From positions 1 through 64,000 of the forward strand of contig JAPPES010000058.1 in NCBI GenBank assembly GCA_028824125.1: 64,000 bases of DNA. Reading direction: 5' to 3'. The notes under the pieces were generated by a model that was given only the letters and a program-made list of their open reading frames with translations, did not search any database and was not told where the DNA came from. Shown here in pieces: positions 1 through 64,000 of the stretch (position 1 is the first letter of the stretch; the number at the start of each line of letters is the position of its first letter). The stretch is from Candidatus Poribacteria bacterium. GTDB lineage: Bacteria; Poribacteria; WGA-4E; WGA-3G. Position numbers and translations under genes: made by a program.

Positions 1-57
1 ACTTTAGGACAACCGCCCTATTTATTCAATCATTTTTTTGGCGAAGGTATTGTTTAA
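1..57 (+). CDS. 3' end of an upstream gene, probably nuoC
   Basis: Frame 1 is open from the window edge to TAA at 55-57 and gives an 18-residue tail (TLGQPPYLFNHFFGEGIV). It lies 39 nt before nuoD on the same strand. In most complex I operons nuoC precedes nuoD, so this is probably the NuoC C-terminus; the tail is too short to prove it. Confidence 0.45.
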   Translation, partial: TLGQPPYLFNHFFGEGIV

Positions 58-96
58 GTAAAAACGACTATTTACGATTTTAAAAAGGAGTTTTCA

Positions 97-1293
97 ATGC
101 AAAGCGGGATGGAACGCACAACAGGCGAGAAGATGGTCCTCAACTTCGGACCGCAACACCCTGCGACACACGGCACCCTTCGCATCGTCTTAGAACTTGA
201 TGGTGAAACCATTTTGAAGGCGACACCACACGCTGGATATTTACATACCGGCTTTGAAAAACTGGGCGAACACTTAGACTACAATCAGTACATCGTTGTA
301 ACTGACCGTATGAATTACCTGTCGCCACTGTCTAACAATTTTGGGTATGTGCTTGCAGTGGAACAATTACTTGGCATTGAAGTGCCGAAACGGTGCCAAT
401 ACATCCGAATTTTGATGGCCGAACTTTCTCGACTGGCTGACCATCTGCTATGGCTCGGTACTGCAGCGTTGGATTTAGGGGCATTTTCAGTATTTCTCTA
501 CAGTTTCCGCGAACGCGAAAAACTATACAGCATCTTTGAAAAAACGACAGGTGCGCGGTTGACAACAAGTTATACACGGGTAGGCGGTGTATTCCGAGAC
601 CTTTATGATGGATTCGAAACAGATGTCCGTGATTTCATCACCAATTTTCCAAAGGCGTTGAAAGAAACGCATACCTTGTTAACCCGCAACCGAATTTGGA
701 TGGATAGAACAAAAGGAGTTGGAACAATTTCTCCTGAAGACGCGATTAATTACGGATTAACCGGTCCCTGCCTGCGTGCAACAGGTATCGCACACGATAT
801 CCGTAAGGCTGAGCCGTATTCCTCTTACAATGAAATGAAATTTGATGTACCAGTTGGGACCAACGGTGATGCGTATGACCGATATTTAGTCCGAATGGAG
901 GAGATGATTCAGAGCTGCGGTATCGTTGGACAAGCACTTGATAATCTGCCAGATGGTCCATTTAGTGTTGAAGATAACAAAATCATGATGCCCGACAAAT
1001 CGGATGCTTATGGGCATATAGAAGGATTAATCCACCATTTTAAAATCGTTATGGATGGGCACGGTGTGCAGCCGCCTACAGGAGACCATTATTGCGCAAC
1101 GGAATCGCCAAATGGTGAATTAGGATTCTATATTGTGAGCGATGGAAGTGGGACTGCCTATCGGATTAGAATTCGCCCGCCGAGTTTCTTTCATTTCCAA
1201 GCACTTCCTCACATGTTGGAAGGTGGCATGGTGTCGGATACGGTGGCTGTCTTGGGTAGTTTGAACGTGATTGCGGGAGAATTAGATCGGTAA
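97..1293 (+). CDS. nuoD: NADH-quinone oxidoreductase subunit D
   Basis: This is the 49-kDa subunit of the complex I peripheral arm. It is homologous to the large subunit of [NiFe] hydrogenases and forms part of the quinone-binding cavity with NuoB. The 398-residue product has the usual family length. Near the N-terminus (residues 16-26) it carries the quinone-site motif NFGPQHPATHG, and it ends with the family signature LGSLNVIAGELDR. The start at 97 is supported by AAGGAG six bases upstream; a second in-frame ATG four codons later has no better ribosome site. It is the first complete gene of the nuo operon. The next nuo gene, nuoE, is displaced about 1.6 kb downstream by inserted accessory genes. 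Confidence 0.97.
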   Translation: MQSGMERTTGEKMVLNFGPQHPATHGTLRIVLELDGETILKATPHAGYLHTGFEKLGEHLDYNQYIVVTDRMNYLSPLSNNFGYVLAVEQLLGIEVPKRCQYIRILMAELSRLADHLLWLGTAALDLGAFSVFLYSFREREKLYSIFEKTTGARLTTSYTRVGGVFRDLYDGFETDVRDFITNFPKALKETHTLLTRNRIWMDRTKGVGTISPEDAINYGLTGPCLRATGIAHDIRKAEPYSSYNEMKFDVPVGTNGDAYDRYLVRMEEMIQSCGIVGQALDNLPDGPFSVEDNKIMMPDKSDAYGHIEGLIHHFKIVMDGHGVQPPTGDHYCATESPNGELGFYIVSDGSGTAYRIRIRPPSFFHFQALPHMLEGGMVSDTVAVLGSLNVIAGELDR

Positions 1294-1330
1294 CTTTGTC
1301 AGAACGTATAATCTGTTTTAGGAGGATTCA

Positions 1331-1672
1331 ATGGAACTCAAAGGCATTATGCTTTTTGTAAAAGATATGAAAACTGTTATTGCGTTTTATAGAGATGTAA
1401 TCGGATTGACACCAGATGAAGATCAACCGTTCCCGGAACACCGTTTTTTTCGCTTTAAGGCAGGTGCCGGCACGTTGTGTCTCCATAGTGCCAGCAAACC
1501 TAACGAAGGGAGACAAAAACTGATGTTTCACGTTGAAAGCGTGAGTGCTGTTCATCAGCGACTGAAATCGAAAGGGAAGCGATTACGAAAACTTGAAAAT
1601 GACGATGGGCATGCCATTTTCGATATTCGCGATCCAGAAGGCAACCGTATTCAGTTTTACGGCAACTATTAA
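1331..1672 (+). CDS. VOC (glyoxalase/bleomycin-resistance fold) family protein
   Basis: A 113-residue single-domain protein of the vicinal oxygen chelate superfamily, whose members are metal-dependent isomerases, dioxygenases and antibiotic-binding proteins. The N-terminal VKDMKTVIAFYRDVIGL and the C-terminal FDIRDPEGNRIQFYG are the classic first and last beta-alpha-beta elements. The substrate cannot be inferred. A strong AGGAGG lies five bases before the ATG. It sits between nuoD and nuoE on the same strand, so it is probably cotranscribed with the complex I genes, although nothing links it functionally to them. A decayed second copy follows immediately. Confidence 0.85.
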   Translation: MELKGIMLFVKDMKTVIAFYRDVIGLTPDEDQPFPEHRFFRFKAGAGTLCLHSASKPNEGRQKLMFHVESVSAVHQRLKSKGKRLRKLENDDGHAIFDIRDPEGNRIQFYGNY

Positions 1673-1742
1673 TTACTATGACCATCCAAAGTACAGGAGG
1701 TATTCGTAGCGGCAAGCTAAGTGTTCTCTGACACTGAAATTG

Positions 1743-1841
1743 AAAAGACTGGGTTGAGACCGCTAAAAATGAGGATGGTTTAGCGTGTTTGACATTTCAG
1801 ACCCAGAGAAAAACCGTATTCAGTTTTGGGGAAAATATTAA
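1743..1841 (+). pseudogene. Frameshifted 3' remnant of a second VOC gene
   Basis: The final segment, ending at TAA 1839-1841, reads VFDISDPEKNRIQFWGKY. It is closely similar to the end of the intact VOC gene just upstream (IFDIRDPEGNRIQFYGNY). The preceding stretch (about 1765-1786) reads ETAKNEDGLAC, matching RKLENDDGHAI of the intact copy, but in a different frame, and stop codons lie before it. This indicates tandem duplication followed by truncation and a frameshift. No ribosome site or start fits, so it is not expected to be translated. Confidence 0.75.
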
Positions 1842-1903
1842 CTTATAGGTGAGGTTGTGAAACAAGAAACGAAAGGACTATAAGCTTTTTAAGGAGAAAC
1901 ATA

Positions 1904-2674
1904 ATGGCACACCTCTATGCAAAAGACACCTCTATTCCTTATGCCCCTACTGACGATAGAGACCTTTATCCTTCTGAAGATGGAAAACCTATGGCAGCAA
2001 GCGATTATCATTTAAGATTACTCATAAGAACGCTGCAAGCACTTGAGGCACATTTCGAACAAAACCCGGAAGTCTATATCTCTGGTGACATAATGATGTA
2101 TTACAGAGAAGGGGACCCCCGGAAGTCTATATCTCCGGATATACTCGTCTGTTTTGGCATAAACCCGAAGATGCGGCGGACGTATAAAGTATGGGAGGAA
2201 GGAAAAGCACCCGATTTCGTGATGGAGTTTTCCAGTGAAACTACTTATGATAAAGACTTAGATGAGAAAATGGATGTCTACGCTTCACTGAAGATTCAAG
2301 ATTATTTCTTATACGATGCAGAGGGATTGTATTTACCAACTCCACTGATGGGTTTTACCTTAGTGGATAGTGTCTATGTGGCTATTCCGCCCGATGATGA
2401 CGGAGGTATTCGTTCATCTGTGTTAGGTTTGGATTTCCATCTTCAAGGACTCGAATTAGGAATTTATGATCCTATTGCGAACAAATGGGTTCAGACATTG
2501 GCAGAACAAGAAGCTGCACGCGCAGAAAACGCAGAAGCACGTGCAGAACAAGAAGCTGCACGCGCAGAACAAGAAGCCATTGCACGAGAAAACGCAGAAA
2601 CACGCGCTGAACGCGCAGAAGCAGAAGTCGCACAACTCCGTGAAGAATTGGCGCGTTTGAAAGCACGCAGCTAA
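1904..2674 (+). CDS. Uma2 family (DUF820) endonuclease-like protein with C-terminal coiled coil
   Basis: 256 residues. The body (about 20-200) is a PD-(D/E)XK fold Uma2 domain, with candidate metal/catalytic residues in SPDILV, PDFVMEF and EKMDVYASL. Uma2 families are expanded in cyanobacteria, Chloroflexi and Poribacteria; their biological role is unknown. The C-terminal 60 residues are Ala/Glu/Arg-rich heptads (EQEAARAE- and ENAEARAE-type repeats) encoded by short tandem DNA repeats at about 2500-2640, and they should form a coiled coil. AAGGAG precedes the ATG. The gene interrupts the nuo operon on the same strand and looks like an accessory insertion rather than a complex I component. Confidence 0.9.
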   Translation: MAHLYAKDTSIPYAPTDDRDLYPSEDGKPMAASDYHLRLLIRTLQALEAHFEQNPEVYISGDIMMYYREGDPRKSISPDILVCFGINPKMRRTYKVWEEGKAPDFVMEFSSETTYDKDLDEKMDVYASLKIQDYFLYDAEGLYLPTPLMGFTLVDSVYVAIPPDDDGGIRSSVLGLDFHLQGLELGIYDPIANKWVQTLAEQEAARAENAEARAEQEAARAEQEAIARENAETRAERAEAEVAQLREELARLKARS

Positions 2675-2725
2675 CACACTATCAACGATAGGTAAGTCAT
2701 TTTATGGGAGTGAACTTAGAATACC

Positions 2726-2914
2726 ATGAAACTAAAAGTTATTATTCACGAAGCTGAAGAAAGCGGATATTGGGCAGAAGTGCCATCAATTGTCGGTTGT
2801 GCTACACAAGGTGACACCTTTGAAGAATTACTTAAAAACATTTACGAAGCAATTGAAGGGTGTTTATCCGTAAACGTTGAGCTCTTGCTGATGCTAATTG
2901 CTGACCACCGATAG
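2726..2914 (+). CDS. HicB-like antitoxin, short and without HicA partner
   Basis: 62 residues. The N-terminus ([20 protein letters not shown] through EAIEGCLSV) is a typical HicB/UPF0150 partial RNase-H fold, as in antitoxins of HicAB modules. The expected C-terminal strand or DNA-binding part is missing, and the last dozen residues ([11 protein letters not shown]) do not look like the family, so the 3' end may be frameshifted. No hicA-like mRNA interferase lies next to it, which suggests an orphan or decaying gene. It ends 20 nt before nuoE. No clear ribosome site is visible. Confidence 0.65.
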
Positions 2915-2934
2915 CCAAGAAAAGGAAAACATAG

Positions 2935-3459
2935 ATGTCAGATGAAATAATCCAAATCGAAACACCATTTCAGTTTAACGAAGAAAACAAACGAGAATTT
3001 GATGAACTGATTGGTCGGTACCCTGTTAAAGAAGCAGCGATGCTGCCAACACTCCACCTGGCACAACGGCAGGCTGGTTATATCAGTCCTGCTGTCATGA
3101 AGTATGTAGCGGAATTGTTGGAGCTTTCCGTGATGAAGGTAAAAGACGTGGTAACCTTCTATCCGATGTTTTTTGAGGAGCCAGTCGGGAAGTACGTTAT
3201 CCGTGTCTGTCATACGCTGCCTTGTGCATTGCGCGATTGTAAGGTGGTTTTGGAACATCTCAAAGCGAAACTCGGCACAGACATTGCTTCGGAAACGAAT
3301 CTGGCAAAAGGAACAACTGATGATGGTAAGTTCACCTTGATGAAAGTTGAGTGTCTCGCTTCTTGTGATGTTGCGCCCGTTATCATGGTAAATGACGATT
3401 TATATAAGAATTTGACACCCGAAATGGTTGATGAATTATTAGAACAACTTCCAAATTAG
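2935..3459 (+). CDS. nuoE: NADH-quinone oxidoreductase subunit E
   Basis: The 24-kDa, thioredoxin-fold subunit of the NADH-dehydrogenase module, carrying the [2Fe-2S] cluster N1a. The ligands are visible: CHTLPC (C-x4-C, about residues 92-97), then CLASC (C-x3-C, about 140-144). The 174-residue length and the helical N-terminus (FDELIGRYPVKEAAMLPTLHLAQRQAGYIS) are usual for the family. AAAAGGAAAA precedes the ATG. NuoE works with NuoF and NuoG to accept electrons from NADH, and these genes follow in order. Confidence 0.96.
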   Translation: MSDEIIQIETPFQFNEENKREFDELIGRYPVKEAAMLPTLHLAQRQAGYISPAVMKYVAELLELSVMKVKDVVTFYPMFFEEPVGKYVIRVCHTLPCALRDCKVVLEHLKAKLGTDIASETNLAKGTTDDGKFTLMKVECLASCDVAPVIMVNDDLYKNLTPEMVDELLEQLPN

Positions 3460-3549
3460 AGGACATGTCATAAATTAGAATTTGATGGGTTTCACTGTGT
3501 TCTACCTAACCTAATAAAAACTATAAGAGACAATATGTAGAGGAAAAAT

Positions 3550-5043
3550 ATGGTTCAAGAAAGACGGATTCTCTACGAGCATCTGGATGTACCAAATATA
3601 AACACTTTTGATGTCTATCGACAACATGAAGGTTACACCCGTTTTGAAAAGGCGATTGCCGAATATCAACCTGAAGAAATCGCACAAATGGTGTGGGATG
3701 CGGGGTTGAAAGGCAGAGGCGGTGCCGGTTTTTCTACTGGGGAAAAATGGAGTTTTGTCCCAAGGGATATTGAGCCGCGTTACCTCTGTTGTAACGCTGA
3801 CGAGAGTGAACCTGGCACCTTCAGTAACCGTTACGTGTTGGAGAAAAATCCGCATCTATTAATAGAAGGTATCTTGATCTGTTGCTATGCAATGGGAATT
3901 GAGACCACTTATGTTTACATTCGCGGTGAATTTACGCTTGGCAAAAAGATGTTAGATGCCGCCATTAAAGAGGCTTACGAACAGGGTTACCTTGGGGAAA
4001 ATGTCCGCGACACGGGGCTAAATATTAATATCTATTCACATCCGGGTGCTGGCGCCTATATCTGTGGTGAAGAGACAGGGTTAATTGAATCCCTTGAGGG
4101 GAAACGGGGACAACCTCGCAACAAACCACCTTTCCCTGCTGTACAAGGTGTGTTCATGAAACCCACCGTCGTGCAGAATGTGGAAACTTTGTGTAACTTG
4201 CCGTTCATCGTCGGTAACGGTGTTGAGTGGTACACGCAGATGGGACCGACGTATGCTGATACACGCAAAGATCCGCCGGAACCGGATCGTAACACAGGCA
4301 CAAAACTCTATTGTATCAGTGGTGATGTCAATGAACCGGGTGTATATGAATTGGATCTCGGTTTGACGTGTACGGAACTCATTGAAGTTGCAGGCGGTTT
4401 ACGTGGTGAAGAGGTCAAAGCTGTAATTCCCGGCGGCAGTTCCGCGCCGATCTTGACGCATTACGAATTAGATACACGACTTGATTTTACGTCGCTCACG
4501 CTTGCCAAATCGATGTTGGGTTCGGGTGGTATCATCGTGATGAATGAGACTCGGAATATCGTTGATTGTTTGCTCAATATCATGAAATTCTATGCGCATG
4601 AATCGTGTGGACAGTGTACACCGTGTCGATGGGGCACGCCGTGGGTGCGTGATATTGTTCAGCGCATTGCAGATGGAGAGGGCAGACAAACCACTATCAC
4701 ACGACCAAAGTTCGGTGTCACCGAAAGCGGCAGATGGGGTGATACTGGCGAAACAGAGGAAATTTACGAAGACTTGGATCTGCTGGAAAACGTTGCGAAT
4801 AACATCGCTAATGTGGATACAATGACATGGAACACTATTTGTGTATTTGGTATCGCTGTATCGTGGCCGGCAGTCAGTTATATGCGAAAGTTCAGACCAG
4901 AATTTGAAGCCGCGATACGAGAGGGCAAATTGGTTACGCTACCTATTGCTGAAGCGACAGTGCCACCAGAGGAAAACTACGCCTACCAACAACGGTTTAT
5001 TCCAAAGGAGTTCTCTGAACTACAAGAAACGACTGAAGACTGA
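3550..5043 (+). CDS. nuoF: NADH-quinone oxidoreductase subunit F
   Basis: The 51-kDa flavoprotein subunit that oxidises NADH through FMN and passes electrons to the [4Fe-4S] cluster N3. The FMN/NADH site motifs are intact: GRGGAGFSTGEKW (residues 55-67), CNADESEPGTF, and GAGAYICGEETGLIESLEG (about 165-183). The N3 ligands are SCGQCTPCRWG (about 350-360) with the fourth Cys in TICVFG (about 430). The protein is 497 residues, longer than the usual 420-450. A loop of about 35 residues between the two N3 motifs (TITRPKFGVTESGRWGDTGE) and an extended C-terminus account for the excess. AGAGG precedes the ATG. Confidence 0.97.
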   Translation: MVQERRILYEHLDVPNINTFDVYRQHEGYTRFEKAIAEYQPEEIAQMVWDAGLKGRGGAGFSTGEKWSFVPRDIEPRYLCCNADESEPGTFSNRYVLEKNPHLLIEGILICCYAMGIETTYVYIRGEFTLGKKMLDAAIKEAYEQGYLGENVRDTGLNINIYSHPGAGAYICGEETGLIESLEGKRGQPRNKPPFPAVQGVFMKPTVVQNVETLCNLPFIVGNGVEWYTQMGPTYADTRKDPPEPDRNTGTKLYCISGDVNEPGVYELDLGLTCTELIEVAGGLRGEEVKAVIPGGSSAPILTHYELDTRLDFTSLTLAKSMLGSGGIIVMNETRNIVDCLLNIMKFYAHESCGQCTPCRWGTPWVRDIVQRIADGEGRQTTITRPKFGVTESGRWGDTGETEEIYEDLDLLENVANNIANVDTMTWNTICVFGIAVSWPAVSYMRKFRPEFEAAIREGKLVTLPIAEATVPPEENYAYQQRFIPKEFSELQETTED

Positions 5044-5069
5044 AACCGAAAGCCATTGGAGTAAAATTT

Positions 5070-6707
5070 ATGGCATTTATTAAACTAAATGACCTTGAAA
5101 TAGAGGTTGAAGATGGAACGAATATAGTTGAGGCTGCACGGGAGCACGGCATTGAGGTGCCTCACTACTGCTATCACCCTGGGTTGAGCCGTCCCGCTAA
5201 TTGTAGAATGTGTCTCATTGACGTATACCTTAGAAGTTCAGAGATGCCAGAGCGACAATTAGCGACAGGATGCACAACTACTGTTCGATCCGCACCACCC
5301 GACAAAAAACTGGACGGAAAGTATGACATTATCGTTCGGACGGATAGTCCCCGTGTCATAAAGGCACGGGAGGATATCCTCGAATTTCTCTTGGTGCATC
5401 ACCCGCTTGATTGTCCCGTCTGTGACCAAGCAGGCGAATGCGATCTGCAAGACTTCAGTTACCGGCATGGACACGATAAAAGCCGCTATATAGAAGTCAA
5501 AAACATTCCACCGAAAAAGGATTTGGGACCTGATGTCTTACTCTACTCAACACGTTGTATCGTCTGCACGCGGTGTATCCGATTCTGTGATGAGGTTTCA
5601 GGAAGTGGTGAACTGGGTTTGATAAATCGCGGTTCTCACGACGAAATTGATATTCCCCGAAGCCATGAAGGGATACCTATTCAGTTACTTGATAATAAAC
5701 TTGCAGGGAATGTCGTTGATATATGCCCTGTCGGTGCACTCATTAGCAAGGATTTTCTGTTCAAATCTCGTCCATGGTTTATGGAGAAAGCGAATAGTGT
5801 CTGTTCAGGCTGCAGTGTCGGTTGTAACGTCACGGTTGAGTATAAAGCAGATGGACTGTACCGCATCAAACCTCGTTTCCATGAAGATATTAACCAGCAT
5901 TGGATGTGTGACGATGGCAGACTTGGGTACCACTATGTCAACAGTGATGACCGACTCCAACTTCCCCAAAAGAGAGTTGATGGCGAACTCGTAACAACGC
6001 AGTGGGCAGATGCGCTGGCGTTCATTACCGAAAATTTGTCTGAAGTTGACGCTGCAGATATTGTTGTTATCGGTTCTGCGCAAGGCACAAATGAAGATAA
6101 CTACGTTTTACAGCAGTTCGCACACGACGTGTTAAAAACAACCCAGTTGGGACTTTTTGGGCAGCTACACGGCGAAGAACACAAATTCCCACAGTTTACC
6201 ATTGAAGCGGACAAGAACCCGAACACTGCAGGTGCGCGAACAGTCCTCGGTTATGCGAACGGAAATGTCGTTTTAGAGGGAAATGAGCTTTGGGAAAAAG
6301 TTGCAGGGGCGAAGATCGTTTATCTTGTTAGTGGCGTGCCAGAACGATCCCTTGAAGATGCCGAAAGAGAAGCATTAGAAAAGGTTGATTTCCTTATCGT
6401 GCAAGATGTTTTACCATCAGCGGCTACGGAATTAGCCGATGTGGTGCTACCGGGAACAACTTTCGCAGAAAAAGATGGCACCTTCACCAATTCAACAGGA
6501 TGGGTACAACGAATCCGCAAGTCAATTGACCCACCAGGTGAAGCACAGGTAGATTGGGAAATTACCCAACAGCTCGCAAAGCGACTCGGTGGAGAGATTG
6601 ACTACCATTTCGCGGGTGAAATTGCAATCGCGATTGCAGAAAATGTACCGGGTTACGGTGACGCAACACATCAAAACATTGGAGACACGGGTATTAAGTT
6701 AGACTAA
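5070..6707 (+). CDS. nuoG: NADH-quinone oxidoreductase subunit G (short form)
   Basis: The 75-kDa iron-sulfur subunit that carries electrons from NuoF/E toward the quinone arm. Cluster ligands are readable: N1b at C34, C45, C48 and C68; N5 as H111-x3-C115-x2-C118-x5-C124; N4 as C163, C166, C169 and C219 (C173 is also present). The extra distal cluster N7 is C245-x2-C248-x3-C252-x27-C280, which only some lineages keep. At 545 residues it is much shorter than the roughly 780-900 residue forms, because the molybdopterin-fold C-terminal region is reduced, though PGTTFAEKDGTFTN from that domain remains. It starts 26 nt after nuoF with a GGAG upstream. Confidence 0.95.
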   Translation: MAFIKLNDLEIEVEDGTNIVEAAREHGIEVPHYCYHPGLSRPANCRMCLIDVYLRSSEMPERQLATGCTTTVRSAPPDKKLDGKYDIIVRTDSPRVIKAREDILEFLLVHHPLDCPVCDQAGECDLQDFSYRHGHDKSRYIEVKNIPPKKDLGPDVLLYSTRCIVCTRCIRFCDEVSGSGELGLINRGSHDEIDIPRSHEGIPIQLLDNKLAGNVVDICPVGALISKDFLFKSRPWFMEKANSVCSGCSVGCNVTVEYKADGLYRIKPRFHEDINQHWMCDDGRLGYHYVNSDDRLQLPQKRVDGELVTTQWADALAFITENLSEVDAADIVVIGSAQGTNEDNYVLQQFAHDVLKTTQLGLFGQLHGEEHKFPQFTIEADKNPNTAGARTVLGYANGNVVLEGNELWEKVAGAKIVYLVSGVPERSLEDAEREALEKVDFLIVQDVLPSAATELADVVLPGTTFAEKDGTFTNSTGWVQRIRKSIDPPGEAQVDWEITQQLAKRLGGEIDYHFAGEIAIAIAENVPGYGDATHQNIGDTGIKLD

Positions 6708-6749
6708 CCTACTAACTTCAGCCATGCGCGTCATCAAAAAGGAGAAATT

Positions 6750-7940
6750 ATGGATATAGACCTATTGCAAGATATTATTATTCCAATTGTTAAAATTCTT
6801 TTTATTGCCCATCTGCTTATTATTGGTGTAATGGCGATGATTTGGTCTGAGCGACGTGTGAGCGGATGGATGCAAGACCGACTCGGACCGAATCGTGTCG
6901 GCCCGCAAGGACTCCTCCAACCTATCGCAGATGGTATTAAGTTCCTTTTTAAGGAAGATCTCATCCCGAATCACGTAGATAAACCACTTTACGTGCTTGC
7001 CCCCGCCATGCTCTTAGTCCCTGCAATGATTGCGATTGCTGTTGTGCCGTTTGGGAGTACTATCACGATAGCCGGAATTGACATACCTCTCCAAATTGCA
7101 GACATCAACATTGGCATATTATATATATTAGCAATCACTTCACTCGGAGTGTACGGTGTAGTTATCGGAGCGTGGGCATCAAATAATAAATACTCACTTC
7201 TGGGTGGTCTACGTTCATCTGCACAGATGATAAGTTACGAATTGACGCTCGGACTGGCAATCATCGGCGTGCTGATGCTTTCCGAATCGCTCAGTCTTCG
7301 GAAAATTTCAGAGGGACAAGGGGCAAACCCATGGGAATGGAATTTTATAATACATTTCCCCGCATTTCTTGCCTTTACGACTGCAATGTTTGCTGAAACA
7401 AACCGATTGCCGTTTGACCTCGCTGAAGCGGAGCAGGAGCTTGTCGCAGGGTATCATACCGAATACAGCAGCATGAAATTCGCTATGTTCTTCATGGCAG
7501 AATATATGAACATGATTGTGGGTTCTGCCGTCGTTGTAACGTTGTTCTTAGGCGGATGGCACTTCTTTGGATTGGAAGCAATTGGCGGACCTTTCTGGAG
7601 CGGGGTTATTTCGTTTGCTATCTTCTTTGTCAAAACAGGAATTTTCCTGTTCGTGTTTATATGGGTACGCTGGACACTCCCACGATTCCGCTATGATCAA
7701 CTGATGAATTTCGGTTGGAAATTCCTGTTGCCCGTTGCGTTATCGTCAATTGTTGTTACCGGCACATTATATATTACAACAAACGGTAATCGTCTTTGGA
7801 TAGGTATTGGCAACGTAGTTGCGGCGTTTATCATCGCAGCAATCGTGGCAGGGATGCTTGCAATGGACAATAACGGCAAATCTGCAGTGCAAAACACACC
7901 CGCTGCAGCACCGCTACGCGGCTTGGACGCAGTAGAATAG
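6750..7940 (+). CDS. nuoH: NADH-quinone oxidoreductase subunit H
   Basis: A membrane subunit joining the peripheral and membrane arms, involved in quinone access. 396 residues with about eight or nine hydrophobic helices. The conserved loops are RRVSGWMQDRLGPNRVGP near the N-terminus and FDLAEAEQELVAGYHTEYS (acidic loop) in the middle; both belong to the quinone/proton coupling region. AAGGAG precedes the ATG. The C-terminus extends by about 25 residues of Ala/Asn-rich sequence. nuoI normally follows, but here the stop codon is within 11 nt of the nuoJ start. Confidence 0.97.
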   Translation: MDIDLLQDIIIPIVKILFIAHLLIIGVMAMIWSERRVSGWMQDRLGPNRVGPQGLLQPIADGIKFLFKEDLIPNHVDKPLYVLAPAMLLVPAMIAIAVVPFGSTITIAGIDIPLQIADINIGILYILAITSLGVYGVVIGAWASNNKYSLLGGLRSSAQMISYELTLGLAIIGVLMLSESLSLRKISEGQGANPWEWNFIIHFPAFLAFTTAMFAETNRLPFDLAEAEQELVAGYHTEYSSMKFAMFFMAEYMNMIVGSAVVVTLFLGGWHFFGLEAIGGPFWSGVISFAIFFVKTGIFLFVFIWVRWTLPRFRYDQLMNFGWKFLLPVALSSIVVTGTLYITTNGNRLWIGIGNVVAAFIIAAIVAGMLAMDNNGKSAVQNTPAAAPLRGLDAVE

Positions 7941-7951
7941 GAGGCGTGCAA

Positions 7952-8494
7952 ATGAATGCAGAAATGATTCTATTTTTTATCTTTGGCGCAGTGTCACTAA
8001 TCGGCGCAATCGCTGTTATTTCGTTTCGGCACCCGATCTATAGTGCGCTTTCACTTATCGTGACCTTTTTCGCACAAGCGGGATTGTTTGTGCTTTTAGG
8101 AGCGCATTTTGTTGCTGCTGTTCAAGTAATTGTATATGCAGGGGCAATTATGGTGCTGTTCCTTTTTGTAATTATGCTGCTAAATCTCGGCACACTCTCT
8201 GAAAAAGGTGCTCTCACAGGGAAACTGAAGGGCGTTGCAACAGTTTTGGGAATTCTCTTAGCTATCCAAGGTATTTATATTGCAGTAAACGCGCTCAACA
8301 ATACAGAGGTTGGATCCGTGGAAGCACAAGAAAAGGCAGCTGCCCTCGCTGAAAACCCGATTGAAACTTATGATATTGGTAAACTTTTATTTAGCGAATA
8401 CCTCTTACCGTTTGAGGTCACCTCGCTTATTTTGTTAGCAGCACTGATTGGTGTTATTGTCTTGGTAAAACGCGAAAACCAAACTGAAAACTAA
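7952..8494 (+). CDS. nuoJ: NADH-quinone oxidoreductase subunit J
   Basis: A small membrane subunit with five predicted helices; HPIYSALSLIVTFFAQAGLFV and VIVYAGAIMVLFLFVIML are the hallmark TM2 and TM3 segments. I place the start at ATG 7952 (180 residues) rather than the in-frame GTG at 7946, because GGAGG at 7940-7944 lies seven bases before the ATG but overlaps the GTG too closely. It follows nuoH directly, with no nuoI between. The C-terminal half has a charged loop (VEAQEKAAALAENPIETYD) before the last helix. Confidence 0.95.
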   Translation: MNAEMILFFIFGAVSLIGAIAVISFRHPIYSALSLIVTFFAQAGLFVLLGAHFVAAVQVIVYAGAIMVLFLFVIMLLNLGTLSEKGALTGKLKGVATVLGILLAIQGIYIAVNALNNTEVGSVEAQEKAAALAENPIETYDIGKLLFSEYLLPFEVTSLILLAALIGVIVLVKRENQTEN

Positions 8495-8540
8495 CTAAGG
8501 CCCAGAGATACGTCTACAATATTTAGAAAAGGATTTTTAT

Positions 8541-8846
8541 ATGTTTTTAGGTTTAGAATACTATCTCGTTTTAAGTGCGCTTCTGTTTACAATAGGCGTT
8601 ATCGGTGTTCTCATCCGCAGAAACGCGATTATCATCTTTATGTGTATTGAACTGATGCTAAATGCAGCGAACCTCGCCTTTGTTGCAATCAGTCGTGACC
8701 TCGGTCAAGTAGAGGGACAGTTGTTTGTCTTTTTCGTTATGGCTGTTGCCGCTGCCGAAGTCGCAATTGGATTAGCAATTATTGTAAGTGTTTTCAAACA
8801 TCGGGAAACAATTAATGTGGATGAAGTTAATTCGCTGAAAGGATAA
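8541..8846 (+). CDS. nuoK: NADH-quinone oxidoreductase subunit K
   Basis: A 101-residue protein of three transmembrane helices. It carries two conserved buried glutamates used in proton translocation, in [11 protein letters not shown] and [11 protein letters not shown]. The length equals the family norm. AAAAGGA precedes the ATG. It ends 3 nt before nuoL, so the two are translationally close. Confidence 0.97.
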
Positions 8847-8849
8847 AAC

Positions 8850-10733
8850 ATGTCAAAAGCACTAATTATTTTACTGTTAATTTCACCACTTGTCGGGTTT
8901 CTAATTAACGGACTGTTTGGCAAATGGTTAAAAGGAAAAGAGAAACTGAGCGGAGGTATTGGTGCCCTTGCTGTGCTCGTCTCCCTTATCTGTTCAATAG
9001 TTGCATTCGTCTCGGTACAAGATGGGAATATTCTTGAGGGAGATGCAGGAATCTTATATCCTTGGATTTCTGATTATATTAGTATCGGATTTCACGTAGA
9101 TGCCCTAACAACCGTGATGCTCTTGGTTATCACTGGTGTCGGATTTCTTATCCACGTATATTCAATCGGCTACATGCACGGCGATGCGGGCTATACACGC
9201 TATTTTGCGTATCTTAACCTGTTTGTGTTCGCAATGCTAATCCTTGTTCTCGGCAACAACTACCTGATGATGTTTGTTGGCTGGGAAGGTGTTGGACTCT
9301 GTTCCTATCTGCTGATTGGGTTTTGGTATGAGAAACAATCCGCTACGGATGCAGGTAAAAAGGCGTTTATTGTCAACAGAATCGGTGATTTCGGTTTTCT
9401 GCTGGGAATGTTTACGTTGTTCGCAGCATTCGGCAGTCTTGATTTTGTATCCATATTTGATAACGCAGAAGCAGGTAATTTTCAACAAGTATTCGGCGCA
9501 AGCACACTTGTTATTGCAACATTACTCCTCTTTGTCGGTGCAGTCGGTAAATCTGCACAGCTCCCTCTCTATGTCTGGCTGCCAGACGCAATGGAAGGCC
9601 CAACCCCTGTTAGTGCGTTAATACACGCCGCCACAATGGTCACCGCGGGTGTCTATATGATAGCGCGTTCCGCTGTGCTGTATAATATCGCAGAAACAGG
9701 AGTGGTTGTCGCTTGGATCGGTGTCCTAACCGCGTTGTTCGCCGCGATAATTGCCCTCAAACAGAACGACATCAAACGAATTCTCGCCTATTCAACCGTA
9801 AGTCAACTCGGATATATGTTTGTCGGTGTCGGTGTCGGTGCGTATGCTTCCGGTATCTTTCATTTGGTAACACATGCATTTTTTAAAGGACTAATGTTCC
9901 TGACTGCTGGTAGTGTGATGCACGCAATGGCGAATGAATTAGATATACGAAAAATGGGGGGATTGCGAAACAAATTGCCGATAACCCATGCCACATTTTT
10001 GGTTGGTGCGTTGGCAATTGCGGGTGCACCTTTCCTTAGCGGATTCTGGAGCAAGGATGAAATTTTACACAGCGCGTGGGGCAGCTCAAAAGTAATTTAT
10101 ATCATCGGATTAATCACAGCATTCCTGACTGCATTCTATATGTTCCGTTTGATTTTTGTAACCTTTTATGGAAAATCTCGCGTTGAACCTGAAGTTGCAT
10201 CACATCTCCATGAATCGCCAGGAATAATGTGGGTTCCCTTAGTTATTCTTGCTATCCCCTCTGCCTTGATCGGTTTACTGTTAGGCGTGGGTGGACATAA
10301 TAGCTGGTTCCACCACTTTACAGAAGATGTTTTCCCAAAAGCAGGCAAGGCACCAGGTAATGTAATTCTGTTTATGGCAATTTCGTCAATCGTTGGCATT
10401 GCAGGCATTGCATTTGCTTGGACACGTTATAAGAATCGCGTGCCTTCTGATGAACCTACAAATGCATTGCAGAAACTCGTTGCTAACAAATTCTATATTG
10501 ATGAGGTATATAATACTTTTATCGTGCAACCCATCAAAAACGCCTCTCACTTCCTATTGTGGAGACTTTTTGATACCGGTATTATTGACGGAATTGTTAA
10601 TGGCGTGGCTACACTTATCCGAGTGATTGGTGGAACGTTACGAAGATTACAAACAGGCCTCGTCCAAGTATATATCGTGTCAATGGTTATAGGAATTGTT
10701 TTGTTCCTTGCGTATTATCTGTTTTTTTCTTAA
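8850..10733 (+). CDS. nuoL: NADH-quinone oxidoreductase subunit L
   Basis: The largest, distal antiporter-like subunit, bearing the long lateral helix of complex I. 627 residues. Conserved elements include GWEGVGLCSYLLIGFWY (TM5 glutamate), KSAQLPLYVWLPDAMEGPTPVSALIHAATMVTAGVYMIAR (TM7-TM8 channel lysine and histidines; only its middle is diagnostic), and a C-terminal amphipathic region ending in hydrophobic helices. It starts 3 nt after nuoK. A DUF5069 gene, not nuoM, follows 46 nt later. Confidence 0.97.
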   Translation: MSKALIILLLISPLVGFLINGLFGKWLKGKEKLSGGIGALAVLVSLICSIVAFVSVQDGNILEGDAGILYPWISDYISIGFHVDALTTVMLLVITGVGFLIHVYSIGYMHGDAGYTRYFAYLNLFVFAMLILVLGNNYLMMFVGWEGVGLCSYLLIGFWYEKQSATDAGKKAFIVNRIGDFGFLLGMFTLFAAFGSLDFVSIFDNAEAGNFQQVFGASTLVIATLLLFVGAVGKSAQLPLYVWLPDAMEGPTPVSALIHAATMVTAGVYMIARSAVLYNIAETGVVVAWIGVLTALFAAIIALKQNDIKRILAYSTVSQLGYMFVGVGVGAYASGIFHLVTHAFFKGLMFLTAGSVMHAMANELDIRKMGGLRNKLPITHATFLVGALAIAGAPFLSGFWSKDEILHSAWGSSKVIYIIGLITAFLTAFYMFRLIFVTFYGKSRVEPEVASHLHESPGIMWVPLVILAIPSALIGLLLGVGGHNSWFHHFTEDVFPKAGKAPGNVILFMAISSIVGIAGIAFAWTRYKNRVPSDEPTNALQKLVANKFYIDEVYNTFIVQPIKNASHFLLWRLFDTGIIDGIVNGVATLIRVIGGTLRRLQTGLVQVYIVSMVIGIVLFLAYYLFFS

Positions 10734-10779
10734 AGATTATCTTGTAATATAGTTCAATTTCCACGATCTTTTTTACGAA

Positions 10780-11229
10780 ATGCTAACAGAGGAAGAAATG
10801 AAACAAAAAACTTTTCGACCGCGAAATATCACTAATAAGGAAGTTGCTGGCATCTGCGGTGTTGCAAGACTGACAGATAAAGCACGGGCTGCCTACATTG
10901 GGAAAATCGGTAGATATAAATACGGGACTGATTCCGAGCAAGATACCACGATTTTATCCTTTCTCAGTATCTCAGCAGAAGTTTTTCAGGAAGCTGCTGT
11001 CCGAATTGAGAATGATGTCAGACTTGGCGCATGGATTCTGGATAACTGTGAGGTGTCGGATCTGGACATCTCACAGTTCAATCATGAGTTTAGTTCTAAG
11101 TGGCAGAGTAAAATACAACGTTCCAGTTTCTCAAGGCGTCGCCGCCAATTAGCAGGTGATGACGAACCGCCTTTTCCATGGTGGATATCACCTGGCTGGT
11201 GGATGTTTTGGAAACTCTTCAAGAGATAG
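10780..11229 (+). CDS. DUF5069 family protein of unknown function
   Basis: 149 residues. The core matches the DUF5069 pattern: GVARLTDKARAAYIGKIGRY, then a Tyr/Asp-containing loop, LSFLSISAEVFQEAAVRIEN, then GAWILDNC. The function of this family is not known. The C-terminus adds an Arg-rich stretch (SFSRRRRQ) and a Trp/Pro-rich tail (PFPWWISPGWWMFWKLFKR) that could sit at the membrane. ATG 10780 has no obvious ribosome site, whereas the in-frame ATG at 10798 has GAGGAAG just before it and may be the real start. It is inserted between nuoL and nuoM on the same strand. Confidence 0.7.
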   Translation: MLTEEEMKQKTFRPRNITNKEVAGICGVARLTDKARAAYIGKIGRYKYGTDSEQDTTILSFLSISAEVFQEAAVRIENDVRLGAWILDNCEVSDLDISQFNHEFSSKWQSKIQRSSFSRRRRQLAGDDEPPFPWWISPGWWMFWKLFKR

Positions 11230-11371
11230 AAATTAGCAGGTTATATGGAACATTTAAATAAAGGTTAAGAATTTAATCGTGGTAATTAACAATAGGCGAG
11301 TTTTCGATCTTGCCCATAAAATAAAACACAATTTCACTATTCTAAAGTTACCTCATTAGAAGGAGATTTTT

Positions 11372-12967
11372 TTGCTACTTTCAATAGTCATTTTTTTACC
11401 ACTGCTCGGTGTGATAGCGGTAGCGTTGCTCAGAAATATGGGCGCATCTGCCATTAAAGGCATCGCGCTTGTCATCAGTTTGTTGACATTCGTTATCTCA
11501 ATAGGGCTTTACACCGGATTTGAGGCAGGAATTGATGGTTTCCAAACTGACGCACAACTTTACCAAAAACTACTGTGGATTGACGGTTTAGGCATAAGTT
11601 ACCATATCGGCATTGACGGCATTTCGTTGTGGTTAGTGTTACTTACAACTTTCCTAACGCCAATATGTATCCTCGCCGCATGGAATTCAGTTGAGAAAGG
11701 TCTCAGCGGTTTCATGATGTCGCTCCTCGCGCTGGAAACCGGAATGTTGGGCGTTTTCTGCGCCTTAGACCTATTTCTTTTCTTTGTATTCTGGGAAGCA
11801 ATGCTGATTCCAATGTATTTCCTTATCGGAATATGGGGTGGGGAACGTAGGATTTATGCCACCATAAAGTTTGTCCTTTATACAATGGCGGGTAGTGCGC
11901 TCATGTTAGTCGGCATTTTAGCACTCTACTTCCAAAACGGTAACAGCTTTGATCTCATAACACTATTAGAGGCAGGGGGAACATTTAAGCCTGCTATGCT
12001 CTTATTCCTTGCATTTTTCATCGCTTTTGCCATTAAAGTTCCGCTTTTCCCCTTCCACACTTGGTTACCCGATGCACACGTCGAAGCACCCACAGTTGGA
12101 AGTGTTATCCTTGCAGGGGTGCTACTTAAAATGGGAACGTACGGCATTGTCCGATTTTGCCTCCCGCTCTTTCCACAAGCAGCAGCTGACGCTACACCTT
12201 GGATAGTCCCACTTGCCGTTATCGGTATAATTTACGGTGCATTAGTAGCAATGGTGCAACCGGACCTGAAAAAATTAGTTGCATACTCCAGTGTGAGTCA
12301 CCTCGGCTTCGTTGTGTTGGGACTATTTTCGCAAAGTGATGCAGGTATACAGGGCAGCGTTTTACAGATGATAAATCACGGGTTAAGCACAGGCGCACTG
12401 TTCCTCTTAGTCGGCATGATTTACGAAAGGCGGCATAGCCGAATGATTGTCGATTTTGGTGGATTAGCAAAGAAAATGCCTGTTTTCGCCACTATCTTTT
12501 TGATTGTAACACTGTCATCTATCGGATTACCAGGACTCAACGGATTTGTTGGAGAATTTAAGATTCTGCTCGGTAGCTTTGTTGGAGATGCCTTCTCAAA
12601 ATGGTACGTGGTCTTTGCAACAACAGGTGTGATTTTGGCAGCGGTTTATATGTTATGGATGTACCAACGTGTCATGTTCGGCACACCAGACAAAACAAAC
12701 GAAGCTTTACCCGACCTGAAACCACGCGAAATTGCTGTACTATTACCTATTCTACTATTCATCGTTTGGATCGGTGTGTATCCGAATACCTTCTTGAAAC
12801 CGATGGAAGAGTCTGTAAGTGCAGTCGCGGAAAAGGTAAAAGTAAAAGAAACTGAGAATACACCCGCTGTCGGGCAAATAATTATTAATGGTAAAACACA
12901 AGACACTGTTCCGGAAGTTGAAACCGCAACCGGACAACTGACCAAAGAGGAGGCACAGACAAAATAG
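11372..12967 (+). CDS. nuoM: NADH-quinone oxidoreductase subunit M
   Basis: An antiporter-like proton-pumping membrane subunit, 531 residues. Conserved motifs are FFVFWEAMLIPMYFLIGIWGG (TM5 Glu), AIKVPLFPFHTWLPDAHVEAPT (TM7 Lys) and QPDLKKLVAYSSVSHLGFV. The start is TTG at 11372: AAGGAG lies six bases upstream, and the following codons (LLSIVIFLPLLG) give the expected first helix. The last 45 residues form a hydrophilic tail (ENTPAVGQIIINGKTQDTVP and on) beyond the usual end. The TAG stop overlaps the GTG start of the antiporter gene by one base, which implies translational coupling. Confidence 0.96.
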   Translation: MLLSIVIFLPLLGVIAVALLRNMGASAIKGIALVISLLTFVISIGLYTGFEAGIDGFQTDAQLYQKLLWIDGLGISYHIGIDGISLWLVLLTTFLTPICILAAWNSVEKGLSGFMMSLLALETGMLGVFCALDLFLFFVFWEAMLIPMYFLIGIWGGERRIYATIKFVLYTMAGSALMLVGILALYFQNGNSFDLITLLEAGGTFKPAMLLFLAFFIAFAIKVPLFPFHTWLPDAHVEAPTVGSVILAGVLLKMGTYGIVRFCLPLFPQAAADATPWIVPLAVIGIIYGALVAMVQPDLKKLVAYSSVSHLGFVVLGLFSQSDAGIQGSVLQMINHGLSTGALFLLVGMIYERRHSRMIVDFGGLAKKMPVFATIFLIVTLSSIGLPGLNGFVGEFKILLGSFVGDAFSKWYVVFATTGVILAAVYMLWMYQRVMFGTPDKTNEALPDLKPREIAVLLPILLFIVWIGVYPNTFLKPMEESVSAVAEKVKVKETENTPAVGQIIINGKTQDTVPEVETATGQLTKEEAQTK

Positions 12968-14460
12968 TGAAATCAAAACTTGCCTCTTTTCTTGTCCTAT
13001 GTATCATTGTGGGGCTTACTTTAGCAGTTTCAATCGATACCTTCGCTGCTGATGAGACACACGGTGAGGGTGGACATTATAAAGTTGACGGCACTAAATT
13101 ACCGCTTTGGAGTATAATTCCATTTGTTGGTATCCTCTTATCAATTGCACTTTTCCCACTTCTATTAGATTCTCATTTTCTTGTCCATCATGGTGGAAAA
13201 ATGTCATTGGCATGGGCGTTAATCTTCGGAATTCCATACCTCATTGCTTACCGAGGAGACGCTTTTCACGACATTTTATATATCTATCTAATAGATTATA
13301 TCCCGTTTATAGTGCTATTGTGGGGGTTGTTCACAGTTGCAGGCGGGATTCTCGTACGAGGAACATTGCGCGGCACACCAATAGTCAATACGTTGTTACT
13401 GCTAATCGGCACTGCGATAGCTTCATGGATAGGCACAACAGGCGCATCTATGCTCCTCATTCGGCCACTGATTCGAGCAAATGCCTACCGAAAAAGTAAA
13501 GTGCATTTAATAGTCTTCTTCATCTTTTTAGTAAGCAATATCGGAGGTTCCTTAACTCCTCTTGGCGATCCGCCGCTCTTCCTTGGATTTCTACACGGTG
13601 TGCCATTCTTCTGGACAACATCAGCACTATTCCCACACATGTTATTTATAAGTGTTATTTTAATCGCACTCTTCTTTGTCATAGACACATTTATGTTCAA
13701 ACGGGAAGGCGGTGTAGTACCAGATGATGGCACCAGCGAACCGATTCGGGTTGATGGACTTTTTAATCTCGTTTTCTTGTTCGGTATCGTTGCCGCTGTC
13801 TTAATGAGTGGCACTTTCAAATGGGGAGATGTCAACGTTCTCGGCGTTCATGTATATTGGCAGAACATGGCTCGTGATGTGTTGATTGTTTTGATGGGGT
13901 TGTTGTCACTTAAATTTACACCCTTTAGTGGTGAATTACGACAAACAAACGAGTTCTCATGGGAACCGATTGAAGAGGTGGCAAAAGTTTTCGCGGGCAT
14001 CTTTATCACTATTATTCCCGCCTTGACGATTCTCGGAGTCGGTAAAGAGGGAGCACTGAGTTGGTTAATCGTCGCAATAAAAGAACCGATACATTACTTC
14101 TGGGTAACCGGAGTTCTTTCCAGTTTCTTAGACAATGCACCAACCTATTTGACATTTTTCAACACTGCTCTCGGACAATTACAGCTTACCGAATCTGTAG
14201 TACCGGAGATTTTGTCTACGCCTTATGCACAATTGGCAGTCGAGAATCACCAAACGTTTGTGAGACTACTAACTGCTATATCTGTCGGTGCAGTTTTCAT
14301 GGGTGCGAATACATATATCGGCAACGCACCGAATTTTATGGTTAAATCAATTGCGGAACAGAGCGGTATCCGTATGCCGAGTTTCTTTGGATACATGTTA
14401 TGGTCCGTTGCTATTTTGTTCCCGCTTTTTGTGATTGTTACATTCGTGTTTTTACGTTAG
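12967..14460 (+). CDS. NhaD-type Na+/H+ antiporter (CitMHS-like)
   Basis: A 497-residue integral membrane protein with an N-terminal signal-like helix ending in DTFAADETHGEG, then about 11-12 helices. The ion-transporter signatures are NIGGSLTPLGDPPLFLGF, SSFLDNAPTYLTFFNTA and GAVFMGANTYIGNAPNFMVK; these repeated helix-break motifs are typical of NhaD and related arsenite/citrate-type carriers. The GTG start at 12967 overlaps the nuoM stop (TAGTG), and AGAGGAGG lies within the nuoM 3' end. Its place between nuoM and nuoN, with coupled translation, suggests its expression is tied to complex I, for example to convert a proton gradient into a sodium gradient. Na+ specificity is inferred from the family, not visible directly. 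Confidence 0.88.
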   Translation: MKSKLASFLVLCIIVGLTLAVSIDTFAADETHGEGGHYKVDGTKLPLWSIIPFVGILLSIALFPLLLDSHFLVHHGGKMSLAWALIFGIPYLIAYRGDAFHDILYIYLIDYIPFIVLLWGLFTVAGGILVRGTLRGTPIVNTLLLLIGTAIASWIGTTGASMLLIRPLIRANAYRKSKVHLIVFFIFLVSNIGGSLTPLGDPPLFLGFLHGVPFFWTTSALFPHMLFISVILIALFFVIDTFMFKREGGVVPDDGTSEPIRVDGLFNLVFLFGIVAAVLMSGTFKWGDVNVLGVHVYWQNMARDVLIVLMGLLSLKFTPFSGELRQTNEFSWEPIEEVAKVFAGIFITIIPALTILGVGKEGALSWLIVAIKEPIHYFWVTGVLSSFLDNAPTYLTFFNTALGQLQLTESVVPEILSTPYAQLAVENHQTFVRLLTAISVGAVFMGANTYIGNAPNFMVKSIAEQSGIRMPSFFGYMLWSVAILFPLFVIVTFVFLR

Positions 14461-14529
14461 GAAAAAAATATTTGAAGTTTGACGCTACATTCGTATTGCT
14501 ATTTTGGAGTTTAAAAACGGAGGTTTTGA

Positions 14530-15999
14530 ATGCCAGTTGAGATACCTGATATTAATTGGTCACTGTTGATGCCACAACTTGTCATCGTTACAACGTTGTT
14601 AATTGTCCTTGTCTTTGACATGATTGACGCAATCTCAAAAAAGGTACTGGGATGGATGACAATCGTTGGCGCGGGGATTGCTTTATGGAAGTCTATTGAG
14701 ATGCTGCAAGCAGGCACAAATTTAAACCAATTCAACGATATGTTTAGGATAGATAGTTATTCGCTCTTCTTTAACATTATCTTCCTCGTATCAACAATTT
14801 TGGTTGCTCTCATCTCAATCAGTTATTTGGGAAGAGACGATAAGAAACAGGGACCGTACTATCTGCTTGTCCTACTCGCAACGCTTGGCATGATGCTAAT
14901 GGCTGCTGGCAATGAGCTGATTATCATTTTTCTCGGCTTAGAATTGATGTCGTTATCGTTGTATGTGTTAGCAGGCTATTTCCGTGAAAGCCCTGCTTCA
15001 AGCGAAGCAGGTATGAAGTATTTACTGCTCGGTGCGTTTGCAAGTGCATTTTTCCTTTACGGAATCGCTTTAATTTACGGTGCTGCTGGCACAACAAGTA
15101 TTCCAGGGATTGCAGAGAAACTTACCGCCGAGAGTCAATCTCCACTCCTTTTAGCAGGTACTTTCCTACTCATCGTTGGGTTTGGGTTTAAGGTTGCCAT
15201 TGTTCCGTTCCATCAATGGGCACCTGATGTTTACGAAGGCGCACCTACCACAATCGCTGCTTTCATCTCTGCAGGACCGAAAGCAGCTGGATTTGCAGCG
15301 TTTATTAGGATTTTTATGGAAGCGTTGCCAGATATACAAACCGAATGGGGTGGGGTTGTTGTCCTATTGGCAATGTTGACAATGACGGTTGGAAACATCA
15401 TTGCTATAGCACAGACAAACATCAAACGCATGCTGGCATATTCAAGTATCGCGCACGCGGGGTATGTGTTGATAGGTTTAGCAGCAGCAAACAGTGATGG
15501 CGAATCAAGCGCTATGCTCTATCTTCTTATTTATTGCGTAATGAATATCGGGGCATTCGGTGCGGTTATTTTGGCAAGAACTGCTGATGGTGAGAACTTG
15601 ATGATTTCCGATTACGCAGGACTCGGTTTCCGAAAACCTTTACTCGGCGGGTTTTTAACGTTAATGCTGCTGTCTCTGGCAGGTTTTCCACCCACTGCCG
15701 GATTTATCGGAAAATTCTATATCTTCAAATCTGCGGTTCAAGCCGCTGTTCAGCCAGATGTAGTCAACACTTGGCTTGTCTCACTTGTTGTTGTTGGTGC
15801 TATCAATACTGCAATTTCGGCTTTCTATTATCTACGCGTCGTCGTAACAATGTATATGCGCGAACCGGAAGAAGAGTTGGAGTTCAACCCATATCCCTCA
15901 ACCTTAGTCATCGGATTAGTTCTCGCGGCAATTGGCGTTTTGCTGATTGGTATTTTGCCATCGCTCCTGGTTAATTCTGCGCAAAATGCGGTGCTATAA
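14530..15999 (+). CDS. nuoN: NADH-quinone oxidoreductase subunit N
   Basis: The third antiporter-like subunit, 489 residues. Conserved elements are FLGLELMSLSLYVLAGYFR (TM5 Glu), GFKVAIVPFHQWAPDVYEGAPT (TM7 Lys) and QTNIKRMLAYSSIAHAGYVL. ACGGAGG precedes the ATG. It is the last recognisable complex I gene. The following 267 nt to the sigma gene contain no convincing terminator. Confidence 0.97.
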   Translation: MPVEIPDINWSLLMPQLVIVTTLLIVLVFDMIDAISKKVLGWMTIVGAGIALWKSIEMLQAGTNLNQFNDMFRIDSYSLFFNIIFLVSTILVALISISYLGRDDKKQGPYYLLVLLATLGMMLMAAGNELIIIFLGLELMSLSLYVLAGYFRESPASSEAGMKYLLLGAFASAFFLYGIALIYGAAGTTSIPGIAEKLTAESQSPLLLAGTFLLIVGFGFKVAIVPFHQWAPDVYEGAPTTIAAFISAGPKAAGFAAFIRIFMEALPDIQTEWGGVVVLLAMLTMTVGNIIAIAQTNIKRMLAYSSIAHAGYVLIGLAAANSDGESSAMLYLLIYCVMNIGAFGAVILARTADGENLMISDYAGLGFRKPLLGGFLTLMLLSLAGFPPTAGFIGKFYIFKSAVQAAVQPDVVNTWLVSLVVVGAINTAISAFYYLRVVVTMYMREPEEELEFNPYPSTLVIGLVLAAIGVLLIGILPSLLVNSAQNAVL

Positions 16000-16266
16000 T
16001 CAAGTTACACCAACCGTAAAAATAACATTTACACATCAACCTTAGTGTCGGTTTGTGTAGGTTTTTGACCTTCAAAATCGGCATTAAGGTTTTGTTTTAG
16101 CACACCTTAATTTTGCGAACTTCTCTTGGTAGGAGCGGTTTCCCAACCTTTTTGGCACAAAGTGTACAAATAATCCTAAAATCTGCCATAAAAAATACAA
16201 AAAACATGCAACTTTTTTGAAACTTGTTTGTAGTAAGGTTAACTTCAATGCGCGCGGAGTTACTAT

Positions 16267-16794
16267 ATGACAGAAGATGAATTCCTTGAACTGGTCCGCA
16301 AGCATCAAGATCAGATTTATCGGCATGCACTTTATTTACTCAAAAACAGCGAAGACGCAAAGGATATGACACAAGAAACCTTTATCAAGGCATGGCAACA
16401 TCGCACGAAAATAAGGCAGGAAACCGTTCGCTCGTGGTTGCTGAAATGTGTGCAGAATCTCTGTTTTAACCAACTAAGACGCCGAAAATTTCGGGTACAT
16501 TTATCCGAAGAAGAGGGTGAAACGCTTGAAATGCTACTGCATACGCATTCACATCGGTCAAATCCAACCCCGGAGGAGACTGCCATCAAGCAGGAACTCA
16601 AGTAGTTAGTACATCAAGCGATTGACGAATTACCGCCGACTATGCGATCAATCATAATTATGCGAGAATTAGAAGAGATGAGTTATAAAGAAATTGCAGA
16701 GGTCTTGAAACAACCTGAAAACACCGTCAAATCAACTGTATTTCGTGCTCGCAAAAAATTGCGGGAGATATTGAACCGCCTCATGGAGACATAA
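16267..16794 (+). pseudogene. ECF sigma factor interrupted by an in-frame amber codon
   Basis: Read through, this frame encodes 175 residues of an ECF (group IV sigma-70) factor. Region 2 lies at about residues 8-75 (LVRKHQDQIYRHALYLLKNS, DMTQETFIKAWQH, SWLLKCVQNLCFNQLRRRK). Region 4 lies at about 118-168 (AIDELPPTMRSIIIMRELEE, YKEIAEVLKQPENTVKSTVF, RARKKLR). A single TAG at 16603-16605 (codon 113) splits the two with no frameshift. TAG is an ordinary stop elsewhere here (nuoH, nuoM), so genome-wide recoding is unlikely. GGAG sits seven bases before the ATG. The anti-sigma gene starts 3 nt after the final TAA. Nonsense mutation, assembly error or readthrough are all possible. Confidence 0.9.
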
Positions 16795-16797
16795 CCG

Positions 16798-17475
16798 ATG
16801 ACGCAAAATCCACTACACGAATTGACTTGCACAGACTGCCAAATTCAAATTGAAGAATATATTGCGGGGGAATTGGATACTGCCACCGAATCCGCAATTG
16901 CATCTCATCTTACAACATGTGAAGAATGTCAACGCGAATTCAATTTGGCACAAACAATTGGGACGGTGTTAGACGATCTGCCCAAACCAACGTCACCTCC
17001 TGACATATTAAGTGAGGTTACGGCTTATGTTCAGGCAAATCCTGGTGGCAATAGTTGGATGGATCGTTTTTTCAACGTTTTCGCTTGGGAAAACTCGCGT
17101 CTATTATTGCTTCGTGTAAGTGCACTTGCTTGTCTTGTGGGAATAGTGTTATTTGGTGTCTATCAACATCAAAGGCATGTTGAAATAGAACAAGCAAAAA
17201 CTGATTTCAACTATGCAATGAATAAGATGGAGTACGCGCTCCACAAAACAGGCCTTGCAGTAAATGATAGTTTTACATCTCTTAAAATTGACGAAGCATC
17301 ACGCAGTGCTTTCAAATCGACATCAAAAATCTCTTCGGCAATCGATAAAAGTTTAGGTATACTAAACCGCCTAACCGGCGAAGTTCCGAATTCAGGGGCA
17401 ATTACGTCTAAAACCAAACGTACAAATTTTTCTATAAAACCTAATTCATCAATTCCAGGAGGAAACACACAATGA
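16798..17475 (+). CDS. Zinc-finger (zf-HC2) anti-sigma factor
   Basis: 225 residues. The N-terminal zinc-binding anti-sigma domain shows C11/C14 and H37-x3-C41-x2-C44. One transmembrane helix follows at about 101-121 (RLLLLRVSALACLVGIVLFG). The periplasmic part is Ser/Lys-rich with no recognisable sensor domain. It starts 3 nt after the ECF sigma frame and overlaps the next gene by ATGA, so sigma, anti-sigma and DUF4252 genes form one unit. It would tether and inhibit the sigma factor until a surface signal arrives; if the sigma gene is dead, its partner is missing. Confidence 0.88.
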   Translation: MTQNPLHELTCTDCQIQIEEYIAGELDTATESAIASHLTTCEECQREFNLAQTIGTVLDDLPKPTSPPDILSEVTAYVQANPGGNSWMDRFFNVFAWENSRLLLLRVSALACLVGIVLFGVYQHQRHVEIEQAKTDFNYAMNKMEYALHKTGLAVNDSFTSLKIDEASRSAFKSTSKISSAIDKSLGILNRLTGEVPNSGAITSKTKRTNFSIKPNSSIPGGNTQ

Positions 17476-18014
17476 AACAATTTAGCCTGATAACCCTTTT
17501 ACTCACTTTCTGCTTTTTTGGCAATGGCATAGCGGAAACTGATGCAATTCGTGGCAAAATAGATATGAACTCTGCTACTATACCAACACCTACGGTCGGA
17601 ATCAACTTAGATAAATCCTTTTTCGAACTTTTTATCAATTTCACTGTAAATTTACCTGAATATGCAGAGTATGCGGAGATGGTAGAAGGCGTTTTTATCC
17701 GTTGTTATGATAAAGATTCTGGAAATCTAACTAAAATGGAAAGCCATTACCACAAAATCCTCAAAACACAAAAGTGGGAGAATCTTATTAAGGTTAAGGA
17801 CCAACTTCACGTCAGTTTACTCTTTGCCGATAACCCCGGTGTACTCCATGGAATCTTTATTGTCTTCACTGACGAGCACAATATTACTTTTGTGAACATT
17901 TTTGGGAAGATCGATTTTCAAAAACTCGGCATCCTCTTTGGAAAACTTATGGAATCCGAGCCGGAGTTCTTGAAAAACCTGAAAATTGAGAAAAAATTTC
18001 GCATAGAACACTAA
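17472..18014 (+). CDS. Secreted DUF4252 protein
   Basis: 180 residues with a signal peptide (MKQFSLITLLLTFCFFGNGIAET). The mature part matches the DUF4252 layout: VEGVFIRCYDKDSG, then WENLIKVKDQLHVSLLF, then GIFIVFTDEHNITFVNIFGKID. The function is unknown; genes of this family are often found beside ECF sigma/anti-sigma pairs in Bacteroidetes and relatives. The start overlaps the anti-sigma stop (ATGA), which suggests it is part of the same regulated unit. Its 3' end has been partly duplicated downstream (18706-18780). Confidence 0.8.
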   Translation: MKQFSLITLLLTFCFFGNGIAETDAIRGKIDMNSATIPTPTVGINLDKSFFELFINFTVNLPEYAEYAEMVEGVFIRCYDKDSGNLTKMESHYHKILKTQKWENLIKVKDQLHVSLLFADNPGVLHGIFIVFTDEHNITFVNIFGKIDFQKLGILFGKLMESEPEFLKNLKIEKKFRIEH

Positions 18015-18046
18015 CCAAGATGCTTCACAAAAGGAGGACGTAAAGG

Positions 18047-18643
18047 ATGAAGATAATTTTAAGTACAATTGTGTGTCTAAATGTATTTGTTGTTATTGGA
18101 TTTATGTCGTGGGCAATACCTACTGAAGATATAAACGAACAAAGCGATGTGTCTCCAAATGCGAAAAACATGATTGTAAAAAACTACTTCAATAGGCAGT
18201 CTCTGATTATTGATGGACAGGACCAGAAACATGGGAATGCGAAAAAACTATCTATTTCAATTGCTGGCAATGAAAGCCAAACCAAATTAGTAAAAGTATT
18301 GTTGCGACGCGAGTTTCGCAATATGAAAGATATTATCGTAGTTGATAAACAAAAAATAAAACCAGATTATTCTGTTGATATGATGATAAATGAGGTATAT
18401 GAACTAAAAACTGGGAAAATGCTGGATTTACGCGCCATCAACATGAATTTCAACCAATATTTTGATAACAGTATACTGAGAAAACACACAATTCCAGACT
18501 CGTGGAAATTTGTAAACGAACAAACAAAAGACCTAATAAGGTTGAGTAATATAGGTTCTTTTTTATGCACAGAAAGCACTTATGATGTTATAGTGAAAGA
18601 TATTGTAGAAAAAGTAGTAAAAGCAATAAGAAAAGAGAATTAA
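18047..18643 (+). CDS. Secreted protein of unknown function
   Basis: 198 residues, not recognised. A hydrophobic N-terminus (MKIILSTIVCLNVFVVIGFM) suggests export. The rest is basic and hydrophilic with no Cys cluster or catalytic motif that I can name; blocks such as KLSISIAGNESQTKLVKVLL and KQKIKPDYSVDMMINEVYEL look like mixed alpha/beta. AGGAGG lies well placed before the ATG. It lies between two DUF4252-encoding genes and is probably cotranscribed with them. Confidence 0.6.
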   Translation: MKIILSTIVCLNVFVVIGFMSWAIPTEDINEQSDVSPNAKNMIVKNYFNRQSLIIDGQDQKHGNAKKLSISIAGNESQTKLVKVLLRREFRNMKDIIVVDKQKIKPDYSVDMMINEVYELKTGKMLDLRAINMNFNQYFDNSILRKHTIPDSWKFVNEQTKDLIRLSNIGSFLCTESTYDVIVKDIVEKVVKAIRKEN

Positions 18644-18705
18644 GTCTATTACTAATAGGTCATACAGGCTTTCTCGGTCATCAGGTCTACAGAAAACTAT
18701 TAGAT

Positions 18706-18780
18706 CAAGCCATCTTTGGGAAAATTGTGGAATCCGAACCAGAGTTTTGGAAAGACCTAAAATTCCGTATAGAACACTAA
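18706..18780 (+). pseudogene. 3' remnant of a DUF4252 gene
   Basis: The frame ending at TAA 18778-18780 reads IFGKIVESEPEFWKDLKFRIEH, nearly the same as the end of the DUF4252 protein at 17472-18014. The similarity continues for about 20 nt past the stop (CCAAGATGCTTCA in both). Upstream, the open frame continues into unrelated sequence (LLLIGHTGFLGHQVYRKLL, from about 18643). The piece is therefore a chimeric leftover of a tandem duplication. No start or ribosome site. Confidence 0.7.
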
Positions 18781-18868
18781 CCAAGATGCTTCATAATAGA
18801 TTTGAAACGCATTTCATGCGCAAGCAAAACTTCTTATCAATTGAAGTAGTATACAAAAGGAGAATAAA

Positions 18869-21343
18869 ATGAAACTGCAAAAACACCTCACACTAATATT
18901 CACAGCAACTTTTTTGGCGATGTTGCTTATACCGATCAATTATACGTTGGCGGATAAAGCAACCCCAGAAAAAACAAAGAAAAAAGGACTCATCCCCTTT
19001 GACCACCCGCAAAACCCGGAAGCGAAGGTTGAAGTCAACTTGACAGATAAACTCATCAATCGGGTCACCAAATCCATGAATTCGTCACCAGAGGTGAAAG
19101 AGATGGTCCAGATGCTTGATGGTATCTATGTCCGAACTTATGATAGTCCTATAACAACTCACGGGACAAACGGGACAATGCTTGTTGAATACTATCAAGA
19201 GAAACTTAAAAAAGAGAAATGGGAAGTTTTCGTCAAAATCAAGGAAGCGAACGAAATGGTTGAAGTCAGTCTGCTATATGATGAAGATGTAGCTTACGGT
19301 ATCTTTGCCATTGTGGTTGCCGATAAGCCTGAAAAGCGTAAGGAAGTCACCTTTGTTAACATTGTCGGCAAAATCGCTACAGAACGGATTAGCGATTTAC
19401 TTGGAAATTTGAGCAATTTTGGGACTACAGATATTGATCTCGGTGACAAATTGAAGGTAAAAGCAGAACTAAACCCAGATAGAGGGACCGTTCAAAAAGA
19501 GATGCTCGCGGTTAAAATCGAAAAACCGCCAAAAATTGATGGAAAACTTGATGATAAGTGCTGGAAAATCGCGCCTCAAACCGACAAATTTACGCACGCG
19601 AGTACCGAGAAACCGGTCAAAGATCAAACTATAGTTAAACTGGTTTATACGGATAAAGCGATCTATGTTGCATGGAGAATGCACGATTCCGATCCGAAAA
19701 ATATTGTAAAACGCCAAACTAAAGATCATATACGATTTGTAAACGAGGATTCAGTCTGCTTCAGCATCGACCCATTTCACACGCACAGATCCGCGCAACG
19801 TACCTTATTTATGGCAAACCCGTTGGGCAAAAAATTTGTTCAATTTGCCACTGCACGTCTAAAGAATTCCGAATATGCTGACCGATGGAAGGTCGCAGCT
19901 AAACTTGTCAAAGATGGATGGGTTGTTGAGATGGAAATCCCATGGCAGATACTGGATTATCCCGAAACGACTGAGCCAATTCAGATGGGGATTAACTTTG
20001 ACAGGAAACAACAACGGACAAGTGAGCATTCTTGGTGGTCAAATGTCGGTGTTGAAAAGTTATACAGCAACGATGGCAATTGGATGCGAGTTCTACCACC
20101 ATCAAAATCATTACACATGCAAGGGATGTTAGATGCATTTGAGAAAGGCAAAAGTTCTCCGGTTGGCAAGGATTTTTTCCGTCTCTTGAACACCAGCGGC
20201 TTAAACTCTATTGATGGGCTTAGACTCGGTGGTGGATTTGAAATTGGAAAAAGATGGTATTACGACCCACTCTTTTTTGAAAGATCCGGTGAAACGATTC
20301 GACGGGATATAAGTCCAAACGCAACAATCGGTACTGATGGAAACGATTTCGGTGGACGAACGAGTCTATCGCCGAAACCATTTGCATTTGGTACCATGAG
20401 TTATGCACTTCGGACAGAAGCCCCTAATTATCGACTGGGTGGCGGTGTCATATTCGGTGAGAAATCAAATCTGACGTATAGCGCCCAAATTCATAGGCTA
20501 ACATCTGCCAGGGACAGAGACCTCTTGTTAAGCGGCAGTGAGCAATTCTTAAGAGCATTCACTAATGCGGACTTCAATGACTACTACACCCGACAAGGCG
20601 GCGTGATGGCACTGCAATGGCAGCATGCATCGTTAAAGCATACGATCGGACTATCCCTGCTTTTGGAAGAACATGAAAGTATATGGGAAGATAGCACCTC
20701 TTACTTCAGAATCGGAACCTCAAGCTACCACTTGGGCACAGATCCAAGACCGAATTCCCCAATATACGATGGTAAAATGCATAGTATTTCCTTAAAATAC
20801 GATTTTGACACTCGGGAAAACACCAAAGTTAGATACGACTTGGGAAACCGAGGAAACAATAACGAGTGGTATAACACTTTCCTTGTTGAACACTCAAATT
20901 CTGCAATGGGGTCTGATTATGATTTCACTCGCTTTATTGTACATCTCCGTAACTATCACCCCATTGGAGATGATCGGATTGATACACGTTTAAAAGTCGG
21001 TCTTGCTTCTACTTCCTATATGCTGCCTTATCAACGCCAATTTGTTCTGGGTGGTACTGGAACTTTACGCGGATATTCACTCTACGAATTTGTGGGCAAC
21101 CACGGATTTCTATTTAATTTGGAGTATACTCATAGTGTAGCAAAAGGAATTTATGGAATTTATATTGTGCCTTTTGTAGATATAGGACAAACATATAACC
21201 GCCTTGTAGACATAAAGCATGTTTACCCAAAGGCTAACTTTGGTATCGGTTTCCAATTCGGCATCTTCAGGTTAAACCTTGCAAGAGCGCTTGAGAGTGA
21301 TCGTGGATATCAAGTCAATTTTAAATGGTCCCGCACATTTTAA
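18869..21343 (+). CDS. DUF4252 - CBM9-like - Omp85/ShlB-type barrel fusion protein
   Basis: An 824-residue exported protein with a three-part architecture I do not recognise from any named family. A signal peptide covers about 1-29. A DUF4252 domain (about 45-195) shows LDGIYVRTYDS, KWEVFVKIKEANEMVEVSLL and VTFVNIVGKIA. A CBM9-like domain (about 209-420) begins PPKIDGKLDDKCWK, includes WVVEMEIPWQILDYPETTEP, and is the same domain as in the DUF5916 proteins downstream. The C-terminal 390 residues resemble an Omp85/surface-antigen 16-strand barrel: GLRLGGGFEIGKRWYYDP, the RGY loop signature GGTGTLRGYSLYEF near 730, and a terminal aromatic (KWSRTF). AAAAGGAG precedes the ATG. It would place a ligand-binding domain and DUF4252 on an outer-membrane pore. 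Confidence 0.8.
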   Translation: MKLQKHLTLIFTATFLAMLLIPINYTLADKATPEKTKKKGLIPFDHPQNPEAKVEVNLTDKLINRVTKSMNSSPEVKEMVQMLDGIYVRTYDSPITTHGTNGTMLVEYYQEKLKKEKWEVFVKIKEANEMVEVSLLYDEDVAYGIFAIVVADKPEKRKEVTFVNIVGKIATERISDLLGNLSNFGTTDIDLGDKLKVKAELNPDRGTVQKEMLAVKIEKPPKIDGKLDDKCWKIAPQTDKFTHASTEKPVKDQTIVKLVYTDKAIYVAWRMHDSDPKNIVKRQTKDHIRFVNEDSVCFSIDPFHTHRSAQRTLFMANPLGKKFVQFATARLKNSEYADRWKVAAKLVKDGWVVEMEIPWQILDYPETTEPIQMGINFDRKQQRTSEHSWWSNVGVEKLYSNDGNWMRVLPPSKSLHMQGMLDAFEKGKSSPVGKDFFRLLNTSGLNSIDGLRLGGGFEIGKRWYYDPLFFERSGETIRRDISPNATIGTDGNDFGGRTSLSPKPFAFGTMSYALRTEAPNYRLGGGVIFGEKSNLTYSAQIHRLTSARDRDLLLSGSEQFLRAFTNADFNDYYTRQGGVMALQWQHASLKHTIGLSLLLEEHESIWEDSTSYFRIGTSSYHLGTDPRPNSPIYDGKMHSISLKYDFDTRENTKVRYDLGNRGNNNEWYNTFLVEHSNSAMGSDYDFTRFIVHLRNYHPIGDDRIDTRLKVGLASTSYMLPYQRQFVLGGTGTLRGYSLYEFVGNHGFLFNLEYTHSVAKGIYGIYIVPFVDIGQTYNRLVDIKHVYPKANFGIGFQFGIFRLNLARALESDRGYQVNFKWSRTF

Positions 21344-21370
21344 TCTCACTGAAATTGAAAGGAGAGTCCA

Positions 21371-21916
21371 ATGAAAAAATTGAATCAGTTTTTAAAACTT
21401 ACCGTTTTTGCTTCTCTGTTTATATTGCCTTTTCTTACCGGTTGTGCTGAAACGGAACGTGAAATGATGTTCCTTGCTACTGATATACCTGAAAGTGCTA
21501 CTGTGACCGTAGAGGCCCCCGCAGAAGCAGCATTCAAGCTAATTATCTCTACTGACTACAGAAAAGAGAGGGACAATTTCGGTAATACAGTCATCATCCA
21601 CAATAGCGAAGAGAAGTACTCCGTTACACAAGATTTTAGTGAGACAATATCATTTGATTCTGAGGAACCACGTATTTCAGTCAAACTAACCTGTACTAAG
21701 ATTGACTCTATGAGCGAGAATAGTTCCAATTCAGTTCGTCTCATCGTGCAATTTAACGGTGATGGAAATTTTGACAGAGGAAATCACAATCAATTGCTGC
21801 AACCGATTCAATTAGGTTCATTTATAAATGTACAGAGTGTTTTTAGTCGATACGACGGTGTCTCATATAGGATCGAACGTGATATAGATCCTAAAACATC
21901 TAATTTCCGTCAGTAG
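21371..21916 (+). CDS. Lipoprotein of unknown function
   Basis: 181 residues. The type II signal peptide ends in the lipobox FLTGC (Cys25). The mature part is predicted mainly beta (SATVTVEAPAEAAFKLIIST, RISVKLTCTKIDSMSENSSN), and I recognise no family. AAAGGAGAG precedes the ATG. The ribosome site and first codons (MKKLNQFL) are almost the same as in the DUF5694 lipoprotein at 22274, although the mature parts are unrelated. Confidence 0.65.
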   Translation: MKKLNQFLKLTVFASLFILPFLTGCAETEREMMFLATDIPESATVTVEAPAEAAFKLIISTDYRKERDNFGNTVIIHNSEEKYSVTQDFSETISFDSEEPRISVKLTCTKIDSMSENSSNSVRLIVQFNGDGNFDRGNHNQLLQPIQLGSFINVQSVFSRYDGVSYRIERDIDPKTSNFRQ

Positions 21917-22047
21917 ACTGTTCCCTTACCCAAAATGTCTGTAGAAATGTAGGTAACCGTACTAAATTGATGCTGAATACCATTAGCGTATTCGGCATCA
22001 ATTTGTTGCATCGTTGTTTCAAAACCATGCACATAGTTGCTTCTAAA

Positions 22048-22165
22048 TTATAGTAAAATCCACAATTACCTGGACACATTGGCAAGGTTAGGAAACCTTG
22101 CCAGCGAGAGCGTGTAGGGATTGTTGTTCATTAAATTGTGAACATATTTTCGGATTCTACTATAA
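22048..22165. repeat. MITE-like element, TTATAGTAAAATCC inverted ends
   Basis: Left end TTATAGTAAAATCC (22048-22061) and right end GGATTCTACTATAA (22152-22165) are inverted repeats with one mismatch. Inside is a perfect 9-bp hairpin, GGCAAGGTT / AACCTTGCC (22081-22102). The element lies in the 357-nt gap between two lipoprotein genes; outside it I see nothing but AT-rich sequence. A partial relative of the left end occurs at about 63918. Confidence 0.65.
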
Positions 22166-22273
22166 GAAACACAAACTGAACGGCTTTCTTACTGTAAGTT
22201 TTACAATAGCATCGGTTTTCCAAGCATGCTATAATGTCAGCAATCATCTAATTTGAATTGAAAGGAGAACTCA

Positions 22274-23176
22274 ATGAAAAAATTGAACCAATTTTTGAGT
22301 TTTACTGTTTTTGTTTTTCTACTTACATCACTTCTATTTACAGGTTGCGGCGAAAGGGAACGCGAAATAACGAAACCAACAATCATGATTCTTGGCAGTA
22401 GGCACTTGGCAAATCCCGGAATTGACGCAGTCAATTACAAAATGGATGACGTACTCGCACCAAAACGACAAGGTGAAATAGAGCAACTTGTCCAACAACT
22501 AAAAAAATATAGTCCTACCAAAATAGCCCTTGAACAGGACCCTTCGCGAAATGCTGAGATTAACACAAACTACCAAGGTTATCTGGCAGGCACATACAAA
22601 CTGCAGCGGTGGGAAATTGATCAGATCGGTTTTCGGTTGGCTAAACAGATGGAACATTCGGAAGTGTACTGTGTTGATTATTTTCCAGATCAAGACCCGT
22701 TTTTCTCAGAAGATTTTGACTCAAATTTGACAGATATTATCAAGTTCGCAAAGGAACATAACCAAGAACACCTCCTACCAAGTGTTGAGGATAATACTGA
22801 TTCCAATGCGGATTTTCATGAAGAGGAAGATGGCAGAGTCTGGATTGTACCTACGAAATACGAATCACTCATTGACCTGTACATACGTGATAACAAACCT
22901 GAAGGCAGACGTGCTGAACATCAGCTATACTTACAAATGGCACGAGTTGGATTGAAGGATCAGTACCTCGGAGCGAATTGGGTAGGGCATATCTGGTATA
23001 CTCGCAATCTCAAAATCTTTGTCAACCTGACGCGCATCACCGAATCTGCCGATGATCGCATTCTGTTGATTATTGGTGCCGGGCATGTCTATCTGGTGCA
23101 ACACTTTCTTGAGGCATCAGGTAAATATATTGTTGAAAGCCCACTAAAATATCTGAAATCGGAGAATGCTAATTGA
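22274..23176 (+). CDS. Lipoprotein with DUF5694 (TraB-like) domain
   Basis: 300 residues. Lipobox LFTGC (Cys25). The mature part fits DUF5694: PTIMILGSRHLANPGIDAVN, DVLAPKRQGEIEQLVQQLKK, SPTKIALEQDP, and near the C-terminus ILLIIGAGHVYLVQHFL. This resembles the TraB/erythromycin-esterase-like fold, in which paired His and Glu residues bind metal; activity is not established. GAAAGGAG precedes the ATG. The TGA stop overlaps the start of the first DUF5916 gene, so the two are cotranscribed. Confidence 0.78.
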   Translation: MKKLNQFLSFTVFVFLLTSLLFTGCGEREREITKPTIMILGSRHLANPGIDAVNYKMDDVLAPKRQGEIEQLVQQLKKYSPTKIALEQDPSRNAEINTNYQGYLAGTYKLQRWEIDQIGFRLAKQMEHSEVYCVDYFPDQDPFFSEDFDSNLTDIIKFAKEHNQEHLLPSVEDNTDSNADFHEEEDGRVWIVPTKYESLIDLYIRDNKPEGRRAEHQLYLQMARVGLKDQYLGANWVGHIWYTRNLKIFVNLTRITESADDRILLIIGAGHVYLVQHFLEASGKYIVESPLKYLKSENAN

Positions 23177-25230
23177 TGAAATTACAGAAAATATATGGAA
23201 TAGTTTTACTCATTACACTATCGCTTATATCAATCCCAAATGGACAAACTGTGCATGCACAAGACACACAAACCGTTAAGAAAGAACTCCCCGCTACCAA
23301 AACCGAACAACCACCCACCATTGACGGTATCCTCAACGATGCATGCTGGCGAGATGCCCCGAAAGCTACCGGTTTCACCGATGAACGCACCGAAAAACCA
23401 GCAAAAAACCAATCTGTTGGTCGCCTTGTCTATACAGACAAGGCCATCTACATCGGACTTCACCTCTACGATGACATGCCCGACAAAATTGTGGCGCGTC
23501 AAACAAAAGATCAAACGCGATTTCAAGGTGAAGACTGGGTGTCCTTTAGCCTTGACACATTTCACACGCACCAGTTTTCTGACAGAAGTTTTTTTATTGT
23601 AAATCCACTCGGCACGAAATTCGCGCATCTCGCCACAGGGCGCGCAGAAAAAAGTGAATGGATCGGACTCTGGAAAACCGCAGCACAGATTGCGGATGAC
23701 GGATGGGTTGTTGAGATGGAAATCCCATGGCAGATGCTGGATTATCCAGACACAACCAAACCTATTCGGATGGGAATTAACATTGATAGAGGGCAGCAAC
23801 GGACCGGAGAAAAGTCGTGGTGGTGTAATCTTGGCGTTAACGAATTCCGAGAAAACGATGGACATTGGGTTGATGTGTTACCACCACGCCGAAAACGTGA
23901 ACTGAAGCTGCTCCCGTATCTAATCGGCGGCGTCAATGAAACAGAGACTTCTGTAGGAGCGACCTCCGAGTCGCGATGGGAATATACCGCCCGCGCAGGC
24001 GGCGACATTCGCTATGAGGTTACGCCACAAGTCCGACTCATCGGCACTGCTAATCCAGATTTCGCGAACATTGAACAAGCTGTTGAAGGGATTGATTTTT
24101 CTTATGGTGAACGCTATGTACCAGATCGCCGTCCCTTCTTTTCTGAAGGTGGCAATGTCTATAACATTGGGAACCTTTTTCACTCACGGCGGATTGTTGA
24201 CATGGATGGCGGGCTTAAACTCTTTGGAAAACTGGCGAAAAACACATCAGTCGGCACCTTAGGTACGTACCATAAAAACAACCAGAACTTTATACTTAAA
24301 GCTTCGCAATCGTTAAGCGCGACCTCTAATATAAATGCAGCATTCTTGTCCCATCATCACCGTGATACTGGATTGAACAATGTAGGTTATCTTTCCGGAG
24401 ATGTGCGCCACGGTAAATTTTCAGTAGGTTCTAATCTCGTGCAAACTTGGACAGACGAATCGGATGGAAGGAATGGGTTTGTCAGTTTAGGCTACAACGG
24501 ACCGATTTTCCAACCCTATCTATCCGCATTTTTTGTGGATCCAGATTTCGTCAATAGACTCGGTTACCGTCCCTTCACTGGCTACCGCGGTGTAGGTTTG
24601 GGGGCCTTCATTAAAAACGAATGGCGTGAAGGATTCTTCCGTAGAGCCTCTGTTTCTGTCCAAAGCCAAATTTCTAACACTTATGAAGGTAAGGTTTTCC
24701 GGCGGGACCTGTCCATATCTTCACTTATCCTAACACATAGCGACTATGCACTTGCCGCCGGCTGGAGGGGCGGGCAATTTGAAGAATTCAACGATAGTGT
24801 TTTCAGCATTGGATTACGTGCGCGTGCTTCTGACAGGTTCAATAATGTTGGCATTACCTACAATTGGGGTGAACAAGCAGGTGAACGGATTCATCGTATC
24901 AGCGGAAATCTAAAGCTCCGCGCTTACGGCTTCACTGCTGGATTAACATCCCAAATCCAATGGCACTTTGAAAGACGTTCTCAACAGATCCTCACTCTCA
25001 CCTATGACTTTAGTCCTGCCTTGAGTCTCGGTAGTCGTCTGATATGGCGATCAGATGACTTTCCTGTTTTGATTTCCAGTGATTTTGAGGAACCATCAGG
25101 GCATTTGAATGTCTATTTCGCCTTGCGCCGCTCAGGTTATGCTGGTATGGATTTTTTTATTATTCTCGGTGAGCCAAATGCTTTGGAATTCAAACGGCGT
25201 CTCGTAGCAAAAGTGATTCGGGCATTTTAA
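23176..25230 (+). CDS. CBM9-like / DUF5916 outer-membrane protein, copy 1
   Basis: 684 residues from ATG 23176. An in-frame TTG is one codon earlier, but the ATG gives a TGATG overlap with the lipoprotein stop, and GGAG lies 11 bases upstream. Signal peptide about 1-30; CBM9-like carbohydrate-binding fold about 40-215 (PPTIDGILNDACWRDAPKAT, WVVEMEIPWQMLDYPDTT); DUF5916 beta-barrel-like region about 230-684 with alternating short strands, ending FKRRLVAKVIRAF. DUF5916 proteins are thought to sit in the outer membrane; substrate unknown. A palindromic repeat (23952-23976) is embedded in frame and encodes SVGATSESR. Two paralogues lie downstream. Confidence 0.85.
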   Translation: MKLQKIYGIVLLITLSLISIPNGQTVHAQDTQTVKKELPATKTEQPPTIDGILNDACWRDAPKATGFTDERTEKPAKNQSVGRLVYTDKAIYIGLHLYDDMPDKIVARQTKDQTRFQGEDWVSFSLDTFHTHQFSDRSFFIVNPLGTKFAHLATGRAEKSEWIGLWKTAAQIADDGWVVEMEIPWQMLDYPDTTKPIRMGINIDRGQQRTGEKSWWCNLGVNEFRENDGHWVDVLPPRRKRELKLLPYLIGGVNETETSVGATSESRWEYTARAGGDIRYEVTPQVRLIGTANPDFANIEQAVEGIDFSYGERYVPDRRPFFSEGGNVYNIGNLFHSRRIVDMDGGLKLFGKLAKNTSVGTLGTYHKNNQNFILKASQSLSATSNINAAFLSHHHRDTGLNNVGYLSGDVRHGKFSVGSNLVQTWTDESDGRNGFVSLGYNGPIFQPYLSAFFVDPDFVNRLGYRPFTGYRGVGLGAFIKNEWREGFFRRASVSVQSQISNTYEGKVFRRDLSISSLILTHSDYALAAGWRGGQFEEFNDSVFSIGLRARASDRFNNVGITYNWGEQAGERIHRISGNLKLRAYGFTAGLTSQIQWHFERRSQQILTLTYDFSPALSLGSRLIWRSDDFPVLISSDFEEPSGHLNVYFALRRSGYAGMDFFIILGEPNALEFKRRLVAKVIRAF
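23952..23976 (+). repeat. TGTAGGAGCGACCTCC-family repeat inside a coding frame
   Basis: A 25-nt unit beginning TGTAGGAGCGACCTCC and ending GTCGCGA. The same unit occurs at 33392-33416 (also coding), 42128-42152 (intergenic) and, as a full palindrome, at 30000-30043 (intergenic). Here it adds the residues SVGATSESR to DUF5916 copy 1; copy 3 lacks it. Confidence 0.9.
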
Positions 25231-25296
25231 ATCCTTAATATTTCCACCGTACAATCTACCAAAGCAGCGTTTTGCAAACGTTCCTGCCCTATAGAG

Positions 25297-25331
25297 AGCG
25301 CGATCTTTCTCGCTTGCCGATAGATCGCGCT
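25297..25331. terminator. Hairpin after DUF5916 copy 1, possible terminator
   Basis: AGCGCGATCT (25297-25306) and AGATCGCGCT (25322-25331) form a perfect 10-bp stem with a 15-nt loop. It is followed by TATAATTTTTAAAAA, a weak T tract. It lies between DUF5916 copy 1 and the S9 peptidase promoter motif, a sensible place for termination. The long loop makes it uncertain. Confidence 0.45.
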
Positions 25332-25374
25332 TATAATTTTTAAAAACCCCTTTAGGTTTTCATTTTTTCCATGA

Positions 25375-25401
25375 TGCACGTTTTCTGATCAAAGTTTCGT
25401 C
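25375..25401 (+). promoter_or_regulatory. Conserved ECF-like promoter motif, copy 1
   Basis: TGCACG (25375-25380), 17 nt, CGTC (25398-25401). The sequence between and around is shared almost base for base with 27929-27955 and 30195-30221, all upstream of genes of this array. A CGTC-type -10 with 16-17 nt spacing is typical of ECF promoters. If this is a promoter, transcription would start only a few bases before the peptidase ATG at 25414. Confidence 0.6.
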
Positions 25402-25413
25402 TTTAACAATAGA

Positions 25414-27774
25414 ATGAATTACAAAAACACCGTTAACATTTTTTCTGGCTTAATCTTATGTTTAATCGCTTGGACAGCAATAGCTTGGGGCGAGGGAGAA
25501 GATATGAATCCTTTAACACTTGAAGATTTGCTCAAATTTAACACATTTGTTGAGAGAGTCCCTATTGATATTACCGCCGATGGAAACTGGATTGCTTATA
25601 ACATGCAGAACAGGGAACAGTATGAAGGTGGTGGTGGGAACTCAGCCTATTCTAAAACAGGTGTGATGATTGAAATGGCGTCCGGAACGGTTTGGGTGAC
25701 GAATACGCGTACTGGTGAACATCGTAACCTCACTCCAGATTGGGGTTCAAGTTGGGCACCGAGATGGTCCCCTGATGGAACGCATCTCGCCTTTTTCTCA
25801 GATCGCACGGGTAAACCTCATCTGTATGTCTGGAACCGAGAGACTAACGACATGCAGGAGTTTGCATCGGCAACTGTCCGGACGTTCTTTGGTTTTGAGG
25901 TGCCGAAATGGACACCAGATGGACGTTTCGTTCTTTTCAAATCCGCTTCTTCAGAAGATATTCCAAATTTCGATGAAACTGTGCAAGACGAATCTCAAGT
26001 TTCACCTAAAACTTCACAAGAAACATCTTTCGTTGAAGTATGGGACTGGCCCAAAAGACAACTTAAACAACGAGAAAATGAGGTAGAAAACGGACAACTT
26101 CAAGAAAGTCAACACAGAGCAAAACATAAAAAATTAATAGTAGATGTGGTTATCGCGGATACGAAGGCCGGCAAAACATTCCCGCTGATGAAGGGATATG
26201 AGATTAGGAGCTTAGATATTGCTCCTAATGGTGAGCAAGTGGCTGTCACGGTTTATTTAGGATATGAAGCACCAACATCTCAACAACCGTTACATGATCT
26301 CTACGTCTTACCACTGTCAATGGCGTTAAACGATGTTTCGCGCACGAAAATTGAACCTCTTGTCCGGAAAATTCGGCTCGGATATTATGGAATTACTGTC
26401 AGTTGGTCACCGAATTCAAGATATTTTGCGTACACAACAGAAGGTGATCTGGCATCTGGAGATGCATACATCGTTGATATAGAAACTGGTATAGTTCGTA
26501 ATCTCACAGAAAATCTTGACGTTAACCTTGGACGACGGTATAAACCGCCTCTCTGGACGGCAGAAGGGGATGCTCTTCTCTGCATTGCGCGAGGACAAAT
26601 ATGGAAGGTGCCTCTGAACGGCAACGCGGTCCGAAACTTGACAGAAAACTTTGAGTTTTCTGCTCATGATGTATTTTACCCGAGCGAAGGGTATACACCT
26701 TGGACGGTTGATGACGCTGTTACAATAAAAGTTTATGACCACAAACGGAGCTGCCACAGCTATTATCGTCTATGTCTCAAGGAAAACACGGTTACACTTT
26801 TACGGGAAGAGGATAAGCATCGGATTGTTCACGCAGGCCGCTTTCATCAAGATGTGGCAGAGGAAACTGGGGAATTTATTTATGTTGTTGAAAGCAACCA
26901 AGAACCACCAAATATCTGGATGAGTGATGCTAATTTTGAATCTCCGCAGCAAATTACTGATATTAATCCACACTTAAAGGCAATTGACTTTGGCATAAGC
27001 GAACTTATTGAGTGGAAACTTGAAGACGGGCGAACGGTAAAAGGAATCCTCGTACTACCCCATGAGGCATCTGAGAAAAATCCTGCACCGATGATTGTAA
27101 GTGTCTATGCAGGAGATGAGCCTTCAACACAGATCAACACCTTTGCTTTTGGCGAGAACGTGGGAAGTGCCCATCCGGGTATGTTTGTCTCACGAGGCTA
27201 TGCACTTTTCTTGCCCGACTTCCCCGTCCCAGAGATTGAGCCGTCCAAGCAGTTTTCGAGTGTCGTTCTTCCAGGTGTTGACGCCGCAATTGCGACTAAA
27301 AAGGTGGATGCAGAACGGTTGGGAGTCATCGGTCATAGTTTCGGTGGTTATACCGTGAATGTCCTTGTCACACAAACAACACAATTTAAAGCAGCAGTCG
27401 CTTCTGCTTCTATAGGCAACTTAATCAGTGGATACCTTATTGAGCCTGGTGCCGGGCTGAGTACCGGCTGGCACGAGACTGGAGGAGCTGGGATGGGTGG
27501 CAGCTTATGGGAATTCCCGCAACGTTATATCGATGGTTCACCTGTCTTCCATCTGGATAAGGTTGAAACGCCTTTGCTTCTGATTCACGGAGACCAAGAT
27601 TTCGTTCCCTTTGAACAGGCGCAGGAAATGTTCATGGGACTTGCGCGCCTAAAAAAAGAAGTTGTGCTGTTGAAATACAAGGAAGCAGACCACTGGCCTG
27701 GCTTCTGGTCAAACGAAAAACTTGCCGATTATTGGGAACGTGTGTTAAACTGGTTCAGCGAATACCTGAAATAA
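25414..27774 (+). CDS. Secreted S9 (prolyl oligopeptidase) family peptidase, copy 1
   Basis: 786 residues. The N-terminal hydrophobic segment (about 1-28) is a signal peptide. A beta-propeller of PD40/WD40-like blades follows (APRWSPDGTHLAFFSDRTGK, VPKWTPDGRFVLFKS, SWSPNSRYFAYTT). The alpha/beta-hydrolase domain is C-terminal, with nucleophile Ser642 in GHSFGGY, Asp729 in HGDQDFVP and His about 760 in EADHWPG. Members cleave short peptides, often after proline. ATG 25414 is supported by alignment with copy 2, but there is no ribosome site and the promoter motif ends only 12 nt upstream, so the mRNA may be almost leaderless. An internal GGAG before ATG 25504 (residue 31), conserved in copy 2, could give a form without signal peptide. 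Confidence 0.88.
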   Translation: MNYKNTVNIFSGLILCLIAWTAIAWGEGEDMNPLTLEDLLKFNTFVERVPIDITADGNWIAYNMQNREQYEGGGGNSAYSKTGVMIEMASGTVWVTNTRTGEHRNLTPDWGSSWAPRWSPDGTHLAFFSDRTGKPHLYVWNRETNDMQEFASATVRTFFGFEVPKWTPDGRFVLFKSASSEDIPNFDETVQDESQVSPKTSQETSFVEVWDWPKRQLKQRENEVENGQLQESQHRAKHKKLIVDVVIADTKAGKTFPLMKGYEIRSLDIAPNGEQVAVTVYLGYEAPTSQQPLHDLYVLPLSMALNDVSRTKIEPLVRKIRLGYYGITVSWSPNSRYFAYTTEGDLASGDAYIVDIETGIVRNLTENLDVNLGRRYKPPLWTAEGDALLCIARGQIWKVPLNGNAVRNLTENFEFSAHDVFYPSEGYTPWTVDDAVTIKVYDHKRSCHSYYRLCLKENTVTLLREEDKHRIVHAGRFHQDVAEETGEFIYVVESNQEPPNIWMSDANFESPQQITDINPHLKAIDFGISELIEWKLEDGRTVKGILVLPHEASEKNPAPMIVSVYAGDEPSTQINTFAFGENVGSAHPGMFVSRGYALFLPDFPVPEIEPSKQFSSVVLPGVDAAIATKKVDAERLGVIGHSFGGYTVNVLVTQTTQFKAAVASASIGNLISGYLIEPGAGLSTGWHETGGAGMGGSLWEFPQRYIDGSPVFHLDKVETPLLLIHGDQDFVPFEQAQEMFMGLARLKKEVVLLKYKEADHWPGFWSNEKLADYWERVLNWFSEYLK

Positions 27775-27928
27775 CGCGAGTTTGAGATAAAAGCGTATAA
27801 CATTCATCGGTGTTAAACGAGAACAGATGAATGTTAAAATACCCCAGACGCAATCGGCGGTTTATCGTGAGTCGGAACCCTTCCCTCCATAAAATAACGA
27901 CTAAAAATTCAAATTTTTTTCCTCATGA

Positions 27929-27955
27929 TGCACGTTTTTTGGTCAAACTTTCGTC
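27929..27955 (+). promoter_or_regulatory. Conserved ECF-like promoter motif, copy 2
   Basis: TGCACG (27929-27934), 17 nt, CGTC (27952-27955). It precedes sigma-TPR copy 1 by about 225 nt, and the MITE-like element 28040-28158 now lies between them. If a sigma factor of this array recognises the motif, this would be autoregulation. Apart from this motif and the MITE I see nothing definite in the 405-nt gap 27775-28179. Confidence 0.55.
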
Positions 27956-28039
27956 AATTAGTACAGTGTCAACCGTTTCGCACTGTTTATTTTCCAAACT
28001 TAACATTGATCGTGTCTTTTAGTAAATGCAAACACGATC

Positions 28040-28158
28040 TAATACCAGTTCTAACATATAATGTCTCTTTTTGTAGCACAAACTGTTAGTTTGTGTCCTG
28101 AAGAATGACTACCATAACAACCGTCCATGAGACAATAATTTATAGAAATGGTATAATT
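28040..28158 (+). mobile_element. MITE-like element A with outward extended -10
   Basis: The left end TAATACCAGTTCTAA (28040-28054) and the right end, containing AGAAATGGTATAATT (to 28158), are imperfect inverted repeats of the ATACCA-TTCTGA type also seen at 34760-34918 and 38987-39138. The right end contains TGGTATAAT, an extended -10 hexamer (TATAAT at 28152-28157) pointing at the sigma gene. Inside, at 28076-28096, is the palindrome GCACAAACT / AGTTTGTGt shared with 46775-46795. Confidence 0.65.
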
Positions 28159-28179
28159 TGTTCAATAGGAGAAAGTTTC

Positions 28180-29880
28180 GTGGAAAGAGAAGATGATGTT
28201 GAACTCATTCGCAGAATCTTATCGGGTGACGACGCTGCGTTTAACATTTTGGTCGAAAAATACCAAGAGAGCATCCATGCCCTTGCATGGCGGAAAATTC
28301 GAGATTTTCACTATGCGGAAGAGATTATGCAAGACACTTTCCTTAAGGCATACAAAAAACTTCCGACACTCAAGAATCCCAATCAATTTGCTGGGTGGCT
28401 CCATGTCATCGCAAATCATCTTTGCATTGATTGGGTCCGAAAGCAAAAGCCTGCAATGCAATCCCTGGAGGACACACGTTTGGAAGAAATCGAGGAATCC
28501 TCTTATACACAACATATTTCGGAACAGCGGATGACAGAGAGATCCGAGTATTGCCAGGAACTTGTGAAAAATCTTTTGGAAAAACTGCCAGAAAATGAAC
28601 GTACAGTCATAACACTCTACTATTTTGACGAAATGTCAACGAAAGAGATCGGTGAATTCATGGGGGTGTCGGTGAATACAATTACAAGCCGACTCCAACG
28701 CGCACGAAAACGTTTACAAACTGATCGGGAACTCTTAGATCAAGAATTCTTTAGTTATTTAGAATTATCTGACAGTCTGAAGGAGAATATTATGAGTCAA
28801 TTAGAGCAACTTCGCAACAAGTTCAATTCATTCATGGAAAAAGTAAAATCTGACCCCGCATCAAGAGAGGATATTCTTAAGGAAGCATCCAACGAGATTG
28901 AAAATTCGCTTAAAGGTGAGATCACATCTGAGTTGGCGCATCTCGTAGTTGATGATATATACCCATGCATGGGCAAACTTGGAATGGAAAAACGGGTATC
29001 TTTACTCCGTAAGTATATGGATAACACGTTAGATGAAAAGGAGCGTTACTGGGCGCATAGGGGGTTAGTCAATAGTCTCGCTTTTTTGCGAAGAAATCGA
29101 GAAGCTATTGAAGAGCAGACGCTTCTTTACCGTTGGGCATGCAAGCAGTCAGAAAAATTTGTGTTAAGAATTATTTCTAATCTGAGTGTTGCCGGATGTT
29201 GGAAAGCGGAAGGTCGGACTGACGACTGGATAAAACTTTATAATGAGGCATCTCAACGATTAGAAAATCCTGAAGTGAGCGGCTACACCCGCTGCGATTT
29301 TCTGCAAATGGGAGCAGAAATCTTACGATCTTACGACCGGCTTGATGAGGCACTTCTCGGAATAGAAAAGTTGGAAAATGCTAACAAAGAACCGAAACGG
29401 AGTTATTATTTTCGATTCTGGTTGGCTGTAAGAACGAATCGACTCCTGTTGTATAGCAAATTGGAAGATTGGGACCGTTTCGATCAAGTCTTTACAGAAA
29501 CGAACACATATATAGAGGGAGAGTTAAAACAACTGGATGCTGGTTTCCCTGTAAATGTTTACGAACTTACATGGGCTGCTCACGATTTAGGTTGTTGTCT
29601 CGTATGGAGTAAAAAGTATAGTGAAGCGAAACATATTCTACAAATCGCTATCGATTTAGGGAATGAAAACCATTATGGACATTTTCAGCTTGCTGTGAGC
29701 ATCTGGGCATCTGAGAAGGATAGAGAAAAAACTTTGCATCATTTAAAGATTGCTCAGGGTGACTATATCGTAGATTCCTATAATTATCAGGATTCCTACT
29801 ACCCCACATTCCTCAAAACACCTGAATTTTCGGATGTAAAGGGTGATCCGGAGTTTCTGAAGGTTCTGGGACAGAAGTAG
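28180..29880 (+). CDS. ECF-type sigma factor fused to a C-terminal helical-repeat domain, copy 1
   Basis: 566 residues from GTG 28180, preceded by AGGAG eight bases upstream. An upstream in-frame ATG (28105) lies inside the MITE and adds 25 residues absent from copy 2, so I reject it. Sigma region 2 is at about 6-95 (EEIMQDTFLKAYKKL, FAGWLHVIANHLCIDWVRK). Region 4 is at about 135-185 (LPENERTVITLYYFDEMSTK, GVSVNTITSRLQRARKRL). Residues 205-566 are helical with TPR-like spacing (REAIEEQTLLYRWACKQSEK, LLGIEKLENAN). AAGGAG plus an in-frame ATG at 28792 could start the C-terminal part separately. No anti-sigma gene adjoins it, so the extension may hold the regulatory role. Confidence 0.88.
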   Translation: MEREDDVELIRRILSGDDAAFNILVEKYQESIHALAWRKIRDFHYAEEIMQDTFLKAYKKLPTLKNPNQFAGWLHVIANHLCIDWVRKQKPAMQSLEDTRLEEIEESSYTQHISEQRMTERSEYCQELVKNLLEKLPENERTVITLYYFDEMSTKEIGEFMGVSVNTITSRLQRARKRLQTDRELLDQEFFSYLELSDSLKENIMSQLEQLRNKFNSFMEKVKSDPASREDILKEASNEIENSLKGEITSELAHLVVDDIYPCMGKLGMEKRVSLLRKYMDNTLDEKERYWAHRGLVNSLAFLRRNREAIEEQTLLYRWACKQSEKFVLRIISNLSVAGCWKAEGRTDDWIKLYNEASQRLENPEVSGYTRCDFLQMGAEILRSYDRLDEALLGIEKLENANKEPKRSYYFRFWLAVRTNRLLLYSKLEDWDRFDQVFTETNTYIEGELKQLDAGFPVNVYELTWAAHDLGCCLVWSKKYSEAKHILQIAIDLGNENHYGHFQLAVSIWASEKDREKTLHHLKIAQGDYIVDSYNYQDSYYPTFLKTPEFSDVKGDPEFLKVLGQK

Positions 29881-29926
29881 GATAAATTGTCCTTTTACAT
29901 ACTTGCATTCGGTGTTGATTCTCCGC

Positions 29927-30173
29927 AATTGACGGCTATGGGTTTCATCTACACTCTACCCATAACTGTCAACTTAAGAAAAAATGCTGGGTTATCCCTT
30001 GTAGGAGCGACCTCCCGATCGCGACCAGGAGGTCGCTCCTACAGAAGAATTGTCCTCTGCACTCAACCCGAGATTCAGGTAACTCATCGGCTAAACCTCT
30101 ACAATAAATGGGTTTATTCTCTTAAGTTGACGGTTATGGGTTTCGTTTACGCTCTACCCATAGCCGTCAACTT
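29927..30173. repeat. Nested palindromes: two 16-18 bp hairpins around a TGTAGGAGCGACCTCC palindrome
   Basis: Hairpin 1 is AATTGACGGCTATGGGT (29927-29943) with ACCCATAACTGTCAACTT (29958-29975). Hairpin 2 is AAGTTGACGGTTATGGGT (30124-30141) with ACCCATAGCCGTCAACTT (30156-30173). Between them, 30000-30043 is a perfect palindrome of TGTAGGAGCGACCTCC with its reverse complement. This compound repeat fills most of the 399-nt gap between the sigma gene and peptidase copy 2; the rest is the promoter motif. Confidence 0.8.
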
Positions 30174-30194
30174 ATGAATTTATTTTTTGCATAA

Positions 30195-30221
30195 TGCACG
30201 TTTTCTGATCAAAGCTTCGTC
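30195..30221 (+). promoter_or_regulatory. Conserved ECF-like promoter motif, copy 3
   Basis: TGCACG (30195-30200), 17 nt, CGTC (30218-30221), upstream of S9 peptidase copy 2. Here a leader of about 50 nt with GGGAGAAG precedes the ATG at 30280, unlike copy 1, where that stretch is missing. Confidence 0.6.
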
Positions 30222-30279
30222 TTTAAATATTGGAGGGTGTGAACCGTATTATTAATTTTACGTATGGGAGAAGAATAGA

Positions 30280-32616
30280 ATGAATTTCAAAAACATTGTT
30301 AACATTTGCTATGGCTTATTCTTATGTTTTGCGGCTTTTACGTCAACAACCATTAGCGAGGGAGAAGAAATGAATCCTTTAACACTTGATGATTTGCTCA
30401 AATTTAACACATTTGTTGGGCGCGTTCCCATTGATATTACCTCCGACGGAAACTGGATTGCCTACAACACACAGAACCGTGAACAGTATGAAGGTGGAGG
30501 CGGAGACTCAATTTATTCTAAAACAGGTGTGATGATTGAAATGGCGTACGGAACAGTTTGGGTGACGAATACGCGTACGAGTGAACATCGTAACCTCACT
30601 CATGATTGGGGTTCAAGTTGGGCACCGAGATGGTCTCCGCAGGGAACGCATCTCGCATTTTACTCAGATCGGATGGGTAAGCCCTATTTGTATGTCTGGA
30701 ACCGAGAATCTGACGACATGCAGGAGTTTGCATCGGCAACTGTTCAGACGTTCTTTGGTTTTGAGGTGCCGAAATGGACACCAGATGGACGGTTTGTTCT
30801 TTTCAAATCCATTTCCGCGATAGATACCCCCATCAAAGAGGAATCTGAGGAAAACAAACCTAAAATTTCGCCTAAACCTTCCTTTGTTGAAGTTTGGGAT
30901 TGGCCCAAAAATCGATTTCAAAAACGAGAAGATGAGTCAACACAAGAAAACGAGCAACCTAAAGCAATAGAACGTGGAAGATCAAATAAAAACATGGTTA
31001 TTGCTGACACTAAGACTGGCAAAACACTGCCATTGATGAAAGAATATAACATTAGGAGTTTCGATATTGCGCCTAACGGGGAATATGTTGCTGTTACGGT
31101 TTGCTTAGGATCCGAAACACCCGATGCGCAACAACAGATATTTGATCTCTACATCTTTCCACTGCCAAAGGAGTTAAGTGAGGTTTCCTCCACGGAAATT
31201 GAACCTCTTGTACGGAAGATACGTCTTGCGTACGGAATTACTGTTAATTGGTCGCCGGACTCAAAACACGTTGCATGGACAACCGGCGGTGAGGGAGGTA
31301 AATTAGCATCAGGGAATGCTTATGTTGTTAACGTAGAGACAGGCATGGTCCGTAATCTCACGGAAGGCCTTGACGTTGACCTCGGACGATTATATAAACC
31401 CCCACTCTGGACAGCAGAAGGGGATGCTCTTCTCTGCATTGCGCGAGGACAAATATGGAAAGTGCCTCTGAACGGCGACGCGGTCCAAAACTTGACGAAA
31501 GATTTTGAGTTTTCAGCTCATGATGTATTCTATCCAAGCGAAGGGTCCACACCCTTGACGGTAAACAACGCCATCACAATAAACACTTATGATCACGGTT
31601 TCTATCGTCTGAGCCTCATGGATGACACAATTACGCTTCTGCACAAAGACGAACATCGAAATGTTCACGCAGGCCGCTTTCATCAAGATGTGGCAGAGGA
31701 AACCGGGGAATTTATTTATGTTATGGAAAACAACCAAGAACCGCAGAATATCTGGATGAGCGATGCTGCTTTTGAATCTCCGCGGCAAATTACAGATATC
31801 AATCCACACTTAAAGACAATTGACTTTGGCACAAGCGAACTTATTGAGTGGACCCTTGAGGATGGACAAACAGTTAAAGGGATCCTCGTGCTACCGCCTG
31901 AGGCATCTGAGAAAAATCCTGCACCGATGATTGTAAGTGTCTATGCAGGAGAAGATCCTTCGACACAGATCAACACCTTTGCTTTTGGGGAGAACATAGG
32001 GGGTGCCCATCCGGGTATGTTTGTCTCACGAGGCTATGCCCTTTTCTTGCCCGACTTCCCCGTCCCGAAGATTGAGCCGTCCAAGCAATTTTCAAGCGTC
32101 CTTCTTCCAGGAATTGACGCCGCAATTGCGACTAAAAAGGTGGATCCCGAATGGTTGGGCGTCATCGGTCACAGTTTCGGTGGATATACTGTAAATGTGC
32201 TTATCACACAAACAACACGATTTAAAGCAGCAGTCGCTGCTGCATCTATAGGCAACTTAATCAGTGGATACCTTAATAGTGGACTTGGTGTCGGTTGGCA
32301 CGAGGCGGGACAAGCCGGAATGGGTGGTTCCTTATGGGAATTTCCACAACGTTATATTGATGGTTCACCAGTCTTCCATCTGGATAAAGTTGAGACTCCT
32401 TTGCTTTTGATTCACGGAGATCAAGATTTCATCCCCTTTGAACAGGCGCAGGAAATGTTCATTGGGCTTGCAAATCTTGAGAAAGAGGTTGTGTTGTTGA
32501 AATACAAGGAAGCAGACCATTGGCAGGGCTTCTGGTCAAACGAAAAACTTGCCGATTATTGGGAGCGGGTACTAAATTGGTTTGACGAATATCTAAAATC
32601 GGAGAAAGCTAATTAA
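30280..32616 (+). CDS. Secreted S9 (prolyl oligopeptidase) family peptidase, copy 2
   Basis: 778 residues and a close paralogue of copy 1. Signal peptide about 1-26; propeller blades (APRWSPQGTHLAFYSDRMGK, VPKWTPDGRFVLFKS, NWSPDSKHVAWTT); hydrolase domain with Ser632 in GHSFGGY, Asp in HGDQDFIP, and His in EADHWQG. The middle linker (about 185-235) is Glu/Lys/Pro-rich and differs most from copy 1. GGGAGAAG precedes the ATG. The stop overlaps the start of DUF5916 copy 2 (TAATG), so a secreted peptidase and an outer-membrane barrel are made from one message, behind the shared promoter motif. Confidence 0.88.
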   Translation: MNFKNIVNICYGLFLCFAAFTSTTISEGEEMNPLTLDDLLKFNTFVGRVPIDITSDGNWIAYNTQNREQYEGGGGDSIYSKTGVMIEMAYGTVWVTNTRTSEHRNLTHDWGSSWAPRWSPQGTHLAFYSDRMGKPYLYVWNRESDDMQEFASATVQTFFGFEVPKWTPDGRFVLFKSISAIDTPIKEESEENKPKISPKPSFVEVWDWPKNRFQKREDESTQENEQPKAIERGRSNKNMVIADTKTGKTLPLMKEYNIRSFDIAPNGEYVAVTVCLGSETPDAQQQIFDLYIFPLPKELSEVSSTEIEPLVRKIRLAYGITVNWSPDSKHVAWTTGGEGGKLASGNAYVVNVETGMVRNLTEGLDVDLGRLYKPPLWTAEGDALLCIARGQIWKVPLNGDAVQNLTKDFEFSAHDVFYPSEGSTPLTVNNAITINTYDHGFYRLSLMDDTITLLHKDEHRNVHAGRFHQDVAEETGEFIYVMENNQEPQNIWMSDAAFESPRQITDINPHLKTIDFGTSELIEWTLEDGQTVKGILVLPPEASEKNPAPMIVSVYAGEDPSTQINTFAFGENIGGAHPGMFVSRGYALFLPDFPVPKIEPSKQFSSVLLPGIDAAIATKKVDPEWLGVIGHSFGGYTVNVLITQTTRFKAAVAAASIGNLISGYLNSGLGVGWHEAGQAGMGGSLWEFPQRYIDGSPVFHLDKVETPLLLIHGDQDFIPFEQAQEMFIGLANLEKEVVLLKYKEADHWQGFWSNEKLADYWERVLNWFDEYLKSEKAN

Positions 32617-34625
32617 TGAAACTACAAAAAACTTATGCGATAGCGCTGTTCATAACACTATCGCTTATTTTAACCGTAAACGGACAGAACGTAGCAGCAC
32701 AAAACATACAAACCGTTAAAAAAGAACTCCCCGCAGTCAAAACCGAACAACCACCTACCATTGATGGTATCCTCAACGATGCTTGCTGGCAAAACACGCC
32801 ACAAGCCGTTGGTTTTACTGATGAACGTACCGAAAAACCGGCTAAGAATCAGTCCGTTGGTAGGATCGTTTACACAGATAAAGCTATCTACGTTGGGCTT
32901 CACCTCTATGACGATATGCCCGACAAAATTGTGGCGCGACAAACCAAAGATCAAACCGGCATTGGTGGAGAAGACTGGGTTTCCTTTAGTCTTGACCCAT
33001 TCCACACACACCAGTTTTCTGATAGAAATTTCTTCATGGTAAATCCACTTGGGACGAAATTTGCGCATCTCGCTACAGGACGTGCTGCAAAAAGCGAATG
33101 GATTGGACTATGGAAAGCGGCAGCCCAGATTGTCCAAGACGGATGGGTTGTAGAAATGGAAATCCCATGGCAGATATTGGATTACCCCGACACAACCGAA
33201 CCTATTCGGATGGGCATCAATCTTGATAGATTTCAACAGCGCACTGGAGAACGTTCATGGTGGTGTAATCTTGGGGTTCAAGAATTCCGAGAAAACGATG
33301 GGCATTGGATTGATGTGCTACCCCCACCACGAAAGCGTGACCTAAAATTTTTACCCTATCTGATTAGCGGCATTAGTGAAACAGAAACTTCTGTAGGAGC
33401 GACCTCCGAGTCGCGAAGAAAATATACTGCCCGTGCGGGAGCAGACCTACGCTATGAAGTAACACCACAACTACGCCTCATCGGCACAGCCAACCCAGAT
33501 TTTGATAACATTGAACAATCTGTGGAAGGTATTGATTTTTCTTACAGTGAACGTTATGTAGATGACCGACGTCCTTTCTTTTCTGAAGGTGGGAATGTCT
33601 ACAATCTCGGTAATCTTTTCTATTCGCGTAGGATAATGGATATGGACGGAGGACTTAAACTCTTTGGAAAAGTAGCAAAAAACACATCAGTCGGCACATT
33701 AGGCACCTATCACCGTAACAACCAGAACTTTATCCTACGCGCAAAACAATCCTTCACAGCTACTTCTCACATCATCGCGGGGTTCCTAACGCACCATCGT
33801 CCCGACACAGATACAAACAGTGTAGGTCGTCTTTCAGGTAGTGTTAGGCACGGTAAGTTTTCAGCAGAATCAAGTTTCACCCAAAGTTGGGAAGGGGAGT
33901 CAGATGGAAGAACAGGAAATGCCTATGTAAAATACAATGGATCGCTTTTTCAATCAACGTTATTTGGGTATTTTGTGGATCCAGATTTCGTAAATAACCT
34001 CGGTTATCAACCCTTCACCAGCCTCCGTGGCGGTGGCGTAGAAGGAATTATCTCAAACGAATGGCGGCAGGGCTTAATCCGTAGTATTTTCGTTGGAGCC
34101 AATTTCATAGCTGCTAACAATTACGATGGTGAACTGTTTCAGCAAGACGTCTCTGTCTTTTCAAATTTCTCGACACATAGTGATTATGGACTTTCTATTA
34201 ATTGGTATGGCGGACGATTTCAAGAATTCACAGATAGTGTCTTTAGCATCAGATTAAGCGCGCGTAATTCGGATCAGTTCAACAATGTCAATGTTAGCTA
34301 TAATTGGGGTGAACAAGCGGATAAGCGGATTCATCGCGTCAGTGGAAATCTAAATCTCCGTGCTTACGGCTTCACTGCAGGACTCTCCTCCAGTATTCAA
34401 TGGCATTTTGAAAGACGCTATCAGCAGATCCTAACCCTCGGCTATGATTTCAGTCCCGCCTTAAGCCTCGGTAGCCGTTTAATTTGGCAAGTAGAAGGAT
34501 TTAATATCTACTTCGCGTTGCGCCGCTCCGGGTATGCTGGCACAGACTTTTTTATCATCCTCGGAGATCCAAATGCATCCAAATTCAAACAACGTCTGGT
34601 AGCAAAAGTTATCCGGGCATTTTAG
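32616..34625 (+). CDS. CBM9-like / DUF5916 outer-membrane protein, copy 2
   Basis: 669 residues. Signal peptide about 1-29; CBM9-like domain about 40-215 (PPTIDGILNDACWQNTPQAV, WVVEMEIPWQILDYPDTT); DUF5916 barrel-like region about 230-669, ending FKQRLVAKVIRAF. It carries the same in-frame repeat as copy 1 (33392-33416, SVGATSESR). The last 320 bp are nearly the same as those of copy 3, far closer than the rest of the genes. ATG 32616 overlaps the peptidase stop; GGAG lies 10 bases upstream within the peptidase gene. Confidence 0.87.
   Translation: MKLQKTYAIALFITLSLILTVNGQNVAAQNIQTVKKELPAVKTEQPPTIDGILNDACWQNTPQAVGFTDERTEKPAKNQSVGRIVYTDKAIYVGLHLYDDMPDKIVARQTKDQTGIGGEDWVSFSLDPFHTHQFSDRNFFMVNPLGTKFAHLATGRAAKSEWIGLWKAAAQIVQDGWVVEMEIPWQILDYPDTTEPIRMGINLDRFQQRTGERSWWCNLGVQEFRENDGHWIDVLPPPRKRDLKFLPYLISGISETETSVGATSESRRKYTARAGADLRYEVTPQLRLIGTANPDFDNIEQSVEGIDFSYSERYVDDRRPFFSEGGNVYNLGNLFYSRRIMDMDGGLKLFGKVAKNTSVGTLGTYHRNNQNFILRAKQSFTATSHIIAGFLTHHRPDTDTNSVGRLSGSVRHGKFSAESSFTQSWEGESDGRTGNAYVKYNGSLFQSTLFGYFVDPDFVNNLGYQPFTSLRGGGVEGIISNEWRQGLIRSIFVGANFIAANNYDGELFQQDVSVFSNFSTHSDYGLSINWYGGRFQEFTDSVFSIRLSARNSDQFNNVNVSYNWGEQADKRIHRVSGNLNLRAYGFTAGLSSSIQWHFERRYQQILTLGYDFSPALSLGSRLIWQVEGFNIYFALRRSGYAGTDFFIILGDPNASKFKQRLVAKVIRAF
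33392..33416 (+). repeat. TGTAGGAGCGACCTCC-family repeat inside a coding frame
   Basis: The same 25-nt unit as 23952-23976, in the same frame and at the homologous position of DUF5916 copy 2, so the insertion predates the split of copies 1 and 2 or was spread by conversion. Confidence 0.9.
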
Positions 34626-34698
34626 TATCGTAATTAAAAGGTAACGCACTGCACACCTTATGTGCCAAATTAACGTGTAATATATGCGTCAACATCAA

Positions 34699-34728
34699 TT
34701 TAGGCGGGATCTCTGTGTTCCGCCTAAA
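34699..34728. terminator. 9-bp hairpin downstream of DUF5916 copy 2
   Basis: TTTAGGCGG (34699-34707) pairs perfectly with CCGCCTAAA (34720-34728), with a 12-nt loop and no clear T tract. It could end the peptidase-DUF5916 transcript. In the 388-nt gap 34626-35013 only this hairpin and MITE-like element B are recognisable. Confidence 0.4.
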
Positions 34729-34759
34729 ATGTCTAAACAAACAGTATTATCATTCTAAA

Positions 34760-34918
34760 TAATACCATTTCTGAATGATAACTCCTCATCAACAAAAAAC
34801 ACGTTTAATGTGAATGTCATACACACATTCACCAAGCGCAATTCATTGCGCCTCTTACATTCAATCTTCTTATCAGTTCCTCTGTAATGGCATTTTATTT
34901 ATCAGAATTGGTATAATT
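34760..34918 (+). mobile_element. MITE-like element B with outward extended -10
   Basis: Left end TAATACCATTTCTGA (34760-34774) and right end TCAGAATTGGTATAATT (34902-34918) are inverted repeats with one mismatch in the 13-bp core. Internal palindrome GCGCAATTCATTGCGC. The right end has TGGTATAAT (TATAAT 34912-34917) pointing at sigma-TPR copy 2. The interior is shared with element C (38987-39138), including GCGCAATTCATTGCGCCTCT. Confidence 0.75.
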
Positions 34919-35013
34919 TTCGGTTTTTCTCATATTATGCATTTTATGCAACCCTGCCGCTTCTATTACCTATCTTAACATTATGAAAGACAGAATGTTT
35001 TTGGAGCTGACGC

Positions 35014-36711
35014 ATGAAAAACGATGATGCACAATTGATTCAACGCACATTGGCAGGTGACCAATCTGCTTTCAACGCACTTGTGCAAAAATATGAAAAG
35101 CCAGTCCATGCTTTTGTATGGCGGAAAATCGGTGACTACCACATCGCTGAAGAAATCACGCAAGATATATTCCTCCGAGTTTACCAAAAACTCGACACCT
35201 TGAAAAATCAGAATAGTTTTGCAGGATGGCTTTACGTGATCGCGGCACGCTACTGTTTCGCTTGGTTCGAAAAAAAGCGGATTCCAATGGAATCGTTAGA
35301 TGCAATGCCAACAGAAGAATTGGAAGAGCTGGCTTATACACAATACCATTCTCATCAGCAAGAAGTATTCGTGAATGAACGGCAACGCGAAGTTGTCAAT
35401 AACCTCCTTCAAAAGTTACCAGTGACTGAACGTGCTGCTGTAACACTTCACTATTTTGATAACAAATCATGTGAAGACATTGGAGAGTATTTAGGCGTTT
35501 CACCTAACACGGTCAAGAGTCGGCTCCACCGTGCTCGTAAACGTCTGCAGAAAGAGGAACACACGATTCGCGAGATATGGGGTGGTCAGAAAGGAGATAT
35601 AATGTCAGGTAAATTAGAGAAAATTCGCGGCAAGTTTAATGCATTCATGGAAAAAGTGGAATCTTATCCGCTTTCTGGAGAGAATATTCTTTCAGGTGAG
35701 GCATTTCTCAAGGAAGCTTATGACGAGGTGGAAGAGACTCTCAAGGATGAAATCACACCTGAGTTGGTACATCTTGCGGTTGATGGGATATACCCGTATA
35801 TGGGTAAACTCGGAATTGAAAAACGAGTATCCCTATTCCGTAAGTATATGGATGATGTAGAAGATGATACAGAACGGTACTGGTCGCATAAGTCGTTAGT
35901 GAATGGTCTCGCTATTCTTGGAAGAAATAGAGAAGCTATTGAGGAGCAAACACTTCTCTACCGTTGGGCCTGCAAGCATGCAGAAAAATATGTGTTGAGG
36001 ATTATTTCCGATCTAAATATTGCTAAATGTTGGAAAGCAGAAGGTCGAATTGATGACTGGATTCAACTTTATAATGAGGCATCTGAACGTTTAGAGCATC
36101 CTGAAGTGAGTGACTACTCACGGTGTGATTTCCTACAAAAAGGTGCAGAAGTGCTACGACACAATGACCGGTTTGATGATGCACTGCTTGGAATTGAAAA
36201 GTTAGAACGTGCTAACAAAAAACAAGATTGGGAACATTATTTCAAATTCTGGTTGGCTGTGAAATTAAATAGACTTTTATTGTATGGAAAACAGGAAGAG
36301 TGGGATCGTTTCAATCAGGTTTTTACGGAAGTTAACACGTATATGGAATTAGATTTGAAAAAACTGGATGCGAACTTTCCCCTAAATACATACGAACTTT
36401 TTTGTGCCGCTCACAATGTCGGGTGTTGTCTGGTATGGTCAAAGAAGTATAAAGAAGCGAAACGCTTCTTCCAAATCGCCATCGATTTGGAAAATTGGAA
36501 TAAACATAGTTATTTCATGCTTGCTGTGAGTATCTGGGCATCTGAGAAAGATCGCGAGAAAACTCTAAATTATCTAAAGATCGCTCAGGACAAATACGTG
36601 GTCGCTACCCTTAATTACCCGGATACTTTATATCCAACTTTCCTTGAGACACCTGAATTTTCGGATGTAAAGGATGATCCAGAGTTTCTAAAGGCTGTGG
36701 GAAAGAAATAA
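35014..36711 (+). CDS. ECF-type sigma factor fused to a C-terminal helical-repeat domain, copy 2
   Basis: 565 residues, collinear with copy 1 along its whole length. Region 2 is at about 5-90 (EEITQDIFLRVYQKL, FAGWLYVIAARYCFAWFEKK). Region 4 is at about 128-178 (LPVTERAAVTLHYFDNKSCE, YLGVSPNTVKSRLHRARKRL). The C-terminal helical part, about 197-565, ends with PTFLETPEFSDVKDDPEFLK as in copy 1. GGAG lies seven bases before ATG 35014. As in copy 1, an AAGGAG (35591-35596) and in-frame ATG (35602, residue 197) fall exactly at the junction. No anti-sigma gene adjoins it. Its likely promoter is the extended -10 in MITE-like element B. Confidence 0.88.
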   Translation: MKNDDAQLIQRTLAGDQSAFNALVQKYEKPVHAFVWRKIGDYHIAEEITQDIFLRVYQKLDTLKNQNSFAGWLYVIAARYCFAWFEKKRIPMESLDAMPTEELEELAYTQYHSHQQEVFVNERQREVVNNLLQKLPVTERAAVTLHYFDNKSCEDIGEYLGVSPNTVKSRLHRARKRLQKEEHTIREIWGGQKGDIMSGKLEKIRGKFNAFMEKVESYPLSGENILSGEAFLKEAYDEVEETLKDEITPELVHLAVDGIYPYMGKLGIEKRVSLFRKYMDDVEDDTERYWSHKSLVNGLAILGRNREAIEEQTLLYRWACKHAEKYVLRIISDLNIAKCWKAEGRIDDWIQLYNEASERLEHPEVSDYSRCDFLQKGAEVLRHNDRFDDALLGIEKLERANKKQDWEHYFKFWLAVKLNRLLLYGKQEEWDRFNQVFTEVNTYMELDLKKLDANFPLNTYELFCAAHNVGCCLVWSKKYKEAKRFFQIAIDLENWNKHSYFMLAVSIWASEKDREKTLNYLKIAQDKYVVATLNYPDTLYPTFLETPEFSDVKDDPEFLKAVGKK

Positions 36712-36733
36712 GACAATTGATTATTTACAGTGA

Positions 36734-36758
36734 TAGGTGCGGTTTCTAACCGCACCTA
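36734..36758. repeat. Perfect 11-bp hairpin
   Basis: TAGGTGCGGTT (36734-36744), loop TCT, AACCGCACCTA (36748-36758). It lies between sigma-TPR copy 2 and DUF5916 copy 3 without a T tract, and resembles the TAGGCGCGG palindrome at 63932-63974, so it is more likely a REP-like repeat than a terminator. Confidence 0.65.
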
Positions 36759-36799
36759 CCATTCCTAAGATATTAAACCCCAATCACAGAGAATGCTAA

Positions 36800-38794
36800 T
36801 TGATTTACCTACAGAAAACTCATGCGACAGTGATACTCATCGCGCTATCGCTTATTCTAATCATAAATTTACAGACTGCAAAAGCACAGAACACACAAAC
36901 CGTTAAGAAAGAACTCCCGGCAGTCAAAACCGAACAACCACCCACCATTGATGGTATCCTCAACGATACTTGTTGGCAAGACGCACCAAAAGCCGTAGGT
37001 TTCACTGACCAACGCACCGAAAAACCTGCTAAGAGTCAACCTGTCGGCAGGATCACTTATACCGACGAAGCTATCTACGTTGGACTTCACCTCTACGATG
37101 AAATGCCCGATAAAATTGTTGCACGCCAAACCAAAGATCAAACGGGACTCGGAGGAGAAGACTGGGTTTATTTTAGCCTTGATCCATTTCATACACATCA
37201 ATATTCTGATAGGAATTTCTTCATGGCAAATCCGAATGGCACAAAATACGCGCATCTTGCCACAGGACGTGCAGCAAAAAGTGAATGGATCGGTCTATGG
37301 AAAGCTGCGGCACAGATAGTAGAAGACGGATGGGTTGTAGAGATGGAAATTCCCTGGCGAATGCTTGATTATCCTGATACAATAGAACCTGTTCGGATGG
37401 GTATTAACTTTGGTAGATTTCAACAACGTACGAGAGAACATTCATGGTGGTGTAATTTAGGGGTTCAAGAATTTCGGGAAAACGATGGACACTGGATTGA
37501 TGTACTACCACCTTCCCGAAAACGTGACCTAAAGTTCTTATCTTATCTGGTCGGTGGCATCAGTGAAACGGAAATGGATAAAAGAGAATACACTGCCCGT
37601 GCAGGCGGTGATATACGGTTTGAGATTACTCCGCAACTGCGTCTCATCGGAACAGCTAACCCCGATTTTGATAACATTGAACAATCCGTTGAAGGTATTG
37701 ATTTCTCTTACGGTGAACGATTCGTATCGGACTGGAGACCATTTTTTTTGGAAGGTGGTAACGTGTACAGGGTTGTTGGTGGTCTATTCCATTCAACCCG
37801 TATAGTGGATATGAATGCAGGTTTAAAACTTTTTGGCAAAGTCGGTAAAAGCACATCCGTTGGTACATTAGGCACATACCATAAGAACAATCAAAACTTT
37901 GTGCTTCAAGCTAAACGGACGTTTACAGAAACATCTAATCTCAGCACAGCATTTTTTTCGCACCATCTCCGTGAAACAGGTGCGAATAACGTAGCGCACA
38001 TTTCAGGAGATGTACGGCTTGGTAAAATCTCGGCGGCATCAAGTTTCACACAAAGTTGGGCAGGAGAATCAGATGGAAGAACAGGAAATGCAAGTATGAC
38101 TTATAAGGGTTCACTCTTACAGCCGGAACTCGCCGTGTTTTTTACTGATCCCGATTTCGTTAATAACCTCGGTTTTCATCCGTTCACAAACTTCCGTGGA
38201 GGATATATCCAGACAACCCTGCAGAACGATTGGCGTGAGGGATTCATTCGCAGTTTCTACATGTGGTTAGGATTACTGGGATCTAATACTTATGACGGTG
38301 ATGTATTTCGGCGTAACTTCGGTCTTTTGGCAAACCTATTAACACATAACGATATCGGAATGATCTTTGGATGGAATGGCGGAAAGTTTGAAGAATACTT
38401 TGACAGTGTCTTTAACATTGGAATAACCCTACGTGCCTCGGATAGTTTCAACAATGTCAATATTAGCTATAACTGGGGCGAACAAGCGGATAAGCGGCTT
38501 CATCGCGTCAGTGGAAATCTAAATCTCCGTGCTTACGGCTTTACTGCAGGTCTCTCCTCCAGTATTCAATGGCATTTTGAAAGACGCTACCAACAGATTT
38601 TCACCCTCGGCTACGATTTCAGTCCCGCCTTAAGCCTCGGTAGCCGTTTAATTTGGCAGATAGAAGGATTTAATATCTACTTCGCGTTGCGCCGCTCCGG
38701 GTATGCTGGCACAGACTTTTTTATCATCCTCGGTGACCCAAACGCCCCAGAATTCAAACAACGCCTCGTAGCAAAAGTTATCCGGGCATTTTAG
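36800..38794 (+). CDS. CBM9-like / DUF5916 outer-membrane protein, copy 3
   Basis: 664 residues. CBM9-like domain about 40-215 (PPTIDGILNDTCWQDAPKAV, WVVEMEIPWRMLDYPDT); DUF5916 region about 230-664, ending FKQRLVAKVIRAF. The conserved start ATG-AAA of copies 1 and 2 is changed here: the upstream sequence AGAATGCTAATTGAT matches theirs, but the ATG has become ATT, leaving TTG 36800 or GTG 36830 as possible starts. The signal peptide (VILIALSLILIINLQTAKAQ) is intact if TTG is used. The embedded SVGATSESR repeat is absent (EMDKR instead). The gene may be poorly translated. Confidence 0.82.
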   Translation: MIYLQKTHATVILIALSLILIINLQTAKAQNTQTVKKELPAVKTEQPPTIDGILNDTCWQDAPKAVGFTDQRTEKPAKSQPVGRITYTDEAIYVGLHLYDEMPDKIVARQTKDQTGLGGEDWVYFSLDPFHTHQYSDRNFFMANPNGTKYAHLATGRAAKSEWIGLWKAAAQIVEDGWVVEMEIPWRMLDYPDTIEPVRMGINFGRFQQRTREHSWWCNLGVQEFRENDGHWIDVLPPSRKRDLKFLSYLVGGISETEMDKREYTARAGGDIRFEITPQLRLIGTANPDFDNIEQSVEGIDFSYGERFVSDWRPFFLEGGNVYRVVGGLFHSTRIVDMNAGLKLFGKVGKSTSVGTLGTYHKNNQNFVLQAKRTFTETSNLSTAFFSHHLRETGANNVAHISGDVRLGKISAASSFTQSWAGESDGRTGNASMTYKGSLLQPELAVFFTDPDFVNNLGFHPFTNFRGGYIQTTLQNDWREGFIRSFYMWLGLLGSNTYDGDVFRRNFGLLANLLTHNDIGMIFGWNGGKFEEYFDSVFNIGITLRASDSFNNVNISYNWGEQADKRLHRVSGNLNLRAYGFTAGLSSSIQWHFERRYQQIFTLGYDFSPALSLGSRLIWQIEGFNIYFALRRSGYAGTDFFIILGDPNAPEFKQRLVAKVIRAF

Positions 38795-38846
38795 GGTTTT
38801 CACGGATATCCGTGTGTTGTTCATAAACGGGTTAGTTATTTCTGCT

Positions 38847-38879
38847 ACCTCTCATGTTATAATATATGATGTGAGAGGT
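38847..38879 (+). terminator. Stem-loop with following T-rich stretch, weak terminator
   Basis: ACCTCTCA (38847-38854) pairs with TGAGAGGT (38872-38879), with a 17-nt AT-rich loop; GTTTTATTT follows. It lies just after DUF5916 copy 3. Apart from this and MITE-like element C, the gap 38795-39165 holds nothing I recognise. Confidence 0.4.
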
Positions 38880-38986
38880 GTTTTATTTAATGGTAAATCC
38901 AAAATATAAAAAGAAGTTTGTAGGTGCGCTTTAATAGTGTCCTAAAATATAGTCTTTCTAAACATACTTTAAAACAACTTTTACCA

Positions 38987-39138
38987 AATAACACCGTTTC
39001 TGAATGATGACTTTTCATAAACGAAAAGACGCGTTTGTAGTCGCGCAATTCATTGCGCCTCTTACATTTACCATAAGGTGAGTTTCAAAATCTCATAAAA
39101 TCTTCGTAATCGTATTTCATTTATCAGAATTGGTATAA
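38987..39138 (+). mobile_element. MITE-like element C with outward -10-like end
   Basis: The left end (38987-39010, with TTTCTGAATGAT) and the right end TATCAGAATTGGTATAA (39122-39138) match element B, as does the internal GCGCAATTCATTGCGCCTCT. The right end gives TGGTATAAC pointing at the first DUF4038-type gene, 28 nt away. Confidence 0.7.
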
Positions 39139-39165
39139 CCCCTTATGTTCAGGAGGCACAATCTT

Positions 39166-40602
39166 ATGAAAAGTCCGTGGGGACGACACTTCGTTATCGG
39201 TAAGTTCGTGTTAGTTCTACTCGTATTTGTATTCCTTTGTTCCATAGCAACATGGGATACAAATGCTAAAAAGGGGACAGAGATGGAAAAGAACAGAATC
39301 CAGATTTACAAAGAAAACCCGCGTTATTGGCAGTATAAAGGCGAACCGATTCTCCTAATCGGCGGTTCAGTTGAAGATAACCTGTTTCAGATACCGAATC
39401 TCAAAGAGCATCTTGAGATTTTAAAGTCGGTTGGTGGCAATTATGTACGGTCTACGATGGGATGGAATGATGAAGGCGATATACCACCTTTTAAAAAAGT
39501 CGGTGACAAATATGACTTAAATCAATGGAACGAAGAATTTTGGACCCGTTTTCGCAACTTCATCAAGTGGACTCATGAAATGGATATTATCGTCCAAATT
39601 GAGGTGTGGGCAACCTTCACCTATTACCGAGATAATTGGGATGTCAACCCCTACAATCCAAAAAATAACAGCAATTACACTGCAGAGGAAACAGGGTTAC
39701 CGACTGTTGTTAAAGACCATCCTGTTGCAGCGAAGAACAACTTTTTCTGGTCTGTACCGAAAGAACGCAATCAGGAAATAGTCTTGAAATATCAGGAAAT
39801 GTTTGTAGATAAGCTTCTTGATGAGACACTTCCTTATGGGCATATACTCTACTGTATGGACAACGAGACTGCCGTTACGGCTGCATGGGGTGAATACTGG
39901 GCAACGTATATTCAGAAAAAAGCAAAGGATGCCGGACGTGTTGTTGAAACCACTGAGATGTGGGATCCGTGGGATCTATCCGATGAGAAGCATAAAGCCA
40001 CTTTTGACCATCCCGAAACCTACTCGTTTTGTGATATATCACAGAATAACCATCAGAAACGGCAGCGGCATTGGGATAACGCTCAGAAAATTCGGGCAAA
40101 ACTCTCACCGATACGTCCCATTAATAATATCAAGATTTACGGTGCTGATGGCGGGCGATTCGGCAGTACACGAGATGGGTTAGAGCGATTTTGGCGAAAT
40201 ATTTTTGGTGGATTTGCCTCAGCGCGGTTCCACCGTCCAGACAGCGGCGTTGGTTTGAGCAAAATTGCACAGGCACACCTTAAGAGTATGCGCGCTATCA
40301 CAGATGAGATGGACGTTTTTTCTTGCGAACCTCACAATGATTTACTCTCCAACAGAGAAGAAAACGAAGCATACACCTTTGCAAATCCCGGCAAAGAGTA
40401 TGCTGTCTATTTTCCAAAAGGTGGTTCGGTTGATCTCAATTTGAGTGTTGGCAAAAACGCAGATGCTAAAACGGTAAAAATCAAATGGCTAAATATCCGC
40501 AAAAGTGAATGGAAAAAACAAGAGGAAGTTCCTTTTAGCGATAGTATAACATTAGACACGCAGACCGAAGCACATTGGGCAGTTTTGGTTCAAGTAAAAT
40601 GA
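39166..40602 (+). CDS. Exported DUF4038-type glycoside hydrolase-like protein, copy 1
   Basis: 478 residues from ATG 39166, which has AGGAGG eight bases upstream; the ATG at 39145 lies before that site. With this start, both tandem copies are exactly 478 residues. The N-terminal helix (FVLVLLVFVFLCSIATW) is a signal peptide or anchor. The body is a TIM-barrel of the clan GH-A/DUF4038 kind (ENPRYWQYKGEPILLIGGS, LEILKSVGGNYVRSTM, EMDIIVQIEVWATF), with the probable acid/base Glu in CMDNETAV. The C-terminal 70 residues (EYAVYFPKGGSVDLNLSVG) form a small beta domain like the putative collagen-binding partner of DUF4038. The substrate is unknown. Confidence 0.78.
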   Translation: MKSPWGRHFVIGKFVLVLLVFVFLCSIATWDTNAKKGTEMEKNRIQIYKENPRYWQYKGEPILLIGGSVEDNLFQIPNLKEHLEILKSVGGNYVRSTMGWNDEGDIPPFKKVGDKYDLNQWNEEFWTRFRNFIKWTHEMDIIVQIEVWATFTYYRDNWDVNPYNPKNNSNYTAEETGLPTVVKDHPVAAKNNFFWSVPKERNQEIVLKYQEMFVDKLLDETLPYGHILYCMDNETAVTAAWGEYWATYIQKKAKDAGRVVETTEMWDPWDLSDEKHKATFDHPETYSFCDISQNNHQKRQRHWDNAQKIRAKLSPIRPINNIKIYGADGGRFGSTRDGLERFWRNIFGGFASARFHRPDSGVGLSKIAQAHLKSMRAITDEMDVFSCEPHNDLLSNREENEAYTFANPGKEYAVYFPKGGSVDLNLSVGKNADAKTVKIKWLNIRKSEWKKQEEVPFSDSITLDTQTEAHWAVLVQVK

Positions 40603-40630
40603 GATGTATTCATATTTAAAAAGCAATCTT

Positions 40631-42067
40631 ATGAAAAACCTGTGGCGACCACACATGGTTATCAACAAATTTGTGTTGATTCCACTTATATCTATGTTCG
40701 TTTGCTCAGCAGTAGCGTGGGATACCAAAGCCAAAAAGGATACACAAATGGAAAAAAACAGAATCCAGATTTATAAAGAAAATCCGCGTTACTGGCAATA
40801 TAAAGGCGAACCGGTTCTGCTAATCGGCGGTTCTGTTGATGACAACCTGTTTCAGATACCGAATCTCAAAGAGCATCTTGAGTTATTGAAGTCTGTCGGA
40901 GGAAACTATGTTAGGTCTACGATGGGATGGACTGAGGCAGTTGATGTGCCACCCTTCAAAAAAGTCGGTGATCTGTATGACTTAAATCAGTGGAACGATG
41001 AATTCTGGACCCGTTTTCGTAACTTCATCAAATGGACCCACGAGATGGATGTTATTGTCCAGATTGAAGTGTGGGCAACTTTCAACTATTATAGAGATTA
41101 CTGGGATGTCAATCCATTCAATCCTAAAAATAACAGCAATTACTCCGCGGAAGAAACAGAATTACCCACTGTCGTTAATAGCCATCCAAGTGCAGCGAAA
41201 AATGACTTTTTCCGATCTGTGCCGAAAAAGAACAATCAGGAAATCATCCTAAAATATCAACAAAAATATGTGGATAAACTTCTTTCTGAGACGCTTCCTT
41301 ATGGACACATACTCTACTGTATGGACAATGAGACAGCCGTTACACCTGCATGGGGTGAATACTGGTCAACGTATATCAAAGAACGAGCAGCCGAAGCTGG
41401 ACGCGGCGTTGAAACAACTGAGAGTTGGAATCCTTGGGAATTGTACCATGAACAACACCGAAATACAAAGGACCATCCAGAAATATATTCGTTTTGTGAT
41501 ATATCACAGAATAACATGCAGAAGCAGCAGACACATTGGGATAATGCGCAGAAATATCGGGCAGAACTTTCACCGATACGCCCCATGAATAATGTTAAGA
41601 TTTACGGTGCAGATACTGGAAAATACGGTACGACGCGAAATGGGTTGGAACGGTTCTGGCGAAATATTTTCGGAGGATTAGCATCAGCGCGGTTCCACCG
41701 CCCGCCCAACGGGCTTGGTTTGACCGAAACTGCACAGGCGAGTCTCAAAAGTATGCGAATGATAACAGACGAGATGGACGTTTTTACATGCGAACCTCAC
41801 AATGACCTGCTTTCTAACAGAGAAGAAAACGAAGCGTACGCCTTCGCAAATCCCGGAAAGGAATATGCTGTCTATTTTCCAAAGGGTGGCTCGGTTGATC
41901 TAAATTTGAGTATCGGTAAAAACGCAGATGCCAAAATGGTAACAATTAAATCGCTAAATATCCGCAAAAGTGAATGGACAGCGGAACAGGAAACCTCCTT
42001 CAGTGATAGCATGACATTAGTTGTAGAGACCGAAGAACATTGGGCAGTTTTAATTCAAATAAAATAA
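40631..42067 (+). CDS. Exported DUF4038-type glycoside hydrolase-like protein, copy 2
   Basis: 478 residues from ATG 40631, aligned to copy 1 (MKNLWRPHMVINKFVL against MKSPWGRHFVIGKFVL). An earlier ATG at 40604 is 2 nt after the copy 1 stop and would add nine residues; coupling from it is possible because no ribosome site precedes 40631. The same parts are present: signal helix, TIM-barrel with NYVRSTMGWTEAVDVPPF, the Glu in CMDNETAV, and the C-terminal beta domain EYAVYFPKGGSVDLNLSIG. It is a recent tandem duplicate with high identity throughout. Confidence 0.77.
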   Translation: MKNLWRPHMVINKFVLIPLISMFVCSAVAWDTKAKKDTQMEKNRIQIYKENPRYWQYKGEPVLLIGGSVDDNLFQIPNLKEHLELLKSVGGNYVRSTMGWTEAVDVPPFKKVGDLYDLNQWNDEFWTRFRNFIKWTHEMDVIVQIEVWATFNYYRDYWDVNPFNPKNNSNYSAEETELPTVVNSHPSAAKNDFFRSVPKKNNQEIILKYQQKYVDKLLSETLPYGHILYCMDNETAVTPAWGEYWSTYIKERAAEAGRGVETTESWNPWELYHEQHRNTKDHPEIYSFCDISQNNMQKQQTHWDNAQKYRAELSPIRPMNNVKIYGADTGKYGTTRNGLERFWRNIFGGLASARFHRPPNGLGLTETAQASLKSMRMITDEMDVFTCEPHNDLLSNREENEAYAFANPGKEYAVYFPKGGSVDLNLSIGKNADAKMVTIKSLNIRKSEWTAEQETSFSDSMTLVVETEEHWAVLIQIK

Positions 42068-42127
42068 AGTTTAAGTCAGGGTTATTTAGTTCTCTATATT
42101 TACGTTAATTTGTTCTGTTCCCTCTTC

Positions 42128-42152
42128 TGTAGGAGCGACCTCCTGGTCGCGA
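42128..42152 (+). repeat. TGTAGGAGCGACCTCC-family repeat, intergenic
   Basis: A half-palindrome copy beginning TGTAGGAGCGACCTCC and ending GGTCGCGA, between the glycosidase pair and the ATP synthase promoter. Confidence 0.85.
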
Positions 42153-42227
42153 CTTTTCGGCTAAAACAGATAAAATGCCTAAAACTAAATAACCCTGAGT
42201 TTGAGTAAAGAAAATGTGTCAAATTTT

Positions 42228-42256
42228 TTGCATTAACACAAATCTTGTAGTATAAT
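42228..42256 (+). promoter_or_regulatory. Sigma-70-like promoter of the ATP synthase operon
   Basis: TTGCAT (42228-42233), 17-nt spacer, TATAAT (42251-42256). The perfect -10, ideal spacing and position 65 nt before the first gene of the atp operon support it. AAGGAGG at 42271 is too far from the ATG to serve it. Confidence 0.65.
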
Positions 42257-42320
42257 TTATAGCGTTGCTTAAGGAGGAAATCTGTTCTAACACCGTTTTC
42301 ATAATATCGGAGCAAACACC

Positions 42321-42614
42321 ATGCTTAAACGACGGTTAGACCAATTCAAACATGAAAATATCGGGATGTTTGATCTCGCTTCTATCGGGATAACGCTTGC
42401 ACTCGCTATCACTATCGGCTATTTCGGAGGTAAGTGGATCGGAGGCAAATTAGGCCACGCGGAAATCGGCTCGTACATCGGTTTTGTACTCGGAGTTGCT
42501 GCCGGATTCATGGAGATGTTTCGGTCAATAGCGCGATGGAACCGAAAAATGGAACGCATGGAAAAACAACGTCGTGATGCTGCACAACAAGCACAAGAAG
42601 ATGAAGGTGAGTAA
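42321..42614 (+). CDS. atpZ: AtpZ/AtpI family protein (F0F1 assembly)
   Basis: 97 residues with two transmembrane helices (FDLASIGITLALAITIGYFG and GHAEIGSYIGFVLGVAAGFM) and a charged C-terminal helix (MERMEKQRRDAAQQAQ). This fits the ATPase gene 1 protein family (AtpZ), small membrane proteins encoded ahead of the F0 genes and implicated in Mg2+ uptake or c-ring assembly. ATCGGAG precedes the ATG by about ten bases. It is the first gene after the promoter. Confidence 0.8.
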   Translation: MLKRRLDQFKHENIGMFDLASIGITLALAITIGYFGGKWIGGKLGHAEIGSYIGFVLGVAAGFMEMFRSIARWNRKMERMEKQRRDAAQQAQEDEGE

Positions 42615-42665
42615 CGCCTAAAGTATCCATGATCCGCCGTTATTTTAACAAAGGAGTTGCTCATA

Positions 42666-43307
42666 ATGGGTGCCGTTTTGGAACTTGAAGACCGGTCTAT
42701 CCGGACCATCTATCTCCTTACACTCTGTCTCACTATAACTGTTGTTGTGGAAGCATTGATAAAGCGCGAATCTTCTACGCTCCCGATTTTTTTGATTGGA
42801 AGTGCTATCGGGTTTAGTTTATTCTGGTCTATTGAATTCGCAGCTCGAAAGGTTGTGCTTTCCGAGAAAACGAGGCAATCAAAGTACTTACAAGGTATAA
42901 TCTTTTTCAGTAGGTATACGGTTCTCGGCGGACTATTCTATTTCCTGTTTGCTTCAATCGATATCATATTTGCAATCATTAGTTGCATCGGTTATTTCGG
43001 GAGCGCGTGGTTCAGCAGCAAATTAGGCGATGAAAAAAGAGTGACGAATGTAGAGGTATTTTCTCTTGCTTCTAACGGGTTAATAATTGTCCTCGCCTTT
43101 TGTATCGGTTATTTCACGGGTAAATGGATCGGAGGATATTTCGGCCACGCAGAAATCGGATCGAATATCGGGTTAGCCCTCGGTTTCGCTGCTGCGCTTG
43201 TGCAGGGATTTCGAATGGAAAAACAACGTCGTGATGCTTCACGAAAAGCACAAGACACTAAAGAGAATAACCTATTGAGGCTCAACAACGATTCGCCGTT
43301 ATTTTGA
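42666..43307 (+). CDS. AtpI-AtpZ fusion membrane protein
   Basis: 213 residues from ATG 42666 (AAGGAG nine bases upstream; an in-frame TTG at 42657 directly abuts that site). The N-terminal half (about 1-105) aligns with the separate AtpI gene downstream (DRSIRTIYLLTLCLTITVVV, FLIGSAIGFSLFWSIEFAAR, RYTVLGGLFYFLF). The C-terminal half (about 125-200) aligns with AtpZ upstream (FSLASNGLIIVLAFCIGYFT, GHAEIGSNIGLALGFAAALV, MEKQRRDASRKAQ). A middle piece (CIGYFGSAWFSSKLGDE) resembles a further truncated AtpZ segment. The simplest origin is tandem duplication of an atpZ-atpI pair with fusion of the inner genes. Confidence 0.78.
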   Translation: MGAVLELEDRSIRTIYLLTLCLTITVVVEALIKRESSTLPIFLIGSAIGFSLFWSIEFAARKVVLSEKTRQSKYLQGIIFFSRYTVLGGLFYFLFASIDIIFAIISCIGYFGSAWFSSKLGDEKRVTNVEVFSLASNGLIIVLAFCIGYFTGKWIGGYFGHAEIGSNIGLALGFAAALVQGFRMEKQRRDASRKAQDTKENNLLRLNNDSPLF

Positions 43308-43340
43308 GGACAATACCCTTTTCATATTTGGAGACATAAA

Positions 43341-44174
43341 ATGAGATATATAATTTCCCTTGCAGTCCCTTTATATTTTCTTCCTTTAATGTTTTCTTTT
43401 GGAGAAGTACAGAACACTCTTGAAAAGACTGAAGTTTTAATCGCTGAGTCAAAGTTTTATGAAGCTATGATGGCTCTGGAACCTTTGTTAATGACCGATC
43501 AGAAAAGCAAAGACCAAGAAGAAGCACTCTGGCATGCCAATATGCTGTGTGAGGAGTTAGTTACAACCCTTACAACAGATTATCATAAAACACGCAACAA
43601 TATTCCTTCTGACAGCGGTCCTATGAAACGCGAAAAAGTAGAATACTTAAATCGGTTAGGGGCAGGCATATACTACGATGAAGGTGAACTCTGCTCTGAC
43701 AGTTATCTGTATGACTATGATTTCTTGAAACGATTCATTGAAAATTATCCAAACAGTCCTCGAATTCCCATTGCAGAATACTATCTTATGCGATCTAAAT
43801 ATTTTAGGTGGGGTGGAGATACGCTGACCGAAAATGAAGATGAGGCACTCAAAGCACTGCATGCCTATGTCAAAAAGTACGCGAAAAATGGCCTTGCTGA
43901 AGTTTATAGGGCTTATCTCGATATTGCTCATATTAATCATGGTCTTTGGGCATTACTTACATATCCTGAGGAGTTTTTTGGCCCAATGGATGGACTACCG
44001 AGTGGTGAGGGCCTAACACGTGCCGAAATATATAAAGCGAAAGCACTGAAGTATTATGCAAAGTTCATTGCTAATAAATATTATCCAGACTTAAAAAAGA
44101 GTGCTCGTGAACATTATACAGACTTGATACAGAATAAAAAGTCAGGTTTATTTTTTATCTTTGTTGGATGTTAA
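43341..44174 (+). CDS. Exported TPR-like protein of unknown function
   Basis: 277 residues with a signal peptide (MRYIISLAVPLYFLPLMFSF). The mature part is helical with TPR-like repeats (LIAESKFYEAMMALEPLL, FIENYPNSPRIPIAEYYLMR, KALHAYVKKYAKNGLAEVYR), like the helper lipoprotein BamD or tetratricopeptide scaffolds. There is no lipobox. It interrupts the start of the atp operon on the same strand, 33 nt after the fusion gene. TTGGAG precedes the ATG. A role in ATP synthase is not implied by the sequence. Confidence 0.6.
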   Translation: MRYIISLAVPLYFLPLMFSFGEVQNTLEKTEVLIAESKFYEAMMALEPLLMTDQKSKDQEEALWHANMLCEELVTTLTTDYHKTRNNIPSDSGPMKREKVEYLNRLGAGIYYDEGELCSDSYLYDYDFLKRFIENYPNSPRIPIAEYYLMRSKYFRWGGDTLTENEDEALKALHAYVKKYAKNGLAEVYRAYLDIAHINHGLWALLTYPEEFFGPMDGLPSGEGLTRAEIYKAKALKYYAKFIANKYYPDLKKSAREHYTDLIQNKKSGLFFIFVGC

Positions 44175-44241
44175 CCGCATCCTGCAGAATGCAAAGATCA
44201 GTTGATATTTATGCTGGACACTCCTATTTACCTTTCTATGT

Positions 44242-44658
44242 ATGAATAATAAGGAGTCTGTTATAGAATTTGGTGACCGGTTTATTCGACAAGTTTATAT
44301 CTTAACAATTTGCCTCACCGTTGTGGTTGGTGCAGTGTTGTTAGGTTTCAAACGTCCCGTACTCCCAAGTTTTCTGATAGGAAGTGCAATTGGTCTGAGT
44401 ATGTTCTGGTCAATCGAATTCGTGATTCGAAGACTGATTCGTCCGGGAAAAACGCAGAAAACAAAATATCTGCTTGGCTTTATCGCTCTCGGTAAATATA
44501 CAGTACTTGGTGTGCTACTCTTTTTCCTGTTTAAAATGGAATGGTTGAATATCTATGCGTTCGGCGGCGGAATTGTTTTAGTTCAAGGTGCTATCATTAT
44601 CAAAGCAATCGGGTTGATGATAAATATTCTTAGAAAAAAAGATCCTGATCAACCATAA
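44242..44658 (+). CDS. atpI: ATP synthase subunit I (AtpI-like)
   Basis: 138 residues with four hydrophobic helices (VYILTICLTVVVGAVLLGF, PSFLIGSAIGLSMFWSIEFV, GKYTVLGVLLFFLFKM, GGGIVLVQGAIIIKAIGLMI). The pattern fits the ATP synthase I protein that assists c-ring assembly, and it lies directly before atpB. It is homologous to the first half of the fusion protein at 42666. There is no strong ribosome site before the ATG. Confidence 0.75.
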   Translation: MNNKESVIEFGDRFIRQVYILTICLTVVVGAVLLGFKRPVLPSFLIGSAIGLSMFWSIEFVIRRLIRPGKTQKTKYLLGFIALGKYTVLGVLLFFLFKMEWLNIYAFGGGIVLVQGAIIIKAIGLMINILRKKDPDQP

Positions 44659-44704
44659 AAATGGATGAAGTAATCCCAAATTTAAGAAACATAAAAAATA
44701 AAAT

Positions 44705-45532
44705 ATGAAAAAAATATCGTTTATCTGTTTGGTTGTCGGACTTACTTTGATTGTAGTAGCAGGAAGTTTCGCAGCCGACAATGGTCACCGTAGTTTGCTC
44801 TCTCCGATTTCAAAGTTGTTACCGGATGAACTGATCCCTGAACCGACTCGGTGGCATCAACCGGATCTAATTCCCAACACATACTTTGCTGTACTCGTCT
44901 TAACACTGTTTTTTGTCTTCGTCACCCGGAAGTTGAAACGGGTCCCTGAAGGGAAAGGACAAACCCTGTTAGAGGTATTTGTAGGCGGTATCACAGACTT
45001 CTTCGGCGGTATTTTAGGCGACCACGGTAAAAAGTATGTCCCATTCGTTGGATCCCTCTTCATCTTTATTCTCTTCCTGAACTTTCTTGGAATTATTCCA
45101 GGCCTTCAACCTCCAACAGCAGATTTGAACACAACACTTGCCCTCGGTATAACGGCTGTATTAGGCGTTCAAATTATCGCTATTAAAGAGCTTGGGATAG
45201 GAGGCTATCTGAAACATTTAGCCGGTGATCCTCCGTTGTTAGGGATTTTGATGTTCCCACTTGAAGTTATTGCGCAGTTATCGCGTGCGGGTTCACTTGC
45301 TGTCCGGCTTTTCGGAAATATTTTTGGCGAAAAATCGGTTGTTATTGAACTCACAGCTCTGGGGATTATTACCATAGGATCATTTTTTCTCCCAATACCA
45401 GTTCAGATACCAATGCTGTTCTTCGGGTTATTTGCTGGCTTTTTGCAGGCATTCGTTTTTACAATCTTAACATCTATCTATATCGTGCTGTTCATAGAAC
45501 ACGACGAAGAAGCGCATGAAGCGCATCATTAA
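44705..45532 (+). CDS. atpB: ATP synthase subunit a
   Basis: The stator channel subunit of F0. 275 residues with a signal-like N-terminal helix ending near SFAADNG, then about six helices. The essential arginine is in SRAGSLAVRLFGNIFGE (Arg about 201), and PLEVIAQLSR precedes it. FVPFVGSLFIFILFLNFLG-type helix 2 is replaced by YVPFVGSLFIFILFLNFLG. The C-terminus (HDEEAHEAHH) is His-rich. Its gene order before atpE is standard. Confidence 0.96.
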   Translation: MKKISFICLVVGLTLIVVAGSFAADNGHRSLLSPISKLLPDELIPEPTRWHQPDLIPNTYFAVLVLTLFFVFVTRKLKRVPEGKGQTLLEVFVGGITDFFGGILGDHGKKYVPFVGSLFIFILFLNFLGIIPGLQPPTADLNTTLALGITAVLGVQIIAIKELGIGGYLKHLAGDPPLLGILMFPLEVIAQLSRAGSLAVRLFGNIFGEKSVVIELTALGIITIGSFFLPIPVQIPMLFFGLFAGFLQAFVFTILTSIYIVLFIEHDEEAHEAHH

Positions 45533-45585
45533 TTTTCTATGGGTCAAGTGTTAACTTGCCCCTATCCGTCCAAGGAGGACATTTC

Positions 45586-45939
45586 ATGATTTATTTAGCA
45601 GTGTTAGCGTTTGGTGTAACTTTAGGATTGCCGATCGCTGTTATTTTTGCCTCAACGGCGCAAGGAAAGGCAACAAGTACTGCTCTTGAAGGTATTGCGC
45701 GTCAACCGGAGTCATCTGGAAAAATTCAAACTGCGATGATTATCGGTTTGGCTCTCATTGAATCGCTTGTTATCTATGCACTTTTGATGTTCTTTATTCT
45801 GCAAGCAAAACTTCCCGAAGGCGACATGCTGAGAGGAATGATTGATGCCGATGCAGGAAATGCTCCGGTTGAACAGGTGCAGGAAGACGCCGCTAACGGT
45901 AACGGTGTTGAAATGGAAGATGCAGGCGAAAACGAATAA
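45586..45939 (+). CDS. atpE: ATP synthase subunit c, with acidic C-terminal tail
   Basis: 117 residues from ATG 45586, chosen because AAGGAGG lies seven bases upstream; the earlier in-frame TTG (45556) is before that site. Helix 1 (VLAFGVTLGLPIAVIFAST), polar loop (GIARQPESSGKI) and helix 2 (AMIIGLALIESLVIYALLMF) are typical. The ion-binding carboxylate is Glu59, with Gln26, Ser60 and Tyr64 at positions that match ligands of Na+-type c rings, although the Thr after Ser is Leu. Residues 75-117 are an acidic extension (EQVQEDAANGNGVEMEDAGE) not normally found in the family. Confidence 0.94.
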   Translation: MIYLAVLAFGVTLGLPIAVIFASTAQGKATSTALEGIARQPESSGKIQTAMIIGLALIESLVIYALLMFFILQAKLPEGDMLRGMIDADAGNAPVEQVQEDAANGNGVEMEDAGENE

Positions 45940-46006
45940 ACGTAACCTCCAACATATTGGGGCATCCCAAAAATTGACCGTAAATGTCAATTTAGTGGCT
46001 GATTTT

Positions 46007-46082
46007 CTTGTGGGAGGGCTTTGGAAGCCCGATTTTGTGAAACCTAATCCGTCAAATCGGGGTTAGAAACCCCTCCAACAAG
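46007..46082. repeat. Imperfect inverted repeat between atpE and atpF
   Basis: CTTGTGGGAGGGCTTTGGAA (from 46007) pairs with the complement of the segment ending CCCCTCCAACAAG (46082). An outer pair of AATTGAC-type repeats (about 45972 and 46094) surrounds it. It fills most of the 229-nt atpE-atpF gap and resembles the other REP-like palindromes. Confidence 0.6.
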
Positions 46083-46168
46083 AGGATATATCCTTAAATT
46101 GACACCTATGAGGCATCCGAAAGAAATGCCCAAAAAAGTTGGAGACCTATTAGCGAGTCCAGAAACTC

Positions 46169-46753
46169 ATGAGAAAAAAGATATATACATGTTGTCTCAT
46201 TTTAATGGGAATGTGTATCACCAGTGTATTTGCCGCGGATGCGCCCGCAGAAGGTGGGCTTTTAGGCTTGCTCGGGATTGATCCGAAGACGATCATCATG
46301 CAAGTCATCGGTTTCCTTGTCGTACTCTTGGTGCTTTGGAAGTTCGTTTTCGGCAAGGTAGGCGGGCTTTTAGAGGAACGCCGAACTGAAATCGTGACCC
46401 AGTTGGAACAATTGAAAACAGACCGAGAAGAATTGGACCAACTCACCGCTGAAACACGACAACGTTTAGGCGACATTGAAAACGAGTCGCAAGCTAAAAT
46501 CCAAGCTGCGATTGAGCAGGGAAACACAGAACGTCAGCAGATCGTCGCGCAAGCGCGGCAAGAGGCTGAAGATGAGATCGCAAGAGCACGTGCTGAGATT
46601 CAGCGTGAAAAAGATGAGGCTATCTCGGAATTGCGGGGTGTTGTGGCTGAACTCGCAATTGATGCAGCCGGCAAAATCATCAGTGCGGAACTGACCCCTG
46701 AGAGACACCAAAGTATCATTGATGCTTCCATTAGTAGGTTGTCAGCGGAATAG
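46169..46753 (+). CDS. atpF: ATP synthase subunit b
   Basis: The peripheral stalk subunit. 194 residues. An N-terminal signal-like segment (CCLILMGMCITSVFAADAPA) precedes the single membrane helix (IIMQVIGFLVVLLVLWKFVF), as in several Gram-negative lineages with an exported b N-terminus. A long charged coiled coil follows (LLEERRTEIVTQLEQLKTDR) ending in the delta-binding segment AGKIISAEL. No second b or b' gene is present, so a homodimer is expected. The ribosome site is weak. Confidence 0.95.
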   Translation: MRKKIYTCCLILMGMCITSVFAADAPAEGGLLGLLGIDPKTIIMQVIGFLVVLLVLWKFVFGKVGGLLEERRTEIVTQLEQLKTDREELDQLTAETRQRLGDIENESQAKIQAAIEQGNTERQQIVAQARQEAEDEIARARAEIQREKDEAISELRGVVAELAIDAAGKIISAELTPERHQSIIDASISRLSAE

Positions 46754-46774
46754 TTACCAGTTATCAGTGCTGTA

Positions 46775-46795
46775 GCACAAACTGTTAGTTTGTGC
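46775..46795. repeat. Perfect 9-bp palindrome, GCACAAACT family
   Basis: GCACAAACT, loop GTT, AGTTTGTGC, preceded by TGTA. The same unit occurs at 28076-28096, and degenerate inverted copies lie at 55076-55100 and 55142-55166. It sits in the atpF-atpH gap. Confidence 0.8.
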
Positions 46796-46882
46796 ATATT
46801 TGACGCTAACTAACAGTTGCGTCACAGAAGTGTCGCATTAATTATAGGTTTTACTATAAACTGTTAAAGGTAAAAACGAACT

Positions 46883-47422
46883 ATGAGAGACATTCGGGTT
46901 GCAAAACCTTATGCTCGCGCGTTATACGAAGCGGCTGTTGAACAAGAAGTGCTACCATCTATTACTGCTGATATTGATAAGCTGCGGGAACTGCTTGAAC
47001 AGTCAGAGGAATTGACACAATTTATTAATTCGCCTCTGCTGACCCCACAAATTAAAAGCGACACGTTTCAGCAACTATTTTCCGACGGTATGCATCCGCT
47101 GATGATTAATTTCTTCAAACTTCTTGCATTAAAGCAACGCGAACGTTATCTTGTCGCAATAATGGATGTTTTTTCTGCAATTGTTGATGAAGCTGCTGGC
47201 AGGGTTGTCGCAAAAATAACAACAGCGGTACCGATTACGCAAAATCAAGAGCAACAACTTGTCCAACAATTAAGCGCATATTCGGGGAAACAGGTGCGGT
47301 TGGAAACCGAAACTGATGAGCAGATTCAAGGTGGGTTTATTGTGCAGTTAGGCGACACCGTTTTTGATGCAAGCGTTACGACACAACTTCAACGTTTGAA
47401 ACGACAACTCGCAAAAGGGTAA
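46883..47422 (+). CDS. atpH: ATP synthase subunit delta
   Basis: 179 residues, standard length. The N-terminal helical domain begins VAKPYARALYEAAVEQEVLP; the C-terminal segment GGFIVQLGDTVFDASVTTQL is the family signature. It links the peripheral stalk to the alpha3beta3 head. It starts 129 nt after atpF with AAGGTAAAAACGA upstream. Confidence 0.95.
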   Translation: MRDIRVAKPYARALYEAAVEQEVLPSITADIDKLRELLEQSEELTQFINSPLLTPQIKSDTFQQLFSDGMHPLMINFFKLLALKQRERYLVAIMDVFSAIVDEAAGRVVAKITTAVPITQNQEQQLVQQLSAYSGKQVRLETETDEQIQGGFIVQLGDTVFDASVTTQLQRLKRQLAKG

Positions 47423-47430
47423 TAGTTATT

Positions 47431-47554
47431 GGCTATCAGTTATCAGCTAAGAGATGGGTTGTAACAATTTGCGCCGATTTGACATATACCAAAAAAGGAT
47501 AGATTATTACAAGAAATCTCTTAACCGAAAACCGATAACTGAAGACTGATAACC
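47431..47554. repeat. MITE-like element between atpH and atpA
   Basis: The left arm GGCTATCAGTTATCAGCTAA continuing to GAGAT (47431-47455) and the right arm (47514-47554, ending GACTGATAACC) are imperfect inverted repeats. A short piece of the same arm (CCAGTTATCAG) lies after atpF at about 46757. It accounts for nearly all of the 155-nt gap. Confidence 0.6.
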
Positions 47555-47577
47555 ATTTCCCATAGAGGATTGAAAAT

Positions 47578-49185
47578 ATGGCAAGAGAAGTCCGACCGGA
47601 CGAAATATCGAATATATTAAAACAGCAGCTGCAACAGTTTGAGCAGGACGTAGATGTCTACGACTCTGGCACTGTGCTGGAGGTAGGCGATGGAATCGCA
47701 CGGGTGCATGGGCTTGCCAACGCAATGGCGAGCGAAATGATTGAATTCCCTAACGATATTTACGGCATCGCTTTTAACCTTGAAGAAGACAACGTCGGTT
47801 GTGTGCTGTTCGGTGAAGACCAACTTATACATGAAGGCGATACCGTTAAACGCACAAATAGGCTGCCTGAAGTGCCTGTCGGTGAGGCACTCCTCGGACG
47901 GATCGTTGATGCTCTCGGACAACCCATTGATGGCTTGGGAGACATTCATACAGAACACAGACTCCCTGTAGAACAGAAAGGGTTAGGTATCGTTCAACGG
48001 CAACCGGTTAGCGAACCACTTTACACAGGTTTAAAAGCTATTGACAGCTTAACGCCGATTGGGAGAGGACAGCGGGAACTCATCATCGGTGACCGCCGAA
48101 CCGGCAAAACGGCAATTGCAATAGATGCTATCCTCAGTCAAAAGAACACAGATGTCTATTGCATCTATGTCGCAATCGGTCAAAAAGGGTCTACGCTGGC
48201 ACAAGTTGCGAATACCCTCCGTGAACATAATGCGTTGGAATATACTACCATCGTTTCTGCCCCCGCAAGTGCACCGTCTCCGCTGCAATACCTTGCTCCT
48301 TATTCTGGCACATCAATGGCGGAATACTTTTGTCATAACGGTAAACATGCGCTTATCGTATACGATGATCTGACAAAACATGCGTGGGCATACCGACAAA
48401 TGTCGCTGCTTTCACGCAGACCGCCGGGTCGCGAAGCATATCCTGGTGATGTGTTCTATCTACATTCACGCCTATTAGAACGAGCTGCCAAACTGAGTGA
48501 TGAATTGGGCGGTGGTTCTCTTACTGCCTTACCGATTATTGAAATCTTTGAAGGTGATTTAACGACCTATATTCCGACAAACGTTATCTCAATCACTGAT
48601 GGGCAGATATACTTAACAACGGATCTATTCAATCAAGGTGTGAGACCCGCGATTGATGTTGGAACCTCTGTTTCCCGTGTCGGTGGTGATGCACAGGTGA
48701 AAGCAATGAAATCTGATGAAGTGGCAGGGACATTGAAACTTGATCTTGCAAGTTTCCGAGAAGTTGCTGCCTTTGCACAATTCGGATCGGATCTGGATGC
48801 ATTAACGCAATCTATGCTCTTACGCGGCACCCGGCTTGTAGAACTGCTGAAACAACCGCAATACCAACCGATGCCTGTTGAAAGAGAAGTCGCCTCTATC
48901 TTTTGTGGAACTAATGGTTACTTAGACGATGTTCCTGAATCGGAAGTAGCGCGGTTTGAATCTGAATTCCTGCAATACCTTGACAGAAATAATGCGGAAC
49001 TCCTCTCAGAAATCGCAGAAACCGGTCTGCTGAGTGATGAATTGCTTGAAACCATGCACGCTGCAGCAAAGACATTCAAAGAAAATTGGAGTGATACACC
49101 GCCAGCGCAACCACAAATTGAGGAAGTGCCAGCAGCAGAAGACACAGGCACAGAAACAGCGGAAACACCCACAGAAGGTGAATAA
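47578..49185 (+). CDS. atpA: ATP synthase subunit alpha
   Basis: 535 residues. Walker [10 protein letters not shown] near residue 172, [15 protein letters not shown], and the beta-barrel N-terminus ([20 protein letters not shown]) are all in place. The alpha subunit binds nucleotide in non-catalytic sites. The C-terminus carries an extra Glu/Thr/Ala-rich tail of about 25 residues ([20 protein letters not shown]). It ends 2 nt before atpG. Confidence 0.97.
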
Positions 49186-49187
49186 CC

Positions 49188-50066
49188 ATGGCAACGTTAC
49201 GAGAAATTCGGCGCCGTATCGCCAGCATTAAAAACATTGAACAGGTCACAGATGCGATGCGCGTCGTTGCTGCAGCGCGATTACGCCGTGCCCAAGAGAA
49301 TATCACGGCAACGCGTCCTTATGCAGATAAACTCAACACGATTCTCGGACACCTCATCTCACAGATGGACGTTGAGGCAGAGGCGTTGACACATCCACTG
49401 CTTGAAGAACGTGAGGTCCAACATGTCTGTATCATCTCCGTTTCTGGTGATCGCGGGTTATGTGGTAGTTTTAACAGCAACGTCATCCGAACAACCACAG
49501 AACGTATACAACACTACCAAGATAGTGGTGCTGATGTGACGCTTATCTGCATCGGTAGACGCACACAAGAACATTTTGACAGACGCGGATATGACATCAC
49601 AGATTCTTATATCAATATCTTCCGTCAACTTGAATTCCAAACGGCTGTTGACGTTGTCCACGAATTTGAACACCTCTATATTGACAAACAGATTGACAAG
49701 GTTGAGGTTATCTACAATAACTTCAAATCTGCCATTCTTCAGACGGTGCTTGTTGAACAACTTCTCCCATTAGAACCGATAGAGCCAGAAGGCGATACGC
49801 TATTCTTAGACTATACCTACGAACCGGGACAGGTGGAACTCTTTGAAATGTTGCTCGGTAAACATCTGAATATGCAAATGTGGAAGGTGCTTTTAGACTC
49901 AAACGCGGCAGAACAAGCAGCGAGAATGGCAGCGATGGAAAACGCCACACAAAAGGCGAAGGAACTCATTGACGAATTAGTGCTACAACGCAACAGGGCA
50001 CGTCAAACACAGATTACAACGGAAATATCGGAAATTGTCAGTGGCGCAGCCGCACTGGAAGGTTAA
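49188..50066 (+). CDS. atpG: ATP synthase subunit gamma
   Basis: The central rotor shaft. 292 residues, family length. The N-terminal helix has the signature REIRRRIASIKNIEQVTDAM, the C-terminal helix MAAMENATQKAKELIDELVL and the Gly-rich SVSGDRGLCGSFNSNV. It starts 2 nt after atpA. Confidence 0.96.
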   Translation: MATLREIRRRIASIKNIEQVTDAMRVVAAARLRRAQENITATRPYADKLNTILGHLISQMDVEAEALTHPLLEEREVQHVCIISVSGDRGLCGSFNSNVIRTTTERIQHYQDSGADVTLICIGRRTQEHFDRRGYDITDSYINIFRQLEFQTAVDVVHEFEHLYIDKQIDKVEVIYNNFKSAILQTVLVEQLLPLEPIEPEGDTLFLDYTYEPGQVELFEMLLGKHLNMQMWKVLLDSNAAEQAARMAAMENATQKAKELIDELVLQRNRARQTQITTEISEIVSGAAALEG

Positions 50067-50071
50067 AGGTA

Positions 50072-50088
50072 GTAGGCACGTTCCACGT
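50072..50088. repeat. Short hairpin between atpG and atpD
   Basis: GGCACGT, loop TCC, ACGTGCC: a perfect 7-bp stem in the 50-nt gap. No T tract; probably another small palindromic repeat. Confidence 0.55.
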
Positions 50089-50095
50089 GCCGTAA

Positions 50096-51526
<1,431 letters not shown>

Positions 51527-51641
51527 TTGTCTATATTGTGATACAGTCACGTCCAAAGAATTAAGGGGTTGACTATAAAAACAGATCCTAAATGCACCAC
51601 AGCATCGGTTTTGTTCTCAAACAATTCTACAGAGGTAGCAC

Positions 51642-52055
51642 ATGAAACACACAACAAAAATTGAATTGGCAAATCGGACAGAATTGATTTTAGCCGAGGC
51701 AGGCATTATCAAATCTGAAGAGGTAAAACGTATAACTGTTGATGATGCAATCGTTGATACCGGTGCAACTCGATTGTCCTTACCTAAAACCCTCATTGAA
51801 CGACTCGGTTTGACACCCGTTGGCAGTAGGAAAGCCCGAACGACGAACGGCATCGTAGACAGGATTATCTATTCGGAAGTCAGATTTACAGTTTTGGAAC
51901 GAAGCGGAACAATCGAGGTGACAGATGTACCGAATAATGTGCCTGTCCTCGTGGGACACATGATTTTGGAAATGCTCGATCTCTGTTTAGATATCAAAAA
52001 AGGGCTAATCTATAATCCTGACCATGACGATGAATGGATTGAAGATCAACTCTAA
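51642..52055 (+). CDS. Retropepsin-like aspartic protease family protein
   Basis: 137 residues of the clan AA single-domain aspartic protease type. The catalytic motif DTGAT (Asp39) is followed by LSLPKTLIERLGLTPVG, and the second hydrophobic-hydrophobic-Gly element is PVLVGHMILEMLDLCLD. Such proteins would act as dimers; targets are unknown. AGAGGTAG precedes the ATG. It lies between atpD and atpC on the same strand, a place where no gene is usually found. Confidence 0.82.
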   Translation: MKHTTKIELANRTELILAEAGIIKSEEVKRITVDDAIVDTGATRLSLPKTLIERLGLTPVGSRKARTTNGIVDRIIYSEVRFTVLERSGTIEVTDVPNNVPVLVGHMILEMLDLCLDIKKGLIYNPDHDDEWIEDQL

Positions 52056-52079
52056 CAAACGCTTAGGCAAGGTTAAAAG

Positions 52080-52490
52080 ATGTTAAACAGAAATTTTCAC
52101 CTTGAAATACGCACACCCGAAAAACTGATTTATGAAGGCGATGTAACCAGCGTTAACGCGCCCGGAATCGAAGGCAACTTCCAGATTCTATATGGACACA
52201 TCCCTTTCCTTACAGCCTTAGATGTCGGTGAAATACGGGTCAATGAATCATCGGACACACCACGATCCATAGCGACAAGCGGCGGGGTTTTTGAAGTGCT
52301 ACGTACTGGTGTCACTGCATTGGTTGAAACAGCAGAATGGGCATCGGATATTGACGTAGCTCGTGCCGAAAGTGCGCTTGAACGTGCCAAAGAACAACTT
52401 GCGACAGATGCGCCGGATCTGAATCGTCCGCGTGCCGAAGCGGCGCTCGCCCGTGCGCAAAATCGGATTAAGGTTGCTGGTAATTCGTAA
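52080..52490 (+). CDS. atpC: ATP synthase subunit epsilon
   Basis: 136 residues. The N-terminal beta sandwich (FHLEIRTPEKLIYEGDVTSV, NFQILYGHIPFLTALDVGEI) and the C-terminal helical pair (ARAESALERAKEQLATDAPD, RPRAEAALARAQNRI) fit the regulatory epsilon subunit. Its last 138 bases recur at 53226-53363 on the far side of the toxin-antitoxin gene. Confidence 0.95.
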   Translation: MLNRNFHLEIRTPEKLIYEGDVTSVNAPGIEGNFQILYGHIPFLTALDVGEIRVNESSDTPRSIATSGGVFEVLRTGVTALVETAEWASDIDVARAESALERAKEQLATDAPDLNRPRAEAALARAQNRIKVAGNS

Positions 52491-52520
52491 GCATCACTTC
52501 TTTGACAAAAACATTATTTT

Positions 52521-53207
52521 ATGATACACTACGCAACAATAAAACCGAAAGTTTACATTGAGACGACGGTAATCAGTTATTTGGTAGCACGCCCCAGTAG
52601 TAATTTGACGGTAACAGCACGACAACAAGCCAGTCAGCAGTTGTGGGAAGAATATTTCGACAATTTTGAGTTTCTCATTTCAGATATAGTTATTAGTGAA
52701 GCAATAGAGGGCGATTCAGAGGCAGCGCAGCGTCGGCGAGATGTATTGGCAGCGTTAACAATATTGCATCTGTCACCAGCCGCTGATGCTTTTGCAAGAC
52801 ACCTAATAGATACTGGTGCCGTGCCAGAATCCTCATTACCAGATGCACAACATATCGCTATAGCAACAGTCCACAGCATTGACTACCTTGTTTCTTGGAA
52901 CTATAGACACATTGTGAATGAAGTCAAGCGGCAGCATATCAACGAAGTTTGTCGTGATGCCGGCTATCAACCGACAACCCTTTGCACACCCACAGAATTA
53001 ATTGAGGAGATACAAATGAAAGAGAATCTTGATACACAGACGGATCCTATCCTTGAAGAATGTTATCGAATGAAGGATGAGTTCGCGGCAAAATTCAAAA
53101 CACACAAAGAACTCTATAATTATTTGCAAGCAGAATCGGTAAAACGTAAAAAAGAGGGGTGGAAATATATCACCCTCCCCGTAGCAACACCTCACAAGAA
53201 AAATTAA
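52521..53207 (+). CDS. PIN-domain toxin fused to its antitoxin-like protein
   Basis: 228 residues. Residues 1-165 are a PIN (VapC-like) RNase domain: KVYIETTVISYL, DIVISEAIEGD, and LPDAQHIAIATVHSIDYLVS with the metal-binding acids. Residues 166-228 (MKENLDTQTDPILEECYRMK and on) look like the small antitoxin that is usually a separate downstream gene. GAGGAG (53004-53009) and an in-frame ATG (53016) lie exactly at the junction, so the antitoxin could also be made alone. No ribosome site is evident for ATG 52521; a later start at about 52545 is possible. Confidence 0.8.
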   Translation: MIHYATIKPKVYIETTVISYLVARPSSNLTVTARQQASQQLWEEYFDNFEFLISDIVISEAIEGDSEAAQRRRDVLAALTILHLSPAADAFARHLIDTGAVPESSLPDAQHIAIATVHSIDYLVSWNYRHIVNEVKRQHINEVCRDAGYQPTTLCTPTELIEEIQMKENLDTQTDPILEECYRMKDEFAAKFKTHKELYNYLQAESVKRKKEGWKYITLPVATPHKKN

Positions 53208-53225
53208 CACGGTTGTATCATGTAA

Positions 53226-53363
53226 GACGTAGCACGTGCCGAAAATGCACTTGAACGTGCCACAGAACAACTTGCTGCAGATGCTCCCGACCTGAATCGT
53301 CCGCGTGCTGAAGCGGCACTTGCCCGCGCACAAAATCGGATTAAGGTTGCGAACAATTTGTAA
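53226..53363 (+). pseudogene. Duplicated atpC 3' end
   Basis: 138 bases, ending at TAA 53361-53363, encode DVARAENALERATEQLAADA and then PDLNRPRAEAALARAQNRIK, collinear without gaps with the last 46 codons of atpC (52353-52490). Differences are mostly silent or conservative. There is no start codon or ribosome site. Together with atpC it flanks the PIN fusion gene as a direct repeat. Confidence 0.88.
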
Positions 53364-53407
53364 TCCCTTCCCTCCATTCTTCGGTAGGCGCGCTTTACCT
53401 TCCCGGC

Positions 53408-54877
53408 TTACTCATTGAGAATACGCAGCGTATCCTCAACTTTAGTTTTGAGATTTGCATCGCTCGCTTTTATCGCAAGCCGCAAAGCAGTGTGAAGATC
53501 TTGCTTCCCTTCCAGTATCTGACCTAAAAAAGTCTTTGAAACTCCTCGATTGTAGTATACCTCGGCCAAATTGGGTTGTAGTCGTATGGCGGTGTCATAA
53601 TCAGTAATTGCAGCAGAGTATTGTTTCAACTTACTCTTTACATTTCCCCGAGCGTGATATGCCGCGGCCAAATTGGGTTGTAGTCGTATGGCGGTGTCAT
53701 AATCAGTAATTGCAGCAGAGTATTGTTCCAATTGGTGCTTCGCAATCCCCCGACGGAGGTATGTATCGGCATCACTAGGTTTTAGTTTGATAGCGATGTC
53801 ATAATCTGCAATTGCAGCAGAGTATTGTTTCAACTTACTCTTTACATTTCCCCGAGCGTGATATGCCGCGGCCAAATTGGGTTGTAGTCGTATGGCGGTG
53901 TCATAATCAGTAATTGCAGCAAAATGTTGTCCTGATTGATCCTTCATAAGACCTCGAGCGACGTATGCCTCGGCATAATCAGGTTGGAGTCCGATAACAG
54001 TGTCGAAATCCTCAATCGCATCAGAGTATCGTTTCAAAAGACCCTTTGCCATTCCTCTATTGTTGTATGCCACGATATAATCTGATTTGAGCCGAATAGC
54101 AGTGGTATAGTCTGAAATGGCACCCTCATAATCTCCAGTTTTGTACTTCGCATTTCCCCATCGAAAGTAGGTCTCAGCAGATATAGTTGGGGGAAAACGT
54201 TCCGCTTGTTTTGATTTCTCGAGCAGTTTCTGGAGATAGGTTGAAGGTATAGCAAAATTAAGATTCTGGGCATCCAGAGATTTATAGACAGCAAAAGACA
54301 CACCAATAACTTCACCCTTACGGTTTAACACAGGCCCGCCACTACTTCCGGGAGAAATCGGTGCAGTCATCTGCAGTCGTTCTTTTGTGAGTTTATCTCG
54401 GCGGCTACTAATAATACCATCCGAAAACGTGCCTTCCAACCCTTTCGGATTACCTGCAACATAAACCGTCTCACCAATCCGAACTTTATCACTATCACCG
54501 AGAGAAAGCGGTTTGGTCCCGTACGCCGTTACCTTCAGAAGTACAAGGTCGTTTGTCTTGTCTGTTGCTGTAACGCCTTCAATATTATATGTTGTGTTCT
54601 TACCAACTAACTTTGCAGTGCCTTTTGCTGCACCTTCAATCACGTGGTAGTTGGTAGCAATAAGGTTGGACTTCACAAAGAACCCGCTGCCAATGCCCAA
54701 AGTTTTGCCGTTTTTATCCTGCATCTCCAAGTATACTGTCACTGCTAACGCTTTTTCGGCAATGTCTTCGGCAGGGAGGGTGGTTTGGGCAGGTGCGGGA
54801 TTTATGGTGTAAACGAGAAGAAAAACGATAATAGCGACTCTGGGGAATGTCCACAAAAAATTGTGTCTGTGTTTCAT
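53408..54877 (-). CDS. Secreted trypsin-like (HtrA/S1C) serine protease with seven TPRs
   Basis: 489 residues from ATG 54877, preceded on the minus strand by AAAGGAAC; an in-frame ATG at 54958 adds 27 residues without a better site. Signal peptide about 1-30. The protease domain (about 38-235) has His78 (ATNYHVIEG), Asp110 (TNDLVLLKV) and Ser179 (SPGSSGGPVLN). Instead of PDZ domains, the C-terminus has seven TPRs (about 240-480). Two neighbouring TPR pairs are almost the same at the DNA level. It probably degrades or guards periplasmic proteins, with TPRs for partner binding. It faces the atp operon tail to tail. Confidence 0.88.
   Translation of the reverse strand: MKHRHNFLWTFPRVAIIVFLLVYTINPAPAQTTLPAEDIAEKALAVTVYLEMQDKNGKTLGIGSGFFVKSNLIATNYHVIEGAAKGTAKLVGKNTTYNIEGVTATDKTNDLVLLKVTAYGTKPLSLGDSDKVRIGETVYVAGNPKGLEGTFSDGIISSRRDKLTKERLQMTAPISPGSSGGPVLNRKGEVIGVSFAVYKSLDAQNLNFAIPSTYLQKLLEKSKQAERFPPTISAETYFRWGNAKYKTGDYEGAISDYTTAIRLKSDYIVAYNNRGMAKGLLKRYSDAIEDFDTVIGLQPDYAEAYVARGLMKDQSGQHFAAITDYDTAIRLQPNLAAAYHARGNVKSKLKQYSAAIADYDIAIKLKPSDADTYLRRGIAKHQLEQYSAAITDYDTAIRLQPNLAAAYHARGNVKSKLKQYSAAITDYDTAIRLQPNLAEVYYNRGVSKTFLGQILEGKQDLHTALRLAIKASDANLKTKVEDTLRILNE
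53606..53922 (-). repeat. DNA-level TPR repeats inside the protease gene
   Basis: The segment from about 53606 for some 110 bp recurs without change at about 53810, an offset of 204 bp (two TPR units). Recent unequal crossing-over is likely, and repeat number may vary between strains. Confidence 0.75.
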
Positions 54878-55075
54878 TGAATGTTCCTTTTGATGGTTTG
54901 TCTTGCAGATTAAGCATGTTGTTAACAATATGATAACCTGTTTTGCAAAAGATGTCAAGATGTAATGGTGAGTCCAGTTTTTGTTAATAGTCTGAATCGC
55001 GGATTACACGGATGACACAGATTACGCGGAAGGGTTTTTGTGGTGATGACAAGCCGTTTTCAGATCGCGTTTTAT

Positions 55076-55166
55076 GCACAAACTGGAAGTTTATGCTACA
55101 GTAACTTGATTCACTCAAAGACCAAATTCGTGAAATAAAACGCACAAACTGGAAGTTTATGCTACA
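55076..55166. repeat. Two direct copies of a degenerate GCACAAACT palindrome
   Basis: GCACAAACTGGAAGTTTATG followed by CTACA occurs at 55076-55100 and again at 55142-55166. It is an inverted, slightly degenerate version of the palindromes at 28076 and 46775. Apart from these repeats I see nothing in the gap 54878-55222. Confidence 0.75.
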
Positions 55167-55222
55167 GTAGTCCCCTTCCAATTGCGTTTTTTGATGTCTG
55201 AATCGCGGAGGGCATAGACATA

Positions 55223-55984
55223 TTAAGCCAAAACTTCTCGCCGAATTGGCGAATCAATGAACAACGCATCACCACCATCAATTGTCAATTCCAATCCGGT
55301 AACCCACGCCGCTTCGTCCGAGCAGAGCCAGAGCGCAGCAAACGCCACGTCAATGGGGTTGCCGAGACGTTCTAATTGTGTCGCAACTGGAGCGATTTCT
55401 CCTTCTGGCAACGGATCCCAGATAATCCCCGGACATAACGCATGGACACGGATATTTTTATCATACAGTTCTTTGGCAAGATTTTTTGCTGTAGCTACCA
55501 TGCCCGCTTTTGCGGCAGCGTAAGCGGCGTTTGCATCTTGGCGTACGCGCGCCCCAGCGGAAATAGTGAGAATACACCCGCCGCCTCTTTTCTCTAAAAT
55601 TGGCACAAGCAGACGGACAGGGTTAAAAAGGGTTTGCAAGTTGTTTTGCAGTGCGCCATCCCAATACGCAGGATCCATGGCGGAAATATCGTGTTCAGTT
55701 GAGAAATATCCACCCGCAGCGTGAATAAAGCAGTCAACACCACCAAATTCAGCAACCGTTGTATCAATAAGAGACTCCACCTGTGCGGTATCTGTCAAAT
55801 CGGTCTGATGTGTTAGCACGTCGCCTCCGTTTGCACGGATACGTTCCGCTGTCTCTTCCATCTTTTCGGTTGTGCGTGCGGCAAGTGCTACCTTCGCGCC
55901 TTCTTGTGCGAAAAGTAGTGCTGATGCGCGACTCATATTTGAGCCAGCACCACCGATTAACAAAACTTTATCTTTCAATCGCAT
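55223..55984 (-). CDS. Short-chain dehydrogenase/reductase (SDR) family oxidoreductase
   Basis: 253 residues of the classical SDR fold. The catalytic YAAAKAG (Tyr/Lys, about 152-158) with an upstream Ser in TISAGARV and the NNLQTLFNPV helix are present. The nucleotide-binding loop is unusual: GGAGSNMSRA (residues 11-20) in place of the common TGxxxGxG, similar to enoyl-ACP reductase-type SDRs. The substrate cannot be inferred. The ribosome site is GGAAA. It is followed on the same strand by the protease, about 345 nt away. Confidence 0.88.
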   Translation of the reverse strand: MRLKDKVLLIGGAGSNMSRASALLFAQEGAKVALAARTTEKMEETAERIRANGGDVLTHQTDLTDTAQVESLIDTTVAEFGGVDCFIHAAGGYFSTEHDISAMDPAYWDGALQNNLQTLFNPVRLLVPILEKRGGGCILTISAGARVRQDANAAYAAAKAGMVATAKNLAKELYDKNIRVHALCPGIIWDPLPEGEIAPVATQLERLGNPIDVAFAALWLCSDEAAWVTGLELTIDGGDALFIDSPIRREVLA

Positions 55985-56000
55985 TTTTTAATTTCCTTTT

Positions 56001-56612
56001 TCAGTTAAGACTCAAGAGGAGGTATGTTGGATTAGTGTTTTTATCTGTAGATCCACTTCTTTGGACGACTTCTTGAATTTCTGCGGTGTACTCTCGACTC
56101 AATGTCGCGTTTTTCACAGTCTCATAGGCTTCGTCTGTAATATATCCAGTATAGGTCTGTTCTACAGTTTCTATTTCAAATGTTTTGGATCTTAATAAAA
56201 CACCTATTAAAGCACCAGTGATAGTAAATGGTAACGGCGGTCCTTTCGGTTTAAGATCAAGGTATTCACCAGGATCTGGAAGCATATCATCAGGTATTTG
56301 ACTTGATTTGACGAGTTCAGTCAGAGGCAGAGTTTCATCGTATGGAAACTTTACTTGAAGTACAGAACCATCTTCGGTATTCACAAATGCATCATGTAGG
56401 TCAATTGTGTCAGATTGAATGTGATTGAGACGTTCAGTGGAAACTTTCGCATAAAGCCAAGTTTCATATTGGTCGTTTTCATCAGCAGCAACAACAAGAT
56501 AAAGATCACCTACTATATTTTTACAAGAGAAAAGTACAGGTTGATCGTAGTAGTCATAGATTTCTACAATTTCAAGTCTACCTAACGTTGGGATATTGAG
56601 TATATCAGCCAC
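56001..56612 (-). CDS. Conserved hypothetical protein, possibly DUF6575-like
   Basis: 203 residues. The N-terminus (IPTLGRLEIVEIYDYYDQPV, LFSCKNIVGDLYLVVAADEN) resembles proteins annotated as DUF6575, of unknown function; the match is from memory. The C-terminus has a short hydrophobic strand pair (LPFTITGALIGVLLRS). AGGTATGAGGTGG lies before the ATG. It starts 30 nt after the 122-residue gene and probably forms a two-gene unit with it, resembling the layout of toxin-antitoxin or antiphage pairs, but nothing more specific can be said. Confidence 0.55.
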   Translation of the reverse strand: MADILNIPTLGRLEIVEIYDYYDQPVLFSCKNIVGDLYLVVAADENDQYETWLYAKVSTERLNHIQSDTIDLHDAFVNTEDGSVLQVKFPYDETLPLTELVKSSQIPDDMLPDPGEYLDLKPKGPPLPFTITGALIGVLLRSKTFEIETVEQTYTGYITDEAYETVKNATLSREYTAEIQEVVQRSGSTDKNTNPTYLLLSLN

Positions 56613-56642
56613 CTCATACCTCCATTTTGAATTACTATTTCT

Positions 56643-57011
56643 CTATTTGCTTATTACCTTAAAAACAGACCAAGACTCTACTCCAATGGGAACCCACCAA
56701 GTATGATGAGATTTCCTCCTTCGTGATGGTGTGTGTTGAATTCTACCAAGGGCTGGATTAAGTTCCCCTTCAGCAATATGTCTGTTCTTGAGTTTTTTAC
56801 TTCTTTTTTTGAGTCGTCTAATGTCTCTCAGATCTGCATAAACTGAAACGCCACAACCTTTGCAGGTTAGATGAGGATTACTCTCAAAAAACTTTGGATT
56901 CTCTTCATAGTAATAGTAAGTTATAAAATCTTCCGTTTGTGGTGGATCGTGTTGCACAAGATGGTAAACCGTCCCAGAGGCGGACAGTTTGCTGGATAAA
57001 AGTCTGGCCAT
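56643..57011 (-). CDS. Hypothetical protein
   Basis: 122 residues, not recognised. The middle has a CKGCG motif, possibly half of a zinc site, followed by a basic helix (RDIRRLKKRSKKLKNR). The C-terminus is rich in Arg, Ser and Trp. It is the first gene of a short minus-strand unit with the 203-residue gene. The ribosome site is weak. Confidence 0.45.
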   Translation of the reverse strand: MARLLSSKLSASGTVYHLVQHDPPQTEDFITYYYYEENPKFFESNPHLTCKGCGVSVYADLRDIRRLKKRSKKLKNRHIAEGELNPALGRIQHTPSRRRKSHHTWWVPIGVESWSVFKVISK

Positions 57012-57091
57012 CCCAACTCGGTAGTCCTTTCATTTCGCATGCTATTGATTACCGAGTGATATAATTAACACTACGATATATTATAACATAC

Positions 57092-58018
57092 TTAATTGTT
57101 ATGTGTCAAATATAGTAAATCCCGGAGGGCAGATTCAAGGGTGCGATACTGGAATTCGTAACCGCTCGCCTCTGTTTTTTCAGGGAGAACATTCTGGCTC
57201 AGCACAACAAAGTCGGCAAATTCACCCATCATTAACTTCAACCCGAACGTCGGGACAGGAAAAATCGTTGGTCTTCGGAGAACCTTACCGAGCGTTTTCG
57301 TAAACTCAATATTTCTAACGGGAGTAGGTGCTGTAGCGTTCAATGCACCACTAATGTTTTCATTTTCCAAAGCGTGTACCACAATGCCAACCACGTCATC
57401 AACGTGAATCCACGACATCCACTGATTACCGCTGCCAAGTTTACCACCAACCCCCATTTTAAAGGGCGGAAGCACCTGTTCCAAAAGTCCTCCACCTATA
57501 CCAAGCACAAGTCCGATGCGAACCGAAACGACACGTGTGCCATATTTACTCGCTTTATGTGCTTCTGTTTCCCATTCTTGGCAAACTTCAGCGAGAAAAT
57601 CGGTGCCTGCAGGCGATTCCTCTGTCCAGCTTTCGTCTCCGCTGTCACCATATAACCCAATTGCTGAAGCACAAACAAGTACATCGGGTTTAGTATCGGC
57701 ATCAACAAAGGAAGCAACAAGATTGCGAGTAGAGAGGATACGGCTGTCTCGTATTCTCCGTTTTTTCTCGGCGTTCCACCTGCCAGCTATCGATTCGCCT
57801 GCAAGGTGGATGACTGCTCGTACGTCAGATGTTGCCTCTGATGGCAGCTGCTCTGTTTCGGGATTCCAACCGTGGGTTTCTTGAATAGATTGTAATTTTG
57901 TTTTCGCACGTGCAGGGTCACGAGACACTACATGCACTGCGTAGTCTTTTCCGCGGAGGGCATCACAGACTCGGCTGCCAATGAAACCGGTTCCCCCTGT
58001 GACCAATACATTTTTCAT
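57092..58018 (-). CDS. TIGR01777 family NAD-dependent epimerase-like protein
   Basis: 308 residues. The Rossmann motif VTGGTGFIGSRVCDAL is at residues 6-21, followed by HLAGESIAGRWNAEKKRRIR and STRNLV, a combination diagnostic of the TIGR01777 (SulA/YfcH-like) extended SDR group; the C-terminal DUF1731-type part includes RRPTIFPVPTFGLKLMMGEF. The reaction is unknown. It is 19 nt downstream of the HAD gene, so the two are probably cotranscribed. GGAGGAAA precedes the ATG. Confidence 0.9.
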   Translation of the reverse strand: MKNVLVTGGTGFIGSRVCDALRGKDYAVHVVSRDPARAKTKLQSIQETHGWNPETEQLPSEATSDVRAVIHLAGESIAGRWNAEKKRRIRDSRILSTRNLVASFVDADTKPDVLVCASAIGLYGDSGDESWTEESPAGTDFLAEVCQEWETEAHKASKYGTRVVSVRIGLVLGIGGGLLEQVLPPFKMGVGGKLGSGNQWMSWIHVDDVVGIVVHALENENISGALNATAPTPVRNIEFTKTLGKVLRRPTIFPVPTFGLKLMMGEFADFVVLSQNVLPEKTEASGYEFQYRTLESALRDLLYLTHNN

Positions 58019-58037
58019 CGTTTTCCTCCATTGAGGT

Positions 58038-58766
58038 TTATTTTAAAAGCTCAGCAATGGTATCTTCCAATTGCCGATAATCGTCTATCACGGCATCGCT
58101 GAGTGTATCATCTGTTTCTGTTTTGTTGAATCCTGCGAATCGAATTGCTTTCATACCAGCGTTTTTTGCACCCACAATATCTGTCCGCACAATATCCCCG
58201 ATATGCACTGCATTTTCCGGTTCAGCGTTTAGCTGCTGCAGGGTAGAATTGAATTGCACGGTTTCGGGCTTTGTCCGCTCCGTTTCATCGGAGAATGTGA
58301 ATGCCGAAAAGTAATGCAGAATTTCGTCCCGTTCCATTAGTTGCCGGGCATAACTGCCTGGTGTGAGAGCAGAATCTGATATAATCCCCAGTGGATAATC
58401 TTCACTGAGTCTCGCCAGTACCGGCTTAATATGCGATATAAGAATAGGCGGAGATGCTAAAAACGCATTGCCAAGACACACAATCAGGGAAGCAATTTCT
58501 GTTTCATCCAGCGTAAGTTCAAGTGTTTCAGCAAATTTCAGCATGCATGTTTGGACAGATACGCCTCTGTGTTGATGCCATCGAGATGTCGCCACACCAT
58601 AAGCATCTTCCATTCCATTTTCTATATCAGACACCTTACATGAATAACCCTGGTTAATCAAATATTTATGGCAATTATCCACCCGTATAGCCTGACGTTT
58701 CTGCCAATTTTCAAGCGTATCCGCATAAAGCGTTTGCCAAAAATCAAATGTAATTGCTTTGAACAT
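58038..58766 (-). CDS. HAD-superfamily hydrolase
   Basis: 242 residues. Motif I is FDFWQTL (nucleophile Asp8, with Trp at the place where the second Asp usually sits, a known variant). Motif II is GIISDSAL, motif III the Lys in TKPETVQF, motif IV HIGDIVRTDIVGAKNAG. An alpha-helical cap lies between motifs I and II, suggesting a small-molecule phosphatase. The loss of the second Asp may change activity. GGAAGT precedes the ATG. Confidence 0.88.
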   Translation of the reverse strand: MFKAITFDFWQTLYADTLENWQKRQAIRVDNCHKYLINQGYSCKVSDIENGMEDAYGVATSRWHQHRGVSVQTCMLKFAETLELTLDETEIASLIVCLGNAFLASPPILISHIKPVLARLSEDYPLGIISDSALTPGSYARQLMERDEILHYFSAFTFSDETERTKPETVQFNSTLQQLNAEPENAVHIGDIVRTDIVGAKNAGMKAIRFAGFNKTETDDTLSDAVIDDYRQLEDTIAELLK

Positions 58767-58880
58767 TACTTCCCCTATCTTACCCAGATTTCACTAATTC
58801 TTAAACTTATGATTTATTTTATCTTGTGCTAAGTAAGATGTCAAGCGTCAAATGCCAATATGCGAAAAAAACCTTTTATC

Positions 58881-58909
58881 TTGACTTTTAATCAGAATTT
58901 TTATACAAT
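58881..58909 (+). promoter_or_regulatory. Sigma-70-like promoter of the TCA gene cluster
   Basis: TTGACT (58881-58886), 17-nt spacer, TACAAT (58904-58909), inside the divergent 301-nt gap 58767-59067. A leader of about 150 nt would follow. I see nothing else in that gap. Confidence 0.6.
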
Positions 58910-59067
58910 ATGTTAAAGACATAAAACAACCAATTAGCAAACTTTCTAAAAAAACGGAATCTGAAAATCCCATCTGTCCACGCGCAACTTTTAGGCAGGT
59001 TTGCAAGCAGCGTTTTCAGATAGTTATATGTTTCTGGACAAATCAGATTTTTGACGAAGGAGATTTC

Positions 59068-60627
59068 ATGTTGAATAAAAATTTGGAGGCAAAACGGGCA
59101 GCGGCGGTCAAAGAAATCGTATCTGAAGTTCCCGAAGCCTCGACGTATGCTCCTGTAACAGAGTCGATGGCTAAGGCGACAACGTTAGGCGAAGGAGAAA
59201 TTGCTGCGGTACTAAAGAGTTTTAGTTCTATGCCGCAATCCACAAATGTTTTTGCGAATCCCGTGTTACACCAGACCGCCGTGGATTGCGGAGGGACGCA
59301 AATTACTCTGAATATTCGGAGCTTTGGAATTCGTGGTATTGTTTCAGAGAGTGAGATTATTGCCAACCGACTCAGCCCCGCGTTTGTTATCTTTGCCGGT
59401 CTTTTCGGCAGAAGACCTGAAAAACCCTCCGATGATATAGACGAAGCAGCTCTCTTTTCAGAATTAATAGACAAAAAGTTTTATCAGTTTACTGAAACCC
59501 GCAGAGACGGTCTAACAGGTAATCAACGCCTCATCAATCAGGTTGCAGATTTTGTTAAAGCCTTCCCCGAAGCTGGACCTGAAGCAGCCATCCAACATTT
59601 TTCAACACTTCGTAAGCTTAGTATTCCAGACCAAGAAGGAATAAACAGCACAAGAGATCCCGGCTCTTTACTGTCAGAGTTTATCGATACGCACATGGAA
59701 AACGTCGCATTAGGTACAATATCTGTCTACATGCGACACCAGTTACGGGAAAGCAGTGCTTTGCACCCACAAGTTCTGGCGATGCGAGCGAACGATCTTA
59801 TTGCGGAACACCAAAAAAGTGAAAAGACCGCATTCCAAACATGTTATAGTCTCCTTTTAGGTAGAGAAGCAAGCCCTATTGAAGCACATATTTTAGAACG
59901 TATGGGCGTTATACAAACACACCACGGCTCCGCGGGTTCAAACGTTGTTGCACGCTATCTCGCTACTTTACATACGGGTGCAGTCTCCGACTTCTTTGTT
60001 GCTGCACAGATGGCTTTAGATGGTGACCGACATTTCGGCGCTATTCACGACATGACAGCGTTCATCAATCAGATAGAATCGCTTGGGACCACTGAGAGAG
60101 AAGACGCAATCCGCGAACGGATGCGTACAGCACTGCCAACCTTCGGACATCCTGAAATCGCTGCTGCTGGTAGAGCAGATGAAATTCAACAGGATCCACG
60201 TCCTGCGATCTATTTCAATCCTTTCCTGGAGGCAGTGGATAAAGGGGAAATTCAACTGAACGATAAACAGAAAATGCGGTTAGCCATTATGCAACGCATC
60301 TACCAAATAGCGTTTATTGAAGGCGTTGTGCGTCCGGGGCGTGAAAACGAACCGCCGCTCCGCTTAACCCCTAACACAGATTTTGGCGGGTGGGCAGTCC
60401 AAGAAGGATTGGGTATTTATGAAACCGATAGGACATTCTTAACGTATATCTTCCGTGGATTTGGTTGGATGATGGATGCCCGCGAACAACTTCAACTCAA
60501 GATTATCCGACCCGTTATCCCGCCAGACCCCGATATTATTCCTAAGCCTTCCGATGATATGACGATTGCGAATGAGGTCGTTGCATTACACAATCGGATG
60601 GCAGGAGCAAATGCATTTGACCAATAG
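59068..60627 (+). CDS. Divergent citrate synthase family protein
   Basis: 519 residues, longer than the usual 370-430. The catalytic landmarks of citrate synthase are readable: His285/His286 in HHGSAGSNVVARYLA (for EHGLNAST), His322 in ALDGDRHFGAIHDM (for ALKGPLHGGANE), FGHPEIAAAG with DPRP (for GFGHRVYKxxDPR), and Asp438 in TPNTDFGGWAVQEGLGI (for PNVDFYSGIVLRALGI). The C-terminus ends like the family (GWMMDAREQLQLKIIRPVIP). The N-terminal 90 residues are extra. Motifs are well altered, so activity as a 2-methylcitrate or citrate synthase is probable but not certain. GAAGGAGA precedes the ATG. Confidence 0.75.
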   Translation: MLNKNLEAKRAAAVKEIVSEVPEASTYAPVTESMAKATTLGEGEIAAVLKSFSSMPQSTNVFANPVLHQTAVDCGGTQITLNIRSFGIRGIVSESEIIANRLSPAFVIFAGLFGRRPEKPSDDIDEAALFSELIDKKFYQFTETRRDGLTGNQRLINQVADFVKAFPEAGPEAAIQHFSTLRKLSIPDQEGINSTRDPGSLLSEFIDTHMENVALGTISVYMRHQLRESSALHPQVLAMRANDLIAEHQKSEKTAFQTCYSLLLGREASPIEAHILERMGVIQTHHGSAGSNVVARYLATLHTGAVSDFFVAAQMALDGDRHFGAIHDMTAFINQIESLGTTEREDAIRERMRTALPTFGHPEIAAAGRADEIQQDPRPAIYFNPFLEAVDKGEIQLNDKQKMRLAIMQRIYQIAFIEGVVRPGRENEPPLRLTPNTDFGGWAVQEGLGIYETDRTFLTYIFRGFGWMMDAREQLQLKIIRPVIPPDPDIIPKPSDDMTIANEVVALHNRMAGANAFDQ

Positions 60628-60712
60628 GAAAAACTTCGGTCATGAGTCCCTATTAAATAGAAAATGTGAGCTAAACCTATAGAGATTCTGTGCGAATCAG
60701 AGAGGAATCCCA

Positions 60713-61960
60713 GTGATTGAATTTGACCAATTAACAGTCCCAACAGAAGGTGAAAAGATAGAGACATCCAATGGACATAAGGTTGTACCGAACAAGCCGA
60801 TTATTCCTGTGATTGAGGGTGATGGCATTGGGCGAGACATTATGAAGACGACCCGCCGCGTTGTTGACGCTGCTGTCCAAACCGCTTACGGTGGTAAAAA
60901 TCAGATTGTCTGGTTTGATGTATACGCTGGCGAAAACGCCATGGACAAATATAACGAATGGTTGCCACAAGATACCTTCAACGCGATTGAGCATTTCCGT
61001 GTGGCACTGAAGGGACCGCTAACAACCCCCGTCGGTGGCGGTTTTCGTAGTTTAAACGTGACGTTACGTCAGGTGCTTGAACTTTATGCGTGTGTGCGTC
61101 CTGTCCGTTACTTTCAAGGTGTGCCAGCACCTGTTACGCATCCTGAAAAGATGGATGTTGTCATCTTCCGTGAGAATACCGAAGATGTTTACGCTGGAAT
61201 TGAATGGGAACAGGGAACACCGGAAGTGAAAAAGGTTATTGAACTGCTCCGCTCCGAAATGGGAGTTGAGATTCGAGAAGACTCTGGTGTTGGTATCAAA
61301 CCGATAAGTATTTTCGGGACGAAACGTTTGACACGCATGGCGATTCAATACGCTATTGACCACGGCAGACGCAGCGTTACCTTTGTTCACAAAGGGAATA
61401 TCATGAAGTTTACTGAAGGGGCTTTCTGTGCGTGGGGATATGAACTCGCTAAAGAGGAATTTGCTGACACAACCATTACGGAAGCGGAACTCTATGACGA
61501 ATATGATGGTAATGTTCCAGATGGTAAGATTATCGTTAATGACCGAATTGCGGATAGCATGTTACAGCAGATTTTAACACGAACCGATGAATACGATGTA
61601 ATTGTCACACCGAATTTGAATGGTGATTATCTTTCGGATGCTGCGGCGGCACAGGTCGGTGGAATCGGCATGGCACCGGGTGGCAACCTCAACGATGAAG
61701 TCGCACTCTTTGAGGCAACCCACGGCACTGCACCGAAATATACGGATCAGGATGTTGTCAATCCGAGTTCACTTATTCTTTCTGCAGTGATGATGCTGGA
61801 ACATATTGGTTGGCAAGAAGCTGCGGATCTGATTATCGCTGGATTGGAGAAGACTATTCTCCAAAAGAAAGTAACCTACGATCTGGAACGGTTAATGGAG
61901 GGTGCAACAAAAGTTCGCACATCTGAATTTGGTGAAGCAATTATTGAAAACTTTCAGTAG
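60713..61960 (+). CDS. icd: Isocitrate dehydrogenase (NADP-type)
   Basis: 415 residues, E. coli-type Icd. The substrate loop [40 protein letters not shown], the [13 protein letters not shown] signature and the metal/cofactor region [20 protein letters not shown] are all in place; [14 protein letters not shown] ends the active site. The start is GTG 60713 with AGAGGA six bases before it. It follows the citrate synthase-like gene by 85 nt and should share its promoter. Confidence 0.95.
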
Positions 61961-61994
61961 AAACATTCTGTTACGGTTTACAAGAGAACAACAG

Positions 61995-62132
61995 ATGTCA
62001 TTAAAAACTAAAATTATGCTTAGTGTAGGTTTGTTAGCTGGCATCGGTTTTGTAATGGTGTATGTGATCTATTATCTTCACAAACGTATTTTGGAGGAAG
62101 TTATTGCAATTCGTAAGCAGGGTGAGAGGTAA
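61995..62132 (+). CDS. Small single-span membrane protein
   Basis: 45 residues from ATG 61995. One hydrophobic helix (IMLSVGLLAGIGFVMVYVIY) followed by a charged tail (LHKRILEEVIAIRKQGER). The longer frame open to ATG 61902 overlaps icd and is unlikely. The function is unknown. The ribosome site is poor. Confidence 0.5.
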   Translation: MSLKTKIMLSVGLLAGIGFVMVYVIYYLHKRILEEVIAIRKQGER

Positions 62133-62173
62133 ATATCCTTGTATAGACGCAACATATATGCAAGAAAGCAATC

Positions 62174-62821
62174 ATGAAAAAAATCTTTAGAATATTTGTG
62201 TTAATTATATATAGTACTTTTGCAGTTTATATGATTGGCTGCGAGAAAAATGAAAAAGGTCCACGGGTTCCTGACTTTCTATTTTCCTATGCTACACCCG
62301 CCGATGGGACAGATCTTGCAGCAAACGGCATTATCACCCTTGTATTTGATATCGACCCAGGAAACGTACTAGCCAGTGCTGGAACAGTTAGTGGTACTGG
62401 TAAGACGCGTAACATCTCGGCACCCGCCGATGGTTTCCCAATGGGTGCTCTTGCCCTTCATTTTACTTGGGAAGATGGCGGTGCAGACGGGCATACGCTC
62501 AATTATACTGTCGTTGCCGCAGATGAAACCGCACCCCAAGTTACCGCCAGCAGTCCTGAGGATGGTGCTGAAGGCGTTGACCCCGCGGACGTGTTTGAAG
62601 ATGGCATAGAGGTTACATTCAGCGAACCTGTCACAGGCGACCTCATGTTAATGGATGGCGATGATGTTGGTTGGACATCCGCGACGGATGGCGATACGAT
62701 CACCCTTACAGGAAATGCTGGTCAAGAACTCAGCAACGAAACCGAATATCAGATTGCGGGGACAGTCAGAGACCTTGTTGGTATCGAAGCCGAGGTTAGT
62801 ATCACCTTTATCACTAAATGA
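62174..62821 (+). CDS. Lipoprotein with Ig-like (Big_5) domain
   Basis: 215 residues. The type II signal peptide ends at MIGC (Cys23). The mature part contains a beta-sandwich with the Big_5 pattern (ASSPEDGAEGVDPADVFEDG, IEVTFSEPVTGDLML, LSNETEYQIAGTVRDLVG) and a second, degenerate one before it (SYATPADGTDLAANGIITLV). It probably lies at the cell surface. The ribosome site is weak. Confidence 0.75.
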   Translation: MKKIFRIFVLIIYSTFAVYMIGCEKNEKGPRVPDFLFSYATPADGTDLAANGIITLVFDIDPGNVLASAGTVSGTGKTRNISAPADGFPMGALALHFTWEDGGADGHTLNYTVVAADETAPQVTASSPEDGAEGVDPADVFEDGIEVTFSEPVTGDLMLMDGDDVGWTSATDGDTITLTGNAGQELSNETEYQIAGTVRDLVGIEAEVSITFITK

Positions 62822-62983
62822 AAAATTGATAGAGATATTCTTGATGTCTTGACAAAATTCAAGAAGATTTAATTTCAGAAAACCGAAAAATTTGCGAATG
62901 GCGAACCGCCAGTGACACCGGACACACAAAATATTGAATAACCTATACAAATTACGTTCAATTCTTATTTAATGGAGGAAGAA

Positions 62984-63910
62984 GTGGCAAGAAAGAAAAT
63001 TAGTGTAATCGGAGCAGGTAACGTCGGCGCAACAGCAGCATTCCTGATCGCGCAGAAACAACTTGGCGATGTCGTTATGATAGACATCGTTGATGGTGTG
63101 CCGCAAGGTAAGGCGCTGGATATGGCAGAGATGGGACCAGTGGAACTGTTCGACGCTGCAATTAGTGGTGACCTCGACTATTCCGCAACCGCAGACTCAG
63201 ATTTAGTGATTATCACATCGGGTTCCCCACGTAAACCGGGCATGACACGCGAAGACCTGTTGCAAACAAACGCCAATATCGTTGGGAGTGTCACAGAAAA
63301 TGTGGTGAAGCATTCACCAGATACTATAATCATGATGCTCACTAACCCACTTGACATCATGACCTACCACGCATGGAAGGTATCAGGATTTCCTACACAC
63401 CGAGTCGTAGGGCAAGCAGGCGTGCTGGATTCGGCACGGTTCCGTTATTTTATTTCGCTTGAACTGGGTGTATCGGTAGAAGACATCCATGCCCTCGTGC
63501 TTGGTGGGCACGGTGATACGATGGTGCCGTTACCACGTTATACTACTGTCAACGGTATCCCAATTCCGCAGTTGATTTCAATAGAGCGGATAGAAGCGAT
63601 GGCACAACGCACTCGCGATGGTGGTGCTGAAGTGGTCAATCTTCTCAAGACAAGTGGATATTATGCTGCAGGTGCATCGTTGGCACAGATGGCAGAAGCG
63701 ATTATCTTGGATAAGAAGCGACTGCTGCCGTGTTCTGCGCATCTCACCGGACAATACGGTATCAACGATCTCTATATCGGAGTTCCGATTAAACTCGGTG
63801 CGAATGGTGTTGAAGAGATTATTGAGATTGAATTGACAGATGATGAGTTAGGTGCTTTGCAGACATCTGCACAGACGTATCGTGAGGGGATTGCGTTGCT
63901 CGGTTATTAA
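62984..63910 (+). CDS. mdh: Malate dehydrogenase
   Basis: 308 residues from GTG 62984: GGAGG (62974-62978) lies five bases before it, whereas that same site overlaps the alternative ATG 62972. The NAD motif GAGNVGATAAFLIAQ, the substrate arginines in SPRKPGMTREDLLQ, TNPLDIMTYHAW, GQAGVLDSARFRYFI with the second Arg, and the catalytic His in GGHGDTMVPL identify a LDH-like malate dehydrogenase. It oxidises malate to oxaloacetate for the citrate synthase reaction. Confidence 0.95.
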   Translation: MARKKISVIGAGNVGATAAFLIAQKQLGDVVMIDIVDGVPQGKALDMAEMGPVELFDAAISGDLDYSATADSDLVIITSGSPRKPGMTREDLLQTNANIVGSVTENVVKHSPDTIIMMLTNPLDIMTYHAWKVSGFPTHRVVGQAGVLDSARFRYFISLELGVSVEDIHALVLGGHGDTMVPLPRYTTVNGIPIPQLISIERIEAMAQRTRDGGAEVVNLLKTSGYYAAGASLAQMAEAIILDKKRLLPCSAHLTGQYGINDLYIGVPIKLGANGVEEIIEIELTDDELGALQTSAQTYREGIALLGY

Positions 63911-63931
63911 AGGATTTGATTATAGTAAATT

Positions 63932-63974
63932 CACTCTTTGTAGGCGCGGTTTCAAACCGTGCCTACAAAGAGTG
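63932..63974. repeat. 18-bp palindromic repeat after mdh
   Basis: CACTCTTTGTAGGCGCGG (63932-63949), loop TTTCAAA, and its complement with one wobble pair (63957-63974). Preceded by TATAGTAAATTCA, similar to the end of the MITE-like element at 22048. No T tract; resembles 36734-36758. Confidence 0.75.
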
Positions 63975-64000
63975 AGTCGCATATTTAGGATTTAACGATA

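Follow-up and report, generated by a model that had tools for sequence, protein, structure and literature searches.

The stretch of DNA analyzed here, referred to as the window, comprises the first 64,000 nucleotides of contig JAPPES010000058.1 from a Candidatus Poribacteria bacterium assembly (GCA_028824125.1; 5.59 Mb in 162 contigs, 94% complete). Between positions 23173 and 38794 the window carries seven genes (Table 1): three for DUF5916 proteins, two for S9 peptidases and two for ECF sigma factors that bear a TPR-like tail. The original prediction, made from the letters of the window, had described a duplicated seven-gene set, and its open reading frames, Pfam families and DNA-level duplication were all confirmed. 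S9 A and S9 B share 81% DNA identity along 2.4 kb (window self-comparison), the DUF5916 copies 71–77% and the sigma tails 75%, indicating that the array arose by tandem duplication. The stop/start overlaps that had been noted are also present, of 4 nt between the DUF5694 lipoprotein and DUF5916 A and of 1 nt between S9 B and DUF5916 B, as are the export signals of the non-sigma products: by simple hydropathy the N-termini of the five DUF5916 and S9 products are hydrophobic, and the DUF5694 protein has a lipobox. The Omp85-type protein outside the array is 55–59% identical to the DUF5916 proteins across 207–215 aa. Downstream of the array are a duplicated pair of uncharacterized proteins, 78% identical, and an ATP synthase cluster; the first copy of the pair has a collagen-binding match (25 bits against a cut-off of 22, Pfam).

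Table 1. Genes and promoter-like motifs of the array and its flank, with positions in the window.
Feature	Position	Strand	Evidence
DUF4252 + CBM9 + Omp85-type barrel protein, outside array	18869..21343	+	Pfam CBM9_1 34.1 bits, Omp85 37.8 bits, both above cut-off
DUF5694 lipoprotein	22274..23176	+	Pfam DUF5694 E=1.7e-47; lipobox FTGC
DUF5916 A, exported, weak CBM9 match	23173..25230	+	Pfam DUF5916 37.9 bits; CBM9_1 21.6 bits; hydrophobic N-terminus
Promoter-like motif A before S9 A	25374..25401	+	TGCACGTTTT...TTTCGTC
S9 peptidase A, exported	25414..27774	+	Pfam Peptidase_S9 E=2.3e-23; GHSFGGY, HGDQD, ADHW
Promoter-like motif A before sigma A	27928..27955	+	Motif recurrence
Sigma A, ECF head + TPR-like tail	28105..29880	+	Pfam sigma r2/r4; recognition-helix type IT
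Promoter-like motif A before S9 B	30194..30221	+	Motif recurrence
S9 peptidase B, exported	30280..32616	+	Pfam Peptidase_S9 E=3.2e-23; Ser-Asp-His motifs; best PDB relative 8wt1
DUF5916 B, exported, weak CBM9 match	32616..34625	+	Pfam DUF5916 43.0 bits; CBM9_1 22.9 bits
Promoter-like motif B before sigma B	34947..34985	+	TGCAACC-N16-CTATCTTAA
Sigma B, ECF head + TPR-like tail	35014..36711	+	Pfam sigma r2/r4; AlphaFold; fold search; tail tree; junction scan
DUF5916 C, exported, weak CBM9 match	36800..38794	+	Pfam DUF5916 23.0 bits; CBM9_1 21.7 bits; 88 nt past sigma B

All three DUF5916 proteins score above the curated cut-off of that family (PF19313, 22.6 bits), the matches being confined to roughly the first 95 of 572 profile positions, and all three fall below that of CBM9 (PF06452, 23.4 bits). 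When the DUF5916 profile was compared with the PDB, the only match up to E=1 was a xylanase CBM9 module (E=0.2). The model of DUF5916 B has a mean pLDDT of 49.9, about 19 C-terminal strands and a terminal Phe, and a Foldseek search with this low-confidence model returned outer-membrane barrels as most of the 50 neighbors shown. The model is too poor for a claim as to fold, which we dropped; an outer-membrane barrel is nevertheless a plausible identity for these proteins. An open-licence literature search on DUF5916 found no paper.

Poribacteria are uncultured bacteria best known as marine sponge symbionts, and the array could be, as the original prediction proposed, a surface system for feeding on a host or matrix by capture of peptides or glycans. 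Its relatives are recorded as Poribacteria and its peptidases are exported, and the weak CBM9 and xylanase-module matches, as well as the collagen-binding match in the neighboring pair, are in keeping with such a role. However, the CBM9 scores of all three DUF5916 proteins are under the cut-off, the record titles inspected name no host, and half of the related sigma copies have ABC-type partners (see below), so that we consider feeding a possible but rather unlikely function.

Both S9 A and S9 B have an S9 domain with Ser, Asp and His, placing them in the Peptidase S9 family. Their best NCBIfam match is the Atxe2 lasso isopeptidase family (NF033523; 115.7 and 112.1 bits, respectively), and the PDB relatives of S9 B include AtxE2. 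As lasso-peptide isopeptidase loci combine an S9 isopeptidase with an outer-membrane receptor and an ECF sigma factor, the array might be a comparable module for peptide uptake or clearance. This is improbable, as both scores are far under the curated cut-off of 400, on which ground we rejected S9 A and S9 B as lasso isopeptidases, and no TonB-dependent receptor was found among the ten window proteins scanned by Pfam.

The two sigma factors match the ECF family TIGR02937 with 107.3 and 97.6 bits (cut-off 42.9), and by Pfam regions 2 and 4 were matched strongly and region 3 was unmatched. In sigma A the homology of the head begins about 26 codons inside the open reading frame. The tail that follows the ECF head is about 375 residues in both proteins, and Pfam gave TPR matches below cut-off (best TPR_2, E=0.052 for sigma B, and none for sigma A), no propeller match that would mark a WD40-like tail, and, among matches up to E=1, none to DUF6596, which we take to be the tail family of ECF42. 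The AlphaFold model of sigma B (mean pLDDT 82.8) has a SigW-like head and an alpha-solenoid tail mostly above pLDDT 90, and its fold neighbors include designed PPR and TPR proteins, O-GlcNAc transferase and MalT domain III.

A promoter-like motif common to both peptidases and one sigma gene had been noted earlier, and we identified it as a 27-bp, ECF-type motif (motif A) upstream of sigma A, S9 A and S9 B; sigma B is preceded by a different one (motif B). The ECF promoter consensus has a GAAC/GCAAC-type −35 and a CGTC-type −10 element. Both motifs look like ECF promoters, and we infer that they mark transcription starts; from motif A to the ATG of S9 A there are only 13 nt. Beyond the three known copies, motif A has no match within 3 mismatches elsewhere in the assembly, the reversed control also giving none. 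A search of 34 genomes gave 28 sites, against none in the reversed control; all were checked, 21 being at sigma-TPR genes and 7 before S9 genes. The 21 include three odd cases: one site is within an over-long ORF call, one is in front of a headless tail, and one is in front of a gene cut by a contig end. Motif A is present in 17 of 19 genomes with a match to the sigma tail and in none of 15 without (Fisher p=1.5e-7, a value whose weight is overstated by the kinship of the genomes); the two exceptions, with a tail match and motif A absent, are G006 and G011. Motif B has 26 sites in 59 genomes (reversed control 1), located at 20 sigma-TPR genes, two DUF5916 genes (in two genomes), an ABC-2 permease gene (in one), two other sigma genes with a related head and one gene for an exported WD40-like protein. 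Counted by gene, the respective motif is upstream of 50 of 55 type-A and all 22 type-B sigma-TPR genes, and one of the five type-A genes without it had no upstream sequence. As the patterns were derived from upstream regions already inspected, hits at those genes are expected and the informative part of these counts is the near absence of matches elsewhere. Own motifs were seen at only two DUF5916 genes, and the remaining ones need read-through or another promoter.

In the source genome as a whole, a motif of this general shape lies within 220 nt of 24 of 51 genes with a sigma head, against 0.07 expected from shuffles that kept base content only, with a pattern set after part of the regions had been seen; sigma A is scored as a miss in this count because its motif is farther away. 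A generic sigma-70 promoter scan found no excess (33 found, 35.6 expected).

Alternatively, the motif could lack any regulatory role and simply be a remnant of the tandem duplication, or else a dispersed repeat. The genes are indeed tandem duplicates in which head and promoter travel as a single block, and an additional inverted repeat lies in the gap before S9 B, a portion of it being found again at 42123. Yet past the shared 41–48 nt the three upstream regions match no further (window self-comparison), all 28 sites in the 34 genomes are at sigma-TPR or S9 genes, and the motif changes with the recognition helix, as described next. A dispersed repeat as the source is ruled out by the confinement of motif A to three sites in the assembly, and we regard this explanation overall as very improbable.

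Among the sigma-TPR genes, a change in the recognition helix is accompanied by a change in the −35 element, as read from their sequences. The helix pair IT occurs with ACG or ACT in 38 genes (and in four more without a motif), IA or IV with AAG or AAT in 10 (and in one more without a motif), and VK with AAC in 22; there are no cross cases in the 70 genes with both traits. On a tree built from tails only, all three supported independent switches to IA/IV, and likewise all three to VK, carry the motif along (small numbers; sign test alone p=0.25 for each). Pairing is looser among the other 49 sigma-head genes of the source genome, where VK occurs with AAC in seven and ACC in four, VR occurs with AAC, ACG and AAG/AAT, and 22 have no motif under the same rule. 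Sigma B itself is, by this comparison, one such switch of head and promoter. From its motif to about position 35758 it is 85–100% identical per 60-nt block to one paralog in the related locus L110, whereas past that point it is 95–100% identical to another paralog up to about 36655 (the final coding block being 83%), which identifies it as a natural chimera with promoter and head from one paralog and tail from another. Head and promoter adjoin, and their joint transfer by recombination is possible without a functional bond; for this reason the sites at genes other than sigma-TPR (seven S9, two DUF5916 and one ABC-2) are the stronger evidence, though they are fewer.

Fifty-nine loci with this sigma tail were collected, of which 58 are from Poribacteria and one (L166) from Gemmatimonadota. 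Among 59 genomes the sigma tail was matched in 35, 33 of these within one family, a DUF5916-type protein in all 59 and an S9 protein in 58, the last with at least 60% identity in 11 among the matches listed. In related genomes the composition of this stretch, often flanked by the CBM9-Omp85 genes and the ATP synthase cluster, varies, with sigma-TPR, DUF5916, S9 and other genes occurring in different combinations. To count neighbors we used the 72 unique full-length sigma-TPR genes from the 59 loci, which were picked by sigma tail alone. The next gene is of ABC type in 36 (ABC-2 17, MacB/FtsX 17, ABC transporter 2), and otherwise DUF5916 (9), sigma-TPR (9), S9 (8), a GH-like neighbor (3) or other (2); in the remaining cases it is on the opposite strand (4) or the gene is at an end (1). 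A DUF5916, S9 or ABC-type gene is within three same-strand genes of 63 of the 72. We prefer this tail-only count to one of 77 genes, which adds 27 DUF5916-picked loci and the window, and in which sigma A of the window was scored as ‘other’ because of a short ORF next to it.

These comparisons divide the earlier expectation that the three families and the promoter motif would co-occur in relatives. The motif is indeed found at sigma-TPR, S9 and some DUF5916 genes, but the three families need not occur together. A fixed three-part system was abandoned, as S9 is optional (a close match is present in few genomes), other partners occur, and the gene that follows is of ABC type for half of the sigma-TPR genes. 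With next genes exchangeable in this way, the set is better described as a theme with interchangeable outputs, in which a probably self-promoting soluble ECF sigma factor would drive exchangeable envelope genes.

The transporter neighbors also bear on what the array may be for. One option is a response to envelope stress or toxic compounds, in which the tail would detect a cytoplasmic cue of damage to the envelope or by drugs and turn on exporters and clean-up enzymes; in the window, a peptidase and a barrel would stand in for the exporter. The 36 of 72 sigma-TPR genes that directly precede ABC-2, MacB/FtsX or ABC transporter genes and the motif B site before an ABC-2 permease in one genome favor this option, whereas no transporter was found among the ten window proteins scanned by Pfam. 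We view a stress response as a possible function, though one less likely than not.

Whatever its function, the locus is probably a pair of self-promoting sigma modules that drive nearby envelope genes. In this model each sigma factor is a soluble ECF protein with a TPR-like solenoid tail in place of the usual anti-sigma partner, and, when active, would recognize a promoter in front of its own gene that is repeated in front of nearby envelope genes. Sigma A would read TGCACGTTTT...TTTCGTC and so act on itself, on S9 A, and on S9 B together with DUF5916 B, which overlaps it, and sigma B would read TGCAACC...CTATCTTAA and act on itself and the adjacent DUF5916 C. As the two motifs differ, the window would hold two regulons. 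Of the envelope products, the S9 peptidase would be secreted, and the DUF5916 protein is probably an outer-membrane barrel. Self-regulation and the sigma-to-peptidase and sigma-to-barrel links, all put forward in the original prediction, are strengthened by the recurrence of the motifs at just these genes and, among sigma-TPR genes, by their covariation with the recognition helix, and control of the array by its own sigma factors is well supported by sequence comparison. The tail would be the sensor, and the peptidase and barrel are presumed to act together.

The array's sigma factors belong to a much wider set of fusions. The source genome has 51 sigma-head genes; all except a plain 213-residue ECF were scanned, and of these 50, 20 have Sortilin/BNR and 16 WD40 matches (E up to 1e-5). 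One tail group is shared by 43 of the 51, and in 40 of these 43 simple hydropathy predicts a single membrane span, in most cases near residue 220. Other sigma fusions in this genome are to M61 peptidase domains and an HTH domain, and a 1442-residue frame has a sigma head with complete FtsZ and DNA polymerase III alpha domains (Pfam). In this genome and in three relatives inspected, an S9 domain is joined directly to a sigma head; by alignment, Gly replaces the catalytic Ser in all four and Asn replaces Asp in three of the four. Full-length sigma-FtsZ matches are present in at least 32 of 35 same-family genomes, with none among the matches listed for 24 others, and frames of 1349–1450 residues with sigma-FtsZ in at least 17 genomes (the source genome's own frame checked by Pfam, two relatives by BLAST to it). 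Frames of 577–607 residues that bear the DNA clamp occur in 17 of 59 genomes, the combination of sigma head and clamp being confirmed by Pfam in two and by BLAST in 12 unique genes. The gene following 25 unique sigma-FtsZ genes is DUF5916 in seven and S9 in six, although most of the 25 come from DUF5916- or tail-picked loci, so that DUF5916 and sigma-TPR neighbors are over-represented. An open-licence literature search found no paper on an ECF sigma factor fused to an FtsZ domain.

One clade-wide scheme for the fusions to copies of essential proteins (FtsZ, FtsZ with DNA polymerase III alpha, the DNA clamp) and to the S9 domain without its catalytic Ser is that the fused copies would be decoys that sense an inhibitor or the state of the parent machine and switch on nearby exporters, peptidases or surface barrels, the TPR sigma factors of the window being members with a partner protein as bait. 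Natural inhibitors of some of the parent proteins exist, such as griselimycin for the clamp and nargenicin for polymerase alpha. Against this scheme, an ABC-type gene is within three same-strand genes downstream of none of three sigma-FtsZ-polymerase and only four of 25 sigma-FtsZ genes, compared with eight of 12 sigma-clamp genes, and we judge it unlikely.

Of known systems, the nearest in kind to the array's sigma factors are ECF42 and ECF57. In the portions of PMC8999054 that deal with these groups, ECF42 is described as having a TPR-type C-terminal extension of about 200 residues and no anti-sigma partner, with activation by protein interaction proposed, ECF57 as an ECF with a large WD40-like repeat-domain extension, and most groups with built-in sensor tails as still to be studied. 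To the extent of that description, the window sigma factors resemble ECF42 in their ECF head and in that no anti-sigma partner was found (ten proteins, Pfam), and by the model of sigma B perhaps in a TPR-like extension, for which the Pfam TPR scores are below cut-off, but differ in tail length (about 375 residues); they differ also in that no YCII-type domain was found among 20 window proteins scanned and in that their apparent targets are envelope genes. The source genome's paralogs with WD40 or BNR propellers are similarly like ECF57 as outlined there, whereas the window sigma factors have a TPR-like solenoid, and in most of the paralogs a single membrane span is predicted to separate the head from the propeller. 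In the FecI/FecR-TonB system and the astexin lasso locus an ECF sigma factor controls an outer-membrane protein, and the astexin locus adds an S9 isopeptidase. An ECF sigma factor with an outer-membrane target is likewise proposed for the window; unlike those systems, it has no anti-sigma factor or TonB receptor (ten proteins, Pfam), and its S9 proteins are below the isopeptidase cut-off.

In this uncultured group, promoter, target and recognition residues can be read from sequence, and the natural swap of head and promoter in sigma B is a ready-made test. The wider family, in which sigma heads are joined to proteins of cell division and replication, would be relevant to how bacteria monitor their core machinery.

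The domains carried by ECF sigma heads extended to a cell-division protein, DNA polymerase III alpha, peptidases and a DNA clamp (see table). Among the matches listed, 17 genomes carry frames 1349-1450 residues long in which the sigma-FtsZ sequence is matched over its full length. The genes for sigma-FtsZ fusions were located within or adjoining the same kind of array of sigma-TPR, S9 peptidase and DUF5916 genes as that in the window. In the sigma-S9 fusion of the own genome (L172), and likewise in three relatives, the position of the catalytic serine is occupied by glycine. For the sigma-clamp genes, an ABC-type gene was present no more than three genes downstream in 8 of 12.

Features of the sigma fusions, the window and the tail relative (L-numbers are loci of the own genome or relatives; bare coordinates refer to the window)
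Feature	Coordinates	Strand
ECF sigma head, an entire FtsZ and domains of DNA polymerase III alpha in a single 1442-residue frame	L269:851-5179	(-)
FtsZ GTPase domain joined to ECF sigma head	L073:6532-7752; L085:8906-10129; further cases elsewhere	
S9 domain joined to ECF sigma head	L172:7374-10211	(-)
M61 peptidase domains together with ECF sigma head	L243:2289-5270	(-)
All three DNA clamp domains joined to ECF sigma head	L085:3845-5578; L277:4634-6391	
Short ECF sigma gene with in-frame stop, zf-HC2 anti-sigma-like gene adjoining	16267-17475	
Inverted repeat common to two intergenic sites	30000-30043; 42123-42152	
Headless (no sigma) relative of the TPR-like tail, contig titled Gemmatimonadota	L166:9929-11101	

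Relatives have longer frames where the short ECF sigma gene of the window is interrupted. Motif A, the promoter-like motif preceding sigma A and both peptidase genes, lies just 13 nt from the start of S9 A (25401-25414), as against 59 nt for S9 B.

The own genome also encodes 40 ECF sigmas that combine one predicted membrane span with a common type of large tail (e.g., L103, L104, and L107), many of which gave propeller-family matches; some of the 40 form tandem runs.
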